From positions 62,001 through 126,000 of the forward strand of contig BCIG01000031.1 in the NCBI GenBank assembly GCA_001599915.1: a stretch of 64,000 nucleotides of DNA, given 5' to 3'. The position numbers and the translations under genes were made by a program. Below are positions 1 through 64,000 of this stretch, one piece after another. The notes below the pieces were generated by a model that was not told where the DNA came from, made no database searches, and was given only the letters and a program-made list of their open reading frames with translations. Position 1 is the first letter of the stretch. Each line of letters opens with the position of its first letter. This stretch comes from Symbiotaphrina buchneri (taxonomy: Eukaryota; Ascomycota; Symbiotaphrinales; Symbiotaphrinaceae).

Positions 1-520
1 GCTGACTACGACAATATGCTAAATGGAGGCATAAGAGGGGTACGATGTTGACTCTATTTGGGTAGAGAGAGTGATGAGCAAAGTAAGAACGGGTATTACC
101 ACTCTCCTTTACTGCATTAGAGATTCCGCTCCCTGCTCAGGTACGCCTACTCACCTGCAAGGCACCAGCAAAGCTAACCTGTTGAGAGAGGCAATGAAGC
201 AATTCTGGTAGTGGATGCTGGAGCATCCTGGAACTAACAGCATAATAGCTACAGACAATGCAAAGCGGACAGTGTAAGAATTGCAAATAAAATTCAGCAA
301 AGATAGAGCGACAATATGATTAATACAAACAGATGAATGGTGCAGCAACATATGCAAGTAAAGTGCGACGGCGTGGCTGCATAAATGAAGAACAATCTTC
401 TGTTCCTTCGCATGGTGCACTGCCTGCATTGAAACAAACGCGGCCAAATATACCACAAAGGTCCAATACATATGCAACTGAACAAGAAGAGGACCAATGC
501 TGAAAGATTGCAAGGAGCCC
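1..520. other. no gene seen (left edge)
   Basis: I see no convincing coding region here. The open stretches are short, have no family resemblance, and overlap each other on the minus strand. The region lies just downstream of the stop codon of the next gene, so part of it is probably its 3' UTR. Confidence 0.5.
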
Positions 521-3500
521 TCACCGGCCAATGCGCTGGCGTACATCTTGCCCGCTCACCGTGTGACTCGTATTGACATGATTGGATGACCTATGGCCTT
601 CATGCCTGTACCACCCGTCCTGCGCCTGCTTCCACGTGCGGTCGAGCTTTGTTTGTCGGAGCGGAGGTCTGCTCTCCTGCTGAGGCGTCTTTACACATTC
701 CGGCCGCACTCTCTCTTCCCGAGGGCCGTAAAATGAGGTCGTGTTAATGGTATTGCCATGTGCTGATGCTCTACCTCTCCAGAAGGCCTGGTTTTCGTAT
801 GAGACTTGACCAGGAAAGTTGCGGAATCCCGAAGACTGCTGCCGATTCTGGTACTGATCGGAGCGCTGACTGCGGGCTTGAACCTAAATCATGATTAGAG
901 TCTTCAGATATGGCTTCCGCGAGGTACGATACCTTTTGGACGTCGCGTTGTTCGGCTAGCATCTCCATACACATCTCCTTCAAGTACCGGTGATGGCCAT
1001 GACAGCGACTGATACGCTCGATACAACCCCAAAAGTCAGCGTAGGACCCAGGAAATCTGTCCAGTCTAGGACACCTAAGAAAAGAATCGCGGAAGTATTC
1101 AGGTAGCCAGTCGCAGGTGCAGGGCGGGAGGCGTTCGTTATTATTAGTATCCCAAGGGACGCGAGTCTCTTCTTGTCGTGGCCTTTCGTTCCTTCTCTCT
1201 GGCGCTTTCCTGAGCTCTTCGAGTTGTTCCCGGACACGCCCGTTGGGCTTGATGTCTCCCCGACCTGGCGGCAGCCTTTTGCGAATGAGCTCGGAGTCTT
1301 GGTCCAGGAGATTTTGTATATCGCGACTCTCCCTAAAGAGCCTTTCACCAGCGTCATGCCTATCTGAAGGTGGTGAACGATCTATTTGCGTCGTCGTAGA
1401 CTTGGTAGCAACAGCAATGCTGGCGCCCTTGCCTATTTCACCGTGTTGCGGGCGACTGGCATGCCGACCATGAGGCGGTGGACAATCAGAGTCAGACCCA
1501 TGATGTTGCACTGACTGCGGCTCTTCACGTCCGCTCTTTCTAGTATTATCCCCACTGATAAGTCTCGCTGAAGAAGCTCGAGAACGATGCTTCTTGCTCT
1601 TTTTCTTATTAGCTTTGGTCAGTCTCATGACAGTTTGGACAATATCTTCCACCATGTCACGCCTTTGGGCCGCATTGGCCTTTGCTTTTTGCATATGCTC
1701 CTGGGCTTTTCGCAATTTCCTTCCAAGCTTGTGAATTTTCTTTTCCAACCTTGATGCTCTTTTTCGAAGTTTTTGCTGCTCCTGCTTCAATCCTAGCTCG
1801 GATTTGTAAGACCGTTCGTCCAGAAACTCGAATCCATCGGTGTCGATCCGCGCTTGATATATCTCAAGTTTGTGTCTTGCATGGGTCAACTCATCTTCGA
1901 TGGAGCTAGGCTCTAATGAATCCCGTGGTTTCTTTTCCTCCAACTTAAGTCCTCCGGTACCAAGATCGTCGTCGCCGTTTATCTGGTCCATTCCGGATAT
2001 GGAACCCTGCGCCTGCTCTACACCGGGCGTGTTACGCACCTTCAATGGCAATCCTTTTTTAATGGTCCGATCCTTGTTGCCTGACGGAATCTTCATACTC
2101 CGACGTGTGCCTGAACTGGCACAAGAATCTTCTACTCCATTAGTGTCAGTGGTCACCGTGCAGACAGGTTCTGGCGTCTGAATCCACCCTTCATTCTTTG
2201 CATCCATTGGTGGACGTTTGCTTCGTGAAGGCAGCTGTACGACGAGATGCGCGTCTTGCTTCCTTCTTTCCGGTAAGATACCTCTTCCTCTCCTTCCAGT
2301 GGTATCTTCATTCAAAAGTATTGCCGGCCGGGTAAGGTCAGGCTGCCCCTCGACAGGCCTGAACCACTCTTTGACTCCCACCTTATCCAATCCAAGAATC
2401 TTAATAGCTTTAACTTCCTTCGGTGTATAATAAGATCGACGGTCGAGGATCTGTCGCGGATCGTTTGTGCATGAAAATACTCTGTAGAAGTTCTTGATGA
2501 TTTCGGGTTCGCATCGCTCAGCCAACTTCGCCTCGAACTCGGGGTCAAATTTCTTTCCAAAGGCTTTCTCCCATTCCTGTTGATTCAACGTTGGTGGGCC
2601 GCTCTTACTTTGCGTAGTATTGGTTCCATTCTCCGGTTGCCCTGTATTCTCCTCAGAGTCCGTGAAGTCAGAGTCCTCCGACTCACTGTCGATGGTGATC
2701 TTACGCCTACGTCTGAATTCTTCATTCGTACTTCGAAGATTGCGAGCTGGTGAAGACGTAGATTGCGGGGTTGAGGTCGACCGATGTTGCGTACTTCCAT
2801 CTTCATTAGAACCAGTATTGCTGCAGGAGTCATCGGAATCAATGTCGACCGTGACTTTACGTCGGCGTCTAAATTCCTCATTCGTGCTGCGAAGGTTGCG
2901 AATCGTCGAAGCGGCGGATTGCGGGAGGGAGGGCGAACATTGGTGAGGGGTCCCATTCTCATCAAATTCAGTATTGCTGCTTGACGGCGTTGACCCGGCC
3001 AAATACTCCGCCATTGCCCATGGTGTTTCCGGTATCACAGCGCGAGTTTCTTCAACAGGGGTGCTCTTTCCTGGACCTCTTTCGGCGTCCATTGTAAGCG
3101 CATCCTCCAAGTGTGTTGTACCAGAGTAACTGCCCCGTGGAGCATTCTGTGACGGTTTCATCACTTCTCCACAGTCCGCTCTTCCAACTGTATTCCCTCC
3201 GCCAGTATCAGCGCTGGAAGCGCGGGCCCCAGAGCAGTCACGGTCTTGATCGATGGCTTCCACATTTGACGGATGTTCAGGGTTTCCATTACCCAATGAC
3301 CCGAGGCTTGAGTGTCTGGTTGGGCCAGACACTGTCATCTGATGCTGAGTTGTGCCTTGGTTGACAACAGTATCTGACTCCTGTGAAGGCGGTGGAGTCG
3401 GTAGAAGCTGAGCCTGGGCAGTCTTCTCGGTCTGGGCACTTTTGGAAGGGCTGATCTTGCGCCTTTTGACCGAGTTTGTAGCTTCCACCGGCTTCATGTC

Positions 3501-4055
3501 TTTCAAACGGACAGGACAAGTGGTCGACATGGTGTACCTCCTCTTGTGAACTGACCTACCCTCAACATCCTTCTCCTTGTTCTTAAATGGGAAACTAGCC
3601 AGGTCTCCGTGAGGGGGTATTTTGCCTGAAGCTGAGGTCTCATCGCCCGTACTTTTAGAACCCGCCGCTGGTGAGGGATTCAGACTCGAGGATTTTGAAG
3701 CAGACCGTGGGGGGCTGGAAACCGGTTCATCTCTGCCCAGGAAGTCCAAAGCGGATAAGAGAATGGGAGTCGGATCTTCCCTTTCGTCATCGGAGGCCTC
3801 CATATTCGCAATTGAGGAGAGTCTTCGGATCCCTCGTAAAGGTAGACCGTCATGGGGTGAGGGAGTTTCGGGAGTCTCTTGCAGCAGGCCGAAGGTGAAA
3901 TTAATCTCTGAGGACATGGGCGTTTCCTGAAGATCCTCCGTCGCCATTGTCTTCGTAGTTCTGGCTGTGAGGGGAGCCTGCACTGACCGAGAGCGGGATC
4001 TGTCCCTGACGCCGAAGCGTGAGAGCATTCGAGGATCGATGAAGGAGGGCTTCAT
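521..4055 (-). CDS. large disordered coiled-coil protein, function unknown
   Basis: The open frame runs on the minus strand from an ATG at 4055 to about 933. A 49-nt intron (884-932, donor GTATCG, branch CTAAT, acceptor TTTAG) joins it in phase to a second open exon ending at the TGA at 521-523, giving about 1161 residues. Without that intron the frame stops early near 771. The protein is rich in Ser, Pro, Lys and Arg and largely disordered. Two near-identical segments containing NLRSTNEEFRRRRK followed by acidic D/E/S runs lie around residues 380-475. A more ordered stretch (WEKAFGKKFDPEFEAKL) follows, then a strongly predicted Lys/Arg-rich coiled coil around residues 720-800. A Cys-containing patch (CTCDWLPEYFRDSFLRC) sits close to the C-terminus. 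I do not recognise the family; the basic and acidic blocks suggest a nuclear protein, which is inference. An upstream mini-exon starting at the ATG near 4125 is possible but would need a very short intron. Confidence 0.7.
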
Positions 4056-5190
4056 GCCACTGCAGCTTACCAAGTTGGAGGTGCTGACCGCTCACCTTGG
4101 ATAATCCTCCAATAACCTCATCCATGGTGCTGGGGAAAGTAGGTAGGGCACAACCCGCTATGCCCCTGCCAGTTCCAGCTTGTATCTTGTATCAATTAAA
4201 CGCGTCGAGGCGTGTACGAAAGCGCGTGAATGTACCTCTTATAACTACAAGCGGCACAGCACAGCACCGCACGATATTCATTTCGGCATCTTCTCAATCT
4301 CGCATAAGGCTATGCAGCCTCGACAAGGGACAAGGGTAAGGGAGCCTGGCTATTGGAAATTGGCCCCAAACGGTTGATGATAAGGATAGCTGATTACTGA
4401 AGCCTACACCTCGAGTTTGATACGGCAGATGAACACCATTCAGGATCCTGCTCTCCGCGATGAGGCTTCCATCTTCATCGAAGAACGAAGGCTCTCACAC
4501 TCCTTTGAAGAAGATGAGGCGTCCATCAAGGTTTATGCTATGCTATCGAGATCTTCATGCACCCCTGAGTCAGGGAGCATCAACCTGCGACCGTGACATC
4601 CCTGCAAAGACGCTCACCGCCTGGGCCAGACACCTAGGCTGCATCACAATAATACGGTGATTGGCTAAGATGGTTTGACACGGCCAGGCGATCCCTTCTT
4701 CGGAACGTTGACAGCCAGCTCCTTGGGAAACTTCCCGCTCCCGCGGACGAACTAATGCATGCAGGGGTCCCTATGTGCGCTCAGCCGCATAGTGGACGAT
4801 GCACAGTGCGGTGCGAGATTGTTTCGAAAATCCAGACCAGCTGAGAGCCAAAGAGGAATGAATGAAGAGAACGGCGCAAGTTTGGGTCTACAATCAGGGG
4901 AAACAGGACAAAGTCCTCAGGTTTAAGTCTCGTAAGGGCTACAAATCTCGCTTTCCTTCGTTACACCCACAAGGAATAATTTTGATTGCAACTAACGACC
5001 ATCCCTGTCACCGTTTGATCTACTCAGAATGCCCCAAACGGACATGCATATCAGGAGAGCGATTGCAAATGGGGTGGCCGCGTTGAAAGCGCGAGTACGC
5101 GTCGAGGGGTTTCATTGAGAAATTCCATCGCCAGCTTGGTTCACGATTGGGCTGTGTCTGCATCGCATGCAGTCTTATTGTTCCACGATA
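4056..5190. other. divergent intergenic region
   Basis: This 1.1 kb separates two divergently transcribed genes and must hold both promoters. No open frame here has an ATG start, family resemblance or sensible splice sites. Confidence 0.5.
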
Positions 5191-6436
5191 ATGGCACCAA
5201 GTCATCGAAGTGGTAAGGAATAGCTCCGTTGCACAGATTCAGCTTCAGTATACTAACAGTCGTCAAGCCGCACCTTCGACTCCTCCCTCAACGCCTCTAT
5301 CAAGTTCATCTGACGCAAGTGCCTCCTTTCGACCAAGTCCCTTCTCTACCACCCGTTCAGGGAGCTCGTATGGAAGGGCCAGTGTCAAATCGGAGCGAAA
5401 GACGAGAGCACCCTCCTCCGAAGTAGTCATCTTTGAAAGATCTCCTACTCGAGGGAGGAGCCTTTCCCAGTATATTAGTCCTCCAGGGTCGTCCGAGGAG
5501 GATGCCATCGAAATCTCGGATGATGAAGATACAATCGTCATTGAGGAGCACGTCATCGAGGGGCATGCGGTGCGAGCCGGTAGTGAACTGAGAAGAGAGT
5601 TGGAAAATTATTTGGACCCCCTTACTGAGGACGCCAGTAACAGCAGGCTAGCTCGAATAGCAGCTGGGCTACCTAGATTCGGAGGGAGAGATGGCCAAGA
5701 GCGCAGCACCAGCACTGCCAGCAATCCCTCGGAAGATGCCTCTAGTGAAGGTTTACTCCCTCCAGGGGGGTTGAACTTACGACCAGCAAGTCCTGGAGCA
5801 TCGGTCGGCTCCCCACCGCCGCATGTCAATCCATTGGCTCTTCAACCCCTCACTCCACGACATCCTCATCCTCAGCCTCGAGTCTCTCACCGCGCATCCC
5901 CACATCGCCGCCGGGGGACACTCCCGACGCTGCCCTTAGCAACAGCACCTGTGATAGTCTGCATGCGTACTTCCGCACAGCCGCTGCCGACGAGCCGTCC
6001 TACGACGACTTCACACGATACAGCGCCTCCAATCCTCCAGCTAGCGCCAACGGCACACGCCTGCCTACGAAGGCCGAGCTCTTTGCCATGTATGTCTCAG
6101 GGCTTGAGCATCACCGCTTGTGTGCCAACCCCTTCCATCGCAGAAAGGTCGTGCACGCGGCGCGTGTACTGTGGAAGAATCGGGGTTTCAGCGGATGGGC
6201 TGCTGCTGGGGCGGTAAGGTCCCGTAACGCAAGGTCCGGTGCAGTCCGTGTTGGCACCGTGGCCGTTGCGAGAATGTCGAGGTCTCCGGTGAGGGCCGGA
6301 GATGGGACCTTTGCCTCGTCTCCCGTTGTCAGGCGTCTTGGTGGGGCAGGACTCGCGCAGCTACAAGCTGCACGTCGACAGCATTCCGGCGAATCATCAG
6401 AACGGGTGGGGGTTTCTCATGTGCGAGCGGAGGTAA
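5191..6436 (+). CDS. hypothetical Ser/Pro-rich protein, four exons
   Basis: The model starts at the ATG at 5191 and has four exons: 5191-5212, 5268-5750, 5876-6213 and 6350-6436. The first intron (5213-5267, GTAAGG, branch TACTAAC) and the GTAAGG donor at 6214 are strong. The middle intron (5751-5875, GTTTAC to CTCAG) is weaker, but it is the only simple way to move from the N-terminal frame to the clearly protein-like C-terminal frame. The four exons sum to an exact multiple of three, about 309 residues. The N-terminal half is low-complexity with an acidic patch (EISDDEDTIVIEEHV). The C-terminal half (LFAMYVSGLEHHRLCANPF, then DSRSYKLHVDSIPANHQNGW) looks folded but I do not recognise it. An alternative 3' acceptor at 6332 would give a different tail ending at 6544. 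Confidence 0.55.
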
Positions 6437-6903
6437 GATTGATGACGCGCTTGAGTTCAGGAGGCATCTGGTGCAAGACGTTGAGGGCGTGGTGAGACGG
6501 CAGCTGCAAGAGAACGGTCTAAGCGCTGCCCTGCCGTCCGAGTGACTGCGTATAAGATGATGGCGGGTTTCGCTGTATAAATAGGACTTATTATTCCGGT
6601 CTGGAGCGTGTTTATAACCGTCAGTGTTTTAGTACATGGCATGTATTTCATATAACCTTGTGCGTGGGAATGTCGCCAAACATGAGGGGGTTGCTTTTTT
6701 TTTTTGGAAGTCAACAAGCAAGAGCTTTCTTATTCTCTTGCATCTCAAACATATTACAAGTTAGACAGACATCCGAGTATACAAGATGCAATCATACCGA
6801 ATTTTTCAGGACCCCATAGCCAAAAGCGAGTATCTCCTTTTGTAGAACGCCAGACGGCACCCACCACCCAAGACTCCGCCTCCACCAAGACCCAAACACA
6901 GCT
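6437..6903. other. convergent intergenic region
   Basis: This lies between the 3' ends of two convergent genes. It has a T-rich tract near 6697-6707 and no supportable gene. The reading frame running to 6544 is an alternative last exon of the gene to the left. Confidence 0.4.
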
Positions 6904-7875
6904 CTAAGCCTTGACCAGCCTGCCGGTGATCATCGGGATGAGCGAAAAGGGCTGCTGCCCCTCCGGCGGGCCCAACTCGATCTTCTCCCACCGGCCACCC
7001 ATTTTGCCCGCCACGCGTCTCAACAGAGTCTCCGTATCCCTATCCAGGCAACATCCCGCCAACAACGCACTCCAGCCCAAGCGCATATACACCTGCTGCA
7101 GCAGCCTCGCCAGCCGATCCTGCTTGTTAACGACATGCTCCCACACCAGCATCTGGCCGCCGCTCTTCAGCAGACGGAACATCTCGCCGACGACAGCCTC
7201 CGGGTCGTCGACGGAGCAGAGCACTTTGATGACGGCGACGGTGTCGACGCTCTCCGGGCCCAGCCCGTGCGCCTCCTGCAGCGTCCCCCGCGTCGCCATC
7301 TCCGCCGCCAGCGGCACGATGTGGTATTTCCCCTCCAGCCCGGCGTCGTGCGCGGCGTACCGCAGCGCCGTGTGCATGGGCGCGTTGGGCTCGATGCCGT
7401 ACACGGCGCTGATCTTGGATGGGTTGAAGTGCTTGACGTTTTCACCCGTGCCCGGGCCGACTTCGATGACTCTGTGAGGGGAAGCGGGTTAGTTTTGTGT
7501 GTGCTTATCTGCGAGGGGCCTGGGGGTGGGGAGGACACGCACTTCCCGTATGCGTCCGCCAGCAGCACCTTCAGACCGGGGCCATCCATCTGTGCACCTA
7601 GCGGGCCGAAGTAGCTGTAGAAGCGTGCGAACATTAGATCGCGCCATTTGTTGTAGTGCAAGACGTCGCTGGCAGGACCGCGGACGAAGAGGATGTCGAG
7701 GATTGTTAGAAAGCCGACTGAGGAGAGATGGAGTTAGCATATGATCCGCAGAGCCCGTGACGGAGGAAGAGCGCCAAAGGAGAGCAGGGACTGTACAAGT
7801 TAAGACCATGATCAGGAGCTTCGCTGGCAACAGCGTCTGCTGCACGCGCAGCGAGACGGTCGATAGCAAGCCCAT
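6904..7875 (-). CDS. class I SAM-dependent methyltransferase
   Basis: There are three exons on the minus strand: 7797-7875, 7543-7717 and 6904-7471. The introns are 7718-7796 (GTACAG donor) and 7472-7542 (GTGCGT donor), and the product is 273 residues. An N-terminal hydrophobic segment (about residues 15-35) suggests membrane anchoring. The Rossmann methyltransferase core follows, with motif I VIEVGPGTGENVKHF, an acidic GIEPN strand end, the post-II strand VDTVAVIKVLCSVDDPE, and the LLKSGGQMLVWEHV strand typical of the Methyltransf_11 / METTL7-like group. That family methylates small molecules or thiols using S-adenosylmethionine; the substrate cannot be told from sequence. The start is the only ATG in frame before the hydrophobic segment. 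The gene appears intact. It is not obviously linked to its neighbours. Confidence 0.85.
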
Positions 7876-9157
7876 TGCGACGGTCGGAGGCTTGAAGGCA
7901 GCAATTGCTGGTTGTATTCAGAGCCTGGATGAGACAGATGGCATTCTGGACTCTGGGCCGTACTGGGCTGGTTTGTAAGGCCAATGGCAATGGCTGTGGG
8001 TCTCAGCTGAAGCTGGAGATGGACGTAAATGTGGGGTGGGCGGTTTCGGTTGCGGAGGTTTGCGGAGGACTGGCCGCGCCAAGCTTGCGCACGGACCCGA
8101 CCAGCTGCCAAGGGTTCAGCCCCTGAAGCCCCTGAGTGAAGGGTGAAGCTACCAATGAGGGGGAGGGTTCTACCATCACAGCCCAATAACCATCCATATC
8201 ATCCGCCCGAGCCATCCTGCAACGAACATCCCAAAAGTCAGATATAGCCACCATTTCGAGTCGCCAATTCGTCCCTTTATTGCATGGGTATCCCATCGCC
8301 GGAAAGCAGGGCGGTGGGGCACGATCCAGGTGAGTAATTCCATCGTTCAACTGTCATATCAATTCTCACCAGCAGCCGCCAGCCGCTTCTCATACACGAT
8401 ACATTCATTCCGTACTTCATATCATATAAGATTTTCAGGTGGCTACAGGCGTGGAAACAACGAGATTTCCCAATGATTGTCTCCAGGTTGACACAGCTTG
8501 GGCCGACGCAGATCGACCTCCCCTATGTGATGCAGGTGAGGTCGTTATTGAGACCGACTGAAAGCTGCCGGATGTCGGGTTTGGCCGCTGTACGCGTATT
8601 CCCGCACTCATTGTCCACGTCAAAGGGGTTTGAGCTTGGTCCTTCGCAAACTTCTACTGGGAGAAGCACCTACAACGTGGTCCAAGAGAAGAAAATGCTG
8701 GAAAGATCAGGAACGGCTCGCAGACAAAGAGGAAACAGCGGCATATCTCTGCAGCCGCTTATCATTCCATCATTATGCACAAATCACGCATGATATCTTA
8801 CTTCCGGAAATACCAGGAAAGACACAATATGGGATATCCTTTCTGTCCCATCTCGACAACATTGTCAAGCTATGTTTCATGGAGCCGCGTTGCGGCTGCA
8901 TGACCTTCAGTGTCTCAGATTTCTTTTGAGTCTTTTGTATCACCATTGTGTACTACCGGGAGACTGTCGGTTGCTCCAAGCTATTCCAGATTGCCATGTA
9001 CCACTTTTTCGGTCTTCACATTTCCATTGATCGCCGGTCACGGCAGAAAAGACTGCGGAGAACTCGCTGTTGTTCTGCCCGCTTCTGCAACAGAAGTCTA
9101 CGTTGTATAAGACCATACTGCCCCCTGAAACAGCAACAACTAATAGGTAGATACAAA
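7876..9157. other. divergent intergenic region, nothing recognised
   Basis: This 1.3 kb lies between a minus-strand methyltransferase gene and a plus-strand F-box-like gene. I see short overlapping open stretches in several frames, none with family resemblance. Confidence 0.45.
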
Positions 9158-9861
9158 ATGCCTACCACTCTCACCTCTCTACCAAGCGAGGTCCGACAGA
9201 TTATTTGGAGTCTTGTCCTCCCCACCTTCGATGCATGCCGGCCGTTTACCTCTACATCTATCGCCTCCAAACATGTGTTCATCGACGAGGCGGGCAGGTC
9301 TCACTCTATCCCACTGCTCCAGGTCTCTAAAGAAATAAGCGTCGAAGCAAGGCTTGTGTTCTGGAACGAGAATAAGCTACACGTCGGTCACGCCTTTCTC
9401 ACCATCCCCGCCTACACCGATTTCTGCAGTCACTCTTCCGAATACATCCGCGAGGCCAGGGTCGAGCTATACAACCCATGGCGGCTGCCTGGGAGCAACA
9501 ACCGCCTCATGCAATACCGCAACCTCAAGCGCCTGGAACGCGCAACTCATTGGGTCATGCTCGTATCATGTATGAATCGCTTGCGCAGGCTGGAGATTGA
9601 CATTATCGGTACGGTGCATTTGGCGGGCATAATTTCATCATTTCGACAATGCTCAACCACAACCCGAGGAATCTCAGGCGCCTCACGCTTAGGGTCTTCC
9701 ATAAGCTCACGCAGCTCTGTTATAACCGGTCTAGCTGGAGTCAGGCCTCTCTAGTGCGTCAACAACTGAACGCCTTGGCTGGGGGTGAATTCAGTTTCAC
9801 TGCGCCCGATGCCCAGACTGTTCTCGGCACCGCCAAGCGCCTCACTCCATGGTTGACATGA
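9158..9861 (+). CDS. F-box-like (LPxEVRQII) family protein
   Basis: The ATG at 9158 opens a frame beginning with a short N-terminal helix, LPSEVRQIIWSLVLP. This is the layout of the F-box-like / 2EXR proteins that are expanded in filamentous ascomycetes. A strand-helix unit follows (IPLLQVSKEISVEARLVFW), as in those proteins. It is clearly related to the gene at 42365-43084, which has LPLEVRQIILSFALP and a matching IPILHTSRALYHEALPVFW. Near 9609 the coding potential passes from one frame to the next (the second part contains NPRNLRRLTLRVFHKLTQL). Either a 59-nt intron with a weak acceptor (9609-9667) or a one-base frameshift explains this, so the gene may be intact or recently broken. Roughly 215-235 residues. 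Substrate-recognition roles in ubiquitin ligases are known for true F-box proteins; nothing here proves one. Confidence 0.6.
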
Positions 9862-10250
9862 TGACATAGCTGCTAAATGGTCGGGATACTGGAAAGCCTT
9901 GGTGGTATGGAGTTTGGATATGATGTGCATACGATGTAGCGAGGCCAGCCTGCGGTCGAGAAACAACACAATCATTATTCCCTTGAGCCATATAGAATAG
10001 TCTGGTCTGCATTTTGGAGAATACTCATTTCTCACAGGTGATATTTGTGAGCGTGGTGCACAATTCAACAAGTTTTCCCTATTTAGGTGCATCGAGAGAG
10101 AGATGCGCGGCAACTAAAACTCAGTCTATCGTACACTCGCCGAACTCCAAGCCCTGTCAATACTCCCTGAGATTCTTCCGTCTGTGAGCGGCCTAGTAAC
10201 TGCAACCCCTCATCGTCTGTTCGCGCTCACTCTTCCTCCACTTAGATGTC
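9862..10250. other. convergent intergenic region
   Basis: Between two convergent F-box-like genes. No gene seen. Confidence 0.45.
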
Positions 10251-11046
10251 CTAACGACGCCAGCCAACAATTGACGAATTTGATATATTGGTGAATTGCC
10301 AATTGGTTCCGCCAATATCCCACCCCCAGGACAGGAGCTTCTGGCCATCGGTCCATTTTGACCGCTGATCGACCCTCTGTTTGGTGGACCCCCACAACGA
10401 AACGGTGATCCTTTGCATCCTGGGGTGTTCTTGTAGGAACACCCCGAGCACTTGAAAAATTATTGGTAGATTCGTCGTTCCAACGATATCTACCACAAGC
10501 ATTTGCAGACTTGCAAGTTTGCCAACCCTCTGTCCCCATTTTATAACGGCCATTCCATGACTCATAGCACTGCCGTAGACCTTGTAGTCTAGCTCTACAC
10601 TCGTAGAAGTGATGAATTCTCCGAAATCTGCCGCGAACGCGTTGAAGTCGGCCGGCGCACATTCAACGATGGATTCAATATCTGCACCGAATGTATTTTG
10701 ACGCCACATTATCTCGTTGACGGTCTTCGTGAGGCAGGTTGAGGCCTCGGAGCCTTCTTTGCAGTATATCGCCTCGATGATGGCGTCCTCGCCTTGCTGG
10801 TAGCAATGGCCCCGGTACCGGTTGTGACCATCGAAGTTGTCCACCAAGACTGGAGAGTTGACGGGCCCAAATTTCTTTCCGTTCGGTAAGGCGTACCCCA
10901 GAACCATCGACTGAAGCTCGGCAGGCAGGGGAGACAGAACTTGGGCCAGACTGTAGTATAGTCAGCTTCAGCGGCCACACCAACCAGGTCTGTCAGACAA
11001 GAACCTACTCGTCATTAACGGCCAATAGGCACGCTGGGTTTGACAT
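10251..11046 (-). CDS. small F-box-like (LPxELQxMV) protein
   Basis: Two exons on the minus strand. A 38-nt first exon from the ATG at 11046 encodes MSNPACLLAVND; then comes a 58-nt intron (10951-11008, GTAGGT to TACAG, branch GCTGAC) and the main exon to the TAG at 10251. The product is 245 residues. The N-terminal helix LPAELQSMVLGYALP is the F-box-like signature. The rest matches the neighbouring gene at 12087-12963 along its length: both have an IIEAI/IVVEL strand, an acidic middle and a leucine-rich end (LASLQMLVVDIVG here, LVCLQTLVVEVIG there). The two are therefore tandem paralogues on the same strand, 1 kb apart. No catalytic motif is visible and the function is unknown. Confidence 0.7.
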
Positions 11047-12086
11047 CTTGACAAATGTGATGATGGGACGAAGGTTCGAGAAGTCGTAAGATGTCTTGAT
11101 GCAAGAAAGCCTTGAACGGCAGAGAAGGATGTTGCAAGCAGAACTAGAGAAGAAGAGAAGAAGAGAGACGGGAAAAGAGGAAAGGTGTTTGTCATATAGG
11201 AAAGAAGTAGACAGCGACGACGCGAGGCCATTCACGTTCGCAGGCGTATAGCGCGGGCAAGGCACGCTATAACACCAGTTATTGTCAGACGACGTCGTCG
11301 AAAGTTATGCAGGCGGAAGATCAGATGCTCGAAATCATCCATCAGGAAAATGCCAAAGTGATATATAGGGGATCAGCATGATCCCGGCCAGCTATAGTAC
11401 TACCTGCTTCGGAATACGATATATAGCGGCCGTTGAAGGACCGAGAAAAGCTATAGCAACGAGTCATAATGGTCGGAAGGTATAGAAGTGCGGAGATATT
11501 TTGCAGTTCATGAGTACTCGCTCCTGGGCCTCCACAACAATTATGCTGTCTCATCGGCCTGCGAAGATTGTACGGAAGCCCATGCAGTCGTTGATGGGTC
11601 TCAATTCTAGAGTGTAATGCATAGCATGGCGGTCATCCGCCTACCGATACGTTGGGTTCGGCCCCAAAATCCGAGATATCTTGAGTGGAAGTCACGGAGG
11701 GCAGATCACCAGTAGGGAGCAGGTTTCTATACTGAGGATCTAACCCTATTGCCCTTCAAAATGCTACTTTCCTTCCGGAGAACGTGGAATGCTGCTATTG
11801 ACATGCATGGAAAGCTGCGTAGAGTGCTTTGGTTTAGGAAATAGGGGGAAGTAATATGAGATAGCACTCGACCAAAATTGACTCTCTATGGAATGTGCGA
11901 GGTAGTCACAGGGAAGAATCTAAGTGCAGCGGTCTATGGTTGATGCAATCAATGATGGTGACATGCGTAGGTCGAGAACTCGTGCTAAGGGCTTGATCAG
12001 GCCAAAGCTCGGAGATAACAGAGATAGATATCTAATAGCATCCAGGAGAGCTAATCTGGGAGCTTTCGCTGCGGAACATCTCACTT
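11047..12086. other. intergenic region between tandem paralogues
   Basis: Holds the promoter of the gene to the left and the 3' flank of the gene to the right. I see no gene. Confidence 0.45.
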
Positions 12087-12963
12087 CTAATAAGCGCCAG
12101 ACGTCAGCATCGTATCAAAAGGCTGCGGATGGAAAGCAAGCTAACAGCGGAGCAGAGCAGGATCATACACTCACCCGCTTGGTACCACCAACAGCTGAAG
12201 AGCCAACGCGTCTGAAGTCCCACTCGTCCTGGCACAATTCCCCGAACATCAAGCATACTCTCCTGTTGTTCCTCCAGTAGGAGCTCCCGTACTTATGCTG
12301 GACTGCCGAATCATATACAGTCAACTCAATGGCTGACAGGGATACCAGGTCCCTCATTAAAGCCACTATGGCCTGGACGACAAGCTGTAGGCCACTCCTC
12401 CCGATAACCTCCACAACCAGCGTTTGCAGGCACACCAGCTGCGATAGTCTGCCCGCCCATTGAATGTGATCTACCCCGCGTTTGAGACAATTGCCGATCG
12501 TATTGTCAATGCGGAAGGTTGCGGTGTGAATATGAAGGTAATGCACATCTGCAAAAGCGAGAAACTCATCACCGAGAACAGATGCGCTCTCCACCACAAG
12601 TCCGTTCTGCTGCCATATGTGGTTTGGGACATCCTTGTACAGGGCCTGGCACTGCTCGTCTTCCAGTTCCACCACGATCTGATCCACGATGCTGGTTTCA
12701 GATTCGTGGTATGAAAAGATCCGATACGTCACATCACCCTCTTTCTCGTCCACGAAGGGTGTTGCCGTAGTGTAGTCTAGGTTCTGAGGAATGGCGTACT
12801 CCATGACCATAAATTGCAATTCGATTGGAAGTCGACCAATGGCCTTGGTCAAGCTAGTGATAGACGTTAGCACACAGCGGGTCCATTGGCATTGCGGAGT
12901 ACACGGAACATACTCCTTCGTGATCGTAATGGCGAAAGGACGCTGAGATATTGGCGTAGTCAT
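12087..12963 (-). CDS. small F-box-like (LPxELQxMV) protein, tandem paralogue
   Basis: The ATG at 12963 is chosen because the longer frame upstream has only a non-ATG start. The main exon runs to 12175. A strong GTGAGT donor there and a CCGCAG acceptor define a 52-nt intron (12123-12174), and a short last exon ends at 12087-12089. The product is 274 residues. Without splicing the frame would stop seven bases inside the intron, so both readings differ only at the C-terminus. The signature helix LPIELQFMVMEYAIP, a conserved leucine-rich segment and a matching length tie it to the gene at 10251-11046. Function unknown; F-box-like adaptors are the closest analogy. Confidence 0.7.
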
Positions 12964-13635
12964 GGCTGTTCTAGGAAAGTGCAAAGTCAGGAAAGATTCT
13001 CATCGACGTGCCTAGAGGAGATATTGCAGACATAAAGCCGAAGAAAAGGGAAGAATAGCTGTATAAGTAGTCAATGGACTCGTTTGCCATTTAGCCGACA
13101 TGGGAATCCAAAATGCGTAAAACGAGGGGAATTCCACGGCGAGACCCGCTCTAGGACCCGCGTTTGACATTCACTCCCACAAATGTGTACAGTTGACCTA
13201 GAGGTATGTCAAAAGCCATCATATTCTGATGGTGGAAGGTGAAAGTACATGATTGAGCAAACACAGGTGTGAAAGGCTATCTAGCGAGGACTACCGTAGT
13301 TAAAGAAAAGAACAGTCGATTGAATGCTTGAATTGCTTCAAGGACAGGGCGCCGAGGAGAACGTCGATTAGCCTGGGGTGGAAACACGTTGAAGCGTAAG
13401 GTTGTTGTGTAAATGGCTGTATCACACTTTTCCGCGCTGCTCTAGGTTCCCAGAGCAGCTAGATTGCACGTAACATTTGTAACATTTCTCTCCTGACTAG
13501 AACCTTCAGCTGCAGCTCCCTGACATAGTTATAAAGATAATATCCATCTGCAGTATCATGGACTCGCTGTAGGCGCCGTGGGAGCAGTTGTAGGAGAATC
13601 AACAAGTGGGAATCACGACACTGCATTAGCAAGAC
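12964..13635. other. intergenic region, no gene seen
   Basis: AT-balanced sequence with no open frame of note. Confidence 0.45.
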
Positions 13636-14148
13636 TCAATGCTGTGTGCCCACCCGTGAAAGTGTCGCTAGGTATGCCAGAGTTACCCTCGTCATTGATT
13701 GGGCGTCGAATTTTGCCAATGTGACGAAGTACGCTTGACTGTCAAGTCGTCTCCGGCCCCGGCCATGTCGAAGGGAGGCTTTATAGTCTGTTTGAACCAT
13801 GTGCATGGGCTCCACGGGTGCGAAGTGAGCTTCTGCCAACCAATCCCTCTTCAAGGTTGGAGCGTCTGCCATTGTACTGTCGGCAGGTAGGAACATGGGA
13901 CCTCGTGCCATGATACTCATTGTTATTGTAGTCGCTCCGGGATTATCGACATTCCCTCCAACTGCCTGGGTCTTGCCGAGGACACCTCCGCTGGCCCCTT
14001 CCACCTGAGCTTGTCTCCGGGCATGAGCCGAGTAAATATTTAGATCCGGCCATGCGTCAAGTGCGGAGAGAAAAGGCCCTTCGAGGAAGTAGGAAAGCTG
14101 GCACTGCTGTGCAACTTTGCTTCCGAGGCGGACTCGTTGTTTCGCCAT
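13636..14148 (-). CDS. hypothetical protein, weakly supported
   Basis: An ATG-initiated 170-residue frame. The composition is protein-like in the middle (LSYFLEGPFLSALDAWPDL, then DWLAEAHFAPVEPMHMVQTD), but I recognise no family. An upstream donor-like GTACGG near 14211 and an acceptor-like CTACAG just before this ATG hint at an extra 5' exon that I cannot complete. It may be a degraded gene. No neighbour gives a clue. Confidence 0.3.
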   Translation of the reverse strand: MAKQRVRLGSKVAQQCQLSYFLEGPFLSALDAWPDLNIYSAHARRQAQVEGASGGVLGKTQAVGGNVDNPGATTITMSIMARGPMFLPADSTMADAPTLKRDWLAEAHFAPVEPMHMVQTDYKASLRHGRGRRRLDSQAYFVTLAKFDAQSMTRVTLAYLATLSRVGTQH

Positions 14149-15660
14149 CGTGCTGGCACTGTAGGAGCCTGGTGATGGCAGACCCAGGAGGCCTTGCAGC
14201 CGTACCTAGCAACAATCCTGCCATCATATTCTCCAGCAGCAAGTCGTTCGAGAAGGGTCAGCACCGACCAAAACCAGCTGTACAAAAGTTCTCGAAGCAA
14301 TGAAGTCGCCTAGTAAGGCGGTCCATACTCGGTGGGTGTAAACAAGTGAATATTTCCAGCCACTATCCTTAAGGTAGTTGTGACTGCCTTCCTCTACCGC
14401 CCGACAACCCCAAAAGAAAAAGGCAAAAAGGAGACAGACTCAAAAAGAGATATCACGATCCTGACATGTAGCAAAAGGAAATGGAAAAAATAAATCCAAA
14501 GGTGAGAGAAGCAAAAGTTCAGATGCCCGCCAATACAGAGCTAGCTGTATTGTTGACATCCTATGAAACCCCCTAGGGACAGGTTTACAGTTTACCAGTT
14601 ATCCAACAACATCGCAAGCGATGAGGTTCGAACCCTGGGATCACATTTAGAGTAAGTGACGCCGCACTTTCTTTTCTGTAGGATAGATGCTGCCCCCCGG
14701 ACGGGGCGCGTCTCCCCGGACGAAGACACATCTACTATTCAACCACAACTCTTAGGTGAAGAAAAAGACCACTATTTAATATTAAATACCAACTTCGCAT
14801 TTTCTTTCCCGGCCACTTACCCTCTGCAACTTCACCTGACAGACGTCGGTCTCTTCCTCTGCTATTATCCACCTCCGCGCGCACACACGCACCTATTTCT
14901 CCAATTTCGTCCTCATCCAAGGCGGCTCGCCCGAGATCTAAGTTTTCTGTTTCGTTATAAGGTTGTCGAAGACCGCGTCACCATATCTCACAAATGATTT
15001 TGACGTAGCGGCTAAAACAGATTGGCAACCAATATAGATTATAGATACGGTCATCTGTATTGAAGTGCCGGTCGATCTCCAACTTCTGGTAGATATGTAG
15101 AGAGCATCATCAGAAGTCCGGAGCCATAATCCATATTGATCTCAATAGTCTATTTACTCGGGATTCCCGAAACGCCTCCGTTTATTCCATGATCACAATA
15201 TGTTCCCCTAATTCTCGTCAGTATTATGTCCGATCTGGCAGTCGGGACTTGCTATCGCGGACTTAACACAATCCCTGAGCTCTTACTTGAGGAGCGTGCC
15301 AGCGAGGCACATTCACTTCCGCCGGGCTCTCAATAGAAGTCCTGCTCGCATGACACCTACCGGAAGGATTTCCACCCTCTAACCTCTTCTTTTGGTCCAC
15401 GATCAGAGCTCTTCCTCAACGAGTCACGGCGGTCTCTTTTCCTGAACGCACGCAACTCACTTACCATCGTCCCTTCTTCTGTGACAACCGCTCCAGTCTC
15501 AAGCTCGTCGTTATCTCTACCCTCAAGATATTGGTCACAATCCACTCTCAAAATCCTCGTAACCCTCTAGTTCCAACATCCTCATCGCCCTCCACTCTCA
15601 ATATCCTCGCCACCTTCTACCCCGGAACCTCATCACGTCGCCCACAGGCAGTTCCCCACT
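14149..15660. other. long intergenic region with a tRNA-like relic
   Basis: No gene seen across 1.5 kb. Near 14620-14632 the box-B-like GGTTCGAACCC occurs next to an antisense TCATAGGAT-like string near 14560, which recalls the SINE-like repeats at 36.2 and 46.7 kb. It is too degraded to delimit. From about 15370 the sequence is C/T-rich with repeated ATCCTC..CCCTC phrases, as expected for a leader ahead of the next gene. Confidence 0.35.
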
Positions 15661-16818
15661 ATGGCGCTGATGAAACTCAGAAACAATAAGACATGGCCAA
15701 AGACCGGAAAGAGAGCCACGAATACACACGAACACTCAAAATACGTTTTGGATGATGTGGATAGGCTTCTGGCGGCGGGGGCTTTACTTGAGGACGAAGA
15801 CGAAATGGCCCATTTTCAAGGGACGATAAAGCCAGCACTCCTTAGCGTGCAGAGTTTCATCACGAGATCCATGAACTACGGCAGCAGCGGGGTCGCGCCG
15901 GATCACAATGACGAGGCTCTGCCCTCCACTCCCCCAACTCAACCAACATGGAACAGCATGAAGCTATCAAATGGAAATGCGTGGCCAAATACCGGGTCGA
16001 GGGCAACTGATATCGGGGCACACGCGAGATTGGTGGCACGGGATATGGCCAGGTTACTCAGTGCCGGCGCCATTATCGCCGATAAAGAGGAAGCTCGGTT
16101 CTTCAGAGAGACATATCGAGACGCGCTGGCCAGCGTCCTAAGCCTGGTAGGAAAGATCTTCAACAACGAGCCTCGTGGAGGCACACTCGAGTTGGCTTTT
16201 CACGCCGCTAGAACTCCGCAAGCCCTCACCTCGGGTGAGTTCGACCCTGGCAAGATCTATCAGAGCATAGAAGAAGACGATACGGAGTACGGCGATCCCG
16301 CAAGCAAAATGCTAATTGAGGGTATTGATGAGCGGTTGGTGGAGGCTTTCCCCACCAATGACCAACTCTACGACCACGTCGATGATCAGATATACCGCCA
16401 GCTCGGTATAAATATCCATAGGTTGACTAGGGGGGAGGGCGGGCTGGTGGCCCTACAAGCCGCAAATGGAGATCAAGCCCAGATCCTCCGGGATCATGAG
16501 GCCGAATGGGTCGGTGCCTTCGGCGCGGATGCCCGCATATTGACGTTCCGAGTGGATGTCGTGGGAGTTCCGTTAGCCTGGATCGCGTCAATCAGCGACG
16601 CGGACCTGGTCCAGCATCTCCGCGACCAGAACCCGACCACCATCCGGAACTCCCGGATCAGCAAAGTGATAAGGCCAGACGTGAACCCCCGTTCTGGTCC
16701 TCTGAATGTACAAGTCGAACTGGGACTTGTCTTCCCGGTATATCAGGACGCGGCCACGCTCGTCCGCAACCGGGTGGTCTGGCATGGGGAGGATTTTCTT
16801 TGTCGTTGGGTGCTCTGA
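15661..16818 (+). CDS. ORF1-like family member with doubled N-terminal module, no zinc knuckles
   Basis: A single 385-residue exon from an ATG preceded by a pyrimidine-rich leader. It holds two copies of the family's N-terminal helical module (about residues 10-70 and 100-160). Each begins WPxTGxRAT and continues with a His/Asp/Leu helix, a GA turn and a second helix ending in LxSV. An acidic linker and the RRM-like central domain follow (about 220-380), including the family hallmark EAEWVGAFGADARILTFRV. The protein stops right where relatives continue into FPQC and the zinc knuckles (…VVWHGEDFLCRWVL), so the nucleic-acid-binding knuckles are absent. It is the outermost copy and points rightward, against its nearest neighbour. 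Known from the family: ORF1 proteins of Tad/I-type LINEs bind RNA. A host role here is inference. Confidence 0.75.
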   Translation: MALMKLRNNKTWPKTGKRATNTHEHSKYVLDDVDRLLAAGALLEDEDEMAHFQGTIKPALLSVQSFITRSMNYGSSGVAPDHNDEALPSTPPTQPTWNSMKLSNGNAWPNTGSRATDIGAHARLVARDMARLLSAGAIIADKEEARFFRETYRDALASVLSLVGKIFNNEPRGGTLELAFHAARTPQALTSGEFDPGKIYQSIEEDDTEYGDPASKMLIEGIDERLVEAFPTNDQLYDHVDDQIYRQLGINIHRLTRGEGGLVALQAANGDQAQILRDHEAEWVGAFGADARILTFRVDVVGVPLAWIASISDADLVQHLRDQNPTTIRNSRISKVIRPDVNPRSGPLNVQVELGLVFPVYQDAATLVRNRVVWHGEDFLCRWVL

Positions 16819-16914
16819 AAAGCCAGTCTGTCAAAGGACGATGGCATGACTCAAGCAAATTATCATAGCTTGAGACGGGAGGATGCATGCAGAAGCCGCC
16901 GATTGAAACCAGGT

Positions 16915-18327
16915 TCAGAAGTTTGCGTTGTTGCTCGTGTTGAGCTGCTCGTGGTTTTCCGGTACCCCGGCAGAGTGGCCCAATACCAACTCATTGTCTA
17001 TGCTGGTCAGATCATCGCTGGTTCCCGGGGTGGCTCGACATAAAGGACTGGCGGAAAGCGATTTGTTTTGTATGTTGACGGAAGGTCCGTCGACTACACT
17101 TGTTGCATTAGAAAACAATGTCCACGGTGGTGCCCTCTGCCCATTCGTCTTCTGCTGTATTCGAGTCCTCCACCTGCATGCATGATAGAACGCGGGGTGG
17201 TTGCCTTTGCAGTTGACGCAAGTTCTACGGGCCGAAGTATCCTCCCCCAGCAGGCAGTCCTGGTAACTATGATGTTCCGCACAGAAAGGGCAGACGGCAT
17301 CGTTTCGGCAATCTGGGGTAAGATGACCAAACTTCCAGCAAGTCAAGCATTGCGCAATTGCAGGTCCACGTGCCGGGTCATACATCGTGCCCTTGCGATG
17401 AATTCCATGCCAAAACAATCCTTCTGAGATAATCTTGTTGGCGGAAGCAAGGTGGTAAAACTCCAGCAAGAGCGGTAGTCCCCTCCGTGACGGAGACTTC
17501 GATAGCCAGATGGCACTTTTGAGAGAGCTCTCCACTAAAGCTGATCTGTTCTCTTCGCACAGCGTCTGACGCACCGACTCCTCGTGTAGACTGGCTTCCC
17601 TTGCTCCGATTACGGCTAAAACGACGCCATAAGTCAAAATTTGAGCAGCAGGGCCGAGAATGTGAGTCTAACTAGCTTCATGCAGCCGGAGAAGCTCGGC
17701 ATGTTCCGCACAGGACGCATGAAGAGACACATCCCCGTCTGAAAGCAAAGCGACATTACCGACACGGACGTTCCTCAAGGGGCCAATGCTCGATTTTGCA
17801 AGCCCTTTTCCATTGATCCTGTCTTCTATAGACTCGGCCTGATTCTTGCACTTTCCGCTTACGATTCTTGGATCCGTCATCATCACAGTAATTTGGTATT
17901 GTTCACCCTCTGGCCAAGGACGGTCGACGATCATCACATCCGTCATTGGCACGGGTTGCTCCAAACGACTTCGTATATCCGAGGTGTTGTCGACGCCGGC
18001 CGCAGTCAAAGTTTCTTGTGGCAGCAGCTCTATGTGGTCTTGAGCAGGGACCGACAGTTCAACGCCTTCCGCGTGTTGTCGATAGTCTGAAACTCTAGTG
18101 ATGAGCGGCGGCGGTGACAGTGTGACTTCGGTGTTCATATGCTGCTTCAGTATTTTCTCTACAAAATTGGTCATGCTCTCCAAGAGTGGTCTGTAGGTCG
18201 AACTCGGCATTGGTTCGTCCGTCATGGTACGACCCAGCAATTGGTTGCCCTCTGCGCCCAGTTGATAGGCATGCTCCATAGTGTCGCTGGGCTCTACGCC
18301 GACTCGCGGCCATGGTATGTCGGTCAT
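16915..18327 (-). pseudogene. ORF1-like family member interrupted by one in-frame stop
   Basis: One continuous minus-strand frame from the ATG at 18327 (the longer upstream frame begins with GTG) to 16915, broken once by a TAG at 17668-17670. The stop falls exactly where relatives have the conserved Trp of the RRM-like domain (EAEWVGAFG and ESSWVSILG in other copies), so a TGG to TAG change is the simplest explanation. Before it lie the N-terminal module (PWPRVGVEPSDTMEHAYQL, then EPMPSSTYRPLLESM) and a linker. After it come the rest of the RRM-like domain and three intact zinc knuckles (CLTCWKFGHLTPDC, CPFCAEHHSYQDC, CVNCKGNHPAFYHAC). Both halves keep full coding character, so the break is recent, or the stop is read through. 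No intron can remove it without deleting conserved residues. Confidence 0.7.
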
Positions 18328-19487
18328 AATGAAGTTTGGCTGAGCTCTCACCTCTAGATCAGGAGTAGAACAAGTGGCGACGATGCGCGGAGCGCTAGCG
18401 ATGTTGTTGACAGTTCATCGGTCGTTCGGGTTGCGTTAGGGGAGTTGCGCTGGACGCCATCTCATTTCGGCAACGGCGAGCTTGGCAACGCGAAAGCGAC
18501 GCGCCATGCGCGACGCGAACTGGACTTGGTTACACCGCTTTGCTGGACTCAGCTGGAGTGCTCCTAAGACTTTAAACTTCGTGCAACATCAATGTAGGCT
18601 TAGGAAATATCTGCTACATTTCCAAGATGCGACATTTTCTCCTTTGGGCAGCCGCAACGTATGGCTGTGGGTCGTAATGGATACGGAATCCCAGGGTCCC
18701 CAGATTCAAGGAAGCACTTTTCTGGAATGAATTGGATATCGCTGTTGTATTGTAGAACATAAGCCGCACAGAATACGAGCTGATATGAAGTCACAGCTCC
18801 TACCATATTGGATCAGAGGATTTCATATCGTCCTTGAGCTGTCTGACTCAGTACATAGAAGGTCAGCATCTCTGATGGCAATGTGCAGAGGGCAATACCT
18901 GGGTCATCCTGGCCAGTACACACGACAAAAGCTGATTTGACTGCTGTATTCGGGTGCTCGCCGCGGATTATCTTTCTTTCCATATGGCCTGCTGCTATGC
19001 TATCGCTACCTTCCCATTAGTTGCTGACTGAGATACGACCACGCTTTGTACTTCAACGTCCAGAGAACGAATCTTTCGTCGCATTATGGCTGTAGGCATG
19101 GCCCTTGGAGGATGCAAGCACCGAACATCACTGCAAATTGCCTCGGTATCTTCTCCTTGATGGAAAATTGGACGCAAGGAGGTCGGTCTCGTGTGAAGCT
19201 GGGTCCGGATGATCAGTTGTTTTTGTGGTCTGTCCACAAGGCGCTCGGCACGAGCTGCAAACACGGCTTTGAGATGCCGTCGAAAGGCTGTTTGTCTTCT
19301 TGGTCTCGGGGGTATAGGCCGGCAAAAAGCAGCTTCATGGTATTCGCTCAGGATCTGACGGCATGCTGTTCCAAATTGTAGTACTTCTGATATCAATGGC
19401 CTTAGACGTCGGCTCTTGCCGACGACAGCGAGGTTCAAAAATGAGATAGAAAATAAAATATCAATAAAATAAAATTGCAAAAAGCTC

Positions 19488-19530
19488 AGGACCTTGACCT
19501 TCAGTGTAGTACTGAAGGTCAAAGGTCCCT
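19488..19530. repeat. long near-perfect hairpin
   Basis: The left arm, 19488-19505 (AGGACCTTGACCTTCAGT), pairs with the right arm, 19511-19530, around the 5-nt loop GTAGT. All 18 left-arm bases pair, and the right arm has two one-base bulges. An A/T-rich tract (19440-19480) lies directly to its left and tRNA-like sequence to its right. It could be part of a short interspersed element or a small structured RNA. Confidence 0.6.
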
Positions 19531-19555
19531 ACGAAAAACCCGGAGGCTTTTGCAG

Positions 19556-19745
19556 TCAGGAGTTATCCGCCGTGGAGCCTAAGACTCGAACCGCCGACTT
19601 ACCCTTTCGGAGAATTCAAAGCCCAAGACTATGAGTTTCAAGGTGGATTCATGGCTAGCGCTGATAGCAGGTCAGTCTTAGCAACTGCGGCCTTAGATAG
19701 TCCTGCGTCACTAACCACTGCACCACACTCTCCTATTCGTTAGGA
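19556..19745 (-). repeat. tRNA-like composite relic (boxes A and B far apart)
   Basis: On the minus strand this begins GGAGAGTGTGGTGCAGTGG, which contains a box-A-like GGTGCAGTGGTTAG. It ends near 19575 with the box-B-like GCGGTTCGAGTCT followed by AGGCTCCA. The two boxes are about 130 nt apart, too far for a normal tRNA, and the acceptor ends do not pair well. A tRNA-derived SINE relic, or two tRNA fragments side by side, are the likely readings. Confidence 0.35.
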
Positions 19746-20276
19746 AAAAGCGTCTTATTGTCAATTATAAGGGTATGTTTGCTCTTTATCCACCTGACTA
19801 AAACACAGGTTCGATTTACGCCGCGGCCTGTTTATTTCTCCTTTCATGGCATGTTTATTGTCACTATTCTAAGAGTCGACTTTTTAATCAATTGAATTTC
19901 ACAAAAAATGCGAGGATTGTAGATATCTGCCACCAGGTCCAACTGCCGGAAAGGTATAGGCGGAATGATCACATTGCCCAGATCTTCAGGCCCATTGCAA
20001 GTCGTCAGTACGAAATTATTCAAATTGCTATCTTACAAGGTCAACCAGCATTCTGTCTTGCTAAAGCTACACTACTTAAGATGAAGGGACCACCCGCGCT
20101 ATGATTATATGGTTGCCGGTGATGTAGCAGCGTTTCATCTCGAGTGCTTCTCCTTCCAAGGGCGGCCTTCGTCCGTCATGACCCCACCTCTCGTACTCTT
20201 GAAATTGTATCTTTGAGATCCTTTTTAATCACGACTGTCGCGGGATATGATTCTGTGATTGTCTACCCACCACCAG

Positions 20277-21893
20277 TCAATCAATCTTCGTCCGCTTGGC
20301 TGGAAGTTCCCCGTCATCCACCGGCTGCGGTGACCTGCAACCGGGTCGTTTGCGGTAAGATTTGGCCACCCAGTCTTTCTCCCAAGCAAAATTGCTACGC
20401 TCAAGAATAAGTCTGCTGGACGGGCCCTTCCATGGTCTACGCTGAAGAGGATAGAGTCGAGTATCACAGCGCTGCCAGAAGTTGCGAAAAGTTGCCAACT
20501 CCGGACAGGTTTCGTCGACGGCAGTGTGCTCTCCGCCACAATTGACGCACCACCTCTTGATAGCCGGATCAAGGTGTGCCCTGCATGCTCGTCTATGATG
20601 TTCACCTCCGCAGTATGAACAGGCTTCATTTCGAATGCATTCGGACGTGGTGTGTGCGACGAGCCTGCAGCATCTCTTGCATTGCGGAAACTCCTCTCCG
20701 GGGGGCGGTCTTCTACAGGCATACTGAGATCCTTGCCAGAAAACGCCGTTACGTATGGCCTCATTTGCACCGCTGGCAGTATAAAAATCGATACACACAT
20801 CTGCGTTCAGACCAGATTTCCTTTGGTTACCTGCCCGTCTACCTTCGTCGAAGTGCCACCGGACTGTTTTAACGTCTGACTTGATGATAAGGTCGCGATT
20901 TTGTATGCAAATGGCGTCCATGAAATCCTGTCGGCCCAAGTTGCGGAGTGCTCGGGATGGTATATTCCTTATGCTAACCGGAAATGTAAGCATCCTCGCA
21001 TTGGGGCCAAAGCCTGCTATCCACAGGCTTTCGTTTTGTCTCAGATAATCAACATCTTCTCCGCACTGGGCATAAGAGACAATGTCGCGATTGCAAAGCA
21101 AGGTCACCGCACCAAGGGGTGGGTGGTGCATGTCCGGTAAGGACCCGCCCACCGTGACTGCAACGCCGTAGGGGATCCCATCTGGATCATTCCAGGACTC
21201 GCCGTTACCTACCACGTAGTCCGAAAACCACCGGTTCTCAATGCCGGTAATCGTGATTTTCAAGTGCTCGTATTCCGGTCCCTCCGGCCACTTTCTTAAG
21301 ATACTGCCGTTTTCGGTCCCTATCGACTCCTCGCCTTTGATGTTGGCTAGTCCAATTTGCTCTTCTGGAGGCTCCGCCTTGATTAGAGCTGCTGGACTGC
21401 TCCTCAACTGTGGATCTGCAGCGTTGGTATTCAAGACCTGATCTTGCTCGGTATTGCTACGCACACCGTTTTCAGGAGACGCCAACCGTCCTCCAGTATG
21501 TTCAACGACCACTGATGCTGGCATAGTCTGGTCCTCGACCCTATTTGCACGATTGTCGTCTCCTTGTTCAAGCTCTGTAAGAGTCTCGGAATTATCTTTG
21601 CCATCCTTTCCTTTCCCATTATGAACGTCTTCACCATCGCCGTCACTCTTGATATTGCTGACGTCCTTGGAGGGGGTCGGCAGAACCTTTCGAATAATCT
21701 GGGCCACGCTCCTTAGCAAAGGCCTAAACTTGGCTTCAAAGAACTCCCTCTCCTTCGTATCGGCTATCATGAGCCCGGCGTCAAGCATCTTGATGACATC
21801 CCCCCTGAGGAGAGTTGCATGCTCCTCGAGACTTTCGGAAGTCCGTCCCACTTCTGGCCATTCGCGGTCGTCTCTTAGCGCAAAGCAGGCCAT
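20277..21893 (-). CDS. ORF1-like zinc-knuckle family protein, full-length
   Basis: A single 538-residue exon starting at the ATG at 21893. The N-terminal module (about 10-70) reads EWPEVGRTSESLEEHATLL followed by a DAGLMIAD turn. A long charged linker (about 75-200) is rich in D, E, K and N. The RRM-like domain (about 200-390) contains the hallmark NESLWIAGFGPNARMLTFPV. It leads into ACRRPPPGEEFPQC and three zinc knuckles (CKRCCRLVAHTTSEC, CSYCGGEHHRRAC, CVNCGGEHTAVDETC; about 400-460). A basic tail ends in a nuclear-signal-like LPAKRTKID. The knuckle spacing (CX2CX4-5HX4C, CX2CX3HX4C, CX2CX3HX6C) matches ORF1 of Tad/I-type LINEs. No RT follows. This is one of the best-preserved copies of the array; RNA or DNA binding is expected. 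Confidence 0.8.
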   Translation of the reverse strand: MACFALRDDREWPEVGRTSESLEEHATLLRGDVIKMLDAGLMIADTKEREFFEAKFRPLLRSVAQIIRKVLPTPSKDVSNIKSDGDGEDVHNGKGKDGKDNSETLTELEQGDDNRANRVEDQTMPASVVVEHTGGRLASPENGVRSNTEQDQVLNTNAADPQLRSSPAALIKAEPPEEQIGLANIKGEESIGTENGSILRKWPEGPEYEHLKITITGIENRWFSDYVVGNGESWNDPDGIPYGVAVTVGGSLPDMHHPPLGAVTLLCNRDIVSYAQCGEDVDYLRQNESLWIAGFGPNARMLTFPVSIRNIPSRALRNLGRQDFMDAICIQNRDLIIKSDVKTVRWHFDEGRRAGNQRKSGLNADVCIDFYTASGANEAIRNGVFWQGSQYACRRPPPGEEFPQCKRCCRLVAHTTSECIRNEACSYCGGEHHRRACRAHLDPAIKRWCVNCGGEHTAVDETCPELATFRNFWQRCDTRLYPLQRRPWKGPSSRLILERSNFAWEKDWVAKSYRKRPGCRSPQPVDDGELPAKRTKID

Positions 21894-22393
21894 GTTGCAA
21901 AGCCGTTATGACTAATGACTGGGAGATATGCTACAGATCTGATGGCGATAGAAATCAACAAAGCTTGAAAGATCTGTGATAAGACAGAGATGATGAAAGT
22001 GAGATGTTGCCGTTGGAGATTTGTCTGTAGATAAACTCACGCCTATCGTAGGGCGTCATCTCGTGGATGAGGTAGATTAACCCCAAACAGTGAATAGATC
22101 TGGCGGAAGTCCGAGGACAACTGTTACATGGCCAGACAGGGTTAGGCATTGTGCCTGATCACAGGTACGATCTCAGATACTTCAATAAATGTTCACCATT
22201 ACGGGGTAGCGAAATCATTGGTGGGAGTCTTCCATCACCCATATGGATGTGGGTCAATCAAGATCGATTTTGGCCCATTTGGCTTAACTCGATGAGGCCA
22301 GATCAATCTATTATACATGGTTGGACTACCGCAAACCAGCCAGCAACGTGTCCTCTGGGTTCCAACCCGGCAAGAGCTCTCTTCACCCTTCCC
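21894..22393. other. intergenic region between two family members
   Basis: About 500 nt between the start of one minus-strand copy and the end of the next. No gene or repeat recognised. Confidence 0.45.
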
Positions 22394-23344
22394 CTAAGCA
22401 TCCAGGAAAAGCTGTTGCTCCATGAGCGTGGAGGGGCCATCAAGTATCCTCATAACCGTCCGATACAGTGGTGCAACCCATCCGTTTGCGGCCTTCTGGC
22501 GTTCTGAACATTTCTCACTACTCGAGGAATGGCTGCCGCCGCAATTCACACACCTCGGTTGATTGCTGCAGATATCAGGGCGATGATGGGTTCCGCATTG
22601 GTCACAGAGCTGCTTGGAAAGGCATTCCTCCGCAAGATGGCCCAGTTTGAAGCATGTTGTGCATTGCGGGAAGGGCTCTCCTGGAGGAGGCCTACGGCAA
22701 GCCTTCCTCTTGGTCTGCCAGAGTATCCCCCGATTTATAGCCTCATTTGCCTGTGCCGGGTGGTAGAACTCGATGTTAACAAGGGCTTTCATATTGCCCA
22801 GGTCGGGACTGGATCGGGGAATTGTGACTGTCGTCCAAGTTGCTGACTTGACCATGACACGGCCGAAGAACTCCGGGTCGTTTGCTATGAACTCCCCCAG
22901 TAGGTCCTCCGGCGTCATCTCCTGGACGTCCTTGCGCAGTATACCGCTGACTTGGACGCGGTAGGTCCGGATGCTAGCCTGTCTCCCGAGGATCGACACC
23001 CAACTACTCTCCAACTGTCTGAACATCTCTGCCTCGTCGTCGTATGCTGCGTAGAGGACAACGTCTTTGTTCCGAAGGAGAGTCACTGATCCAACTTCTT
23101 TACCCTTTAGCTCCGGCTGGGCGATGACTTTGAGGCGCTTGTTCAGTAACGCCTCGATCTCTTCCGCGGAGTTCCCGCATGTCACGGACAACACTGTCGT
23201 GTTGCATCCAAGGACGGTTATGCGGAGATTGTCGTCCGTGGGCCATTCTGTCCAGAAAGGGGTGCGGATACCCCTCTTTTTCTTTGGGACCGGCAATGGC
23301 TGAGAGGTGGTGCCTTGAGGGACGGAGAGACCTGAGGTGCTCAT
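22394..23344 (-). CDS. ORF1-like zinc-knuckle protein lacking the N-terminal module
   Basis: A single 316-residue exon from the ATG at 23344. It begins with a basic stretch (PVPKKKRGIRTPF) and goes straight into the RRM-like domain (EWPTDDNLRITVLGC to about residue 205, with ESSWVSILGRQASIRTYRV). The FPQC motif and three intact zinc knuckles follow (CTTCFKLGHLAEEC, CDQCGTHHRPDIC, CVNCGGSHSSSSEKC). The C-terminal tail contains LDGPSTLMEQQ, which resembles LDGPSKVMV in the copy at 37832-38995. With that copy and the one at 33843-35347 it forms a recognisable subfamily (AEEIEALLN, KGKEVGSVTLLRNKDVV). I found no N-terminal module in the kilobase upstream, so it is either missing or never present. 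Confidence 0.8.
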   Translation of the reverse strand: MSTSGLSVPQGTTSQPLPVPKKKRGIRTPFWTEWPTDDNLRITVLGCNTTVLSVTCGNSAEEIEALLNKRLKVIAQPELKGKEVGSVTLLRNKDVVLYAAYDDEAEMFRQLESSWVSILGRQASIRTYRVQVSGILRKDVQEMTPEDLLGEFIANDPEFFGRVMVKSATWTTVTIPRSSPDLGNMKALVNIEFYHPAQANEAINRGILWQTKRKACRRPPPGEPFPQCTTCFKLGHLAEECLSKQLCDQCGTHHRPDICSNQPRCVNCGGSHSSSSEKCSERQKAANGWVAPLYRTVMRILDGPSTLMEQQLFLDA

Positions 23345-24308
23345 GTTGATGAAGTATGACGACGGCTTTCGTTGGCGGAGGTCTGTAAGTGTTTTGTATG
23401 GGAACGAAAGGAGAAATGTCCGATGGTATGGGTGGTCTTGTGTTCAGACGATGAGCCAACCTGAACATCTCAAAAGTTGGCGTGAGGATGTGGGAGTGCA
23501 GCGGAGACGCAGCTGGAGCCTGCACTTACTGGTTGTGGTGTGGAGAGGTGTAGAACCTTGAATACGGGTTGCCAAAGGGTATCCCAAGAGAAGTGTCTCA
23601 GGCACAAGGCACTTAATCAATGACTGGAGTTGACTGCAGTGTTTCGGAGATGAAGAAGGAGGCTTGGTGCCGTGCTGCGGGGGGGACAGTTTGTGTAGGT
23701 AGGTACTGAAGCGAGATGCAATTGGAGAGACTCCGCCGGCAGTGAATTGCAACCTTTACAGCGACACATCGTGGAGGAACCTGCTCTAGCAAGCGAGCCT
23801 ATTTGCATTCACCTCAATCGTCTCGACCAATAGTATTCTCCGGCATGGGGCGACCATTTTCTGGATGGTGCAACTATGAAGCAAGTCTTATGAGACATCC
23901 TCCGGGAACTATTCAAGACAATCTGACATAGGAGGGTGGGTGGAGGAGAGGACCAGGCTGCTCCATCTTCTACCCCGGAACCCCTGCCATTACAGCAAAC
24001 AACTGTTGCCAAGACCCTATTCCTAAAGGCACACCCCGGCCCGTCTCTGCTGCATTTGCGAGGAGATCGACACCTCTAGAACCGTAGCATTTCCCTCAAT
24101 GAAGTAAAAGGTGGATGTCATAGGCGCAGCCGTTGATGTGATGCAAATCTGCCACCTTCTGAAGGCAGTGAGCGCCTGTACCATGAAGCTGTTCCGACTG
24201 CCCATGTTTCTGGCACCTGCGAGTGTCCAGTTCCTGCCTGGGTCACTGAGCTTTTTGCGTCCGAAAGTCGTCACCGCCTCTGCTCAAAAGTTTATATCCT
24301 GATTCCGT
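23345..24308. other. intergenic region, no gene seen
   Basis: Almost 1 kb between an ORF1-like gene start and the antiporter's 3' end. I checked for a missing N-terminal module of the copy to the left and found none. Confidence 0.45.
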
Positions 24309-25968
24309 TCAGGTGACCCCCCATACACCAAGGACAGCCTCATGCCTGGCATCTCCGGTGTCCTGTTTCCGCGTCTCTTCCAGTTTCTTGACTCTGCGAA
24401 CCAACAGTCCAACACCAACAGGCCCTATAACTGTGCAGAGCACCGCGGCCCACATGACGATAAGATAGAGTTCGTCAGATCCGGAGAAGATGCCGCGTGA
24501 CTGAGCCACGGACGCAATGAGAAAAGCCACCTCGCCGCGGGCTACCATCGCAAGACCAAGGATTGTGCAGGGATACACGGAAAGCGGCTTTCCTGGTTTC
24601 ACAACGCGGGAAGGCGTTGGCGTTTCGGCCGTTGCTGGAGGAGCGGATGAGCCGGCGGTGCTTGATGATACAGGATAAGGTGTAGCGGATGCAGAGGAAC
24701 CGGGCGGAGCACGTTCACTGAGCTCCATCATACCCGCTCTTCCTTGAGAGCTCGGATATCCCTGGCCTGGATTCTTGCCAACATTCCCATCCTTTGTGAA
24801 GCAGAATCCCAATCGGTATAACTTGACAATCCGTGAGTGCAAACTGGCAGCAGAGCCTGATAGAAAACGGGGTAATCGGACAGAAAAGCGCAAAAGCCAC
24901 AATCCGGTGAGCAGCTTTCCTACCGTCATGAGGATTGCATACACAATACCTTTCCAGACGGTGGACGCGCAGTACCGATGATAGACCTCAACACCACTCA
25001 GTGATACATCCAACGAGTCACGAGGCTGCCCATGATGCTCCTGTTGTTCGGATGATTCCTCTGCTCCATGCGACGCACACGCCGCGGGGTTTGGGTTTGG
25101 GACAGTATCCCACCAGCTGACTGCAGCGCCGGCGAGAAACGCGGCGAAGAGAGGCGAAGCTCCAGCATAGTCCGCTCCAACCACCAAGCCAATCAGCAAC
25201 CCTGTATGTATTACCCATAGTGCTTCCGGCTTCTTCATCTTGTCCGGGACGCGCAGCTGGCCACACATCTTCTCCCAGGCCCAGCAACTGACGACCATAG
25301 CCACGAGCAAACCGATGCTGGCTCCTATTGGTCTCCCTATAGACGCCCCGCTTATCGTTCCAGCCCCACCTCCCAAAGAAGATACGACTTGTATCATGAC
25401 CAGTCCAACCACATCATCCATCATTGCCGCACTTGTCAGCACAACCCCAAGTCTAGTATTGGCGAAGCCGGCGGTGGACAGTATGGCGAAGGTCGTCCCA
25501 AGAGAAGTCGCAGATAGCGCTGCTCCGGCTGCAAAGCATTGTAAAGGAGTCGCGTCCACAAGCCGGGAGAGTACGAATGACAAGGCTATCGGGAGAGATA
25601 TTCCGGTGATCGCGACCGCGGAGGAGAGAGCGAGGTTGGCGAGCAGAGGTCGAAGGGAAGTATGGAGGCCACCTGAGGGTACCAATTGCGTTAGTCACCT
25701 GTGAATTATGCCAGATAGATGCCTTACCCTCATAGACCAGGAGTATTAGCCCGAGATAGCCCAATTGCACGATAGCATCTTCAACACCGGGCCCTAGCCA
25801 GTTCCCCAACGGGGTACCCCAGAAGGTACCGATGAGCACCTGCCCGACAAGACCGCAATATATGAGGCCGTTGAGGAGGCTGTTCACGACATTTAAGATC
25901 AGCAAGAAGGATGTGTTGACGAGGATGGTCGTGATTGTAGGCTCCGCATACGGTAACGACGTTGGCAT
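24309..25968 (-). CDS. Na+/H+ antiporter (cation:proton antiporter family)
   Basis: Two exons (25728-25968 and 24309-25672) joined across a 55-nt intron (GTAAGG, branch CTAAC, acceptor CTCAG), giving 534 residues. The product is a polytopic membrane protein with about a dozen hydrophobic segments. The Na_H_Exchanger fold is seen in GLIYCGLVGQVLIGTFWG, QLGYLGLILLVYEGGLHTSL (the conserved LVYEGGL loop), the unwound-helix region AGAALSATSLGTTFAI and the ion-site segment LTSAAMMDDVVGLVM. The last has the paired Asp typical of electrogenic members. A long hydrophilic loop (about 330-420) carries Ser/Pro-rich sequence before the last helices. Such proteins exchange Na+ or K+ for H+ at the plasma or vacuolar membrane. 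It is the only ordinary housekeeping-type gene inside the ORF1-like array and separates its two groups. Confidence 0.85.
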
Positions 25969-26634
25969 CCTGTCATGAGCGACGTTGGCTGGATGGGCGC
26001 GTCATGCAGGAAGAGGAATGGTTTCTATTGGTTCGGAACAATTATTTTTCCTTTGCCGGAACCAGGAGCCAAGCCCCCCCGCAACCCCCAACTCACAAAC
26101 AGCACGAAGGATTTATCTACCTACCTTACCTACTCCGTAAATAGGATGAAGCTGTAATGTAAGAATATATGGGCTCCAAGTGTCTGGAAGTAGGCTGGAC
26201 TCCACGGAAATAATGTCGTTGGCTTTCAGCCTTTCACGGGGTTTCAGCACAGGCATTGACAGCAACTGCCGAAACTTGCGACATGTGTCAATATAGCCAA
26301 TATCAGCTCGCTCAGCGAATGAGTCGTCTCGTTCCTAAGAATCACAACCAACAGCTGTTACAGAGGCTCTTCGGCCGCGGTCCGATATGTTAATCAATGG
26401 CCCGATTCTTGAAGGAGCTCGGGACGCATTCACTGCGGTTGGCATCTGTTTGACCGCGCCGCTAACACGGAGAATAACAAGCATGGTCCAAAATTCACAC
26501 TGCACCAGTTCGAATATCTTACCGATACCCAAGGCCGGGACCACTGAACTCTCGTCCTTACCTTATGTATCAAAGGCCTGGTACATCCGGACACAGACAA
26601 AGCCCATAAAGAATCACACCCACAGCGCGTGATC
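25969..26634. other. divergent intergenic region
   Basis: Shared upstream region of the antiporter (minus) and the next ORF1-like gene (plus). No gene recognised. Confidence 0.45.
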
Positions 26635-27933
26635 ATGAAGCCGTGGCCCGTACTTGACAAAGCGCCTGCCGGCTTTGCTCACCACGAGTCGGTGCTCAGG
26701 CATGATATCCAGAGACTTCTGACGCGTGGTCAAAGCAAGGACCCCATGCCTTATGAGGTTTACAATCAACTTCTGACGAACGTACTGAAATTCTTGGACA
26801 AAGAGCATATTCAGGCGCATAGCCCCGGGCTTCCAGGACCAAATGCTTTCCCGGGATCTGTCAATGGTACGAGTCACGAGAATATCTCTTGCCCTGTACT
26901 ACAAAAAATGCAACAGACTAATCCCTGATCAGATCAGCATGCTCCAGCCATGGCATCCATTACTACTGCAAGCACTGCAAATCCCTCCGGCAACTACTTC
27001 GCTCTGGGCACCGAGGGACCTCTGGTGGAGCTCAGAAACCACCATCGAAGCCCCGATACCGTGAATCCGGATATGGACGCACAGATGGAATCCATGGAAG
27101 GAGACGAGTTGGACCAAGCGAGCTTGGGCGACTCAGATGTCGAAAAACAGCTCACGGCCATTCAAAAGTCTGGCCATGAGGATGAGGACTGGCCTAGACA
27201 CGATAAGCGCATGATCATCGTAGACAAGGTTCATAAAGAGTGGACAACCCATAATGTGGCCAACTTAGACGCACGGGACAATGCCCAAAGGCTGATCGAG
27301 ACTGCTCTCCTCGGCCGCCTGCAGTCTCATCCGGACGCCGCACTTCGCCATGTCAAGTTCCGGCAGATATCTAATCCTAGTTTTCGTCAGGTCTTGCTCC
27401 TGACAGAGGATAAAGACGAGGCTGACATACTGAGGGACAATGAGATTGAGTGGGTCGACTGCCTTGGACCGAAAGCAAGGATCCAATACTCTCGGGTTAT
27501 AGTGACGGGTGTCAATAAGATCCATGACCTCAACGCAGATCTGATCAACAATATGTTAGTGACGGAGAACGACTACTTCCTGAGCGAAGGTCCGGTTCAA
27601 CACACAGGGCGGTTCAAATGGAAAAGGGTAGCAGGGGTAGCAAGCTCGGTGCTGGAGCTGGTGTTCAAGAGTCCGTTCGAAGCCAAGCTGGCCATCTACC
27701 ATGGCGTGATGCTTGCTGGCCGTCAGTACGCTTGCACAGTAAACGATATAGACCGGAAATGTTCTATGTGCTTCCAATACAACCATGAACCGTCCGCCTG
27801 TAGCTATCCAAAAGCTACGCCAACTCTCTCCTCGCAGAAACAAGACAGTGATGTGGAGATGGCATCCAGCAATGTCGTCAAGACTAAACCCTCTCGTATG
27901 TTCGGGTATGGAGGTCGTTCCGTTGGAAACTGA
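26635..27933 (+). CDS. ORF1-like family protein with a single zinc knuckle
   Basis: Two exons, 26635-26866 and 26933-27933, give 410 residues. The 66-nt intron (GTACGA donor, branch GACTAAT, acceptor GATCAG) removes an in-frame TGA, and both exons lie in the same frame. Exon 1 carries the N-terminal module (KPWPVLDKAPAGFAHHES, then DPMPYEVYNQLLTNVLKFL). Exon 2 carries an acidic linker, the RRM-like domain (about 150-340, hallmark DNEIEWVDCLGPKARIQYSRV) and only one zinc knuckle (CSMCFQYNHEPSAC). The second and third knuckles and the FPQC lead-in are gone (the lead-in reads VNDIDRKC). This is the first gene of the rightward group, divergent from the antiporter. The intron placement between module and linker recurs in other copies. 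Confidence 0.72.
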
Positions 27934-28433
27934 TCAATGGGCAATGACCGGCCAAACTTGATCAGGAAGAGGATGAAACGCATGGGAGAATGTGGTCGAA
28001 GGGAGATTTGTGCACAACAGCATTGCAGAGCGGAATAGTCACTTCTTCCGCACTGGCATGATTCGTTTGGATGGTAGTCGTTGGTAGTCAACCGATACTC
28101 CGCCCTTCAAACTCTGTTATTAGTCTTGATATGCCCCGTCCCATCCTTCCAAGTCCGATTGTCTACGCCGAACCTTCTGTACAACACCTGGAGACTTACT
28201 GACACTGTAATCCTGCTGCCCGAGCCATTGCACAGGCACATCAAGTGAAGAGGTTCCATTAAGCGTTACGGCACATGCAAGTCGTGTCTCCTGTGTAACG
28301 TCCCACTTTCCACGCGTCAACGCGTCCAGGGGAGCCGCACCTTCTTCATTCAACTGCTCCAGTCGAGAACTTCGTGCACCTCCACGCCGTAACCGCAATT
28401 CAGACCGACTACTATCGTCGCCTTGATATTACC
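27934..28433. other. intergenic region between tandem family members
   Basis: Half a kilobase with no gene or clear repeat. Confidence 0.45.
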
Positions 28434-30682
28434 ATGGCCGGCCGGGATTGGCCCCAGGTTGGCTCCGTCCGCAGAGGCTTAGCCCAACACACCGCGGAGT
28501 TGGACGACGATACGCTCCGACTCTTGGGTTACGCCATCTACCAGGAGCCAATGCCCTTCGACACATACATGCCATACTTGATGAGCGTTGCGGAGCATCT
28601 GAGGAAGACGCGTTTACAGACCCGGATCCACAATGTCAATAATGAGGGTGTGGGTATTCAAGGCAATGACATGAGGCCTATACGATCAACTCCTGCTGGT
28701 GAGGATCATCAGTTGCAGGCCGCCGGCCATGAAGACGTGGACATCAGAGAGGGGACCGAGGCCACAGGTTCCGGGGTGGCCCTCGTGTGCCAGATAAATA
28801 TACGAAGAACAGAGAAGACGTCTCACCACTGCATACTCCAGTGGAAGAAAGCGCCGGAGTGCCACGACCTGGCCCCGCTGCAGCGCCTGGGGTAGAAATA
28901 TGGGCGAAGAGGATGTCTCAGCCACCAAATTCACGAGGAATGGATAAATCCAGATGCATGGACAGGGCATCAGATGAAGAACGTCCAGAGGGGCCTCACG
29001 CTCAACTACGAAATGGAAGCTCCTATGGGCCCCGCATAATGGCCATCGAGCGGCAAGCAACGCCTGATGATGCTGAAAATGGAGCAGGAGGACAACATCA
29101 CCCACACAGCATGAGAAATGGAAATCCTCCACCTGAGCAACAGTTGAGCCTACGTTCTCGAACTCACCTAGTCACTCCTGCAATGCAAGATGACCAGATC
29201 TCCGAAAGCCAACCTGCGAGAACCGGTGATGAAGTGGAAAGCGGCAATCGTACCAGGAGCCGAACCCGACGTGTTGCGGTATCACAAATACGTACCTTAC
29301 AAGGCCAGCACTTCGAGGCAAATCATACCCCGGTAGGCTTTGGTGCGGAATCTTACGGCGACGGGTCCGAATCGGAGCATTTGCAAGAATGTGAAGGTGT
29401 GGGGAACTCATCGGAGTTGGTGAAGGAGGAGAGATATGATGAAAATCATGGGAGCCAAAGAAAGCGAAAGAGAAAGAGCGAAGAAGGTGTAGAACGTCCA
29501 GAACCGGCGATCGAAGTGGTCTACAATATGCCTAGGCGTATCAAGGCCGAAAGAAGTTCAAGCGACGACGACGAACATTCCGACGACGTCTCTGACACGG
29601 CTGATGATGAGGAAGCCACCTCCGACGAAGATGAAGAAGCTACCTCCGACGAAGATGAAGAAGCTACCTCCGACGAAGGTGAGGACGATACATCTAGAGA
29701 GACGGCCACTAGGACCGACGGAGCAGAGAAAGGAATATCCAAATCTGGATCCGGTTGGCCAATGCTCGATGCGTGCAAGATAATTGTTGCTGCAGTGGAC
29801 AGACAGTTGATATCTAAAAGACACCAGAACGATGCTAGAAACTTAGAGCTCTTCCTAAACAAAAGCTTCCGAAAACGCCATGATGGAATCCACGGCGTCA
29901 TTGTTGGAGCAGTCACTATCTTGAAGAACTTCAATATTGTTCTATATGCCAAGGACTCAGTCCAGGCAGATTGTCTCAGGAAGAACGAGCGTGCGTGGGT
30001 GAAGATGCTGGGAGTAGCTGCCTTGATCAGAACTTTCAATGTACTTGTGTCGAAGGTAGCTGAAAGCGTAGCTTTGGTCAAAAGCGACATAGCCACGTTG
30101 AATCGACAGCTGGTGGAAGGCAACACCCTCCTGATCACTACAGCCCCTATCAAGGAAGTGGATAGTCGCCGGTCGCCAGATTCAGTCATTTTGAAATTCT
30201 ACAACCGCGTCGATGCTAACACGGTTATATTGGGACACCTGAGGCTGGGCAGGTTGACGTTCCAGTGTTGCTTGTACCGCGAGCACAAGTTTCCTCAATG
30301 TGGACGCTGCTATCAATACAATCACATCTCGATTGATTGCGAGAACGAATGGCGATGCCCTTACTGCAGTGGATGCCACAGAAAGAATAAGTGCCCTGTC
30401 AAGGCGAATGAATCCTTCCAACCGAAATGCACAAATTGTGACGGCTGCCATGCTGCTTTCGACGAGCGCTGTCCAGCGCGGTCCATCCGGCGTGAAGTTT
30501 ACGAAGCTAAACCTGAGGCAATATGCTTCTCCGGGAGTGTCAGAGCTATCAATGGCACTTCCTCAGAGGAGATTCTATTGCCAGGTCCTATCAACAAACG
30601 AAAGCGGCAAGAAGATGATGACAGCCCCACCCGGCCCGACACCACGGTCACTAACGCGAAGCGGATGAAGGTTGCAGCTTGA
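28434..30682 (+). CDS. ORF1-like zinc-knuckle family protein with acidic repeat
   Basis: The first exon (28434-28698) encodes the N-terminal module: MAGRDWPQVGSVRRGLAQHT, then EPMPFDTYMPYLMSVAEHL. A GTGAGG donor at 28699 is joined to an acceptor at 28751 or 28793; both keep the frame and give 731 or 717 residues. The long linker is basic, then acidic, and contains three tandem EATSDEDE units. The RRM-like domain (about 425-600, with NERAWVKMLGVAALIRTFNV) leads to FPQC and three knuckles (CGRCYQYNHISIDC, CPYCSGCHRKNKC, CTNCDGCHAAFDERC). A KRKRQEDDDSP…AKRMKVAA tail looks like a bipartite nuclear signal. The frame is fully open and well organised, so this copy is probably a working gene. Confidence 0.78.
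29612..29683 (+). repeat. three 24-bp tandem repeats coding for acidic octapeptides
   Basis: Three nearly identical units starting GAAGC(C/T)ACCTCCGACGAAG lie head to tail inside the linker of the ORF1-like gene at 28434-30682. They encode EATSDEDE, EATSDEDE and EATSDEGE. Their antisense strand is also open, so it produces a spurious Ser-rich frame. Confidence 0.85.
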
Positions 30683-31362
30683 AAATATGGATTATCAGGG
30701 TGTGAGTTGGTCACGATGATGGAAATCCAGTCTACGGACTCGTCGTCGAGGACCATATGCTTAAGAGTGGAAACAAGAGCTGAATAGTAAGCTTGCAATC
30801 CGGCAAGGGAAGTACCTATGTAAATTAGACATCAAGCCTTTAGCAAGAGGGAACGTATCCCAATTCGCTCTGCTCTTTTCTGTAATAATGCAATCAAGTG
30901 ATCACGGGCTTTCCAGATCTTGCCAGGGCGAACTATGGAACAATAGGTGACAATAGTGCCTTTGTCGTGCGCTGGAAGCTGCTCGACCTTTTTGGGTTTT
31001 CTCACCTCCCACTCCCCAGCCACCCACTCTTTTACCTCCCACAAAGAGCCATCAACCGATAACACCATCCCCATACAATCTCCATCGCTGAATAAAGCTT
31101 CTACCATTCGATAAACCTTCGATCAATCTCAAGCTGTCGACGTGAACCTCTTCTCAACTATCAATACTCGCTCGCTGCCAGCCGCGGTTTCCGTCCGACG
31201 CCAGCAGGCGAACGTAAGTGCATCATCGAATCGCAGCCATTTCAGCTCGTCAACGGGTACCAACGACCGACCAGGGCCTTCACCTGACTGGTGAACATCC
31301 AGTCTCACTTTCATCCCACTCCTGGACGATAGCTCATTGCGCTCCAAAACTACGACCTCGCA
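30683..31362. other. intergenic region, no gene seen
   Basis: About 680 nt between two rightward family members. The last 150 nt are rich in CTC/TCC as in other leaders of this array. Confidence 0.45.
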
Positions 31363-33117
31363 ATGGCCACAATCTACTGGCCCAGCGTCGGTGAACAACC
31401 TGAGAGCCTCCAAGCCCACGCCAAAGAACTCGAAGCCGACGTACGCAAACTCCTCGGCTATGGAGCGACCGCGAATCCCATGCCCCAAACTGCCTATGGC
31501 CCCCTTCTGCAGAGCGTCCTTGTCTTCATCCACAAAGTACGGAAGCAGCCTGATACGAGCGAGATGAAACCTGCCCTCAAAGCTCTCTCCGAGTCCGCTC
31601 AAGCTCTACGCGCAGAGCTTGTCGCAGTCCTGAGGAAGTCCGGTGATACTTCTCGTGACTTGGATGTGCCCAAGCAGACTTGCGAAACTGTCAAGAAAAC
31701 TTGTGATATTGTCAAGGAGGAAGATTTGTTGTTACTCGACGACGAGGACATGATAAGCTCTTCCGCTTCATCTACATCATGGGGACTAGATGAGCTCATG
31801 GGCACAACTCCGGTTCTTGATAACCATAGTCACAGCATCATTCCTATCTCGGAGGCTACTGCAGTTGGAAAGTCTCTGTCCGACCAGGAGCTCTCAGCTA
31901 TTGTTCATGTCGCCCAGCAGGTAGCTGGGGAGAACGCAAGCGGCACAGTTGTCAAGAATGTCGAAGAAACGCCAAGAGCTCTGTCTCCCCCGAGACCTCT
32001 TGAAAAGGCAGCCTTGCCTGATCTGGCCAGGGTGGAGACTGCCGCAAGCAAGGAAGAAATCATCGAGAGACCGGCAGTAATGAAGACAGTAACCAAGGCG
32101 CCTTCCGCTACTTTCACAACGCCGGAAAAGGCAGCTACGACGGAGTCGACTGGAAGCAACTTTCACGAGAGGAAGGCAACCCAGAACAGCCCAGCTAAGC
32201 GTGGCGGCAGCCCCATCAAGCGCGCCAGAGGTGGCTCCACGTCTTGGCCCAAGGTTGACTTTTGCAAATTCATCATCACAAACACAGACAAAGCACGGAC
32301 CACGGGCCCGAACCTGATTGTTGAAAGCTTGGTCAATGCCATCTTTTCCAGCTCCAGTGATGGTGTACTGGCGCGGTTGCGCATTGGAGGTCTCTCCGTT
32401 ATGCAGAACGGCGATGTCATCTTTTACGCTACCGGCAAGACGCAGTCAAAACAGTTGAGAAAGACTGAAAAACAATGGGTCATCTGCTTTGGTGCAAATG
32501 CAAAGATACAGACCTACGATGTTGTCATTCGCAATATAGCCAGCCGCCAGAACGAACGCTATACCGAGGAGGCACTTCTGATGAAACTGCATGAAGATAA
32601 CATCCACTTGCCAATAACCCGTATGAAGTCCGCCACGTGGGAACAGGGATCGACACCTAAGCAGGCCAAGATTATCCTTTGCTTCTACACCGCGTCGGAT
32701 GCAAACAACGTCATCAAGGAGAAAGTGAAATGGAATGGTGCGGTCCTTGACTGTATGAAACTGGAGTTTGGTGAGACGTTCCTTCAGTGCCCGAAATGCT
32801 GGAAGTTTGGACACGGCAAAGACAAATGCACAGGCGAGGAGAAATGTCCCTACTGCTCCAAGGAACATAATAAGGCCGTCTGCCCTGTCCGCAAAGACTC
32901 CTCACTTGCAAGGTGCTGTGCCAACTGTCACGGCAATCACGAAGCATTCCATAATGGATGTCCAACGAGGAAGAAGTGCAAGTCGGAGTGGGATGCGGAG
33001 CATTATTGTCAGACAGCAGCTTTGTATGTGGAGGATGAGGCTGTCCACGTCGGTCCGGGCAATTCTAAGGTTCAACGCGGCAATCATGGGAAGAAGGCGG
33101 CCGGTGGAGGCAAGTAG
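31363..33117 (+). CDS. ORF1-like zinc-knuckle family protein, full-length, single exon
   Basis: 584 residues from the ATG at 31363. The N-terminal module (about 1-60) has WPSVGEQPESLQAHAKELE followed by PMPQTAYGPLLQSVLVFI. A long Ser/Thr/Glu linker (about 65-285) follows. The RRM-like domain (about 290-465) begins SWPKVDFCKFIITNTDKAR and has TEKQWVICFGANAKIQTYDV. FLQC replaces FPQC ahead of three intact knuckles (CPKCWKFGHGKDKC, CPYCSKEHNKAVC, CANCHGNHEAFHNGC; about 475-540). This is the cleanest example of the whole layout in one exon and the best reference copy for the array. RNA binding is expected from the family; nothing suggests its own mobility, because no RT frame follows. Confidence 0.82.
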   Translation: MATIYWPSVGEQPESLQAHAKELEADVRKLLGYGATANPMPQTAYGPLLQSVLVFIHKVRKQPDTSEMKPALKALSESAQALRAELVAVLRKSGDTSRDLDVPKQTCETVKKTCDIVKEEDLLLLDDEDMISSSASSTSWGLDELMGTTPVLDNHSHSIIPISEATAVGKSLSDQELSAIVHVAQQVAGENASGTVVKNVEETPRALSPPRPLEKAALPDLARVETAASKEEIIERPAVMKTVTKAPSATFTTPEKAATTESTGSNFHERKATQNSPAKRGGSPIKRARGGSTSWPKVDFCKFIITNTDKARTTGPNLIVESLVNAIFSSSSDGVLARLRIGGLSVMQNGDVIFYATGKTQSKQLRKTEKQWVICFGANAKIQTYDVVIRNIASRQNERYTEEALLMKLHEDNIHLPITRMKSATWEQGSTPKQAKIILCFYTASDANNVIKEKVKWNGAVLDCMKLEFGETFLQCPKCWKFGHGKDKCTGEEKCPYCSKEHNKAVCPVRKDSSLARCCANCHGNHEAFHNGCPTRKKCKSEWDAEHYCQTAALYVEDEAVHVGPGNSKVQRGNHGKKAAGGGK

Positions 33118-33842
33118 CACCGCGCAGTGGGATCGAAGAGTGGCATATCTGTCTATCAGATGGGTTGTACTCAAGTGAGGGAAGGTGTCCAATGAAGGAT
33201 TGCGATCTCGTTGGCGAACGAACTGGATAAGGGAGTTTGTTACGGAAGTGCTATGCTTAGGAGCGGAGGAATTAGGTACACTTTCGACTTCGGGGAATCT
33301 TAATGACCTACTGCGATGTTGCTGCCTCTTTATGGCGTATGGGCCAACAAGCGGCGACAGCATATGGACGGTATCAGTCTCTACTCTACTTGCATTTCCA
33401 GAATTGATGCTTATCATGCAAACGTGTGTCACTATTGGTGCTTCCAAAAGTAACCTTCTACCATGTCATTGATATTACAAAAGCCTCTAGAGAATCGGCG
33501 ACCAGTCCGAGCATGTTTGGATGAGAACTAACTCGAGAAAATTGGACAATGCACCAGAGTGTAGTCAGCGTCGGCAACCTCGAGCTGGATGGGATCCCAT
33601 TTCTGTAGGCAGCCAGCGTGACCATATGGTGATTCACCCATTGCATTCACTGAGCCCACCATGATACCCGGGTCGAGGGCCTCGTGACATCCATCCACCT
33701 TCTCAAGATAGATCCCTCCACACTCCACGCTCTCAGTAAAGCAGTTGACAACGAACCCATCTTGACCGACAGCGCTTCTCCTCTGCTCCTCCTTCACCTC
33801 AAGCATCAATATTTGAACGAATCCCAAAAGACATCATCCAAA
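33118..33842. other. intergenic region, no gene seen
   Basis: About 725 nt between two family members. A frame upstream of the next ATG is open back to 33684 but has no ATG and no family resemblance. Confidence 0.45.
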
Positions 33843-35347
33843 ATGAGGGACGACGGCACCCCAGCACCCAAAGTGGAGTTCGGGGCCGGTGCGGAGGATC
33901 TAGGCGAGCATCTCGATCTCATTGATGCACAGGCAGATCAGTTCGTGGAAACCTGCACGTATACCACAAAATTACCTCAGGATGTGGCAGACAAGATGAT
34001 CGAGCCTTTTATACAGACGTTGAGGGACGCGCTCGCGAAAGTGCGCCGTGAACGGGCTCCCGTCGAGTCGAGCAAGTAACTATTTAGGAAGCAGCATCTC
34101 GCGCATGAATAAAACTGAGGAACTGTAGGGGGCAGTCACATAAACGGCAATTATCCACGCAGAACCATGAGAAGACGGACTCGCCCAGCAGACGGAACCT
34201 CAACAGCCAGTATCTGAACAGAACCGAGCTATCAAAACCGCTGACGGCTTTTTCGCAAACACCCCACAAATCTGGACTCAAAGCGCTTTCGCCTCAAGGG
34301 TCTTCACCCCATAAAAAAGAGCCTATCAAAAATTTGAAGCCACAGAAACTTGCACCTAACGAGAGTGCGTCTCAAAGGCCCCCTCCATCGAAGACAGATC
34401 CTCGTGGAATGCCCGTTACAAAGGGTGGTCTCAAGTCAGACTGGCCCATGGACGAAGGGCACCGCATCAACATAATGAAAGTTAGTCGGACTTTTTTGTC
34501 CGCTCAGTGCCAGAACTCGGCGAGCAAAGTAGAGGATGTGCTAAATGAGCACCTGAAGAACCATCAAGACCCCGAAATAAGGGGCAAACTTGTTGGAAGG
34601 GTAGCTATCCTGAAGAACCAAGACGTTGTCGTCCACGCAGCCTATCGAAATCATGCCGAAATATTGAGATCCACATTCGTTAAGTGGAGCGGGGTGTCTG
34701 GGGGCGGCGCTGTCATCAGGCGCTACATGATCGAAGTCAAAGACATACCGATAAATGACGTTGGCGGACTGGACTCCAAGCAGTTCCTGGGGAAGTTGAA
34801 GGAGTTCAATCCTCTAATACTCGGCAATAGAGCCGCGGTCGACTATGCCGCATATAGCTGGGGGTCTACTAGGGGATCCAGCGATAGCCGCATTAAAAAG
34901 TTCGCCAAGCCGGCCACGATTGCCTTCCATCTCCCCTCTGCCGCCAACAAAGTGATTGATGAAGGTATCATGTGGGACCACAAGAAGAAAAAGTGTCTGG
35001 TGCCCACTCCTGGCCTGCGGTTTCCCCAATTCAGGAAATGCTGGGGTCTCTACCATTTTGAAGAGGATCGCAATTGCCAACTGGTGTGCAAGAATTGTGG
35101 GGTAAATCACCGTGTCCGGCACAATGAGAAATGCCCCGATCCGCCCAGATGTGTCAACTGCGGCGGAGATCATCCCTCCATTGACGAAATGTGTCCTCAG
35201 CGTCAAGCGGCCAAGCAGAATGGAACGGCGGTGCCCGATATCCAACGCAGTTGCACATTCAGGACGGCCCTTCTGATAAGATGGCATGGCCTCTATGATA
35301 TTGCCCGTCTGCTTGTTTCGGTGGTCCACTTCCACCAACCACCATGA
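33843..35347 (+). CDS. ORF1-like zinc-knuckle protein, first knuckle defective
   Basis: Two exons, 33843-34075 and 34129-35347, give 483 residues. The 53-nt intron (GTAACT to TGTAG) links an N-terminal-module exon (FGAGAEDLGEHLDLIDAQ, then LPQDVADKMIEPFIQTL) to a linker and RRM-like exon. The frame upstream of the RRM-like domain is open back to the acceptor, which supports the join. The RRM-like domain begins DWPMDEGHRINIMKV and belongs to the same subfamily as the copies at 22394 and 37832 (VEDVLNEHLKNHQDPEIRGK). In the first knuckle the leading Cys is Phe (FPQFRKCWGLYHFEEDRNC). The second and third are intact (CKNCGVNHRVRHNEKC, CVNCGGDHPSIDEMC). The hallmark Trp is kept (FVKWSGVSGG). The last 30 residues look unlike relatives and may be intron read-through. 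Confidence 0.72.
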
Positions 35348-36558
35348 TTTGCAAGGTTGGAATTGAAGAAATATCACTCTGCACAGGCCAAGTTGGCACA
35401 ATATCGTCGGGGCTGGAGTTGGCGGTCCGCGAGTGATGGACAGGATGCGTATCATTGTGATCGTTTCGGGCCCTGGCCACCCTGTCTCGCATCATGGTGC
35501 CTACGCATCAATTCGTTGAAGATGGATTTCCGGTTTCTGCTTTCACATAGGTCTTAGTCCTCTGCAAACGCTAGAAAAGAGCATGAGCGAAAGCTGTGGC
35601 TGTACTCGCGGTCAACGGGGGCGTCGGATTAGTCTAGAAATCATATTGAGTTGAAAAATGCAAGAAGAGCATATTCTCTAGAATACACAAAGGTATTGTC
35701 GTCCAGTGCTTAAGAACACGGTGGAGTGTGAGCGCAACTTTGGCAGGCGTAGATTCCCAGGAGCGTAGCAATACTAATACTCGGCACAGCAAGTAAAGTG
35801 AGGTAAGGTAGGTGGTAGGTAAACATGCAATGGTCGTGAGCACCCCGTCAGTTGAGTGTGCAAAGACACCAGTCTGCTTTTAAGGTAATATCCTTGCCCT
35901 AGAGATGTAATATCCGTCGCGGGTCTTAACTGCTAGTAAGCTGATGCAGATGGACATCTAAGGGAGAATGAAAGGCTTGTAATTCCTGATGATACTCAAC
36001 GGTAAAGGAACGATGCCGGGGATGGGGCTCGAACGACTGACCCTGCCCATGTCATGTGATTCATGTGACTGGGAAGGGAAGAGTAGATATATATATTACA
36101 ATAAGGACCTTTTTTTCAACAATGGGGCATGTGGCGGTTAATGTTTGATCTCGGGCAAAGCCCTGTCTTAAGGTTTCTAGGAAGACAGCGTATAGCGAGA
36201 CTGCTTAGAGTGATGACTACCAGTACGGGTTTCCGACAGCCACATGTAGAGCACCGAGCCACTGGATAGATCCAGCTGGCCAGTGTTCGATTCCCACCGA
36301 AAACAAAGTGATTTTCATAGGATCGCCCGGGGGCCGGGGATCTGAACTTTTTGCCTCCAATATCAAAATTGTTACAGGCTGAGGAAGGCTTTGCTGACTT
36401 GTTACACCACACATCCTTTACAACTACCGCACAGCCTTTGCAACCGGTCTCTTATCATCCGGAAGAGACGATCGTTACTCTGCTTCCACGAAACGTTGCC
36501 TGATCAGCCACATACTGCCTCCACACCATCTCCGTTTTCTCATCGACAGATAATCACG
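35348..36558. other. intergenic region with tRNA-like and SINE-like relics
   Basis: No gene in 1.2 kb. An antisense tRNA-like fragment (box-B-like CGTTCGAGCCCC on the minus strand) lies near 36010-36080, and a better SINE-like copy at 36220-36352 is listed separately. Confidence 0.45.
36220..36352 (+). repeat. SINE-like repeat, copy A (tRNA-derived head)
   Basis: The head matches the 3' three quarters of a tRNA. GTAGAGCACCGAG is the end of a D-arm and box A, an anticodon-arm-like stem follows (CTGGATAGATCCAG), and then box B in GTGTTCGATTCCCACC (36282-36297). The tail contains GATTTTCATAGGATC and ends GATCTGAACTTTTTG. Both tail strings also occur, in the same order and spacing, in the copy at 46661-46773. 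The T-run at 36348-36352 is a plausible Pol III stop. Confidence 0.65.
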
Positions 36559-36931
36559 ATGAGCGGAGAAAACAAACCCTCTGCGTACCGCTACGGCCGG
36601 CAATCAGACGACCTTGAAGAGCATCTCGCCTTCGTTGAGGCCGACTGCAACGCAGCCCTCACCGATCCCAGACTCAAGACCGCTCTCCCACCCGATATCT
36701 ACGACGCTCTTGTGAAGACGATGCACAGTGAACTCGAAGCCCTGGCAAAGGCCAAAGCTATGTTGGAGGATGATGCAGTTGCGGACTCAGCACCTGATGA
36801 TAAGCAGACGGATGGGCTTGCAAATGGGTAGGTCTTCCTCTGCCGATTTTGCCTTGCAGGTGACTAACCATGGAGTTCATAGGGTCAAAGCATCTGCGGC
36901 TCATACGTCTCCTCTTCCCGCGAAGCTATAA
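36559..36931 (+). CDS. stand-alone N-terminal module of the ORF1-like family
   Basis: Two exons (36559-36827 and 36883-36931) are joined by a 55-nt intron with GTAGGT donor, GACTAAC branch and CATAG acceptor, giving 105 residues. The first exon is the family's N-terminal module: YGRQSDDLEEHLAFVEADC, then LPPDIYDALVKTMHSELEAL. It is closest to the module of the gene at 33843. The second exon gives a short tail (VKASAAHTSPLPAKL) and a stop. Beyond the stop, another canonical intron (GTGAGC to TCACAG, about 36941-37018) and an open frame to 37317 suggest that the transcript once continued, or continues as UTR. No RRM-like or knuckle domain follows before the next gene. It may be a truncated paralogue or a small partner protein. 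Confidence 0.6.
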
Positions 36932-37831
36932 GAAAATGATGGTGAGCAACCGAATTATCTCCGCCCAAGGAGGATCAATCATATTACTTCAGCTGTGCTA
37001 ATTTGCAATGTGTCACAGATACAGCGGAGAAGCTGCAACCATCTGGTGCTGTTGTGCATTTGGACCTACCTGACTCCTACAACGACCATTCGGAGGCCAA
37101 GAACACTGGGTACGGAAATGGGTTGCTACTCTCAACTGTGATGCGCTTGATCATAGCTACCTTATCACGCTATTCCCTCCGTGAAAAGAGCTTGGGAATA
37201 GAGGCTCTAATTATAATGGACAAAGAATGGTACCCTGGGACGTCTACTTCATCTTCGTACTTTGTTTACGGACCTCATGTCTCCCCACCATGTGGCTTCG
37301 GCAGTGGTTGTAGATAGATTATGCCTAAGACCAGTCGGCCCTCTTAGATCAGATTTCCCTTCGGATACAGCGAACAGTAGTCGTTGAAGAAACGCCAACT
37401 GACTCTTGAAGGCTCGATTATGGGAGACTGCTGAAGTTCAATTCAAGGAAGAGCCCCTTCGATCACTGGAGACAAGTCTGGTACGGGGGTGAAAGTGTCC
37501 CTTCCAAGACTGCATGTAGATCATTAGTCTGGCCCGGAAAGCAGGACTGATCAAGGTACACAACAAATCCGAGTGTTACTGACAGAGTACTTTATTCTGA
37601 AAAAGACGAATACGGAAAGGTCGTCGAAGCCCCCTCCACCGATCAGAAACAAGTTATATTCACTGTATCCGGTGGTCGCGTCAAGGACGAAGCGGTCTTC
37701 CTCCCAATGCCACTGGTGGAAACCATGAGCTTACCCACTTCAAGAGCATTTCGATCATCAAGACGCTCACCTACTCCATTACAATCCTTACGGGCGCGTT
37801 CGCAGCTGACCGATTCCGAATCAATTCAACC
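36932..37831. other. intergenic region with possible decayed exons
   Basis: Contains a canonical intron-like segment and an open frame up to 37317, possibly the 3' remainder of the gene on the left, and the diverged repeat segment at 37401-37556. Nothing else is recognised. Confidence 0.4.
37401..37556 (+). repeat. diverged segment shared with 39311-39473 (copy D)
   Basis: Aligned by eye, this shares GACTCT, an A-rich middle, GGTGAAA-GTGTCC and CTGCATGTAGATCATTAGTC with CTGCATGTAAATCACCAATC in the other copy, with small gaps. The right part looks like the tRNA-derived head seen at 36220-36352, but no box B survives. Confidence 0.5.
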
Positions 37832-38995
37832 ATGAGCTCAGGACAGTCCTCGTCCGTCCCTGGCCACTCGCGACAAGGCCTTGATCGTCGGGCGGTTGCG
37901 CTACACGCCCGGCTTCGTCAGCTTATACAGATCGAGCTCCTAGGGGATAATAGTGACCTTATACGAAAGGATAAGGTCATACCGACGCTAGAGTTTATAG
38001 ACCAATGGTTCAGTTCATACAACGGTGTTCCGCAGGAGGGTACCCAGAACCATACTCAGCTCCGGCAAAATCTCGAGCCCGAGAGTCAGGTTGAGGATCC
38101 TCGCTCGTCAAACAATGTTCCAACGGATCCACGACAGGGAGTCGAGATCGACCATATCAATGACTGGCCAAGCGAGCCCTCTCTTCAAATCATCGTAACC
38201 AATGTCGATATGCGCCTGCTAGATATCGCATGCGAATTCTCGGCAGAAGAAGTAGAGGCGGTACTGAACACCCACCTCCTTCAGCACGAAGACCCCGAAA
38301 TGCGTGGGAAAAGGGTCGGAGGGGTCACTATCCTACAAAACCACGACATCGTTATGTACGCAGAGACTGTCGCGGAAGCAAAGGTACTGAGATCACTCTG
38401 CTCCAAGTGGATGCGAGTTCTTGGCGGCAGAACTAGGATCCGTACATTTCCAGTCATGGTCTCGGGAATCTCTCTCAACGATGTCGGCGGAACCACCGAT
38501 GGCGAATTCTTCGCGCAGCTGGTGGGCTATAATCCCGCCCTTTTGGGAGACGGGAAAGCACAGTCAGCTTTTTATGGGCGGAAACCGACGAGGACCACTC
38601 CTTTGTCGGTCTGGGCGAGAGTCACCGTGGAGTTCTACCTCCCGTCACAGGCAAACCTGGTCATCCAACGAGGGCTGGTCTGGAATGATGTGCAGAAAGA
38701 ATGCTCCAGCGGAGAACTGTTCCCGCAATGCGAGCATTGCTGGAAGCTAGGTCACACAAAGGACCGCTGTACCAGGCCTAAGGTGTGCAACCGCTGTGGG
38801 GAGAGCAAGCACAAATTCCAGTGCCAAAGGGAGAGAAGATGTGTGAATTGTCAGGGCACACATAGCGCCAATAGCCGTGACTGCTCGCACCGTAGGAGGG
38901 TGCAGCGTGAGTGGAGACTGGGAAGACACCCGACGGAGTGGCTTGTTTTGGATGGGCCTTCGAAGGTTATGGTACCATCCACCACTGCGAATTAG
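37832..38995 (+). CDS. ORF1-like zinc-knuckle family protein, short form
   Basis: A single 387-residue exon from the ATG at 37832. The N-terminal module (about 15-65) is diverged (LDRRAVALHARLRQLIQIEL…TLEFIDQWFSS) and lacks the WP motif. The RRM-like domain (about 110-290) begins DWPSEPSLQIIVTNV and contains CSKWMRVLGGRTRIRTFPV. Then come LFPQC and three intact knuckles: CEHCWKLGHTKDRC, CNRCGESKHKFQC and CVNCQGTHSANSRDC. The tail has LDGPSKVMV, as in the copy at 22394 on the other strand. It is the last copy of the rightward group. Related repeat segments lie on both sides (37401-37556 and 39311-39473). Confidence 0.8.
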   Translation: MSSGQSSSVPGHSRQGLDRRAVALHARLRQLIQIELLGDNSDLIRKDKVIPTLEFIDQWFSSYNGVPQEGTQNHTQLRQNLEPESQVEDPRSSNNVPTDPRQGVEIDHINDWPSEPSLQIIVTNVDMRLLDIACEFSAEEVEAVLNTHLLQHEDPEMRGKRVGGVTILQNHDIVMYAETVAEAKVLRSLCSKWMRVLGGRTRIRTFPVMVSGISLNDVGGTTDGEFFAQLVGYNPALLGDGKAQSAFYGRKPTRTTPLSVWARVTVEFYLPSQANLVIQRGLVWNDVQKECSSGELFPQCEHCWKLGHTKDRCTRPKVCNRCGESKHKFQCQRERRCVNCQGTHSANSRDCSHRRRVQREWRLGRHPTEWLVLDGPSKVMVPSTTAN

Positions 38996-40814
38996 ACCAA
39001 TTCTGCACGGGAGGATCCACTGTACAATAAAGAACAAGGAAGACTGAGCACCTGATATCCTCAATTTCTGTCTCTCTGTGGCAGCATTACGCTTAATAGA
39101 GGCATGACCCACTCACTGTATAATCAATGGGCGAAGCCCTGCCAGAAGTTAGACTCTTGTAGTGTCCTTGGGTCAGAATGTATGGATCTATGATGGACGG
39201 CCTGAGTGCTTCCTGATGATAATACACAGATGATGCTCTAATAGTAGAGTGGACCTTTTCAAGCGCTAGGAGCATGCCGACACATGTTGTTGCCGATATT
39301 ATATTGGTAAGACTCTGTGGATACCGAGACTTGGGAACCTTTATATTCCAAAAAGACCTCTTCTTTCGCATTGGGAGCATGGCTGGAGCGGTGGTGAAAA
39401 GTGTCCTTTCCTTATAGGGGTTCCAAGGCTGCATGTAAATCACCAATCTGGTCATGAGAGCGACTTAATCAACCGTTCGATTCCCAGTGCCCTCTCTCTT
39501 TTTTTCTCTTTTTCCTTTAGAACCAAACCACGCCAGAGTCGAGGTCACGGGACCTGAGTAGCTTACTTCATTTTGTCTTTGTTCAAAAGAGAACGTTGTC
39601 ATTGCTTTGAAACCCAGTTGTTACAGCGGTTCATGAAACTTCGAGATAACAAAGGCGCGAAATGTGGACGGTCCGCACTAGGGCACCACCGTGATGAATG
39701 CCATCCGCTACCGCCTTATACTCCGCCCACCAAGATACTGCTGTCAGTTTCCAGGTCCTACAAAGCGAACCCGCATGTCCTTTGCAAGAGAAGCAGGGCA
39801 AAGGCGTGGAAGTCAGCCTCTCTCTTCTCGAGGGTGCCGTACTGCACTTGTCCATCTCGCGGTGACAATGTCAGCTCAAATCCTCTACAATTCTTCATTT
39901 TGCCACTAAGTAAAAGGTACGCACGCTCTGTTATCGTCATTGGGCGAATTTTCTCTCCGCGGCCAAGGTTCTGGTTTGGTCGCACGGCTTCTGCGATTCA
40001 CTACATGCGTCACCGCTTTGCAGACAGGTCGTGCAATGAAGTGACTCGTACCACGAAGCACCGATGACCTGGAACATCGAATTCGTGGATTTGGCGGCAA
40101 TACCTTGGACTTTATCAGAAAGTATATTGCAAGCAATTTGCGTTTATGGAGAGAATCCGCCAAGATCTGGACGTCTCTTTAAGCATATCAACGGTTACAC
40201 CGTCGAGTCTTGGCAGGGGTTCAGGGGGGAACAACAACAACAATCGGAGCTTGGCACTGGTACCTTGGGCAAAAATCGCCCGGCGCGAAGGAACTCGCAA
40301 GGCCAGAACATTAAGGTACTTCATGAATATACGAGGCTCTTCTAGTGATTGTTAGGTAAGATTACTTGCCTTGTATATCGGCGGGCGTTTCAAGATCTGA
40401 AACTGCTGCTCATTCATTATCACCTCCAGACCCCCTTCGAGCGATGACGCACCTCGACGGGGCCAGTGATGTTCGCCTTCAGCTTCCTGTGACGGGACAG
40501 TGCGTGAACAGATACCTATCCTGCGTTATAATTAAGCACCTCTTCCCTCAGTGTTTCTTCCTCCATATCCTCTTCACGTTCCTCGTTATCCCTCCACCTC
40601 GACCAGCTTTCCCACCAAAACCAGCACCAGACCCTTCATTCAGACTACCTCCCCCAACTCGACGCAACAGGCTTTGCCCAGCTTTTCACCATACCGAGCT
40701 CTCAAGCCCCGTCTGTCTCTGTTATTTACCGTACTCCAACACTCCGCAACAGGAGCGCTCCCCTACTTCATCCAGGACCTTCAACTTTCAGCACTGCACG
40801 ACGACTTGACCATC
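38996..40814. other. intergenic region, array's right flank
   Basis: No gene that I can support. It holds repeat copy C (39311-39511). From about 40540 the sequence is C/T-rich, the kind of leader expected for the gene at 40815. Confidence 0.4.
39311..39511 (+). repeat. repeat copy C with tRNA-like head and T-run
   Basis: Matches copy D (37401-37556) up to about 39473. It then continues through a box B (CCGTTCGATTCCCAG, 39473-39487) into CCCTCTCTC and a run of seven T (about 39499-39505), a typical Pol III stop. The tail differs from that of copies A and B. Confidence 0.55.
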
Positions 40815-41240
40815 ATGAATCCGGCGGCTAACACAAACCAGAAGATCGCTGCCTCCACGGCACAAAACCAAACAACCCCAGGAATCTCGATAGGGGCGGG
40901 CAATACGAACTGGGGCAGCCGGGCTGCCTCCAGGGTGCCAGCTGAGCGGCCTCCTGGACTTTGCAAGCCCCCAGGGACTTTACCGGCACGCCCGCCCGTG
41001 CCCGCTGGATATACGCAGAGCATCCATTACACCGTGTTTGATCTGCTCGCGAATGGAATGCGGCCGGCGGAGATTGTGAAGGAGCTGGATGAGAAATACA
41101 ACGTGCAGACCGATGTGAGGTACATCATCTACGCCATCAAGTTTCAAGGGATTTCGTACGTGGGCTATGGCAGAGAGGAACTTGAACCAATTCCCGGCGA
41201 ATGGCATTACCATTCGGGAGAATGGCAGAGGTTCTATTGA
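40815..41240 (+). CDS. small protein with helix-turn-helix-like C-terminal half
   Basis: 141 residues from the ATG at 40815. The frame is also open far upstream, but that part is C/T-rich leader. The first half is Pro/Ala/Ser-rich and probably disordered. The second half is compact and helical: YTVFDLLANGMRPAEIVKEL followed by DEKYNVQTDVRYIIYAIK. This looks like a short helix-turn-helix of the kind found in small fungal DNA-binding modules. The end has aromatic residues (GEWHYHSGEWQRFY). I cannot name a family. It does not belong to the ORF1-like family to its left. Confidence 0.5.
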   Translation: MNPAANTNQKIAASTAQNQTTPGISIGAGNTNWGSRAASRVPAERPPGLCKPPGTLPARPPVPAGYTQSIHYTVFDLLANGMRPAEIVKELDEKYNVQTDVRYIIYAIKFQGISYVGYGREELEPIPGEWHYHSGEWQRFY

Positions 41241-42364
41241 TGCTGTTGATGGAGGAGGAGATATTGGGGGAATTGCTGCTTGCTCGTGGGTTATGGGGTT
41301 GGTTCGGCGCGGAGCGCCTGGTTCTGTTGTCTGCGCCCGGTTATGGTGCTTTTCAGAGTCTTATTGATGATATTATGTCTAAGATACCCAGAATTTTCAA
41401 GGGCCAATCACGCAACCGCCTGCTCTCCCGCTCGCAGAATTGGATCCAGCGTATCTCACTCATGCAGAGTTTTCAAGGGAAGCTGACCGTCAATTTCACC
41501 AGCCTCCATGAGCTTAAAAGCCCTGCCATCATTGTCCATATCTTCTCCGAGCTGTTAGGTCTCTGGCCTGGGTTGCGGAAGATCGAGGTCGACCGATACG
41601 CGCTCACTGGGTCAGCCCGACGATTTCCTCATCCGTATGAGCAGTTACGGGCGGAGTCGATGGTTGAAGGGTAGTAGGACATGACCGACAGTGGCCATCT
41701 ATGGCAGATAAGTAGGGTGTCTGAAGAAGGCTCCGGAGTATGGCAGGGTTGAACAGTCAGTCTCTTTGAGTTGGGAAGGTGGACAATTTCTGGTTCGGGG
41801 ATGCTGCTGAAGCTATTGATGGAAGGAAAGTCGGCTTTGATGCAGCGCGATTGAATCCTGATGAGGTTTGCGGAGATAGATTTGCAGAATCCAACAGCAC
41901 GCCCAATCGTAAATCTCCTTTCAAGGCCGTTCTTTCTGCCTGTAGAATGATACTGTTTCCTGATTCCTTGCTCGGCCCATTTCGGCAGGTACCTTAGGAT
42001 TATGACGACGAGGATATCGTTGCTCGCTAACGCCTCATCTTCGCTCCGTAAAATCCACCCATTCCTTTCCCTCCCGGAAGACTGCCTTTCGTACCTCAAA
42101 GCCAGTCTCGCCTCCACCTGGGCAAAGACCGAACAGTAGAGCAAAGTATACCATCCAACAGGCGAGAGGACTACATTGAGGCCAGAGTCGATAGTCTAGG
42201 CGGCAGCTTCCCTCCTGAGTGAGGTGAGCTTGACACCTCGGCCTAGCTCCGCAAGTAAGTTTCAGCCACAGCATTCGGGGTTTGTACGTGACTCTGCTTA
42301 CCGCTGGTAGCACCTGCAGAATACAGCGGCGCTCGTCTTCTCAACTCGCTGCTATTGGTCCAAA
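41241..42364. other. intergenic region with a gene relic
   Basis: Apart from the fragment at 41375-41674, I see no gene. The 300 nt before 42365 contain the promoter of the next F-box-like gene. Confidence 0.4.
41375..41674 (+). pseudogene. possible fragment of an F-box-like family member
   Basis: An open frame whose middle (SLMQSFQGKLTVNFTSLHEL, then IIVHIFSELLGLWPGLRKI) resembles the leucine-rich C-terminal half of the small F-box-like genes at 10251 and 12087. No LPxELQ start is found upstream and the frame begins inside the preceding gene. It is best seen as a relic, or an uncertain small gene. Confidence 0.3.
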
Positions 42365-43084
42365 ATGTCGTTCATGGGACTACCACTTGAAGTCCGCCAG
42401 ATCATCCTCAGCTTCGCGCTGCCAGCTGGCCAGAGCTACATTCCGACGGTCATGCCAAGCGCCAAATCTCGGCAAGAAGATTACGTGCCCACGCGAGGTA
42501 CCTTCTGGAAAGATCCGACTGAAGATAGCCCTGGAAACTGTGATCATGAAAGAGCTATCCGACTTCGAACCAACTTTGTGTTCGAAGGGACCGGACCCCT
42601 CGAGAGTATCCCTATCCTCCATACTAGCCGGGCGCTATATCACGAGGCATTGCCTGTATTTTGGAAGCAGAACCGTCTCATTGTTAGTGAAAACGGCGTC
42701 TGTGTATGGGACTCATTTCTTGAGAGAAACAGAGCCTACATCAGAGATGCCGAACTTTTCTTCCAAGCATACCCCGCATTTCCCGGAGAACAGGACAAAG
42801 CTCGTCGGATGAACGAATATTGGGCCCGACGAACCACGAAACTCAGCAATATACGATTGCTGAAGCTGATGATCTACGTCACAGATGGCTATTTATGCTG
42901 TGTTGCCCACGTGTTGGTAGAGGTTTTGCCTCAATTGGAGAAGTTGGTCGAAGTAGGGGCTATCATACATCATATGGGATTTGGACATATCAGGTGCACA
43001 GAGATTGGTACAACGGGGGTTGACTCCTTCTTGAAAACCTTACAGGATGACTGCTCTGCGCATTGTCCAGGGCATCATACGTGA
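42365..43084 (+). CDS. F-box-like (LPxEVRQII) family protein
   Basis: A single 239-residue exon from the ATG at 42365. It starts with the signature helix GLPLEVRQIILSFALP, then an insert rich in charged residues. The conserved unit follows (ESIPILHTSRALYHEALPVF, WKQNRLIVSENG, AYIRDAELFFQAYP). A leucine-rich second half (LSNIRLLKLMIYVTDG, LVEVLPQLEKLVEVGAI) completes it. It is the closest relative in this window of the gene at 9158, over 30 kb away, and the two sit on opposite sides of the ORF1-like array. The frame is intact. Function is unknown; by analogy with F-box / 2EXR proteins it may be an adaptor. Confidence 0.72.
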   Translation: MSFMGLPLEVRQIILSFALPAGQSYIPTVMPSAKSRQEDYVPTRGTFWKDPTEDSPGNCDHERAIRLRTNFVFEGTGPLESIPILHTSRALYHEALPVFWKQNRLIVSENGVCVWDSFLERNRAYIRDAELFFQAYPAFPGEQDKARRMNEYWARRTTKLSNIRLLKLMIYVTDGYLCCVAHVLVEVLPQLEKLVEVGAIIHHMGFGHIRCTEIGTTGVDSFLKTLQDDCSAHCPGHHT

Positions 43085-43586
43085 TGCACAAGGAATATCT
43101 CAGAAACCGACAGTGTAACTACAGATTGCCAGACACCTGTTTTTCGTCCATTCCTTCCATTCTCCGGCTGGTCGCAACGGTCATTCTCCTTTGCACTTCT
43201 AAAACGCACTGTACGGAGTGATCGTTCTTCGTCAATTACGGGCTCTTGCGGAATTAAACATCATCTCGACCTCTATCCGCCCCAGTCTCATCTTCTTCTC
43301 CGCGGCGTAGAATTGCCCCTACACTCTGATTCGCGAAGCTTAGGAAGCTGGGGAAACTGCACGCAACCCGGGGTAGGGAAGGCTGGCGACTGGCAGCGAG
43401 AATTATTTAGAAGGGCAAGCACCTGGAAAGTGGAGGAACAAAACAGTCCAGCTTTAAAGTCTTCTCAAGGAGTATCAGAAAGATGGCTATTGCGAGCAAT
43501 TACTATGCTCTTGGCTTCCTCTGTGTCGTCGCGGCCTTGCTACCCGCTAACCCTGCATTTCTGCTCGAATTGAATTACCCAACATG
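43085..43586. other. convergent intergenic region
   Basis: Half a kilobase between convergent gene ends. No gene seen. Confidence 0.45.
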
Positions 43587-45962
43587 TCATACCGTCTCTT
43601 CAGTCTCTTCGTAAGCCTCCAACTCGTCATCTGAGTCTGCACAAAGAGTGACCGCAGACGGTTGCGTGGCCTTTTTGACGACTGCCTCGGCTGTTCTGCG
43701 ATGCCCTTCGCTTTCAAGCATCTTTACTGCCGTCTCGCCTCTGTTGGTCTGGGCACCTGGATCAGCCCCGTGATTCAGGAAGGTGAGGAGCATCGGGATG
43801 TTATTTAATCTTGCCGCATTGAACAGCGGGGTTCGACCTGCATGGTCCTTGGCATTGACATCCGCACGATGACGGATCCGTAGCTCTACGAGCCCATCCA
43901 ATGCTTCGCGTGAGCTTGATGTCCACCACATGGGCGTGCACCCGTACAAGTCTTTCTTGTTGGGGTCAGCACCTGTTTTCCTTGTCAGGAGGGCTTCTGT
44001 GCATTCGTATGAACGCCGCCGTGCTGCGTGGTGCGATGCCGAGTGGCCCTGTTTATCAACCACGTCGGGATTGGCGTTCCAGTCGAGTAGTAACCGGGTC
44101 TTTTCTGCATCGCGACGCATAGACGCCCAGCTCAGGGGTTTCCGGTCCCAGATATCCCCTTTGTTAATGTCCCTCGCGTTAAACGGTAGTTGTTGATCGA
44201 GGAAAACGCCGGCTACGTCCAGCACGGCCATATGCAAAGCGGTAAATTGTGCTTCAATACAATTTTCATCTTTCGCGAGCAATGTTTGCAGACGTGCCAC
44301 TTCTGGCGAATCACCCTGAACGTCACGAAAGATTTTATGCCAGACGGCATCAGCTGCTGACCTAATTCATTGAGTCAGGTCTCTCAAACACGGAAAAGTG
44401 CAGGGGAAGCGACTCACCTGCCGGTATCATCGACATACTCAAGATCTGCCCCCTCTTGAACAAGGGCATAGCAAATGTCAAAGGACTGAAACTTTTCACT
44501 AAATGCAGCCCGATGCAAGACAGAAAACCCCTGTGCGTCGACATCATTTGGTAATGCAACTTTCAATCTAAGTAGCTTGTGCACTTCATCCAAATCTGCA
44601 TCTTGTATGGCCCGCCAAATTGGATGCTCGGAGGGAATGACCCTTGGAATAGGAATCAGGCCGGCCGAAAGACCCGTCAAGTGCCGAAATTCGCATGAGA
44701 CATAGAGCGCGCGAGAGACAAGCCAACAGGGAAAGTAGTAATGGACCCGTACTGGCGGTCTAGCTTGCCGCCTGCAGTCTTTCGAGTCGCAGGAAGCTAC
44801 TCTGAGGTTCAGTGTGCCCATGTATGTGAAGAGGAGTGTTCCAATGACTGATTGCAGCCATCGTGGGGTTCGCAGGATCTTTCGTGTATGACACTGACAA
44901 TTGCAGTAGCGGTGGCATGATGAGCGTGGAATCACCCCTGTGAAACGTACAAAAGGTTTCCGTTGAGCAGAAGATTGATCCATCTCCTCACTAGGGTCAA
45001 TAAAAGATGGTCGTGATGGTGTCTGTTCGTGGAGCAGAATATCCTCCAATTGCTCGAAGAGAAACTCATGTCGAGAGCCATGCGAGTCGACTGTGTCGTT
45101 TGCCTGAACGGCAGCCGTGAGTGTTTCTATCTGCTCGGCAATATTATGTTGAACCAATTTGACGCGCTGCATTTCCTGACTAACCCTCCATTGCGTAGAA
45201 ATACTATTACCCAATAGTAAGAGTTAGCGCAGTATATGAGCGATCTATGGTAATCAGAGGGGCTTTTGTTTCTGTATCGAGGGTACACTGAGCAGCCTTG
45301 CGTGCAGAACCTACTATGAAGTTTCCATCATTGCAGTATGCAAATTTCGTTGCGCTTCAACCACTCGTCTCCGCTGTTCCCGGAGTTCTGCAGGATGTAA
45401 GAGCCACATCAGGGGGTCAACCCGCGGAAGGTCATGATTGGCTTCAGTGTTATTTTATTGCTCGATTTCGATGTGATTTGGTCATTGTCGCCGTGAGTCT
45501 CAGCTCCAAACTTCCGTGCCTTTTGTCCTTTTCCCTTTGTTCCCGGTCGCCGCCGAAACGGGAGGAAAGACGTCCGTCGCTGCGGTTCCGTAGATTGGCC
45601 TTGCGTCTTTATAGAGCGTAGACGGTATTCGAGCAAGCTATGCACCTCATCGATCCGTTTCTCTAGAACAGAGGTCAAGTGCTCAAGTCTTTCAAGGTGG
45701 GATGAATCCCTCTGTGATCGACTATCGATATTGCGAGCATCGTGTAACAGGTTTCAAGCACTTTGAACGGTAGCCTTCTGATCACTTGACTGCTAACTGT
45801 TAGAAAGTGTGAACGATCAGAAACGAGAAGTACCTCATTAAGCAAATTCGCAAGTTGCTCGGGTGCATGGCGCAGTGAGTATAGCCGTCCAACTGTCTTG
45901 AAAGCCACTTTTCCAGCCTTTATCATTGCAAGGATATTGACCACTGAATAAACAGGGTCCAT
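43587..45962 (-). CDS. ankyrin-repeat protein with fungal N-terminal helical domain
   Basis: A minus-strand gene of at least five exons. Exon 1 (45834-45962, ATG) encodes MDPVYSVVNILAMIKAGKVA, the start of the fungal N-terminal domain found on NACHT and ankyrin proteins. A second exon begins near 45711 (SHLERLEHLTSVLEKRIDEV, coiled). A small exon around 45300-45380 (LREQRRRVVEAQRNLHTAM) has a GTAGGT donor. The large exon from about 45202 to 44418 carries a Cys-rich segment (CHRYCNCQCH…CDSKDC) and the first ankyrin repeats. After a 56-nt intron (44362-44417, GTGAGT) the last exon holds about five more repeats (LTRKTGADPNKKDLYGCTP, HRADVNAKDHAGRTPLFNA). The tail is acidic. No NTPase domain is present. 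Such proteins are linked to fungal self/non-self and stress signalling by family only. Confidence 0.72.
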
Positions 45963-47175
45963 AGTGCATGAGTAACCGGGTGGTATTCACTATATCTAAT
46001 AGATAGAGAGCAAGAGGTAAAAGGAAATAAGTGCGATTATCTATTCTCGAGTAGCTTGCGGCTCAGGTAGGCTGCGGCTTATGCCTGAGAACGTCTGGCA
46101 GGTGGTACAAGTAGACTGACACTCGCAGTGCACCAATAGAAAACTCCATGTCAATGTAATGATGTGGATATCGTGAAAGGAAAAAGGCACAGCACTAAAG
46201 GTGTAGCTTACTACGGCTGGAATTCCACTCGGATCATTTCTCACTTTCGCAACCTGACAAATTAAGAGAGAGACAGGAAGAGATCATCAGGGATCATGGC
46301 TGAAATTTAGAAAAAAGACGGAAAGTGGCAGCCTTGTTGGTAAGAAGTGAACCATTGGCATAGGGATTATAAAGTCAGGGCAGCATTGAAAATCGAAGTC
46401 ATTGGTCAATTGAAACAGCGTGATTATGCAACCTACCGCCCATTCTGCCGACAGCGCCGTTCTATCGTATAACTTGAATTCCAAGATCTTCTTGATGGCA
46501 CGAATCTAACCGCTTGGTTAACTAACGTTATAGAGAGAGAATGTTCACATATAACACATTAAGCCCTCTTCTTTTAACAACAGGGTATAGGACCTATGGT
46601 AAAGAGTAACTACAGGCGATTAATTTCATTATAGAGTATATCTGAGAAGTTCATATATATGAAGTTACATGTAGAGCAACTGACCCCTATAGGGTGAGAG
46701 TTCAAATCCTGGAAAAATCTAAGGATTTTCATAGGATCACTTAGGGTTTATCCCCAGTGATCTGAACTTTTTGTTTTGCTTTTCAGGATTTGGATATTTG
46801 AGTATCCAAGGCTAATGGACTCTGTTTTTATGTTCCCTTATCTTTGTTTTCATCAAGGTTTGCCTTTTTATAAGTGCTTTTACATGTTTATACAGAATGA
46901 GCTGGCAGAGCAGAACTTGTCTAATAATGATACAGCGGCTATATGCTGACAGTTTCATGCTGTACCTTTGTTTATTTCCATATAAACCGCCTTTTTAAAC
47001 TTCTTATTCAAGTCTATCGTTAGCCTATCCCTGAAGGGCAGGATCTGGCTTGTAAAAATACTGTATACCTTACTGCTTGGATCGATCTATTATAGACTAT
47101 CAATACTAATCTGGAGGATTGAGATTTATAGGTGTAAGGTTATAGATGTACCCAAAATAGATTCGACCGTCTACC
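45963..47175. other. AT-rich intergenic region with a SINE-like copy
   Basis: No gene seen in 1.2 kb. From about 46500 to 47160 the sequence is clearly A/T-richer than its surroundings. SINE-like copy B (46661-46773) lies inside. Confidence 0.5.
46661..46773 (+). repeat. SINE-like repeat, copy B (tRNA-derived head)
   Basis: GTAGAGCAACTGACCCCTAT, a short stem, then GAGTTCAAATCCT (box B) reproduce the 3' three quarters of a tRNA, lacking its 5' acceptor and D-stem. The tail has GATTTTCATAGGATC and GATCTGAACTTTTTG, each identical to copy A at 36220-36352 and in the same order. A longer T-rich stretch follows. Confidence 0.65.
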
Positions 47176-48493
47176 CTATGACAACAACCCTTTCTTGCGT
47201 AACCTGCTCGCATCCTGCAAATTTAAGAGCCTGGCCAAGCCCCAGTTTACTTTTGTGTCAGGGGGGAGGCTGTTCATATACGCTTTATGAATTTCCAGGG
47301 GATTAGCAGCAAGGTATGCCTTAAGGTATTTAGGATCCGGCAGCTGCAGGGTGAATATGGCCTTGAAGCTGACAGGACTGAGCAGTATGCTATCTTTGCG
47401 CAGGATTGCAGTGAGCAGCTTGATGTACTTATCAGCTGTAATGAAGAGGCCGTCATCGCCAGTGTCATAGCCCATCGGGTAGCCCTTGTAGCTGGCTTCG
47501 CCTAAGCTGCCGTCTGGTTTGCGAGAGAATATGGTCACAAGCCGCGAGAGGATCGAAGGGTGCGTTTCAGGGCGGAACGTGATGAGGGACATGCCCAGAG
47601 GACCCTAGATGTGCTTTTGCATATAGGACTCCAAGCTGGCTTCGCTATTAAGACGTTGAACCTGTCCGGTGGGACGGGTTAGAATGTGATGGATCCAGAG
47701 AGGGAAGGGACGACCGGTGGGAGAGACTTACCACGATGCCGGCCCAGTCAACGGAGGTGGAGTATTCGAAGCCCTCGCCAGGTTCAAACAGCAGCGGTAG
47801 GAGAGTCTTCGCCTCCTTCAACAGCCTATGATCAGTAATGAACTGATAGCACCGCTCTCGTCCAGCTCATGGACGTACAAGAGTAGATTTTCCGCCACCA
47901 ATGGGCATGCCAGTCGCCTTTCTGTACCTCCGTGCATTCTCATTACCTTCATCATAACACATGCCCGCCGAATGCGTAAGCAGATGTCTAATGTAATGCA
48001 ACCAGCAGTTCAGCGACAAATCTTACGGCGATGACAAACATCATGCAATAAGATCACCTACCGCAGCGTCATTGTCTTGGTTGATGGGACCAAGATCGGT
48101 TCTTCCGTTTGCTCATCGAAGCCTTTTAGGACCTTCGCACCCTTCCATTCCGGAAGTACGCGCGTGATATCCTCGTCAAGCGTGACCAGCCCGCGCTCTA
48201 CCACCTGCAGCGCCGCGACTGACGTCACAAGCTTGGTGCACGAGGCGATCCATAGCGGCGAGTCAAGCGTAAAGCGCGGGCCGTTAGGGTCGAGCGTCGT
48301 GCTTCCAAAGCCACCTTCTACTCTAAAGGTGCCTGCATCGCCAGTTAGTCCTCGATTCTGAACCGTAGGACAGGGAAGTTGCATTCCACGGACCAGACTT
48401 GTTCGTCGCAACAAATGCGGCCCCGGGGAAGGTGCGTTTAGCAGGATCCACGTCGCCCGCACCTTCTGCTATCTCTGTCTTGAACGCATCCAT
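47176..48493 (-). pseudogene. class C beta-lactamase-like serine hydrolase, interrupted
   Basis: A minus-strand, multi-exon gene. Exon 1 starts at the ATG at 48493 (MDAFKTEIAEG, FPGAAFVATNKS). After a short intron comes the catalytic exon with SxxK in LWIASCTKLVTSVAALQVVE. A small exon gives HLLTHSAGMCYDEG, the family's LLTHTSG motif. The next has LLFEPGEGFEYSTSVDWAGI, the Tyr-containing second catalytic motif. The last exon (VQRLNSEASLESYMQKHI, then GPLGMSLITF) carries a TAG at 47605-47607 where the family has an aromatic residue before GPLGM. The family covers esterases and transesterases such as LovD and EstB. The stop precedes the last third of the domain, so the product is probably inactive. 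The splice join before LLKEAKTLLP is unclear. Confidence 0.7.
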
Positions 48494-48846
48494 TGCGCTC
48501 CACCTGTTCGATATGCTGGGTCGAATTGTACTGCTCAGGAACGCTGCGGATTATGGTGAGCTACGGACACCCCTGTTTAGGCAACCGCGCGGGGTCGCGG
48601 TGCCCGTCGGTTCAATCCGCGAATGCCGATCTTGTAGTGGCGTTGCCTACCTGGGTATAGAAAGTGATGCTAGCCCTCCATGTGCTTGGCATGGGATTGG
48701 CCACAATGAACGGCGACATGATGCTTTGCCGCAGAGAGCAACGTTGTATCCGTCTCTTCCATGGCTGAAATACACCCCAGCCCGCCCCTCTTTCTCTGTT
48801 ATGGCCGGCATTGAGTATTTGCATAGAACGGTAACAGCGATTAAGC
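48494..48846. promoter_or_regulatory. divergent promoter region (hydrolase pair)
   Basis: This 350-nt gap lies between the start of the lactamase-like gene (minus) and the alpha/beta hydrolase (plus). No binding motif can be assigned by eye. It may also contain a missing 5' exon of the right-hand gene. Confidence 0.35.
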
Positions 48847-49638
48847 GTGTCTCCGTCTGCATCTGATAGACCAGCCATTGTCATCATCCCCGGCGGCTGG
48901 CACACGCCTGCCAGCTACAACAAGCTAACGACCGCACTGTCGCGGGCTGGGCATGAAGTCCATGTTCCGGCTCTGCCCTCAATGAATGGTGCCCGCCCTC
49001 CCACAGCCGATCTCCGCACCGATACTGCCTTCGTGCGGGACTTCGTTTCAGGCCTTATTGACGCGGGCCGCTCTGTGGTCGTGATCATGCATTCGTACAG
49101 CGGACAAGTTGGAACCAATGCTCTGATCGGACTAGGCCTCAAAACTCGTGCAGAGCGTGGCCTGCCGGGCGGCGTGGCCCAGCTTATTTATCTATGCGCG
49201 TTTGCCCTGCCTGAAGGCTGGTCGATGGTCGGCTTAGTGTCGGAGATGGGCCACGAGGAGCTACTGCCGCTCGCTTTCGACTTCGCGGACAACGGGACCG
49301 TGCTGAGCCGCGACCCGAAGATGTTGTTGGTGGGGCCTGGGATCGATGATGAGGAGCTGGAGGCGTATGTGAGCAGTCTGCAGAGATGGAAGGGGACCTG
49401 CTTGTACCAGATGGTTGAGCATTGTGCGTGGAGGCAGATCCCGGTGTTGTACGTGTATGCAACCAAGGATATGACGGTGCCCATCGAGTATCAGAAGAAG
49501 ATGGTCGAGGGAATGAGGGAGTATGGCGTGCAGGTGCTGACGGAGGAGTTGGAGACGGGCCATTGTCCGAATGCGACTATGACGGCCGAGGTGGTTAGGA
49601 TTGTTGATGGGGTGGTGAAGAAGCTCGCGGGTGGATAG
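48847..49638 (+). CDS. alpha/beta hydrolase
   Basis: About 263 residues in one main exon. The fold is clear: an oxyanion-hole strand AIVIIPGGWHTPASYNKL, the nucleophile elbow in VVVIMHSYSGQVGTNA, the acid in LYVYATKDMTVP, and the catalytic His in LETGHCPNATM close to the C-terminus. It resembles the AB_hydrolase_6 group of small esterases and ring-opening or C-C hydrolases. The 5' end is unsettled. The frame has no ATG before residue 47, a stop lies 13 codons upstream, and the best available first codon is a GTG at 48847. A short upstream exon, or loss of the start, is likely. It lies at the left end of the catabolic cluster, divergent from the lactamase-like gene. Confidence 0.75.
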   Translation: MSPSASDRPAIVIIPGGWHTPASYNKLTTALSRAGHEVHVPALPSMNGARPPTADLRTDTAFVRDFVSGLIDAGRSVVVIMHSYSGQVGTNALIGLGLKTRAERGLPGGVAQLIYLCAFALPEGWSMVGLVSEMGHEELLPLAFDFADNGTVLSRDPKMLLVGPGIDDEELEAYVSSLQRWKGTCLYQMVEHCAWRQIPVLYVYATKDMTVPIEYQKKMVEGMREYGVQVLTEELETGHCPNATMTAEVVRIVDGVVKKLAGG

Positions 49639-50574
49639 CGGGTTTCGCCTTCGTAGTATTACTAGAAACAACCATCTGCATCGATTTGTTTCTAAGCAAG
49701 CAGATATTCAGAAAGATCACTTCCTGGCTCCATGATCCATCAACCACGTCGCCCTTACATGACTCTCTTCTGTGCTCGCTTCTTTCTCGATTAGATGGAA
49801 ATGGATCCACTTCTTTCCTCCTCATACAAGTCATCACCAATCCATCGGCTGACGACGCATTGATCACCCAGGACCTTTTGCTTTCAGAAGCCGTTCACGG
49901 TTCCATTTCTCTCTCCTGATCGGACCTCACTGGTACAAACTTACTTCACTTGATATAAGTCCGTCGCTGGAAACCGCACACATTTTGGATAGTTCTTACT
50001 ATAGCAGGCTCTGTTAGTACAGGAGAGTTTGATCACCAGCAAACGGCATGCTCCTGAAAGCAACCCAAACGGCGTTGCTCAGAGTGTCTTCAAAAAGAGG
50101 AGGCTTGTACAGTCCGACCTATAACATTCGGACGGTGATTGGGTTTTGCGGAGGTGGCTTTTTGAGAAATATTTGGAGAATTCTACCCATTTCTGCATTC
50201 ATATGGATTCTTTGCATGATATTATCTGGCACTGCGTGTCCAGGTCTCAAGGGGGGAGTTGGGATGCAAATTTCGAATTTTGCGAACATATCTTACGCAC
50301 TTCGGTAATATAACTTGTTCTACCCTTCTCGTTTCTTTTCCCAGCGGATTGCGATATAATGCTATTCTATGGCCGACGTACTTAACTCATCCCTTGGCAA
50401 AGCGCCACGGCGGCTCTAGACCTTGAGCTGAAGATCCCACGGATCACTTAAGAACAAGCAAACCCCAGGATGTCAGCCTCAGTACTTTGGCTTTTCACGC
50501 TGGTGCATAACTGCGTCACGCATCTGCTATCGGGTATCGAATAAGTCCCCAATCATATCTCGCGGATTTCTACC
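49639..50574. other. intergenic region, no gene seen
   Basis: About 0.9 kb between two cluster genes on the same strand. Open stretches are short and unlike any family. Confidence 0.45.
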
Positions 50575-50964
50575 ATGCCCAGTCCGACCTTCTACAACCA
50601 CAAGGCCGGGGCCAAAATCGCCGAGGCCTTCGGCTACTCTCAAGCCACGAAACTCCCCAACGGCGTCATCTACCTCTCGGGCATGATCGGCATCGACGAG
50701 AACATGGCCATCAAAGAGTCCATCGATGAGCAAGTTGTCGCGATCCTCGACCACATCATATCGGCGCTTGCAGACGGCGGCGCCAAGCCCCAGGATGTCT
50801 ACAAGATCGTGAGCTATCATGTCGGCCTGAGCAATGCTGTGGTTTTGACGACGGCCTGGGCGCAGAAGGTGGGCACGAAGCCGACGTGGACTGCGGTTGG
50901 AGTCACCGAGTTGGCGATTCCGGGCGCGGTTATGGAGGTGCAGGTGGAGGCTTGGCCTAGCTAG
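50575..50964 (+). CDS. RidA / YjgF / UK114 family imine deaminase
   Basis: An intronless 129-residue frame from a well-placed ATG. It has the compact chorismate-mutase-like fold of the family: KLPNGVIYLSGMIGIDEN (strand and substrate loop), a long helix around DEQVVAILDHIISALADGG, VYKIVSYHV, and the C-terminal strand GAVMEVQVEAWPS. The catalytic Arg of classical RidA, normally in the CxRxxVxVxxL/ARVxVEV part, is not obvious (AVMEVQV here). This may place the protein in a non-archetypal subgroup, several of which sit in catabolic clusters. RidA enzymes hydrolyse reactive enamine or imine intermediates. Its place here suggests that the pathway passes through such a compound, which is inference. 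Confidence 0.85.
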   Translation: MPSPTFYNHKAGAKIAEAFGYSQATKLPNGVIYLSGMIGIDENMAIKESIDEQVVAILDHIISALADGGAKPQDVYKIVSYHVGLSNAVVLTTAWAQKVGTKPTWTAVGVTELAIPGAVMEVQVEAWPS

Positions 50965-51969
50965 GTGTTAGTTGATACAGCTGAGCATGGAACGACTTGT
51001 GAGCTTCTGATATTCGATAAACGATGTTCGTTGAAAGGAGATCCCAAGTACAGGAGAGGCAGTTATCCCCTTGCACAGAAGCTTTATAACTTCATGAGTA
51101 ACAGAAACAATGCTACTATATCAATCCATAAAGGAGAACAAGATTTGCCGATGCTGAGACTCAGAGTCATCTCCCTGGACCCACCCCCGGCAATGTTACC
51201 TCGACAGTGAGTGAATGCACAACACGCCTGACACGTATTGCACCAACCTGCTCTTACGGCAGTTGGTATAGAGCGGCACCCATATAAACATACGGCAAGC
51301 CATATGCGCCAATTGCCGTAGGAAGAACGCAGGAGAAGCGTGGGCAGCTACAGCATATAATGGCACGAAAAAGGCGACCGGAAATTCTACGAAGGCCACC
51401 CGCCAGCAAGTGAATGCGCGACACGCTTAACACGTAGTAAGCCAAACTGCCTCTACGGCAAATGGCACATACCGCTACCCGTATAAACATAGGGGCGACC
51501 ATATGTATCAAGTGCCGTAAGAGCCCGATTTCATCTTACGAGGCTCTGGCTCGAAATGGTTGGTAACTGTGATCTCTAGGCGAAAGCAGCCTAAAACATC
51601 TAGAAAACCATTGATGCGCCTTTTATGTTCATAGCTGGCATACACCCATTTCTAATGGACGACGCCGTCTAACAGCTCAACCCCCTGCTCCGCCTATCAT
51701 TAATTGCCATTTTTACTGGATGGTGCCTAGCCAATTGCGGCCACTTCCCCCACCGGAACAATATTGTCCTGGCTGTCTAGCTAGCCTGATGCCACGGCAT
51801 AACATTCAAGGATGCTGTTGATACTCAACTTATTCAGCATTGACAACTTGTGTCATGGGTTGCGTCGCACATCAAGGGCTTATGTTTTGTGGGCTCGAAC
51901 CTGCTCGTGGACGCAAGTAATCTCTTGATACGAGATCTCTTGCTTGCTCTGTCTACCTTTGCAGCAACC
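50965..51969. other. intergenic region with duplicated palindromic element
   Basis: One kilobase without a gene. It holds the tandem hairpin repeat at 51211-51523. The last few hundred bases are the promoter of the FAD monooxygenase gene. Confidence 0.5.
51211..51523. repeat. tandem pair of palindromic (MITE-like) units, about 200-bp period
   Basis: Unit 1 (51211-51325) and unit 2 (51410-51523) both start GTGAATGC and continue with a GACACGC/ACACGTA phrase, then an imperfect palindrome. In unit 1 CTCTTACGGCAGTTGG (51251-51266) faces CCAATTGCCGTAGGAAG (51309-51325). In unit 2 CTCTACGGCA (51451-51460) faces TGCCGTAAGAG (51513-51523). The interior string (C)ATATAAACATA or GTATAAACATA is shared. 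The two units are diverged, so the duplication is not recent. A miniature inverted-repeat element or a structured regulatory site would both fit. Confidence 0.65.
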
Positions 51970-53466
51970 ATGTCACCATCAGCCCGAAACCCTGAGACCA
52001 TCCTGGATGTCCTGATCGTTGGCGCTGGCCTCGGCGGTCTCGCAGCAGCGATCGCAATTCACCGCGCAGGTCACCATGTCCAAGTCCTCGAGTCTGCATC
52101 CGAGCTACGAGAAATTGGCGCCGGTGTGCTTATCTCGCCAAATGCGACGCGGGAACTCATCCGCTGGGGCATTGAGGAGGAAGTTCACGACAAGGTGGTT
52201 ACTGCACGGGCATCGCGTGTACACCGTTGGAAGGATGGCCGGATCCTCAGTGAGATAAAATTCGATCCAGAAGTCGGCTTGAACAAGTACAAGGCGCCAA
52301 CCTGGAACATACACCGAGCGGACTTGCATCAAGAATTACTGCGCAAAGTACGTGCGCTGGGGATTCCGATCAGGTTGAATGCAAAAGTCGTCCAGGCGGA
52401 TGTACACAAGGCGAGCGTGGCCTTGCAAACAGGTGAAGAGATCGACTGTGACTTCATTGTAGGCGCGGACGGGATACGCTCGAAGATGAGGGACATTATA
52501 GCGGAGAAGCCAGTGCCAGCACTGCCAACTGGTGATTATGCATTCCAGTTTGCCTTGGACATCTCAAAATACAAGGACGATCCTGTTATAAGCAGGTTGA
52601 CGCAGGAGAAGTGCGCGTCGGCTTGGTGGGGCCCTGGAAGGCATGTGATCGGGACTCAGCTGTACGTATCCATTGGCTTCCACGCAACAGTGATCGATGT
52701 ACTGAAGATGCCAGGCGGAATGGAGAGCTATTCAACTGTGTGGCGGTATTCCCGGATGATGGATCATTAGGGGATGGGTACAAGCAGCTGGGCGCAGACG
52801 TGAAGGAATTGCATGACAACTTTAGTGACTGGGATGAGACGTAAGTCGTCCTTTGTTTGCTCTAGAAGCATCATCTCATTTCGAGAAGTGTACAGAGCAT
52901 CCTCTTCCACGCCACCCCCGAGACGATCATCAAGTGGAAACTGCAAGATCTGGACCCCTTGGAGAGATGGCATCGTGGAAATGCTGTGCTCATTGGCGGT
53001 AAGCTTCAACACATGGCCTCTGGACGCAGCTGACATATCTAGATGCCTGCCATCCGATGCTCCCTTATTTAGCACAAGTAAGTCTTCGTCAAGTATCTTT
53101 AGAACAACGGTTTGCTAACATATTACACAGGGCGCATCCCAAGCCATCGAGGATGCCGCAGTGATTGCACAATGCCTCCAGCGCGTCCCACTAGACAAAG
53201 TCGGGGAAGCATTCCAAGCCCTCCGCTACTCACGGGCAACGCAGATACAGCAGAACTCTCGGAAGCAGAAGACGGCTAACCATTACCCGGATGGACCGGA
53301 GCAGCAGAAGCGGGACGAGCAGTTGAAGAACCCGGCCATGGTTCGCTCGTGGGCTTGGGATCCCGTCGAAGGCAAGCCGGCTGTGTCCTGGAATGATGGC
53401 TTGTTTGGATATGATGCGGAGAGGGAGTGTCGCGAGTATTTTGAGAAGATGGGTTATATTGATTGA
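51970..53466 (+). CDS. FAD-dependent aromatic monooxygenase (salicylate-hydroxylase type), copy 1
   Basis: Five exons: 51970-52661, 52715-52840, 52889-52998, 53043-53077 and 53131-53466. All introns (44-53 nt) are GT-AG with clean frame joins, giving 432 residues. An ATG at 51855 is in frame upstream, but 51970 sits right before the FAD fold. The GxGxxG dinucleotide site is VLIVGAGLGGLAAAIAIHRAG. The DG motif is CDFIVGADGIRSKMRD, and the second flavin-binding motif is DACHPMLPYLAQGASQAIED (GD/C-rich form). WWGPGRHVIGTQLRNGELFN is typical of the salicylate / 6-hydroxynicotinate / 3-hydroxybenzoate hydroxylase group. These enzymes hydroxylate an aromatic ring, sometimes with decarboxylation, using NAD(P)H and O2. 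It is clearly paralogous to the gene at 62061. Confidence 0.88.
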
Positions 53467-54182
53467 ATGCCGCCTTAGGGAAGCACTGTCACAGTGTCAC
53501 TCTAGATGTAGATCATTGGAGGAATACAGCTGGCGCACAATATCTTGGAGGACGTGCCGCAAAGGTTCCAGGCGCTATCTGACGCCGTTATCTATGTGGC
53601 CACATTGCTGAATGTACGCTGTGCTGTACGCAAATTCCCGCGCATTACGAGGCCTCAGCCAACATCGATACCAATAAAGGCTAGAGACGAAGCAGTGGAC
53701 TTGCTTCTCGCTTGGCTCGCGCTTGTCGCAAGGCCCGAATCACCGGTCCCACCGGCTCACGGGCAATTTTCCCCGCACTTGTGGGGGAGAGTCCTGAACC
53801 AAACAACCAGCCGTGCGCGATATTGTTGCCCTTTGGGTCTGGACCGTCCGGTAGCCATGCATACCACATGCGGAGAAGCCACGCTAATATGGGAGAGAGT
53901 TGCGCACGGCATTTGCGGGGTTATGGACGGAGCAAGATTCCGCCGGACCAACCCCAGGCTTTCGGAGGAACATTCGACGGCATAATATTGAGGAACAGGG
54001 CTAGATGTGCAAACGACTGCGGGAGAGTCTCTCGGGCAAGAACAAAGCTAGGCTGGGAAGCGTCGGGAGGCTGTTTTCACCCAAAGATTTGATAGCCGTC
54101 TGTCGATGCCCAGAACCCTTAGGGAGTCAACATCGCCAACCTCTTGTCACAGACTCTCAGCAAAGGCCCAACCATAGAAGCT
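53467..54182. other. intergenic region, candidate promoter of the dioxygenase gene
   Basis: No gene seen. Around 53738-53764 the sequence TCACCGG TCCCACCGG contains two CCGG half-sites in tandem, and GACCGTCCGG occurs near 53842. Zn2Cys6 regulators bind CGG/CCG half-sites, so these are candidates for the cluster's own regulator, with no further proof. Confidence 0.35.
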
Positions 54183-56045
54183 ATGCCTGCACAAGTTGAG
54201 CCCGAGGCCATGGAGGAGAAGAAGCAGTTCTTCGACTTCAGAAAAGCTTTCCACTTCACCGATGCTCAATTGAACAAGCCGACGAGGCCGGAAGATCCGT
54301 ACGAATACCAGTCAGGCTTCGGCAACAGGTTCCAGTCAGAAGTGCTTCCGGGGCTGGTGCCTGTGGGACAGAATAACCCCCAGCTCCCGCGATTCAACTT
54401 GTACACTGAAGGAATAACGTCGTCGGCGTTTGCGGCGCCCAGGGTCGTCAACTCCAGCACGTATATGTACCGATGCCGCCCTAGTGTTGCAAATGGTGAG
54501 GAAACCAGCTCCACGCTCATGGTGTTATCGTACTGATACAGTCCTGCAAAGATGGCTACTCCGAGGTGGAATCGAAAGCTCATGTCGAGAGTTGTTTTTT
54601 GTCTTCCAACTCACGAGTCAAGATGGTTCCAGCGCAGTACGAGTGGTCGCCATTCGACCTGCCTACGTCAGCAGAAAGCATCGACTTCGTGGACGGCTTG
54701 CACACCATCGGAGGCAGCGGCGACAGCAACCTACGCGAGGGCCTCGCACTCCACATCTACCTGATCAACGCATCGATGGACCACCGAGCCTTCATGAACG
54801 CGGACGGCGAGTTTCTGATCGTCGCGCAACTGGGCCACTTGGACGTCAAGACCGAGTTCGGTCGGTTCTATCTGCAACCGGGCGAGATCATGGTCGTGCC
54901 ACGTGGAGTCCGCTTCTGCATGAACCTTGCGGAGGGGTTTGCACAAGCACGAGGTTACATCATCGAGGTCTTCGGTACGCGCTGGGAATTGCCCGACCTG
55001 GGACCCATTGGAGGCCATGGAAGCGCGAATCCAAGGGATTTCTTGTACCCGGTCGCGTATATCGACGAGGAGCTCCATGAGCCATGGCAGATCGTGGAGA
55101 AGATCAATGGAGAGTATCATGCGATTAATCAAGACCACAGTCCCTTTGACGTTGCCGGTTGGCATGGGAATTGTCTGCCTTACAAAGTGAGCAGCTCCTT
55201 CCCAGACACCGTCCACATCGGCCACTGACGCACGATCAACTAGTACGACATGATGAAGTTCGTTTGCCAAGGGACTCTCTCCGTCGACCACACGGATCCA
55301 TCAGTCTTCACCGTCCTGACAGCCCGCTCCCGCGACCCGCACGTTCCGCTGGTCGACTTCCTCTGGTTCGGGCCACACTACGATGTCGCACAGAACACTT
55401 TCCGCCTGCCATACTTCCACCGCAACGCCGCGTCCGAGTTCCTCGCGAACATCTACATGCCGGAGGGTGCGACAAGTGGTCGCTCTGGGAGCTTCAGACC
55501 TGGTGGCGGGAGCTATGAGACGGCGGTTTCTCTGATCCCTACATCAATGAGCGGAAGAGAGGGTTCAATGAGCCGCGGGTCATCGGTAAAGGTATTGTTC
55601 AGGTTTCCTATCTTTGGCCTTGGAGCGTTAAATTTAAATATGACTAGGAAGCTTGACGTTCATGATGGAGAGCAGCCGCTCGTTGCTGTTCACCAAATGG
55701 GGCCTTGACGCCGGCCACCAGGACGCGACTGACCCCACGGTGTGGAAGAGATTACCGGTAAGCTTCTCCCCCAAGTTGGCTTTCATTCTTAAAGCGACAA
55801 CAAGCTAACAGCACCAGGACCACTTCTCGACCAATCCGCAAGTCAAGGCACTGCTCCGGAAATTCCAGGCCGAAAAGGTCTTGCGGAAAAAGTACGACGA
55901 GGCATATTACCATGACGATCAGCTGGATGAGCTCATCGCCCGGCCGCTGGCTGAGATGAAGGTCTCTGATCTGAAGGCCGTGAGGGTAAACGGCACAGCA
56001 CATACCAATACTGATGGTGTGGAGGTCAATGGCACTGGGGCCTGA
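54183..56045 (+). pseudogene. homogentisate 1,2-dioxygenase-like protein, one base out of frame
   Basis: Five exons: 54183-54495, 54552-55186, 55244-55585, 55648-55757 and 55818-56045, with 56-62-nt GT-AG introns. The N-terminal signature YQSGFGNRFQSEVLPGLVPV and SSAFAAPR, the middle (SRVKMVPAQYEWSPFDLP), FDVAGWHGNCLPYKYDM and the iron-site segment YFHRNAASEF (His and Glu ligands) are homogentisate-dioxygenase features. So is ESSRSLLFTKWGL. At about 55517-55521 (GGGSYE, then GGFSDPYINE) the coding frame moves by one base, and the exon total is one short of a multiple of three. No intron explains it. The usual PHGP motif carrying the third iron ligand is also not visible after GGGSYE. The gene is either broken, or misassembled by one base. 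A ring-cleavage role on a homogentisate-like substrate is the expected ancestral function. Confidence 0.72.
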
Positions 56046-56667
56046 TCAATGGGGTTCCCTCCCCAGAACGGGGCTGAGAGACACCCTAAACTTTCGTGGC
56101 CTTACTGGTGGGCTGTTTACTGTCTTTGTGTCTTTGATATATGTCTTCATCTCCGTCACCTTAACTTGTCCACATAGCGAACAAATATCAAGTCCAATTT
56201 TCATTGGTACAATTAGCGGTAAAGTGCCACGGAGTAGTCAACTTTTATATATCTCCTCAGATCTAGTATCTGGCCTCCGCTCGAGTCGTCAAACGATCAC
56301 TATGCTCAAAGAGGCCCATCATTGTGCTGGTAGATTTCCGTGCGTTTGCACCAAACAGACCATGCATTGTATCCAATCCTATCTCTGTGTATTTGTCATC
56401 GACATACAAAACTCTCCTATGGAGTCGTCCAGCCGGCTAGTACGGCAATTGTGGCGTTTCCTTGGCTGTCCAGTTCGGGGTTGGTAAGTGCCACGGGGTA
56501 TGGGGCTACTTGCGGGGAAAGGGGGTATGTGGGGCGTTCCAGCCCTGTGACCATCCCATCGGAATTAGCCTCCTCGACCCCCCTGTCCGAGCAATATCCA
56601 ACCATCTTCACTCCAAGGCCTTCATGGAAATACATACCCAACCAGTGGAAGGAAGAGCGCCGCAATA
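56046..56667. other. intergenic region upstream of the regulator gene
   Basis: About 620 nt between two rightward genes. No gene or repeat recognised. Confidence 0.45.
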
Positions 56668-58914
56668 ATGAATCATATGAAACCGTCATGCAGTCTCCAA
56701 CGCAGAGACCACACGGTCTCATCTTCCGGGCACAGCACACGGGCCGCAGCCGCAGCGTGCTCGAACTGCCGGAAGAGGAAGATCAAATGCGACTCGCAGC
56801 GGCCAGCGTGCCAGCAGTGTCAAGATGAGGGCCAGCTCTGCAGATACGTCGAGCTGAAGAAGACGGGCCTGCCGCGTGGCTATGTGCGCCATCTGGAAGC
56901 GCAGATCGGTAGGGACTCCGGTTGTCGGATTCAAGCAGAAGAAATAAAGCTAATCTTGGCATTATAGTGTCATTGAAGAAGGAGATCCAGGATCTACGCG
57001 CCGAAAGAAGTGAACATGGAGAGCAGGATATAGCTCCGTTCGAATACCCGCCCGAGGAGCTATTGCCACCAGCTCAGCCGCCAGCTCAGCTTTCGCCAGC
57101 TGCAGCATCAGACCATGAAATGTTGATACAAGACCCCTTTGAGATGGCTAAGGTCATCATATCTGATCTTCTAACCCCGGAAGATCAAGAGGAGCTGTGA
57201 GTAAAATGGGAATTTGGAGCCTGTTGGCCAACAAAAAATTGACCAGCATCTTAGACGAACGACGTACTTCCGGAAGGTTCACCCCTTTATACCTATCCTT
57301 CACGAGCCTACCTTCGCTTTCCTGGACGACAATGCGCATGTTTCTCTGTCAGTCTTTGCGCTGGCCTGCCGACATCATCCATCTCATGACTCCAAGGCAG
57401 ATATGTTCTACGCCCTCGCCAAAACGCCCTCGCCAAACAAACCACACAGGCCACCTACATGCATCCAGACATGAACACCCTTACCGCACTACTTCTCCAG
57501 GCGGTTTTTGAGATCGGCCACCCGAACTCGTCTGTACACGCATTGACCACAGTTGGCTCTGCTGTAGCGTTAGCAAGCGCATTTCGTCTGTTACGGATGG
57601 ACGAGGATTGTCGGGAGAAGCCGAACCGGTGGATGGAGAAGCCGAGGGATTGGGTCGAAGAGGAAGGTCGCAGGAGAGTTTTCCTGATGCTGTTGAGCTT
57701 GAGTCGGTGGATGGCGACGATCCAGGAGAGAGAGTTTGGGTTCCCGACCAAGAAGGAGATCATGGTCATGTTGCCTGTGAGCGATGAGGTTTGGTTTGCA
57801 GGCGTAAGTCGACTCCTCCTTGCTTTACTGCGGCAGGATCGCTTGCTGAAGATGAGTGAACAGGGATCAGAAAGACCAAGAACGGATCCCATAACATCGG
57901 TCGCGCAGTGTAGTTCTCTGGGGCCCTTTGCACGGTTTGTGCAAGCGTTGGGTCTGTACGCCAAAGTCAGCGACTTCAACCAATCATACCGCCTTCGGGG
58001 AGCGAGTGAGAACGAGCAGGAGCTGCACAAGATCGACTCGCTCATTCTCACATTCGTAGCTTCCTTCCCGCACACATGGCGGGATCCCAACCTCGCCGGG
58101 GAGCACCTCCTGGATCCGACCACCCTCTCCCTTGCTCATTGGTAAGTCGCCCCCCCACCAACTCCCCTCGTCCAAACGCTCCTACAACTACTAACACCAA
58201 TTCCAATATCCAGTGCAGCTCTCCTGCTACACCACCCCATCGCCCAAATCCACCGCAAACACCCCGACAACTTCTCCCGGCAGCGCTGCTCCACCAACGC
58301 CGAGGACATCCTCGACATCGTGTACAGCGCGCAGAACCGGCCCAACCTGGGCAACTACATGCTGCCGCACCCGCTCGTGCTGGCCGCCCGCATCCGCCTC
58401 GCGGAGCTGCTCGAGCGCAAGGGCCATTACCGAGGTCGCGATATGGACCTTGTCGTCGAGGCGCTCCTTTGTTTGGGAACGAATTGGGGGATGCAAGGTA
58501 TGTTCCGTGGTCCACCAGTCCTCCCCCTCGCTCTTGCATTCATGACGGCCTTGTGTGGAAGTGATCTAACATAATTAACGCTCCATGGCAGATAAACTAG
58601 CGGACCACGCCGCGCGCATCCAAGGCAACCAGATGATCCTCGGCGAGCCGCTGACGGCCTTCGAGCCCGGCCCCGAGGGAAACAGACTCACGCGGAGAAG
58701 GACCGGGTCATTTGTACACCGTGGGCCCTCCTACCCAAGGTTAATGGGGTCGAACGCTTCGAGGGCCGGCACGACGGGTATTAGCCCGAATAACAGCTCG
58801 CCGGAAGATCCGTTCATGAGCTCGATGGATTTGGGCTTGTTCCCGGCGGATATACTGCACTGGCCGTTTGAGATGCAGAATGATCAGCTGATGGGGGGTG
58901 GGTTTGGTGGCTGA
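56668..58914 (+). pseudogene. Zn2Cys6 transcription factor, frame broken by a 14-bp duplication
   Basis: Six exons: 56668-56908, 56968-57196, 57255-57803, 57864-58141, 58214-58497 and 58592-58914. The DNA-binding domain CSNCRKRKIKCDSQRPACQQ continues CQDEGQLC, exactly CX2CX6CX6CX2CX6C. A short coiled linker follows (VSLKKEIQDLRAERSEHGEQ). The fungal-specific transcription factor domain has FRKVHPFIPILHEPTFAF and RRRVFLMLLSLSRWMATIQE. The C-terminal third is LxR-rich helical. Within exon 3 a perfect 14-bp direct duplication (57410-57437) puts the two sides in different frames; exons are consistent with one reading frame only if that unit occurs once. The product would end soon after the first third of the regulatory domain. 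The position between dioxygenase and transporter suggests the pathway-specific regulator. Confidence 0.78.
57410..57437 (+). repeat. perfect 14-bp tandem duplication inside the regulator gene
   Basis: ACGCCCTCGCCAAA occurs twice without spacer (57410-57423 and 57424-57437). The sequence before the first copy and the sequence after the second encode contiguous parts of a fungal transcription-factor domain, but in different frames. Confidence 0.85.
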
Positions 58915-59433
58915 TTGCGTCGAACTGACGTGGTTGGATAGATGGAGGGAGGTGTGCGGAAGAGTCCTTGGGGGTTCGGAGCTCGGAGAGGGAGGTGTAT
59001 TTGCATGGTTACCTATACGGCCGTTGGGATTGGTGTATATTGGTGCTCTTGACTTTATTTAGGACAAGATTGCCGATGTGATCTCCAAATGGAGGGAATC
59101 TTTTCGAAGATGTCGTTCAGATTGCGGTGATGGGGGCTTCATCTCCTACAGATGATCCCATGGCATCACTGTAGTATTCTCGATGCTCATTTTTAGCATA
59201 CCATACCATATCTCTCATGTCCCCTTTCTTAAAACCCACTGCACCAGCAATAAGGGCAGGGCAAGGCACGCGCAGCTCGTTGATCTCTCCACACAGAGTC
59301 GGTTTGGAAAGACGAAACTGCATCTCAAAGCGCACAAATAAAAGATTTCGGACTCCTACATCCCTTGATAAGGTACACACATCCTCAAACCCTCACCACT
59401 CTGTCCCCTAGCCCCATTTGTTTTGCCCGATAC
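58915..59433. other. convergent intergenic region
   Basis: Between the convergent 3' ends of the regulator and transporter genes. No gene seen. Confidence 0.45.
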
Positions 59434-61506
59434 TCAGCCCGTCTTGCCCACATCCTCCACATCCGTAACTTCAACATCCACCGGTTTTCCCTCTCCCGCG
59501 GCGCGCTGCACGCCAAACGTCGTCAACGTGCATCGATATCCCTTGAACTGCCGAGCGGGGACTTTGGCTGCAAACTATCCGCGAAGAAAGAAAGTCAGCG
59601 TCGGCCGCAATTTGCACATATCTTCATCTCCCTCTTTATGGAGTGAAGACTGGAATTGGGATTTGCGGGAGGGGGTGCTTACCATCTCGTCAATCTCCTC
59701 GAGCGTGCGGTCTTTGACCTCGGGGATGAAGAAGAAGATCCAGACCGTGGCGATCATGGCGGCGGGGAACCAGATGAAGCCGTACTTGGGGCCCCAGTTC
59801 AGGTTGTCGGGGTTGCTGTTGGCGGGGGAGGTTAGTTTGTTTGGGGTTCGATGAGAGAGTGAGGGGTAGAGAGCGTTGTGTGGTGGTCGGGAAGCTTACA
59901 TGAAGTACGGCGCAGTGAAGACGCTGAGCCACGGCCAGAAGAAGCCCACGACACCGGCGAGACCAAAGACGAAGGAGCGTAGCCGCTGGGATGGCAGCTC
60001 GCCGCCGACGAGCCAGGCGTAGGCCGCGAGACAGGCCTGGATGCTGTGTTAGGTTGAGGTATCTGAGATAGGGCAGGCACATACGTTGTAAAAGAACATG
60101 TAGATGACATTCACAGCGACGATGACTCTGCCAGTAGACTCGGTGCCAGGCTTCTTCAAGTAGACGATGGCGCCAATGAGCTGCATGATGCCGCAGATGA
60201 CCATTCCGCTCATCAAGATGGTGCGGCGGCCCAGGCGCGTCACGAAGAGCGCCGACGAGAGGATGCCAATGACGCTCAGCGCGGAGAGGATACATGAGTC
60301 CTCAAATGGCTTGCCGACGCCCGCCATCTGGAAGAAGTATGTGCCATACATGATCATGAACATGGCACCGGGCGCCGACAGCAGGGTCAGCGAGCCTAGG
60401 GACAGCAGGGTGCGGCGACGCTCGACAGGGTCCGTGATGACATCAGTCCACGATGCCTTGCGGTGGTTCTCGAGCTCGATGACGTGTGCTGTCTGGCATG
60501 ATACGATCTCGGCCTCGATCAGGTCGTGGTTGGGACGCAGCCAGCGCAGTGACTTGCGGGCGTCGTCAATCCGCCCTTGCAGGATCAGCCATCGTGGGGA
60601 TTCGGGGATGAATAGCGTCCCGACGAAGAGGATCAGCGGCACGGCGTAGATGATCCCCAGCGGGATGAGGTACGACTTGCGGCCGGCCATGGGAGCAGTG
60701 AAGTTGTCTGGCAGTGGGGTTAGCGTGGATGGACAGGGGTTGGCAAAGGTCAGGGAGGGGGTCGGCTTACCGACGATGGTTCCAATGAGAGAGCCGAGGG
60801 AGACCCAGAACTGGAAGAAGACGTATACCAGCCCGCGGAGGTGGGCAGGTGCGCATTCCTGCAGGTAGAGTTGAGGGAAGGTCATGAACCATCCGTTCGC
60901 TGTCAGACTCAGTCAGGAGCTGTAAACCAATCAAGGGGTTGTGGAGGTAACATGCCTACGCCGATGAGGAAACGACCTGCATAGAGGCCGCCGATGCTGG
61001 TGGTAGCCATCATGATAATATCTGAGACGATGCACCTGAACACACATTAGGGTAAGACTAGATAGAGGTTAACTGCGGCTTACCAGACGATGGCCATCCA
61101 GATTGCATGCCTCCGTCCGATCTTAGTAGAGATTGGTCCTGCCCCACCGTCAGAGTAAAGCGGCAAAGAGGATGATGAGCGAAACAAGGACGTACCAGCC
61201 AGACCGCAGCCGACGCAAGCGCCGAGGGTCATGAGAGATGAGATGAGCTGCTGCCGCACCGACTGAAGATTCCAGCCTGTGGGCGAAAGAGGATCACGGT
61301 ATCCAAAGACCTGCAGAGAACCATCAGAACTATTGACCATCGCTTTGAACTACGGGTGGGCATACCTCGTTGAATCCAACCATGGCCTGCAAGCCAGCAA
61401 CCAGGCCAAAGTCGACGCCGTACTGGAACGGGCCCATGGCAATGATGAAGCACGCCAGCAAGCATTTCCAGTTTGCGAGGATGCTTTCGTCCTTGCGCTG
61501 AGCCAT
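59434..61506 (-). CDS. MFS transporter, sugar-porter type
   Basis: A minus-strand gene with about eight exons, starting at the ATG at 61506 (MAQRKDESILANWKCLLACF). The last intron (59575-59682, GTAAGC) joins LEEIDEM to the tail FAAKVPARQFKGYRC, ending in TGA at 59434. About 12 membrane helices are expected. Sugar-porter signatures are plain: MVGFNE ahead of the first loop, GRRHAIW, LYAGRFLIGV, the PESPRWL motif after helix 6 (FIPESPRWLILQGRIDDARK), GRRTILMSG and the C-terminal PEVKDRTLEEIDEM. Although named for sugars, fungal members in catabolic clusters often carry quinate or other aromatic acids. Divergent transcription from a 555-bp region shared with the FAD monooxygenase at 62061 supports such a role. 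No defect is visible. Confidence 0.85.
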
Positions 61507-62060
61507 AGTGAGGATGATTATCCACTCAAAGAACGAGGAAGTAGTAATCTGTCGGCGGTCGTTGTCGCAGCGTGCGGGGTTGAGATAGAATCATGCGGCT
61601 GTATGCAGCTCTTTTAACCACGACAGGCATCTTGATGTTTGATGTTCGGGCGGGACAGTCTTGAGCCGGAAAGAGTCCGGGGCTGGACAAGGATTCGAAT
61701 CTTCCTCCGGTGGGAAATGCGGGGAAATAATCCCTAGGGAAGTTAAGGTTAAGATGGCGTATACCTACCCCGCAACGCTAAGCGATTGCGTCCAGAACCG
61801 TACCGGCGAGACATTGTCAAGGATGAAGATTATCCCGATAGTCTGTACTGGCGGTGAAAGAGCAGCCAGCTTGGGCAAGGCAGTCTTTAGTGGTATCGCC
61901 AATTTGCCTTATCGCTGCCTTAGGCAAAGGTGTTGCCGTATTGCCGGGCCTGGCGCCGCCCCTATCTTGGGTCATTATCAGAACGAATTTTGTCAAAGGC
62001 CGCGCTGTAAGGACTCCCTCCAGTCCATCCTCCCCTCTCCCCTCATCAGAACCTACCATC
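61507..62060. promoter_or_regulatory. shared divergent promoter of transporter and FAD monooxygenase
   Basis: 555 bp between two divergently transcribed cluster genes. Several CCGG-containing sites are present (GAGCCGGAAAGAGTCCGGGG near 61660, CCTCCGGTGGG near 61706, TACCGGCGAG near 61801), as is the palindrome TCCCTAGGGA near 61731. These are possible sites for a Zn2Cys6 regulator. A GATTCGAATC string near 61691 looks like a tRNA box B, but no tRNA surrounds it. Confidence 0.4.
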
Positions 62061-63460
62061 ATGCCCTCCATCGCCGAACGTCCCCGCGTCCTCATCGTCG
62101 GCGCCGGCCTCGGCGGTCTCGCCGCTGCCATCGCCCTGCAGCGCACGGGGCTATTCACCATCACGATCCTCGAAGCGGCCTCGTCGATCCGCGAAATCGG
62201 CGCGGGGATCCGGATCTCGCCCAACTGCTCGCGGTTGCTGATCCGCTGGGGCGTCGACGAGCACCTACGCGACAAAGTTGTGCTGCCGCGGTACGGGCGT
62301 GTGGTGCGGTGGAAGACGGGCGAGGTGCTGACGCAGAACGCGATGATGCCGTTTATTGAGGAGAAATATGGAGCGCCGCATTGGCATGTCCATCGAGCGG
62401 ATTTGCATGAGGCGTTGCTGGAGAAGGTCACGGAGATGGGTATCGAGGTGCGCTTGGGCGCCAAGGTCGCTGATGCGGATGTGGATACGGACGGTGTGGA
62501 TGTGAAGCTGCAGAGCGGAGAGGTGCTGAGGTGTGAGTTTCTGGTTGGCGCCGACGGGTTGCGGTCGACGGTAAGGGAGATTGTGCTGCAGGAGCCGTGT
62601 CCACCACAGGCCACGGGGGATTACGCGTATCGCTTTGTTGTACCGACAGAGGATATGGAGAAGGATCCAGCATTAAGAGATTTGGTGAAGGATCCCATGG
62701 CGGTTGGGTGGTGGGGACCGCATAAGCACGTGGTGGGATACAAGCTGAGGGGAGAGAAGATCTTTAATATTGTCACGGTGTTTCCAGATGACGGGTCGAT
62801 GGAAAAGACTTATAAAGCGGAAGGCGACGTCAAGCATATGAGGGAGATGTATAGTGATTGGTGTCCAGAGTACGGCTTCCAAAGCCCCTCAAAGAAAACC
62901 ATGCTGACATCCGCAGGGTGCAAAGTCTGCTCAGTCGGGCACAGCCTGGAAGTATCACAAAGTGGAAGTTGATGGATCTGTCTCCTTTGAAAACATGGCA
63001 CCGAGGACGGATTGTTCTTCTGGGAGGTTCGTCTTGATTCTTTTTGCTTCAGTGACATACTGATGGACATCCAGACGCCTGTCATCCAATGCTCCCGTAC
63101 ATGGCACAAGGCGCATCCCAAGCAGTCGAGGATGCGGCCTCGCTAGCACAATGCATGAAGCTCCTGCCGCTGGATGAGGTGGGTAAAGTATACGAACAGA
63201 TCCGCTACTCCCGCGGCACGCAGATCCAACATTACGCGCGTGTCCAGAGAGGGAAGAATCATATGGTCGATGGCCCGGAACAGGAAGCTCGGGACGCGGT
63301 TCTAAAGGACCCAGGTGCTGCGATGAGGTCAGCTTATAGTTGGAAGTGGGAGGCTGTCGATGGTGAGGAGCCAAAGGCTTGGAATGATGGACTGTTCGGC
63401 TATGATGCGGAAGAGGAGACGCTCAAGTTCATTGATAAGCTGCAAGGAATCCCCGCGTGA
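62061..63460 (+). CDS. FAD-dependent aromatic monooxygenase (salicylate-hydroxylase type), copy 2
   Basis: Three exons: 62061-62869, 62917-63026 and 63075-63460, giving 434 residues. The introns are 47 nt (GTACGG) and 48 nt (an uncommon GTTCGT donor). The FAD site is VLIVGAGLGGLAAAIALQRTG, the DG motif CEFLVGADGLRSTVRE, and the second flavin motif DACHPMLPYMAQGASQAVED. It matches copy 1 (51970) throughout, for example IREIGAGIRISPNCSRLLIR against LREIGAGVLISPNATRELIR, and both end with WNDGLFGYDAE. Copy 1 has two extra introns in equivalent regions, so the duplication is not recent. It hydroxylates an aromatic ring using NAD(P)H and O2; the substrate cannot be told. It is transcribed divergently from the MFS gene. 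Confidence 0.88.
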
Positions 63461-64000
63461 CCTTGACATGGATGGGACTTTGACACCGGATCAGCTTAGA
63501 TTTGTATAATAATCCTTGAAATTGAGTCCGAAGCCACGTACAGATACACTTGGGCGTCAATGGTTTAGTCTGAATGAGCCTCCAGACCATACATTCAGAA
63601 ACAGGGTTTCAGCACTCCAGTTGTACTTCATCGAAACTCGGATTTCAGTACCGGCTGTTGACCTCCCGGTGGTAGATTTCATTGAATTCTGGAACGGATC
63701 AAACGCTTTGAGCTCTGCCTATCAGTATGGGAATGCGCAGAGGTTACTGGCAGCGGCTTGTAACAGAATGCTGGCGCCTGATTTCCAAACAAGGTCAAAG
63801 CTGATGCAACGGGTATGGACGCCTATGGAAAGATAGAAAGAGCCTCTTCGTTTGTGCCCCAGGCAGGCGGCAGGCGCGACTGATGGGCCGTACCTTCTGA
63901 CCAGCAGTGAATGACACTCTGCGCCGCCAGCCGGTGAATATACCAGGTATGGTACCTCTACCTCGCTACCTTACTGATCTGGCGGTCTCGCTTGTTTACC
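63461..64000. other. right edge, no gene seen
   Basis: The last 540 nt contain one open stretch without an ATG start or family resemblance. Nothing is supported. Confidence 0.45.

What the first reader, a model, noticed from the sequence alone, without database searches (positions are those of the whole stretch)
15661..38995. Local array of ten diverged LINE-ORF1-like zinc-knuckle genes with no reverse transcriptase
Ten genes in 23 kb are related by a shared layout: N-terminal helical module, linker, RRM-like domain with a conserved (E/S)xxWVxxxGxxAxIxTxxV stretch, FPQC, and three zinc knuckles with the spacing of Tad/I-type LINE ORF1. Nine carry the RRM-like domain and one is the N-terminal module alone. 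I found no RT or endonuclease frame, no poly-A end and no target-site duplication next to any copy. The copies differ too much to be recent insertions, yet nine are open, and four carry introns, which retrotransposed copies would lack. This points to DNA-level amplification of a captured ORF1 gene under host use, perhaps in RNA binding or in restraint of LINEs.
Basis: partly seen in the sequence, partly recalled or inferred. Interest (0 to 1): 0.85.

Follow-up and report, generated by a model that had tools for sequence, protein, structure and literature searches.

The report
Tamed retrotransposon ORF1 gene array
A fungus carries a cluster of ten very different genes, nine of them built on the RNA-binding part of a jumping gene without the enzymes that make it jump, and the marks of selection suggest that the fungus keeps them for a use of its own that is not yet known.

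Summary
The array is real and best read as a host gene family derived from a LINE ORF1. All 36 of 36 pairs of the nine main domains match (E<1e-3). The main domain is predicted as two RRM-like units (pLDDT 86.8) before zinc knuckles. It is homologous to ORF1 of six LINEs that I fetched, each with a long downstream frame: hhalign E 1.6e-22, RRM part alone 1.6e-9, BLASTP to 3e-13. A LINE ORF1 query hits only this array in the 23.4-Mb genome, 6 of 6 places. No live LINE enzyme was found, only one ruined ORF2 on another contig and a weak second hit. Seven of the nine main domains, tested against the six LINEs, group apart (91/92). Against broken copies at seven other places dN/dS is 0.27 (0.22-0.33); wrong frames give 1.08 and 1.41. 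Function is untested; LINE restraint or RNA handling are guesses. Known precedents: L1TD1 and EKA.

The parts
15661..16818 (+). g1: two N-modules in tandem plus RRM-like domain, no zinc knuckles
   Evidence: pieces of this subtype at C3, C5, C26, C31:1.3 kb
16915..18351 (-). g2: N-module, RRM-like domain, three knuckles; one in-frame stop at a conserved tryptophan column
20277..21893 (-). g3: N-module, RRM-like domain, three knuckles, basic cluster at the C-terminus
22394..23344 (-). g4: RRM-like domain and three knuckles, no N-module seen
24312..25685 (-). sodium/hydrogen exchanger gene inside the array (not a family member)
   Evidence: PF00999 E 2.5e-22
26635..27933 (+). g5: N-module frame, likely intron from 26867 to 26932 (or 26947, equal score), RRM-like domain, one knuckle
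28434..30682 (+). g6: N-module frame (28434-28895) and main frame (28787-30682, three knuckles); joining intron not convincing
31363..33117 (+). g7: N-module, linker, RRM-like domain, three knuckles in one open frame of 584 codons
33843..35347 (+). g8: divergent N-module frame (33843-34079) and main frame (34334-35347); donor at 34076 possible, weakly supported; knuckle 1 has lost a cysteine
36559..36831 (+). g9: divergent N-module alone, likely intron 36828-36882
37832..38995 (+). g10: RRM-like domain and three knuckles; its N-terminal part is not shown to be an N-module; sequence used for the structure model

Best explanation
A LINE with a type-I ORF1 (RRM domains followed by CCHC knuckles) gave its ORF1 region to this fungal lineage, most likely once. 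In most members the captured piece is joined to an N-terminal two-helix module. The gene was copied at DNA level into an array whose members are kept under protein-level selection, while the LINE itself died. Shown: homology to LINE ORF1, no live LINE enzyme found, grouping apart from the sampled LINEs, purifying signal against relics, intact copies found only in the array. Inferred: that the proteins bind RNA through the RRM pair and knuckles, that the N-module lets members pair or oligomerise, and that short members (g9, module alone; g1, no knuckles) act as partners or brakes of the full ones. For use I guess at an RNP-forming RNA-binding family: general RNA handling about 0.4, restraint of LINEs by co-assembly with ORF1p (as Gag-derived Ty1 restrictors do with Gag) about 0.3.
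For: hhalign of the array (9 rows) against six LINE ORF1s: probability 99.5, E 1.6e-22, 203 columns; RRM part only E 1.6e-9, score 70.3 against at most 19.7 in 60 column shuffles; BLASTP down to 3.2e-13. Of the six, ORF2 frames of L068 and L099 have EN and RT by Pfam (L068 also RNase H); L090, L092 and L105 have downstream frames with an F-x-DD box; that of L088 is cut by the contig end and shows no box. A LINE ORF1 query against the whole genome: 6 of 6 hits in the array. RVT_1: 13 hits; against reference frames 11 of 13 match Ty3/gypsy, one is the locus whose frame I read as telomerase, one (L021) stays unclassified. Exo_endo_phos_2: 0. LINE ORF2 queries: one wrecked copy at C12:229649-231142 with 28 stops in AT-rich DNA. 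dN/dS 0.27 (0.22-0.33), 797 codons. No RIP bias between array genes and relics: C>T rate 0.107 at CA, 0.156 at CG. Foldseek best NONO/SFPQ tandem RRMs, E 8.7e-5. Array on one side of a branch, 91/92, 88% of 200 bootstraps. A relic at C31:29.99-30.55 kb lies 2.7 kb from a copy of window 10.34-10.59 kb, as a DNA-level duplication could leave.
Against: No expression data and no orthologues. dN/dS was measured on BLAST-found pieces, biased to conserved parts, and cannot separate selection in the host from selection in a once-active element. The array grouping is below the starred threshold and rests on 7 of 9 main domains and 6 LINEs; a tree of the nine alone was unresolved and joined long-branched g5 with g6. 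The whole-length TM to NONO/SFPQ is only about 0.3. The N-module may exist in LINEs not sampled, and g10 and g4 do not show it. g2 (stop), g5 and g8 (lost knuckles) look decayed, and g6 and g8 lack a convincing join, so part of the array may be dying.
Confidence: 0.8

Rival explanations
1. Ordinary LINE debris: several old LINE insertions in one place whose ORF2 parts have decayed.
For: The main domain is truly LINE ORF1-like, and one dead LINE ORF2 exists in the genome.
Against: LINE insertions lose the 5' end first (established knowledge), so ORF1 without ORF2 nine times is the wrong way round. No ORF2 match in the window. The ten RT remnant loci measured have 19-38% GC, while nine array genes measured there have 51-55% and long open frames. 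No poly-A.
Confidence: 0.06
2. A non-autonomous ORF1-only element (like HAL1 or the telomeric HeT-A of flies, both recalled) that moves with enzymes of another LINE.
For: ORF1-only units in an array plus partial copies at eight other places.
Against: Both orientations, 19-39% identity, no poly-A; array at 77.7-101.0 kb of a 321-kb contig without an exact (TTAGGG)4 match, while other contigs have them; no living LINE found to supply enzymes; likely introns in two members. One relic (C31:1.3 kb) holds the 5' part of g1 with 33 nt before its start, not a 5'-truncated copy.
Confidence: 0.07
3. The reverse or an older history: a host family with RRM pair and knuckles that shares an ancestor with LINE ORF1 or even donated to it.
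For: Members are deep: 5 of 7 end branches exceed 1 change per column; the N-module was not found in six LINE ORF1s.
Against: Type I ORF1 is reported from I, Jockey, R1, Tad1, plant L1 and L2 clades (PMC4120745, Background), with the same three knuckle spacings in two animal elements, so the LINE side is far wider; the family was seen here in one genome only.
Confidence: 0.07
4. Secreted effector genes, as EKA of powdery mildew arose from LINE ORF1.
For: Same kind of source; clusters of divergent copies are common among effectors (general knowledge).
Against: No signal-like hydrophobic N-terminus by eye; basic clusters that could be nuclear signals in g3, g4, g7 and g6, g8, a motif count only; no raised dN/dS. 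EKA: over 1,350 homologues, with LINE copies at 6.5% of the genome (PMC4641428, abstract). The fungus and its lifestyle are unknown to me.
Confidence: 0.05

Closest known systems
Type I ORF1 proteins of Tad1/I/Jockey-group LINEs
   Same: RRM-like domains directly before CCHC knuckles with spacings CX2CX4HX4C, CX2CX3HX4C, CX2CX3HX6C; significant sequence homology
   Different: No ORF2 partner; an N-module in 8 of 10 members not found in six LINE ORF1s; intact copies in one place
L1TD1 of mammals (PMC4161310, passages seen; PMC11925450, abstract)
   Same: Host gene made from a LINE ORF1, kept without ORF2; proposed genome defence; reported to associate with L1 ORF1p
   Different: L1TD1 comes from the L1 ORF1 and shows positive selection; here type I ORF1, ten members, purifying signal; PMC11925450 reports that L1TD1 helps retrotransposition, against a simple restraint model
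EKA (Avrk1/Avra10) family of Blumeria (PMC4641428, abstract and passages)
   Same: Fungal genes taken from a LINE ORF1 with a zinc-finger-like part
   Different: EKA: over 1,350 homologues, LINE copies 6.5% of the genome, sites under positive selection; here one array, almost no LINE found, dN/dS 0.27
Drt2 and p22/p18, Gag-derived Ty1 restrictors of yeast (PMC12530519, abstract)
   Same: A retroelement structural protein turned against its source; functional analogue for the restraint guess only
   Different: LTR-element capsid fragment, not LINE ORF1; no homology claimed

Membership tests
Type I LINE ORF1 protein | At least one RRM directly upstream of a CCHC knuckle | tested here: met
   model with two RRM-like units, Foldseek to RRMs; at least one knuckle in 8 of 9 main domains, three in 6 of 9
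Type I LINE ORF1 protein | Sequence homology to ORF1 of LINEs with EN-RT | tested here: met
LINE element | ORF2 with endonuclease and RT next to ORF1 | tested here: not met
   no ORF2 match in the window; one ruined ORF2 on another contig
LINE element | 3' poly-A or simple tail | tested here: not met
   longest A-run 5 in 600 nt after each of ten members; other simple tails not tested
LINE element | Target-site duplications | not tested
   no clear ends to test
Domesticated LINE ORF1 gene (L1TD1 kind) | ORF1-derived coding sequence under protein-level selection without ORF2 | tested here: met
   dN/dS 0.27, 797 codons, four members (g1, g3, g8, g10) against relics; other six members have no relic to test
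Domesticated LINE ORF1 gene (L1TD1 kind) | Expressed host protein with orthologues at a syntenic place | not testable with these tools
   no fungal relatives or RNA-seq held
EKA effector family | Homology to Avrk1/Avra10 | not tested
   EKA sequences not fetched
HeT-A/HAL1-like ORF1-only element | Similar copies, head to tail or dispersed, with poly-A | tested here: not met
   both orientations, low identity, no poly-A

The most novel reading that the evidence does not exclude
A LINE ORF1 captured once and fused to a new pairing module became a diversified locus of ORF1-like RNA-binding proteins that poison LINE RNPs by co-assembly, each paralogue fitted to another LINE lineage, with short members (module alone, RRM without knuckles) as regulators; the near absence of LINEs from this genome is its result.
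Probability: 0.2. Interest if true: 0.85.

Novelty: new variant of a known kind. Interest (0 to 1): 0.62.

Why it matters
Few host genes are known to be made from a LINE ORF1: L1TD1 was called the only one from L1 (PMC4161310, passages), and EKA is a fungal case. A multi-gene array from the type I ORF1, with an added module in most members and a purifying signal, in a genome where no live LINE was found, would be a further and different domestication. It makes a question testable: whether a fungus uses ORF1 copies to restrain LINEs beside RIP, or as RNA-binding proteins. My ten literature searches listed no such array; they cover open-licence papers only.

Tried and rejected
Pfam on ten frames of the members and on each row of the alignments gave nothing over a cut-off. 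PDB by profile gave only knuckle-like matches at E 0.23 or worse and, for the N-module, a designed protein at E 0.004. Foldseek on the N-module: best E 0.96. BFVD: nothing at E<=0.001.

Relatives elsewhere: g10 against viral contigs and g7 against genome contigs found none. A knuckle pattern in viral contigs gave five low-complexity or broken matches. In genome contigs it gave 48 stretches; a script counted 63 protein-level matches in them and printed 24 low-cysteine ones from 23 loci. I looked closer at 12 loci and used six (L068, L088, L090, L092, L099, L105). Left out of the 12: L084 (ORF1 with a FADD frame, odd third knuckle), L089 (no RT seen, bacterial-looking genes on the contig), L069, L073, L091 (other retroelements by eye), L064 (short). 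That LINEs in bacterial bins are contamination is inference.

A mistake mended: I translated RT loci from one strand only, so those found on the minus strand could not be read there; one search classified all 13 by tblastn instead. I had also counted g10's first part as an N-module; one search does not support it.

The tree of the array alone was unresolved. For the LINE tree I left out g1 and g5 (longest branches, no or one knuckle). In the pooled dN/dS I dropped one overlapping relic piece (g1 against L046 at 972), and the 61-nt C24 piece was not used. EKA-like effector, ORF1-only element and LINE debris were rated low, as given under rivals.
Full report
What was checked. The window is G000:C31:62001-126000 of a 23.4-Mb, 82-contig genome. 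Ten family members lie at 15661-38995. Nine share a main domain: 36 of 36 pairs have BLASTP E<1e-3. The N-module is clear in g1 (twice), g2, g3, g5, g6 and g7. A profile of those seven copies finds g9 at E 3.5e-4 and g8 at E 0.01, ahead of the best of 312 decoy frames (1.3), but g10 at E 38, so g10 is not supported; none was seen by g4. That makes 8 of 10 members. g1 is on plus, g2-g4 on minus, g5-g10 on plus, with a sodium/hydrogen exchanger gene between g4 and g5. The double-knuckle pattern occurs four times in the window against none in 100 shuffles.

Three knuckles in 6 of 9 main domains; one intact in g8, one in g5, none in g1. Of four introns, two have good support: g5 from 26867 (acceptor 26932 or 26947, equal score) and g9 36828-36882. 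Six of ten members lie in one open frame; g5, g6 and g8 need a join, and g2 holds an in-frame stop.

Structure. AlphaFold2 on g10 with eight relatives gave mean pLDDT 86.8. The order of elements fits two RRM-like units, though the border strand at 91-99 serves one or the other, not clearly both. Foldseek placed the tandem RRMs of NONO and SFPQ first (E 8.7e-5, whole-length TM about 0.28) and single RRMs with TM to target up to 0.61. The N-module is predicted as a two-helix hairpin, pLDDT 85.9, from ten rows including g10, without a convincing match.

Is it LINE ORF1? A pattern scan of prokaryote genome contigs caught LINEs, most likely eukaryotic contamination. Six ORF1s were aligned. Pfam finds RVT_1 and Exo_endo_phos_2 in the two ORF2 frames tested, L068 and L099. 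L090 has a 1347-codon frame that reads as EN-RT-RNase H by eye; L092 and L105 have downstream frames with an F-x-DD box; that of L088 is cut by the contig end. Array against these: hhalign E 1.6e-22 over 203 columns; RRM part alone E 1.6e-9, score 70.3 against at most 19.7 in 60 shuffles; knuckles alone E 2.1e-12; N-module no match, score 11.3 against shuffles up to 11.7. BLASTP reaches 3.2e-13. ORF1s of Drosophila helena and of locust elements carry the same three knuckle spacings (passages), and type I ORF1 is defined as RRM followed by CCHC, Tad1 included (Background section of PMC4120745).

Is a LINE present? RVT_1 gave 13 matches in the genome. By tblastn against a Ty3/gypsy frame, three LINE ORF2 frames and the telomerase frame, 11 of 13 are Ty3/gypsy, one is the locus that I read as telomerase, and L021 stays unclassified. 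Exo_endo_phos_2 gave none. ORF2 of L068 found one place, C12:229649-231142, with 28 stops, in DNA of 20-28% GC over most of its length with RIP-like TA/AT ratios and no ORF1 match of note near it. ORF2 of L090 found the same place and a weak one on C25, E 0.02. ORF1 of L088 found the array only, 6 of 6 places. These searches score only the best candidates, so absence is not proved.

Copies outside the array. Eight places hold broken pieces: C26, C5, C31:1.3 kb, C31:30 kb, C21, C3, C54 with its near-identical C77, and a 61-nt match on C24. None is open at full length. Three of the eight hold pieces of two members (C26, C5, C31:30 kb). Between array genes and relics there is no CpA excess of C>T changes: 0.107 at CA, 0.097 CT, 0.116 CC, 0.156 CG.

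Selection. For g1, g3, g8 and g10 against pieces at seven of the eight places, dN/dS is 0.28, 0.22, 0.25 and 0.27; pooled 0.27 (0.22-0.33) over 797 codons. The same alignments read in the two wrong frames give 1.08 and 1.41. Differences by codon position are 143, 101 and 256. The pieces were found by BLAST, which favours conserved parts, and the other six members could not be tested.

Descent. With seven array members and six LINEs, the array is one side of a branch, support 91/92, 88% of 200 bootstraps; g4, g8 and g10 group (87/87) with g3 next (94/96). This fits one capture but does not prove it. The tree of all nine was unresolved.

Mechanism. Shown: LINE ORF1-like coding regions, protein-level constraint, a local array, near absence of LINEs. 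Inferred: RNA binding, pairing by the N-module, roles of the short members. The closest functional analogues are L1TD1, which associates with L1 ORF1p and is reported to help, not block, L1 (abstract), and Drt2/p22, which poison Ty1 assembly (abstract). Purifying selection fits a steady function better than an arms race, so LINE restraint is one of two guesses.

Verdict. A real and unusual array, most likely a domesticated type I LINE ORF1 gene family. The kind is known; the variant is new as far as ten searches of open-licence papers tell. No expression, species name or orthologues were available.

Noticed in passing
L068, L088, L090, L092, L099, L105 (GTDB contigs titled as bacteria): Contigs in bacterial genome bins hold eukaryotic-type LINEs with ORF1 and downstream frames, most likely contamination.
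   Followed up: partly
L089: A type I ORF1-like frame of 364 codons lies on a contig with bacterial-looking heme-synthesis genes (by eye) and no RT seen; chimera or something odder.
   Followed up: no
L044:2987-3546 (C31:30 kb): One relic joins a g10-like 5' part to a g8-like middle part, as if parts were swapped between paralogues; a copy of window 10.34-10.59 kb lies 2.7 kb on.
   Followed up: partly
C54 (L027:1-6072) and C77 (L026:1-6071): The two small contigs share 6 kb at 99.9% identity in opposite orientation, with a g3-like relic beside fragments that look Ty3/gypsy-like by eye.
   Followed up: partly
L024 (C13:5-15 kb): A gene that reads as telomerase reverse transcriptase (by eye, with an RVT_1 hit) lies about 9 kb from the start of contig C13.
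   Followed up: no
window 51844-52767 and 61842-62969: Two FAD-binding monooxygenase-like genes 9-10 kb apart, about 71% identical in DNA over short stretches.
   Followed up: no
window 33843-34079 and 36559-36831: The N-modules of g8 and g9 form a divergent pair (BLASTP 3e-6; 94/95), so the stand-alone module may have come from a g8-like gene.
   Followed up: partly
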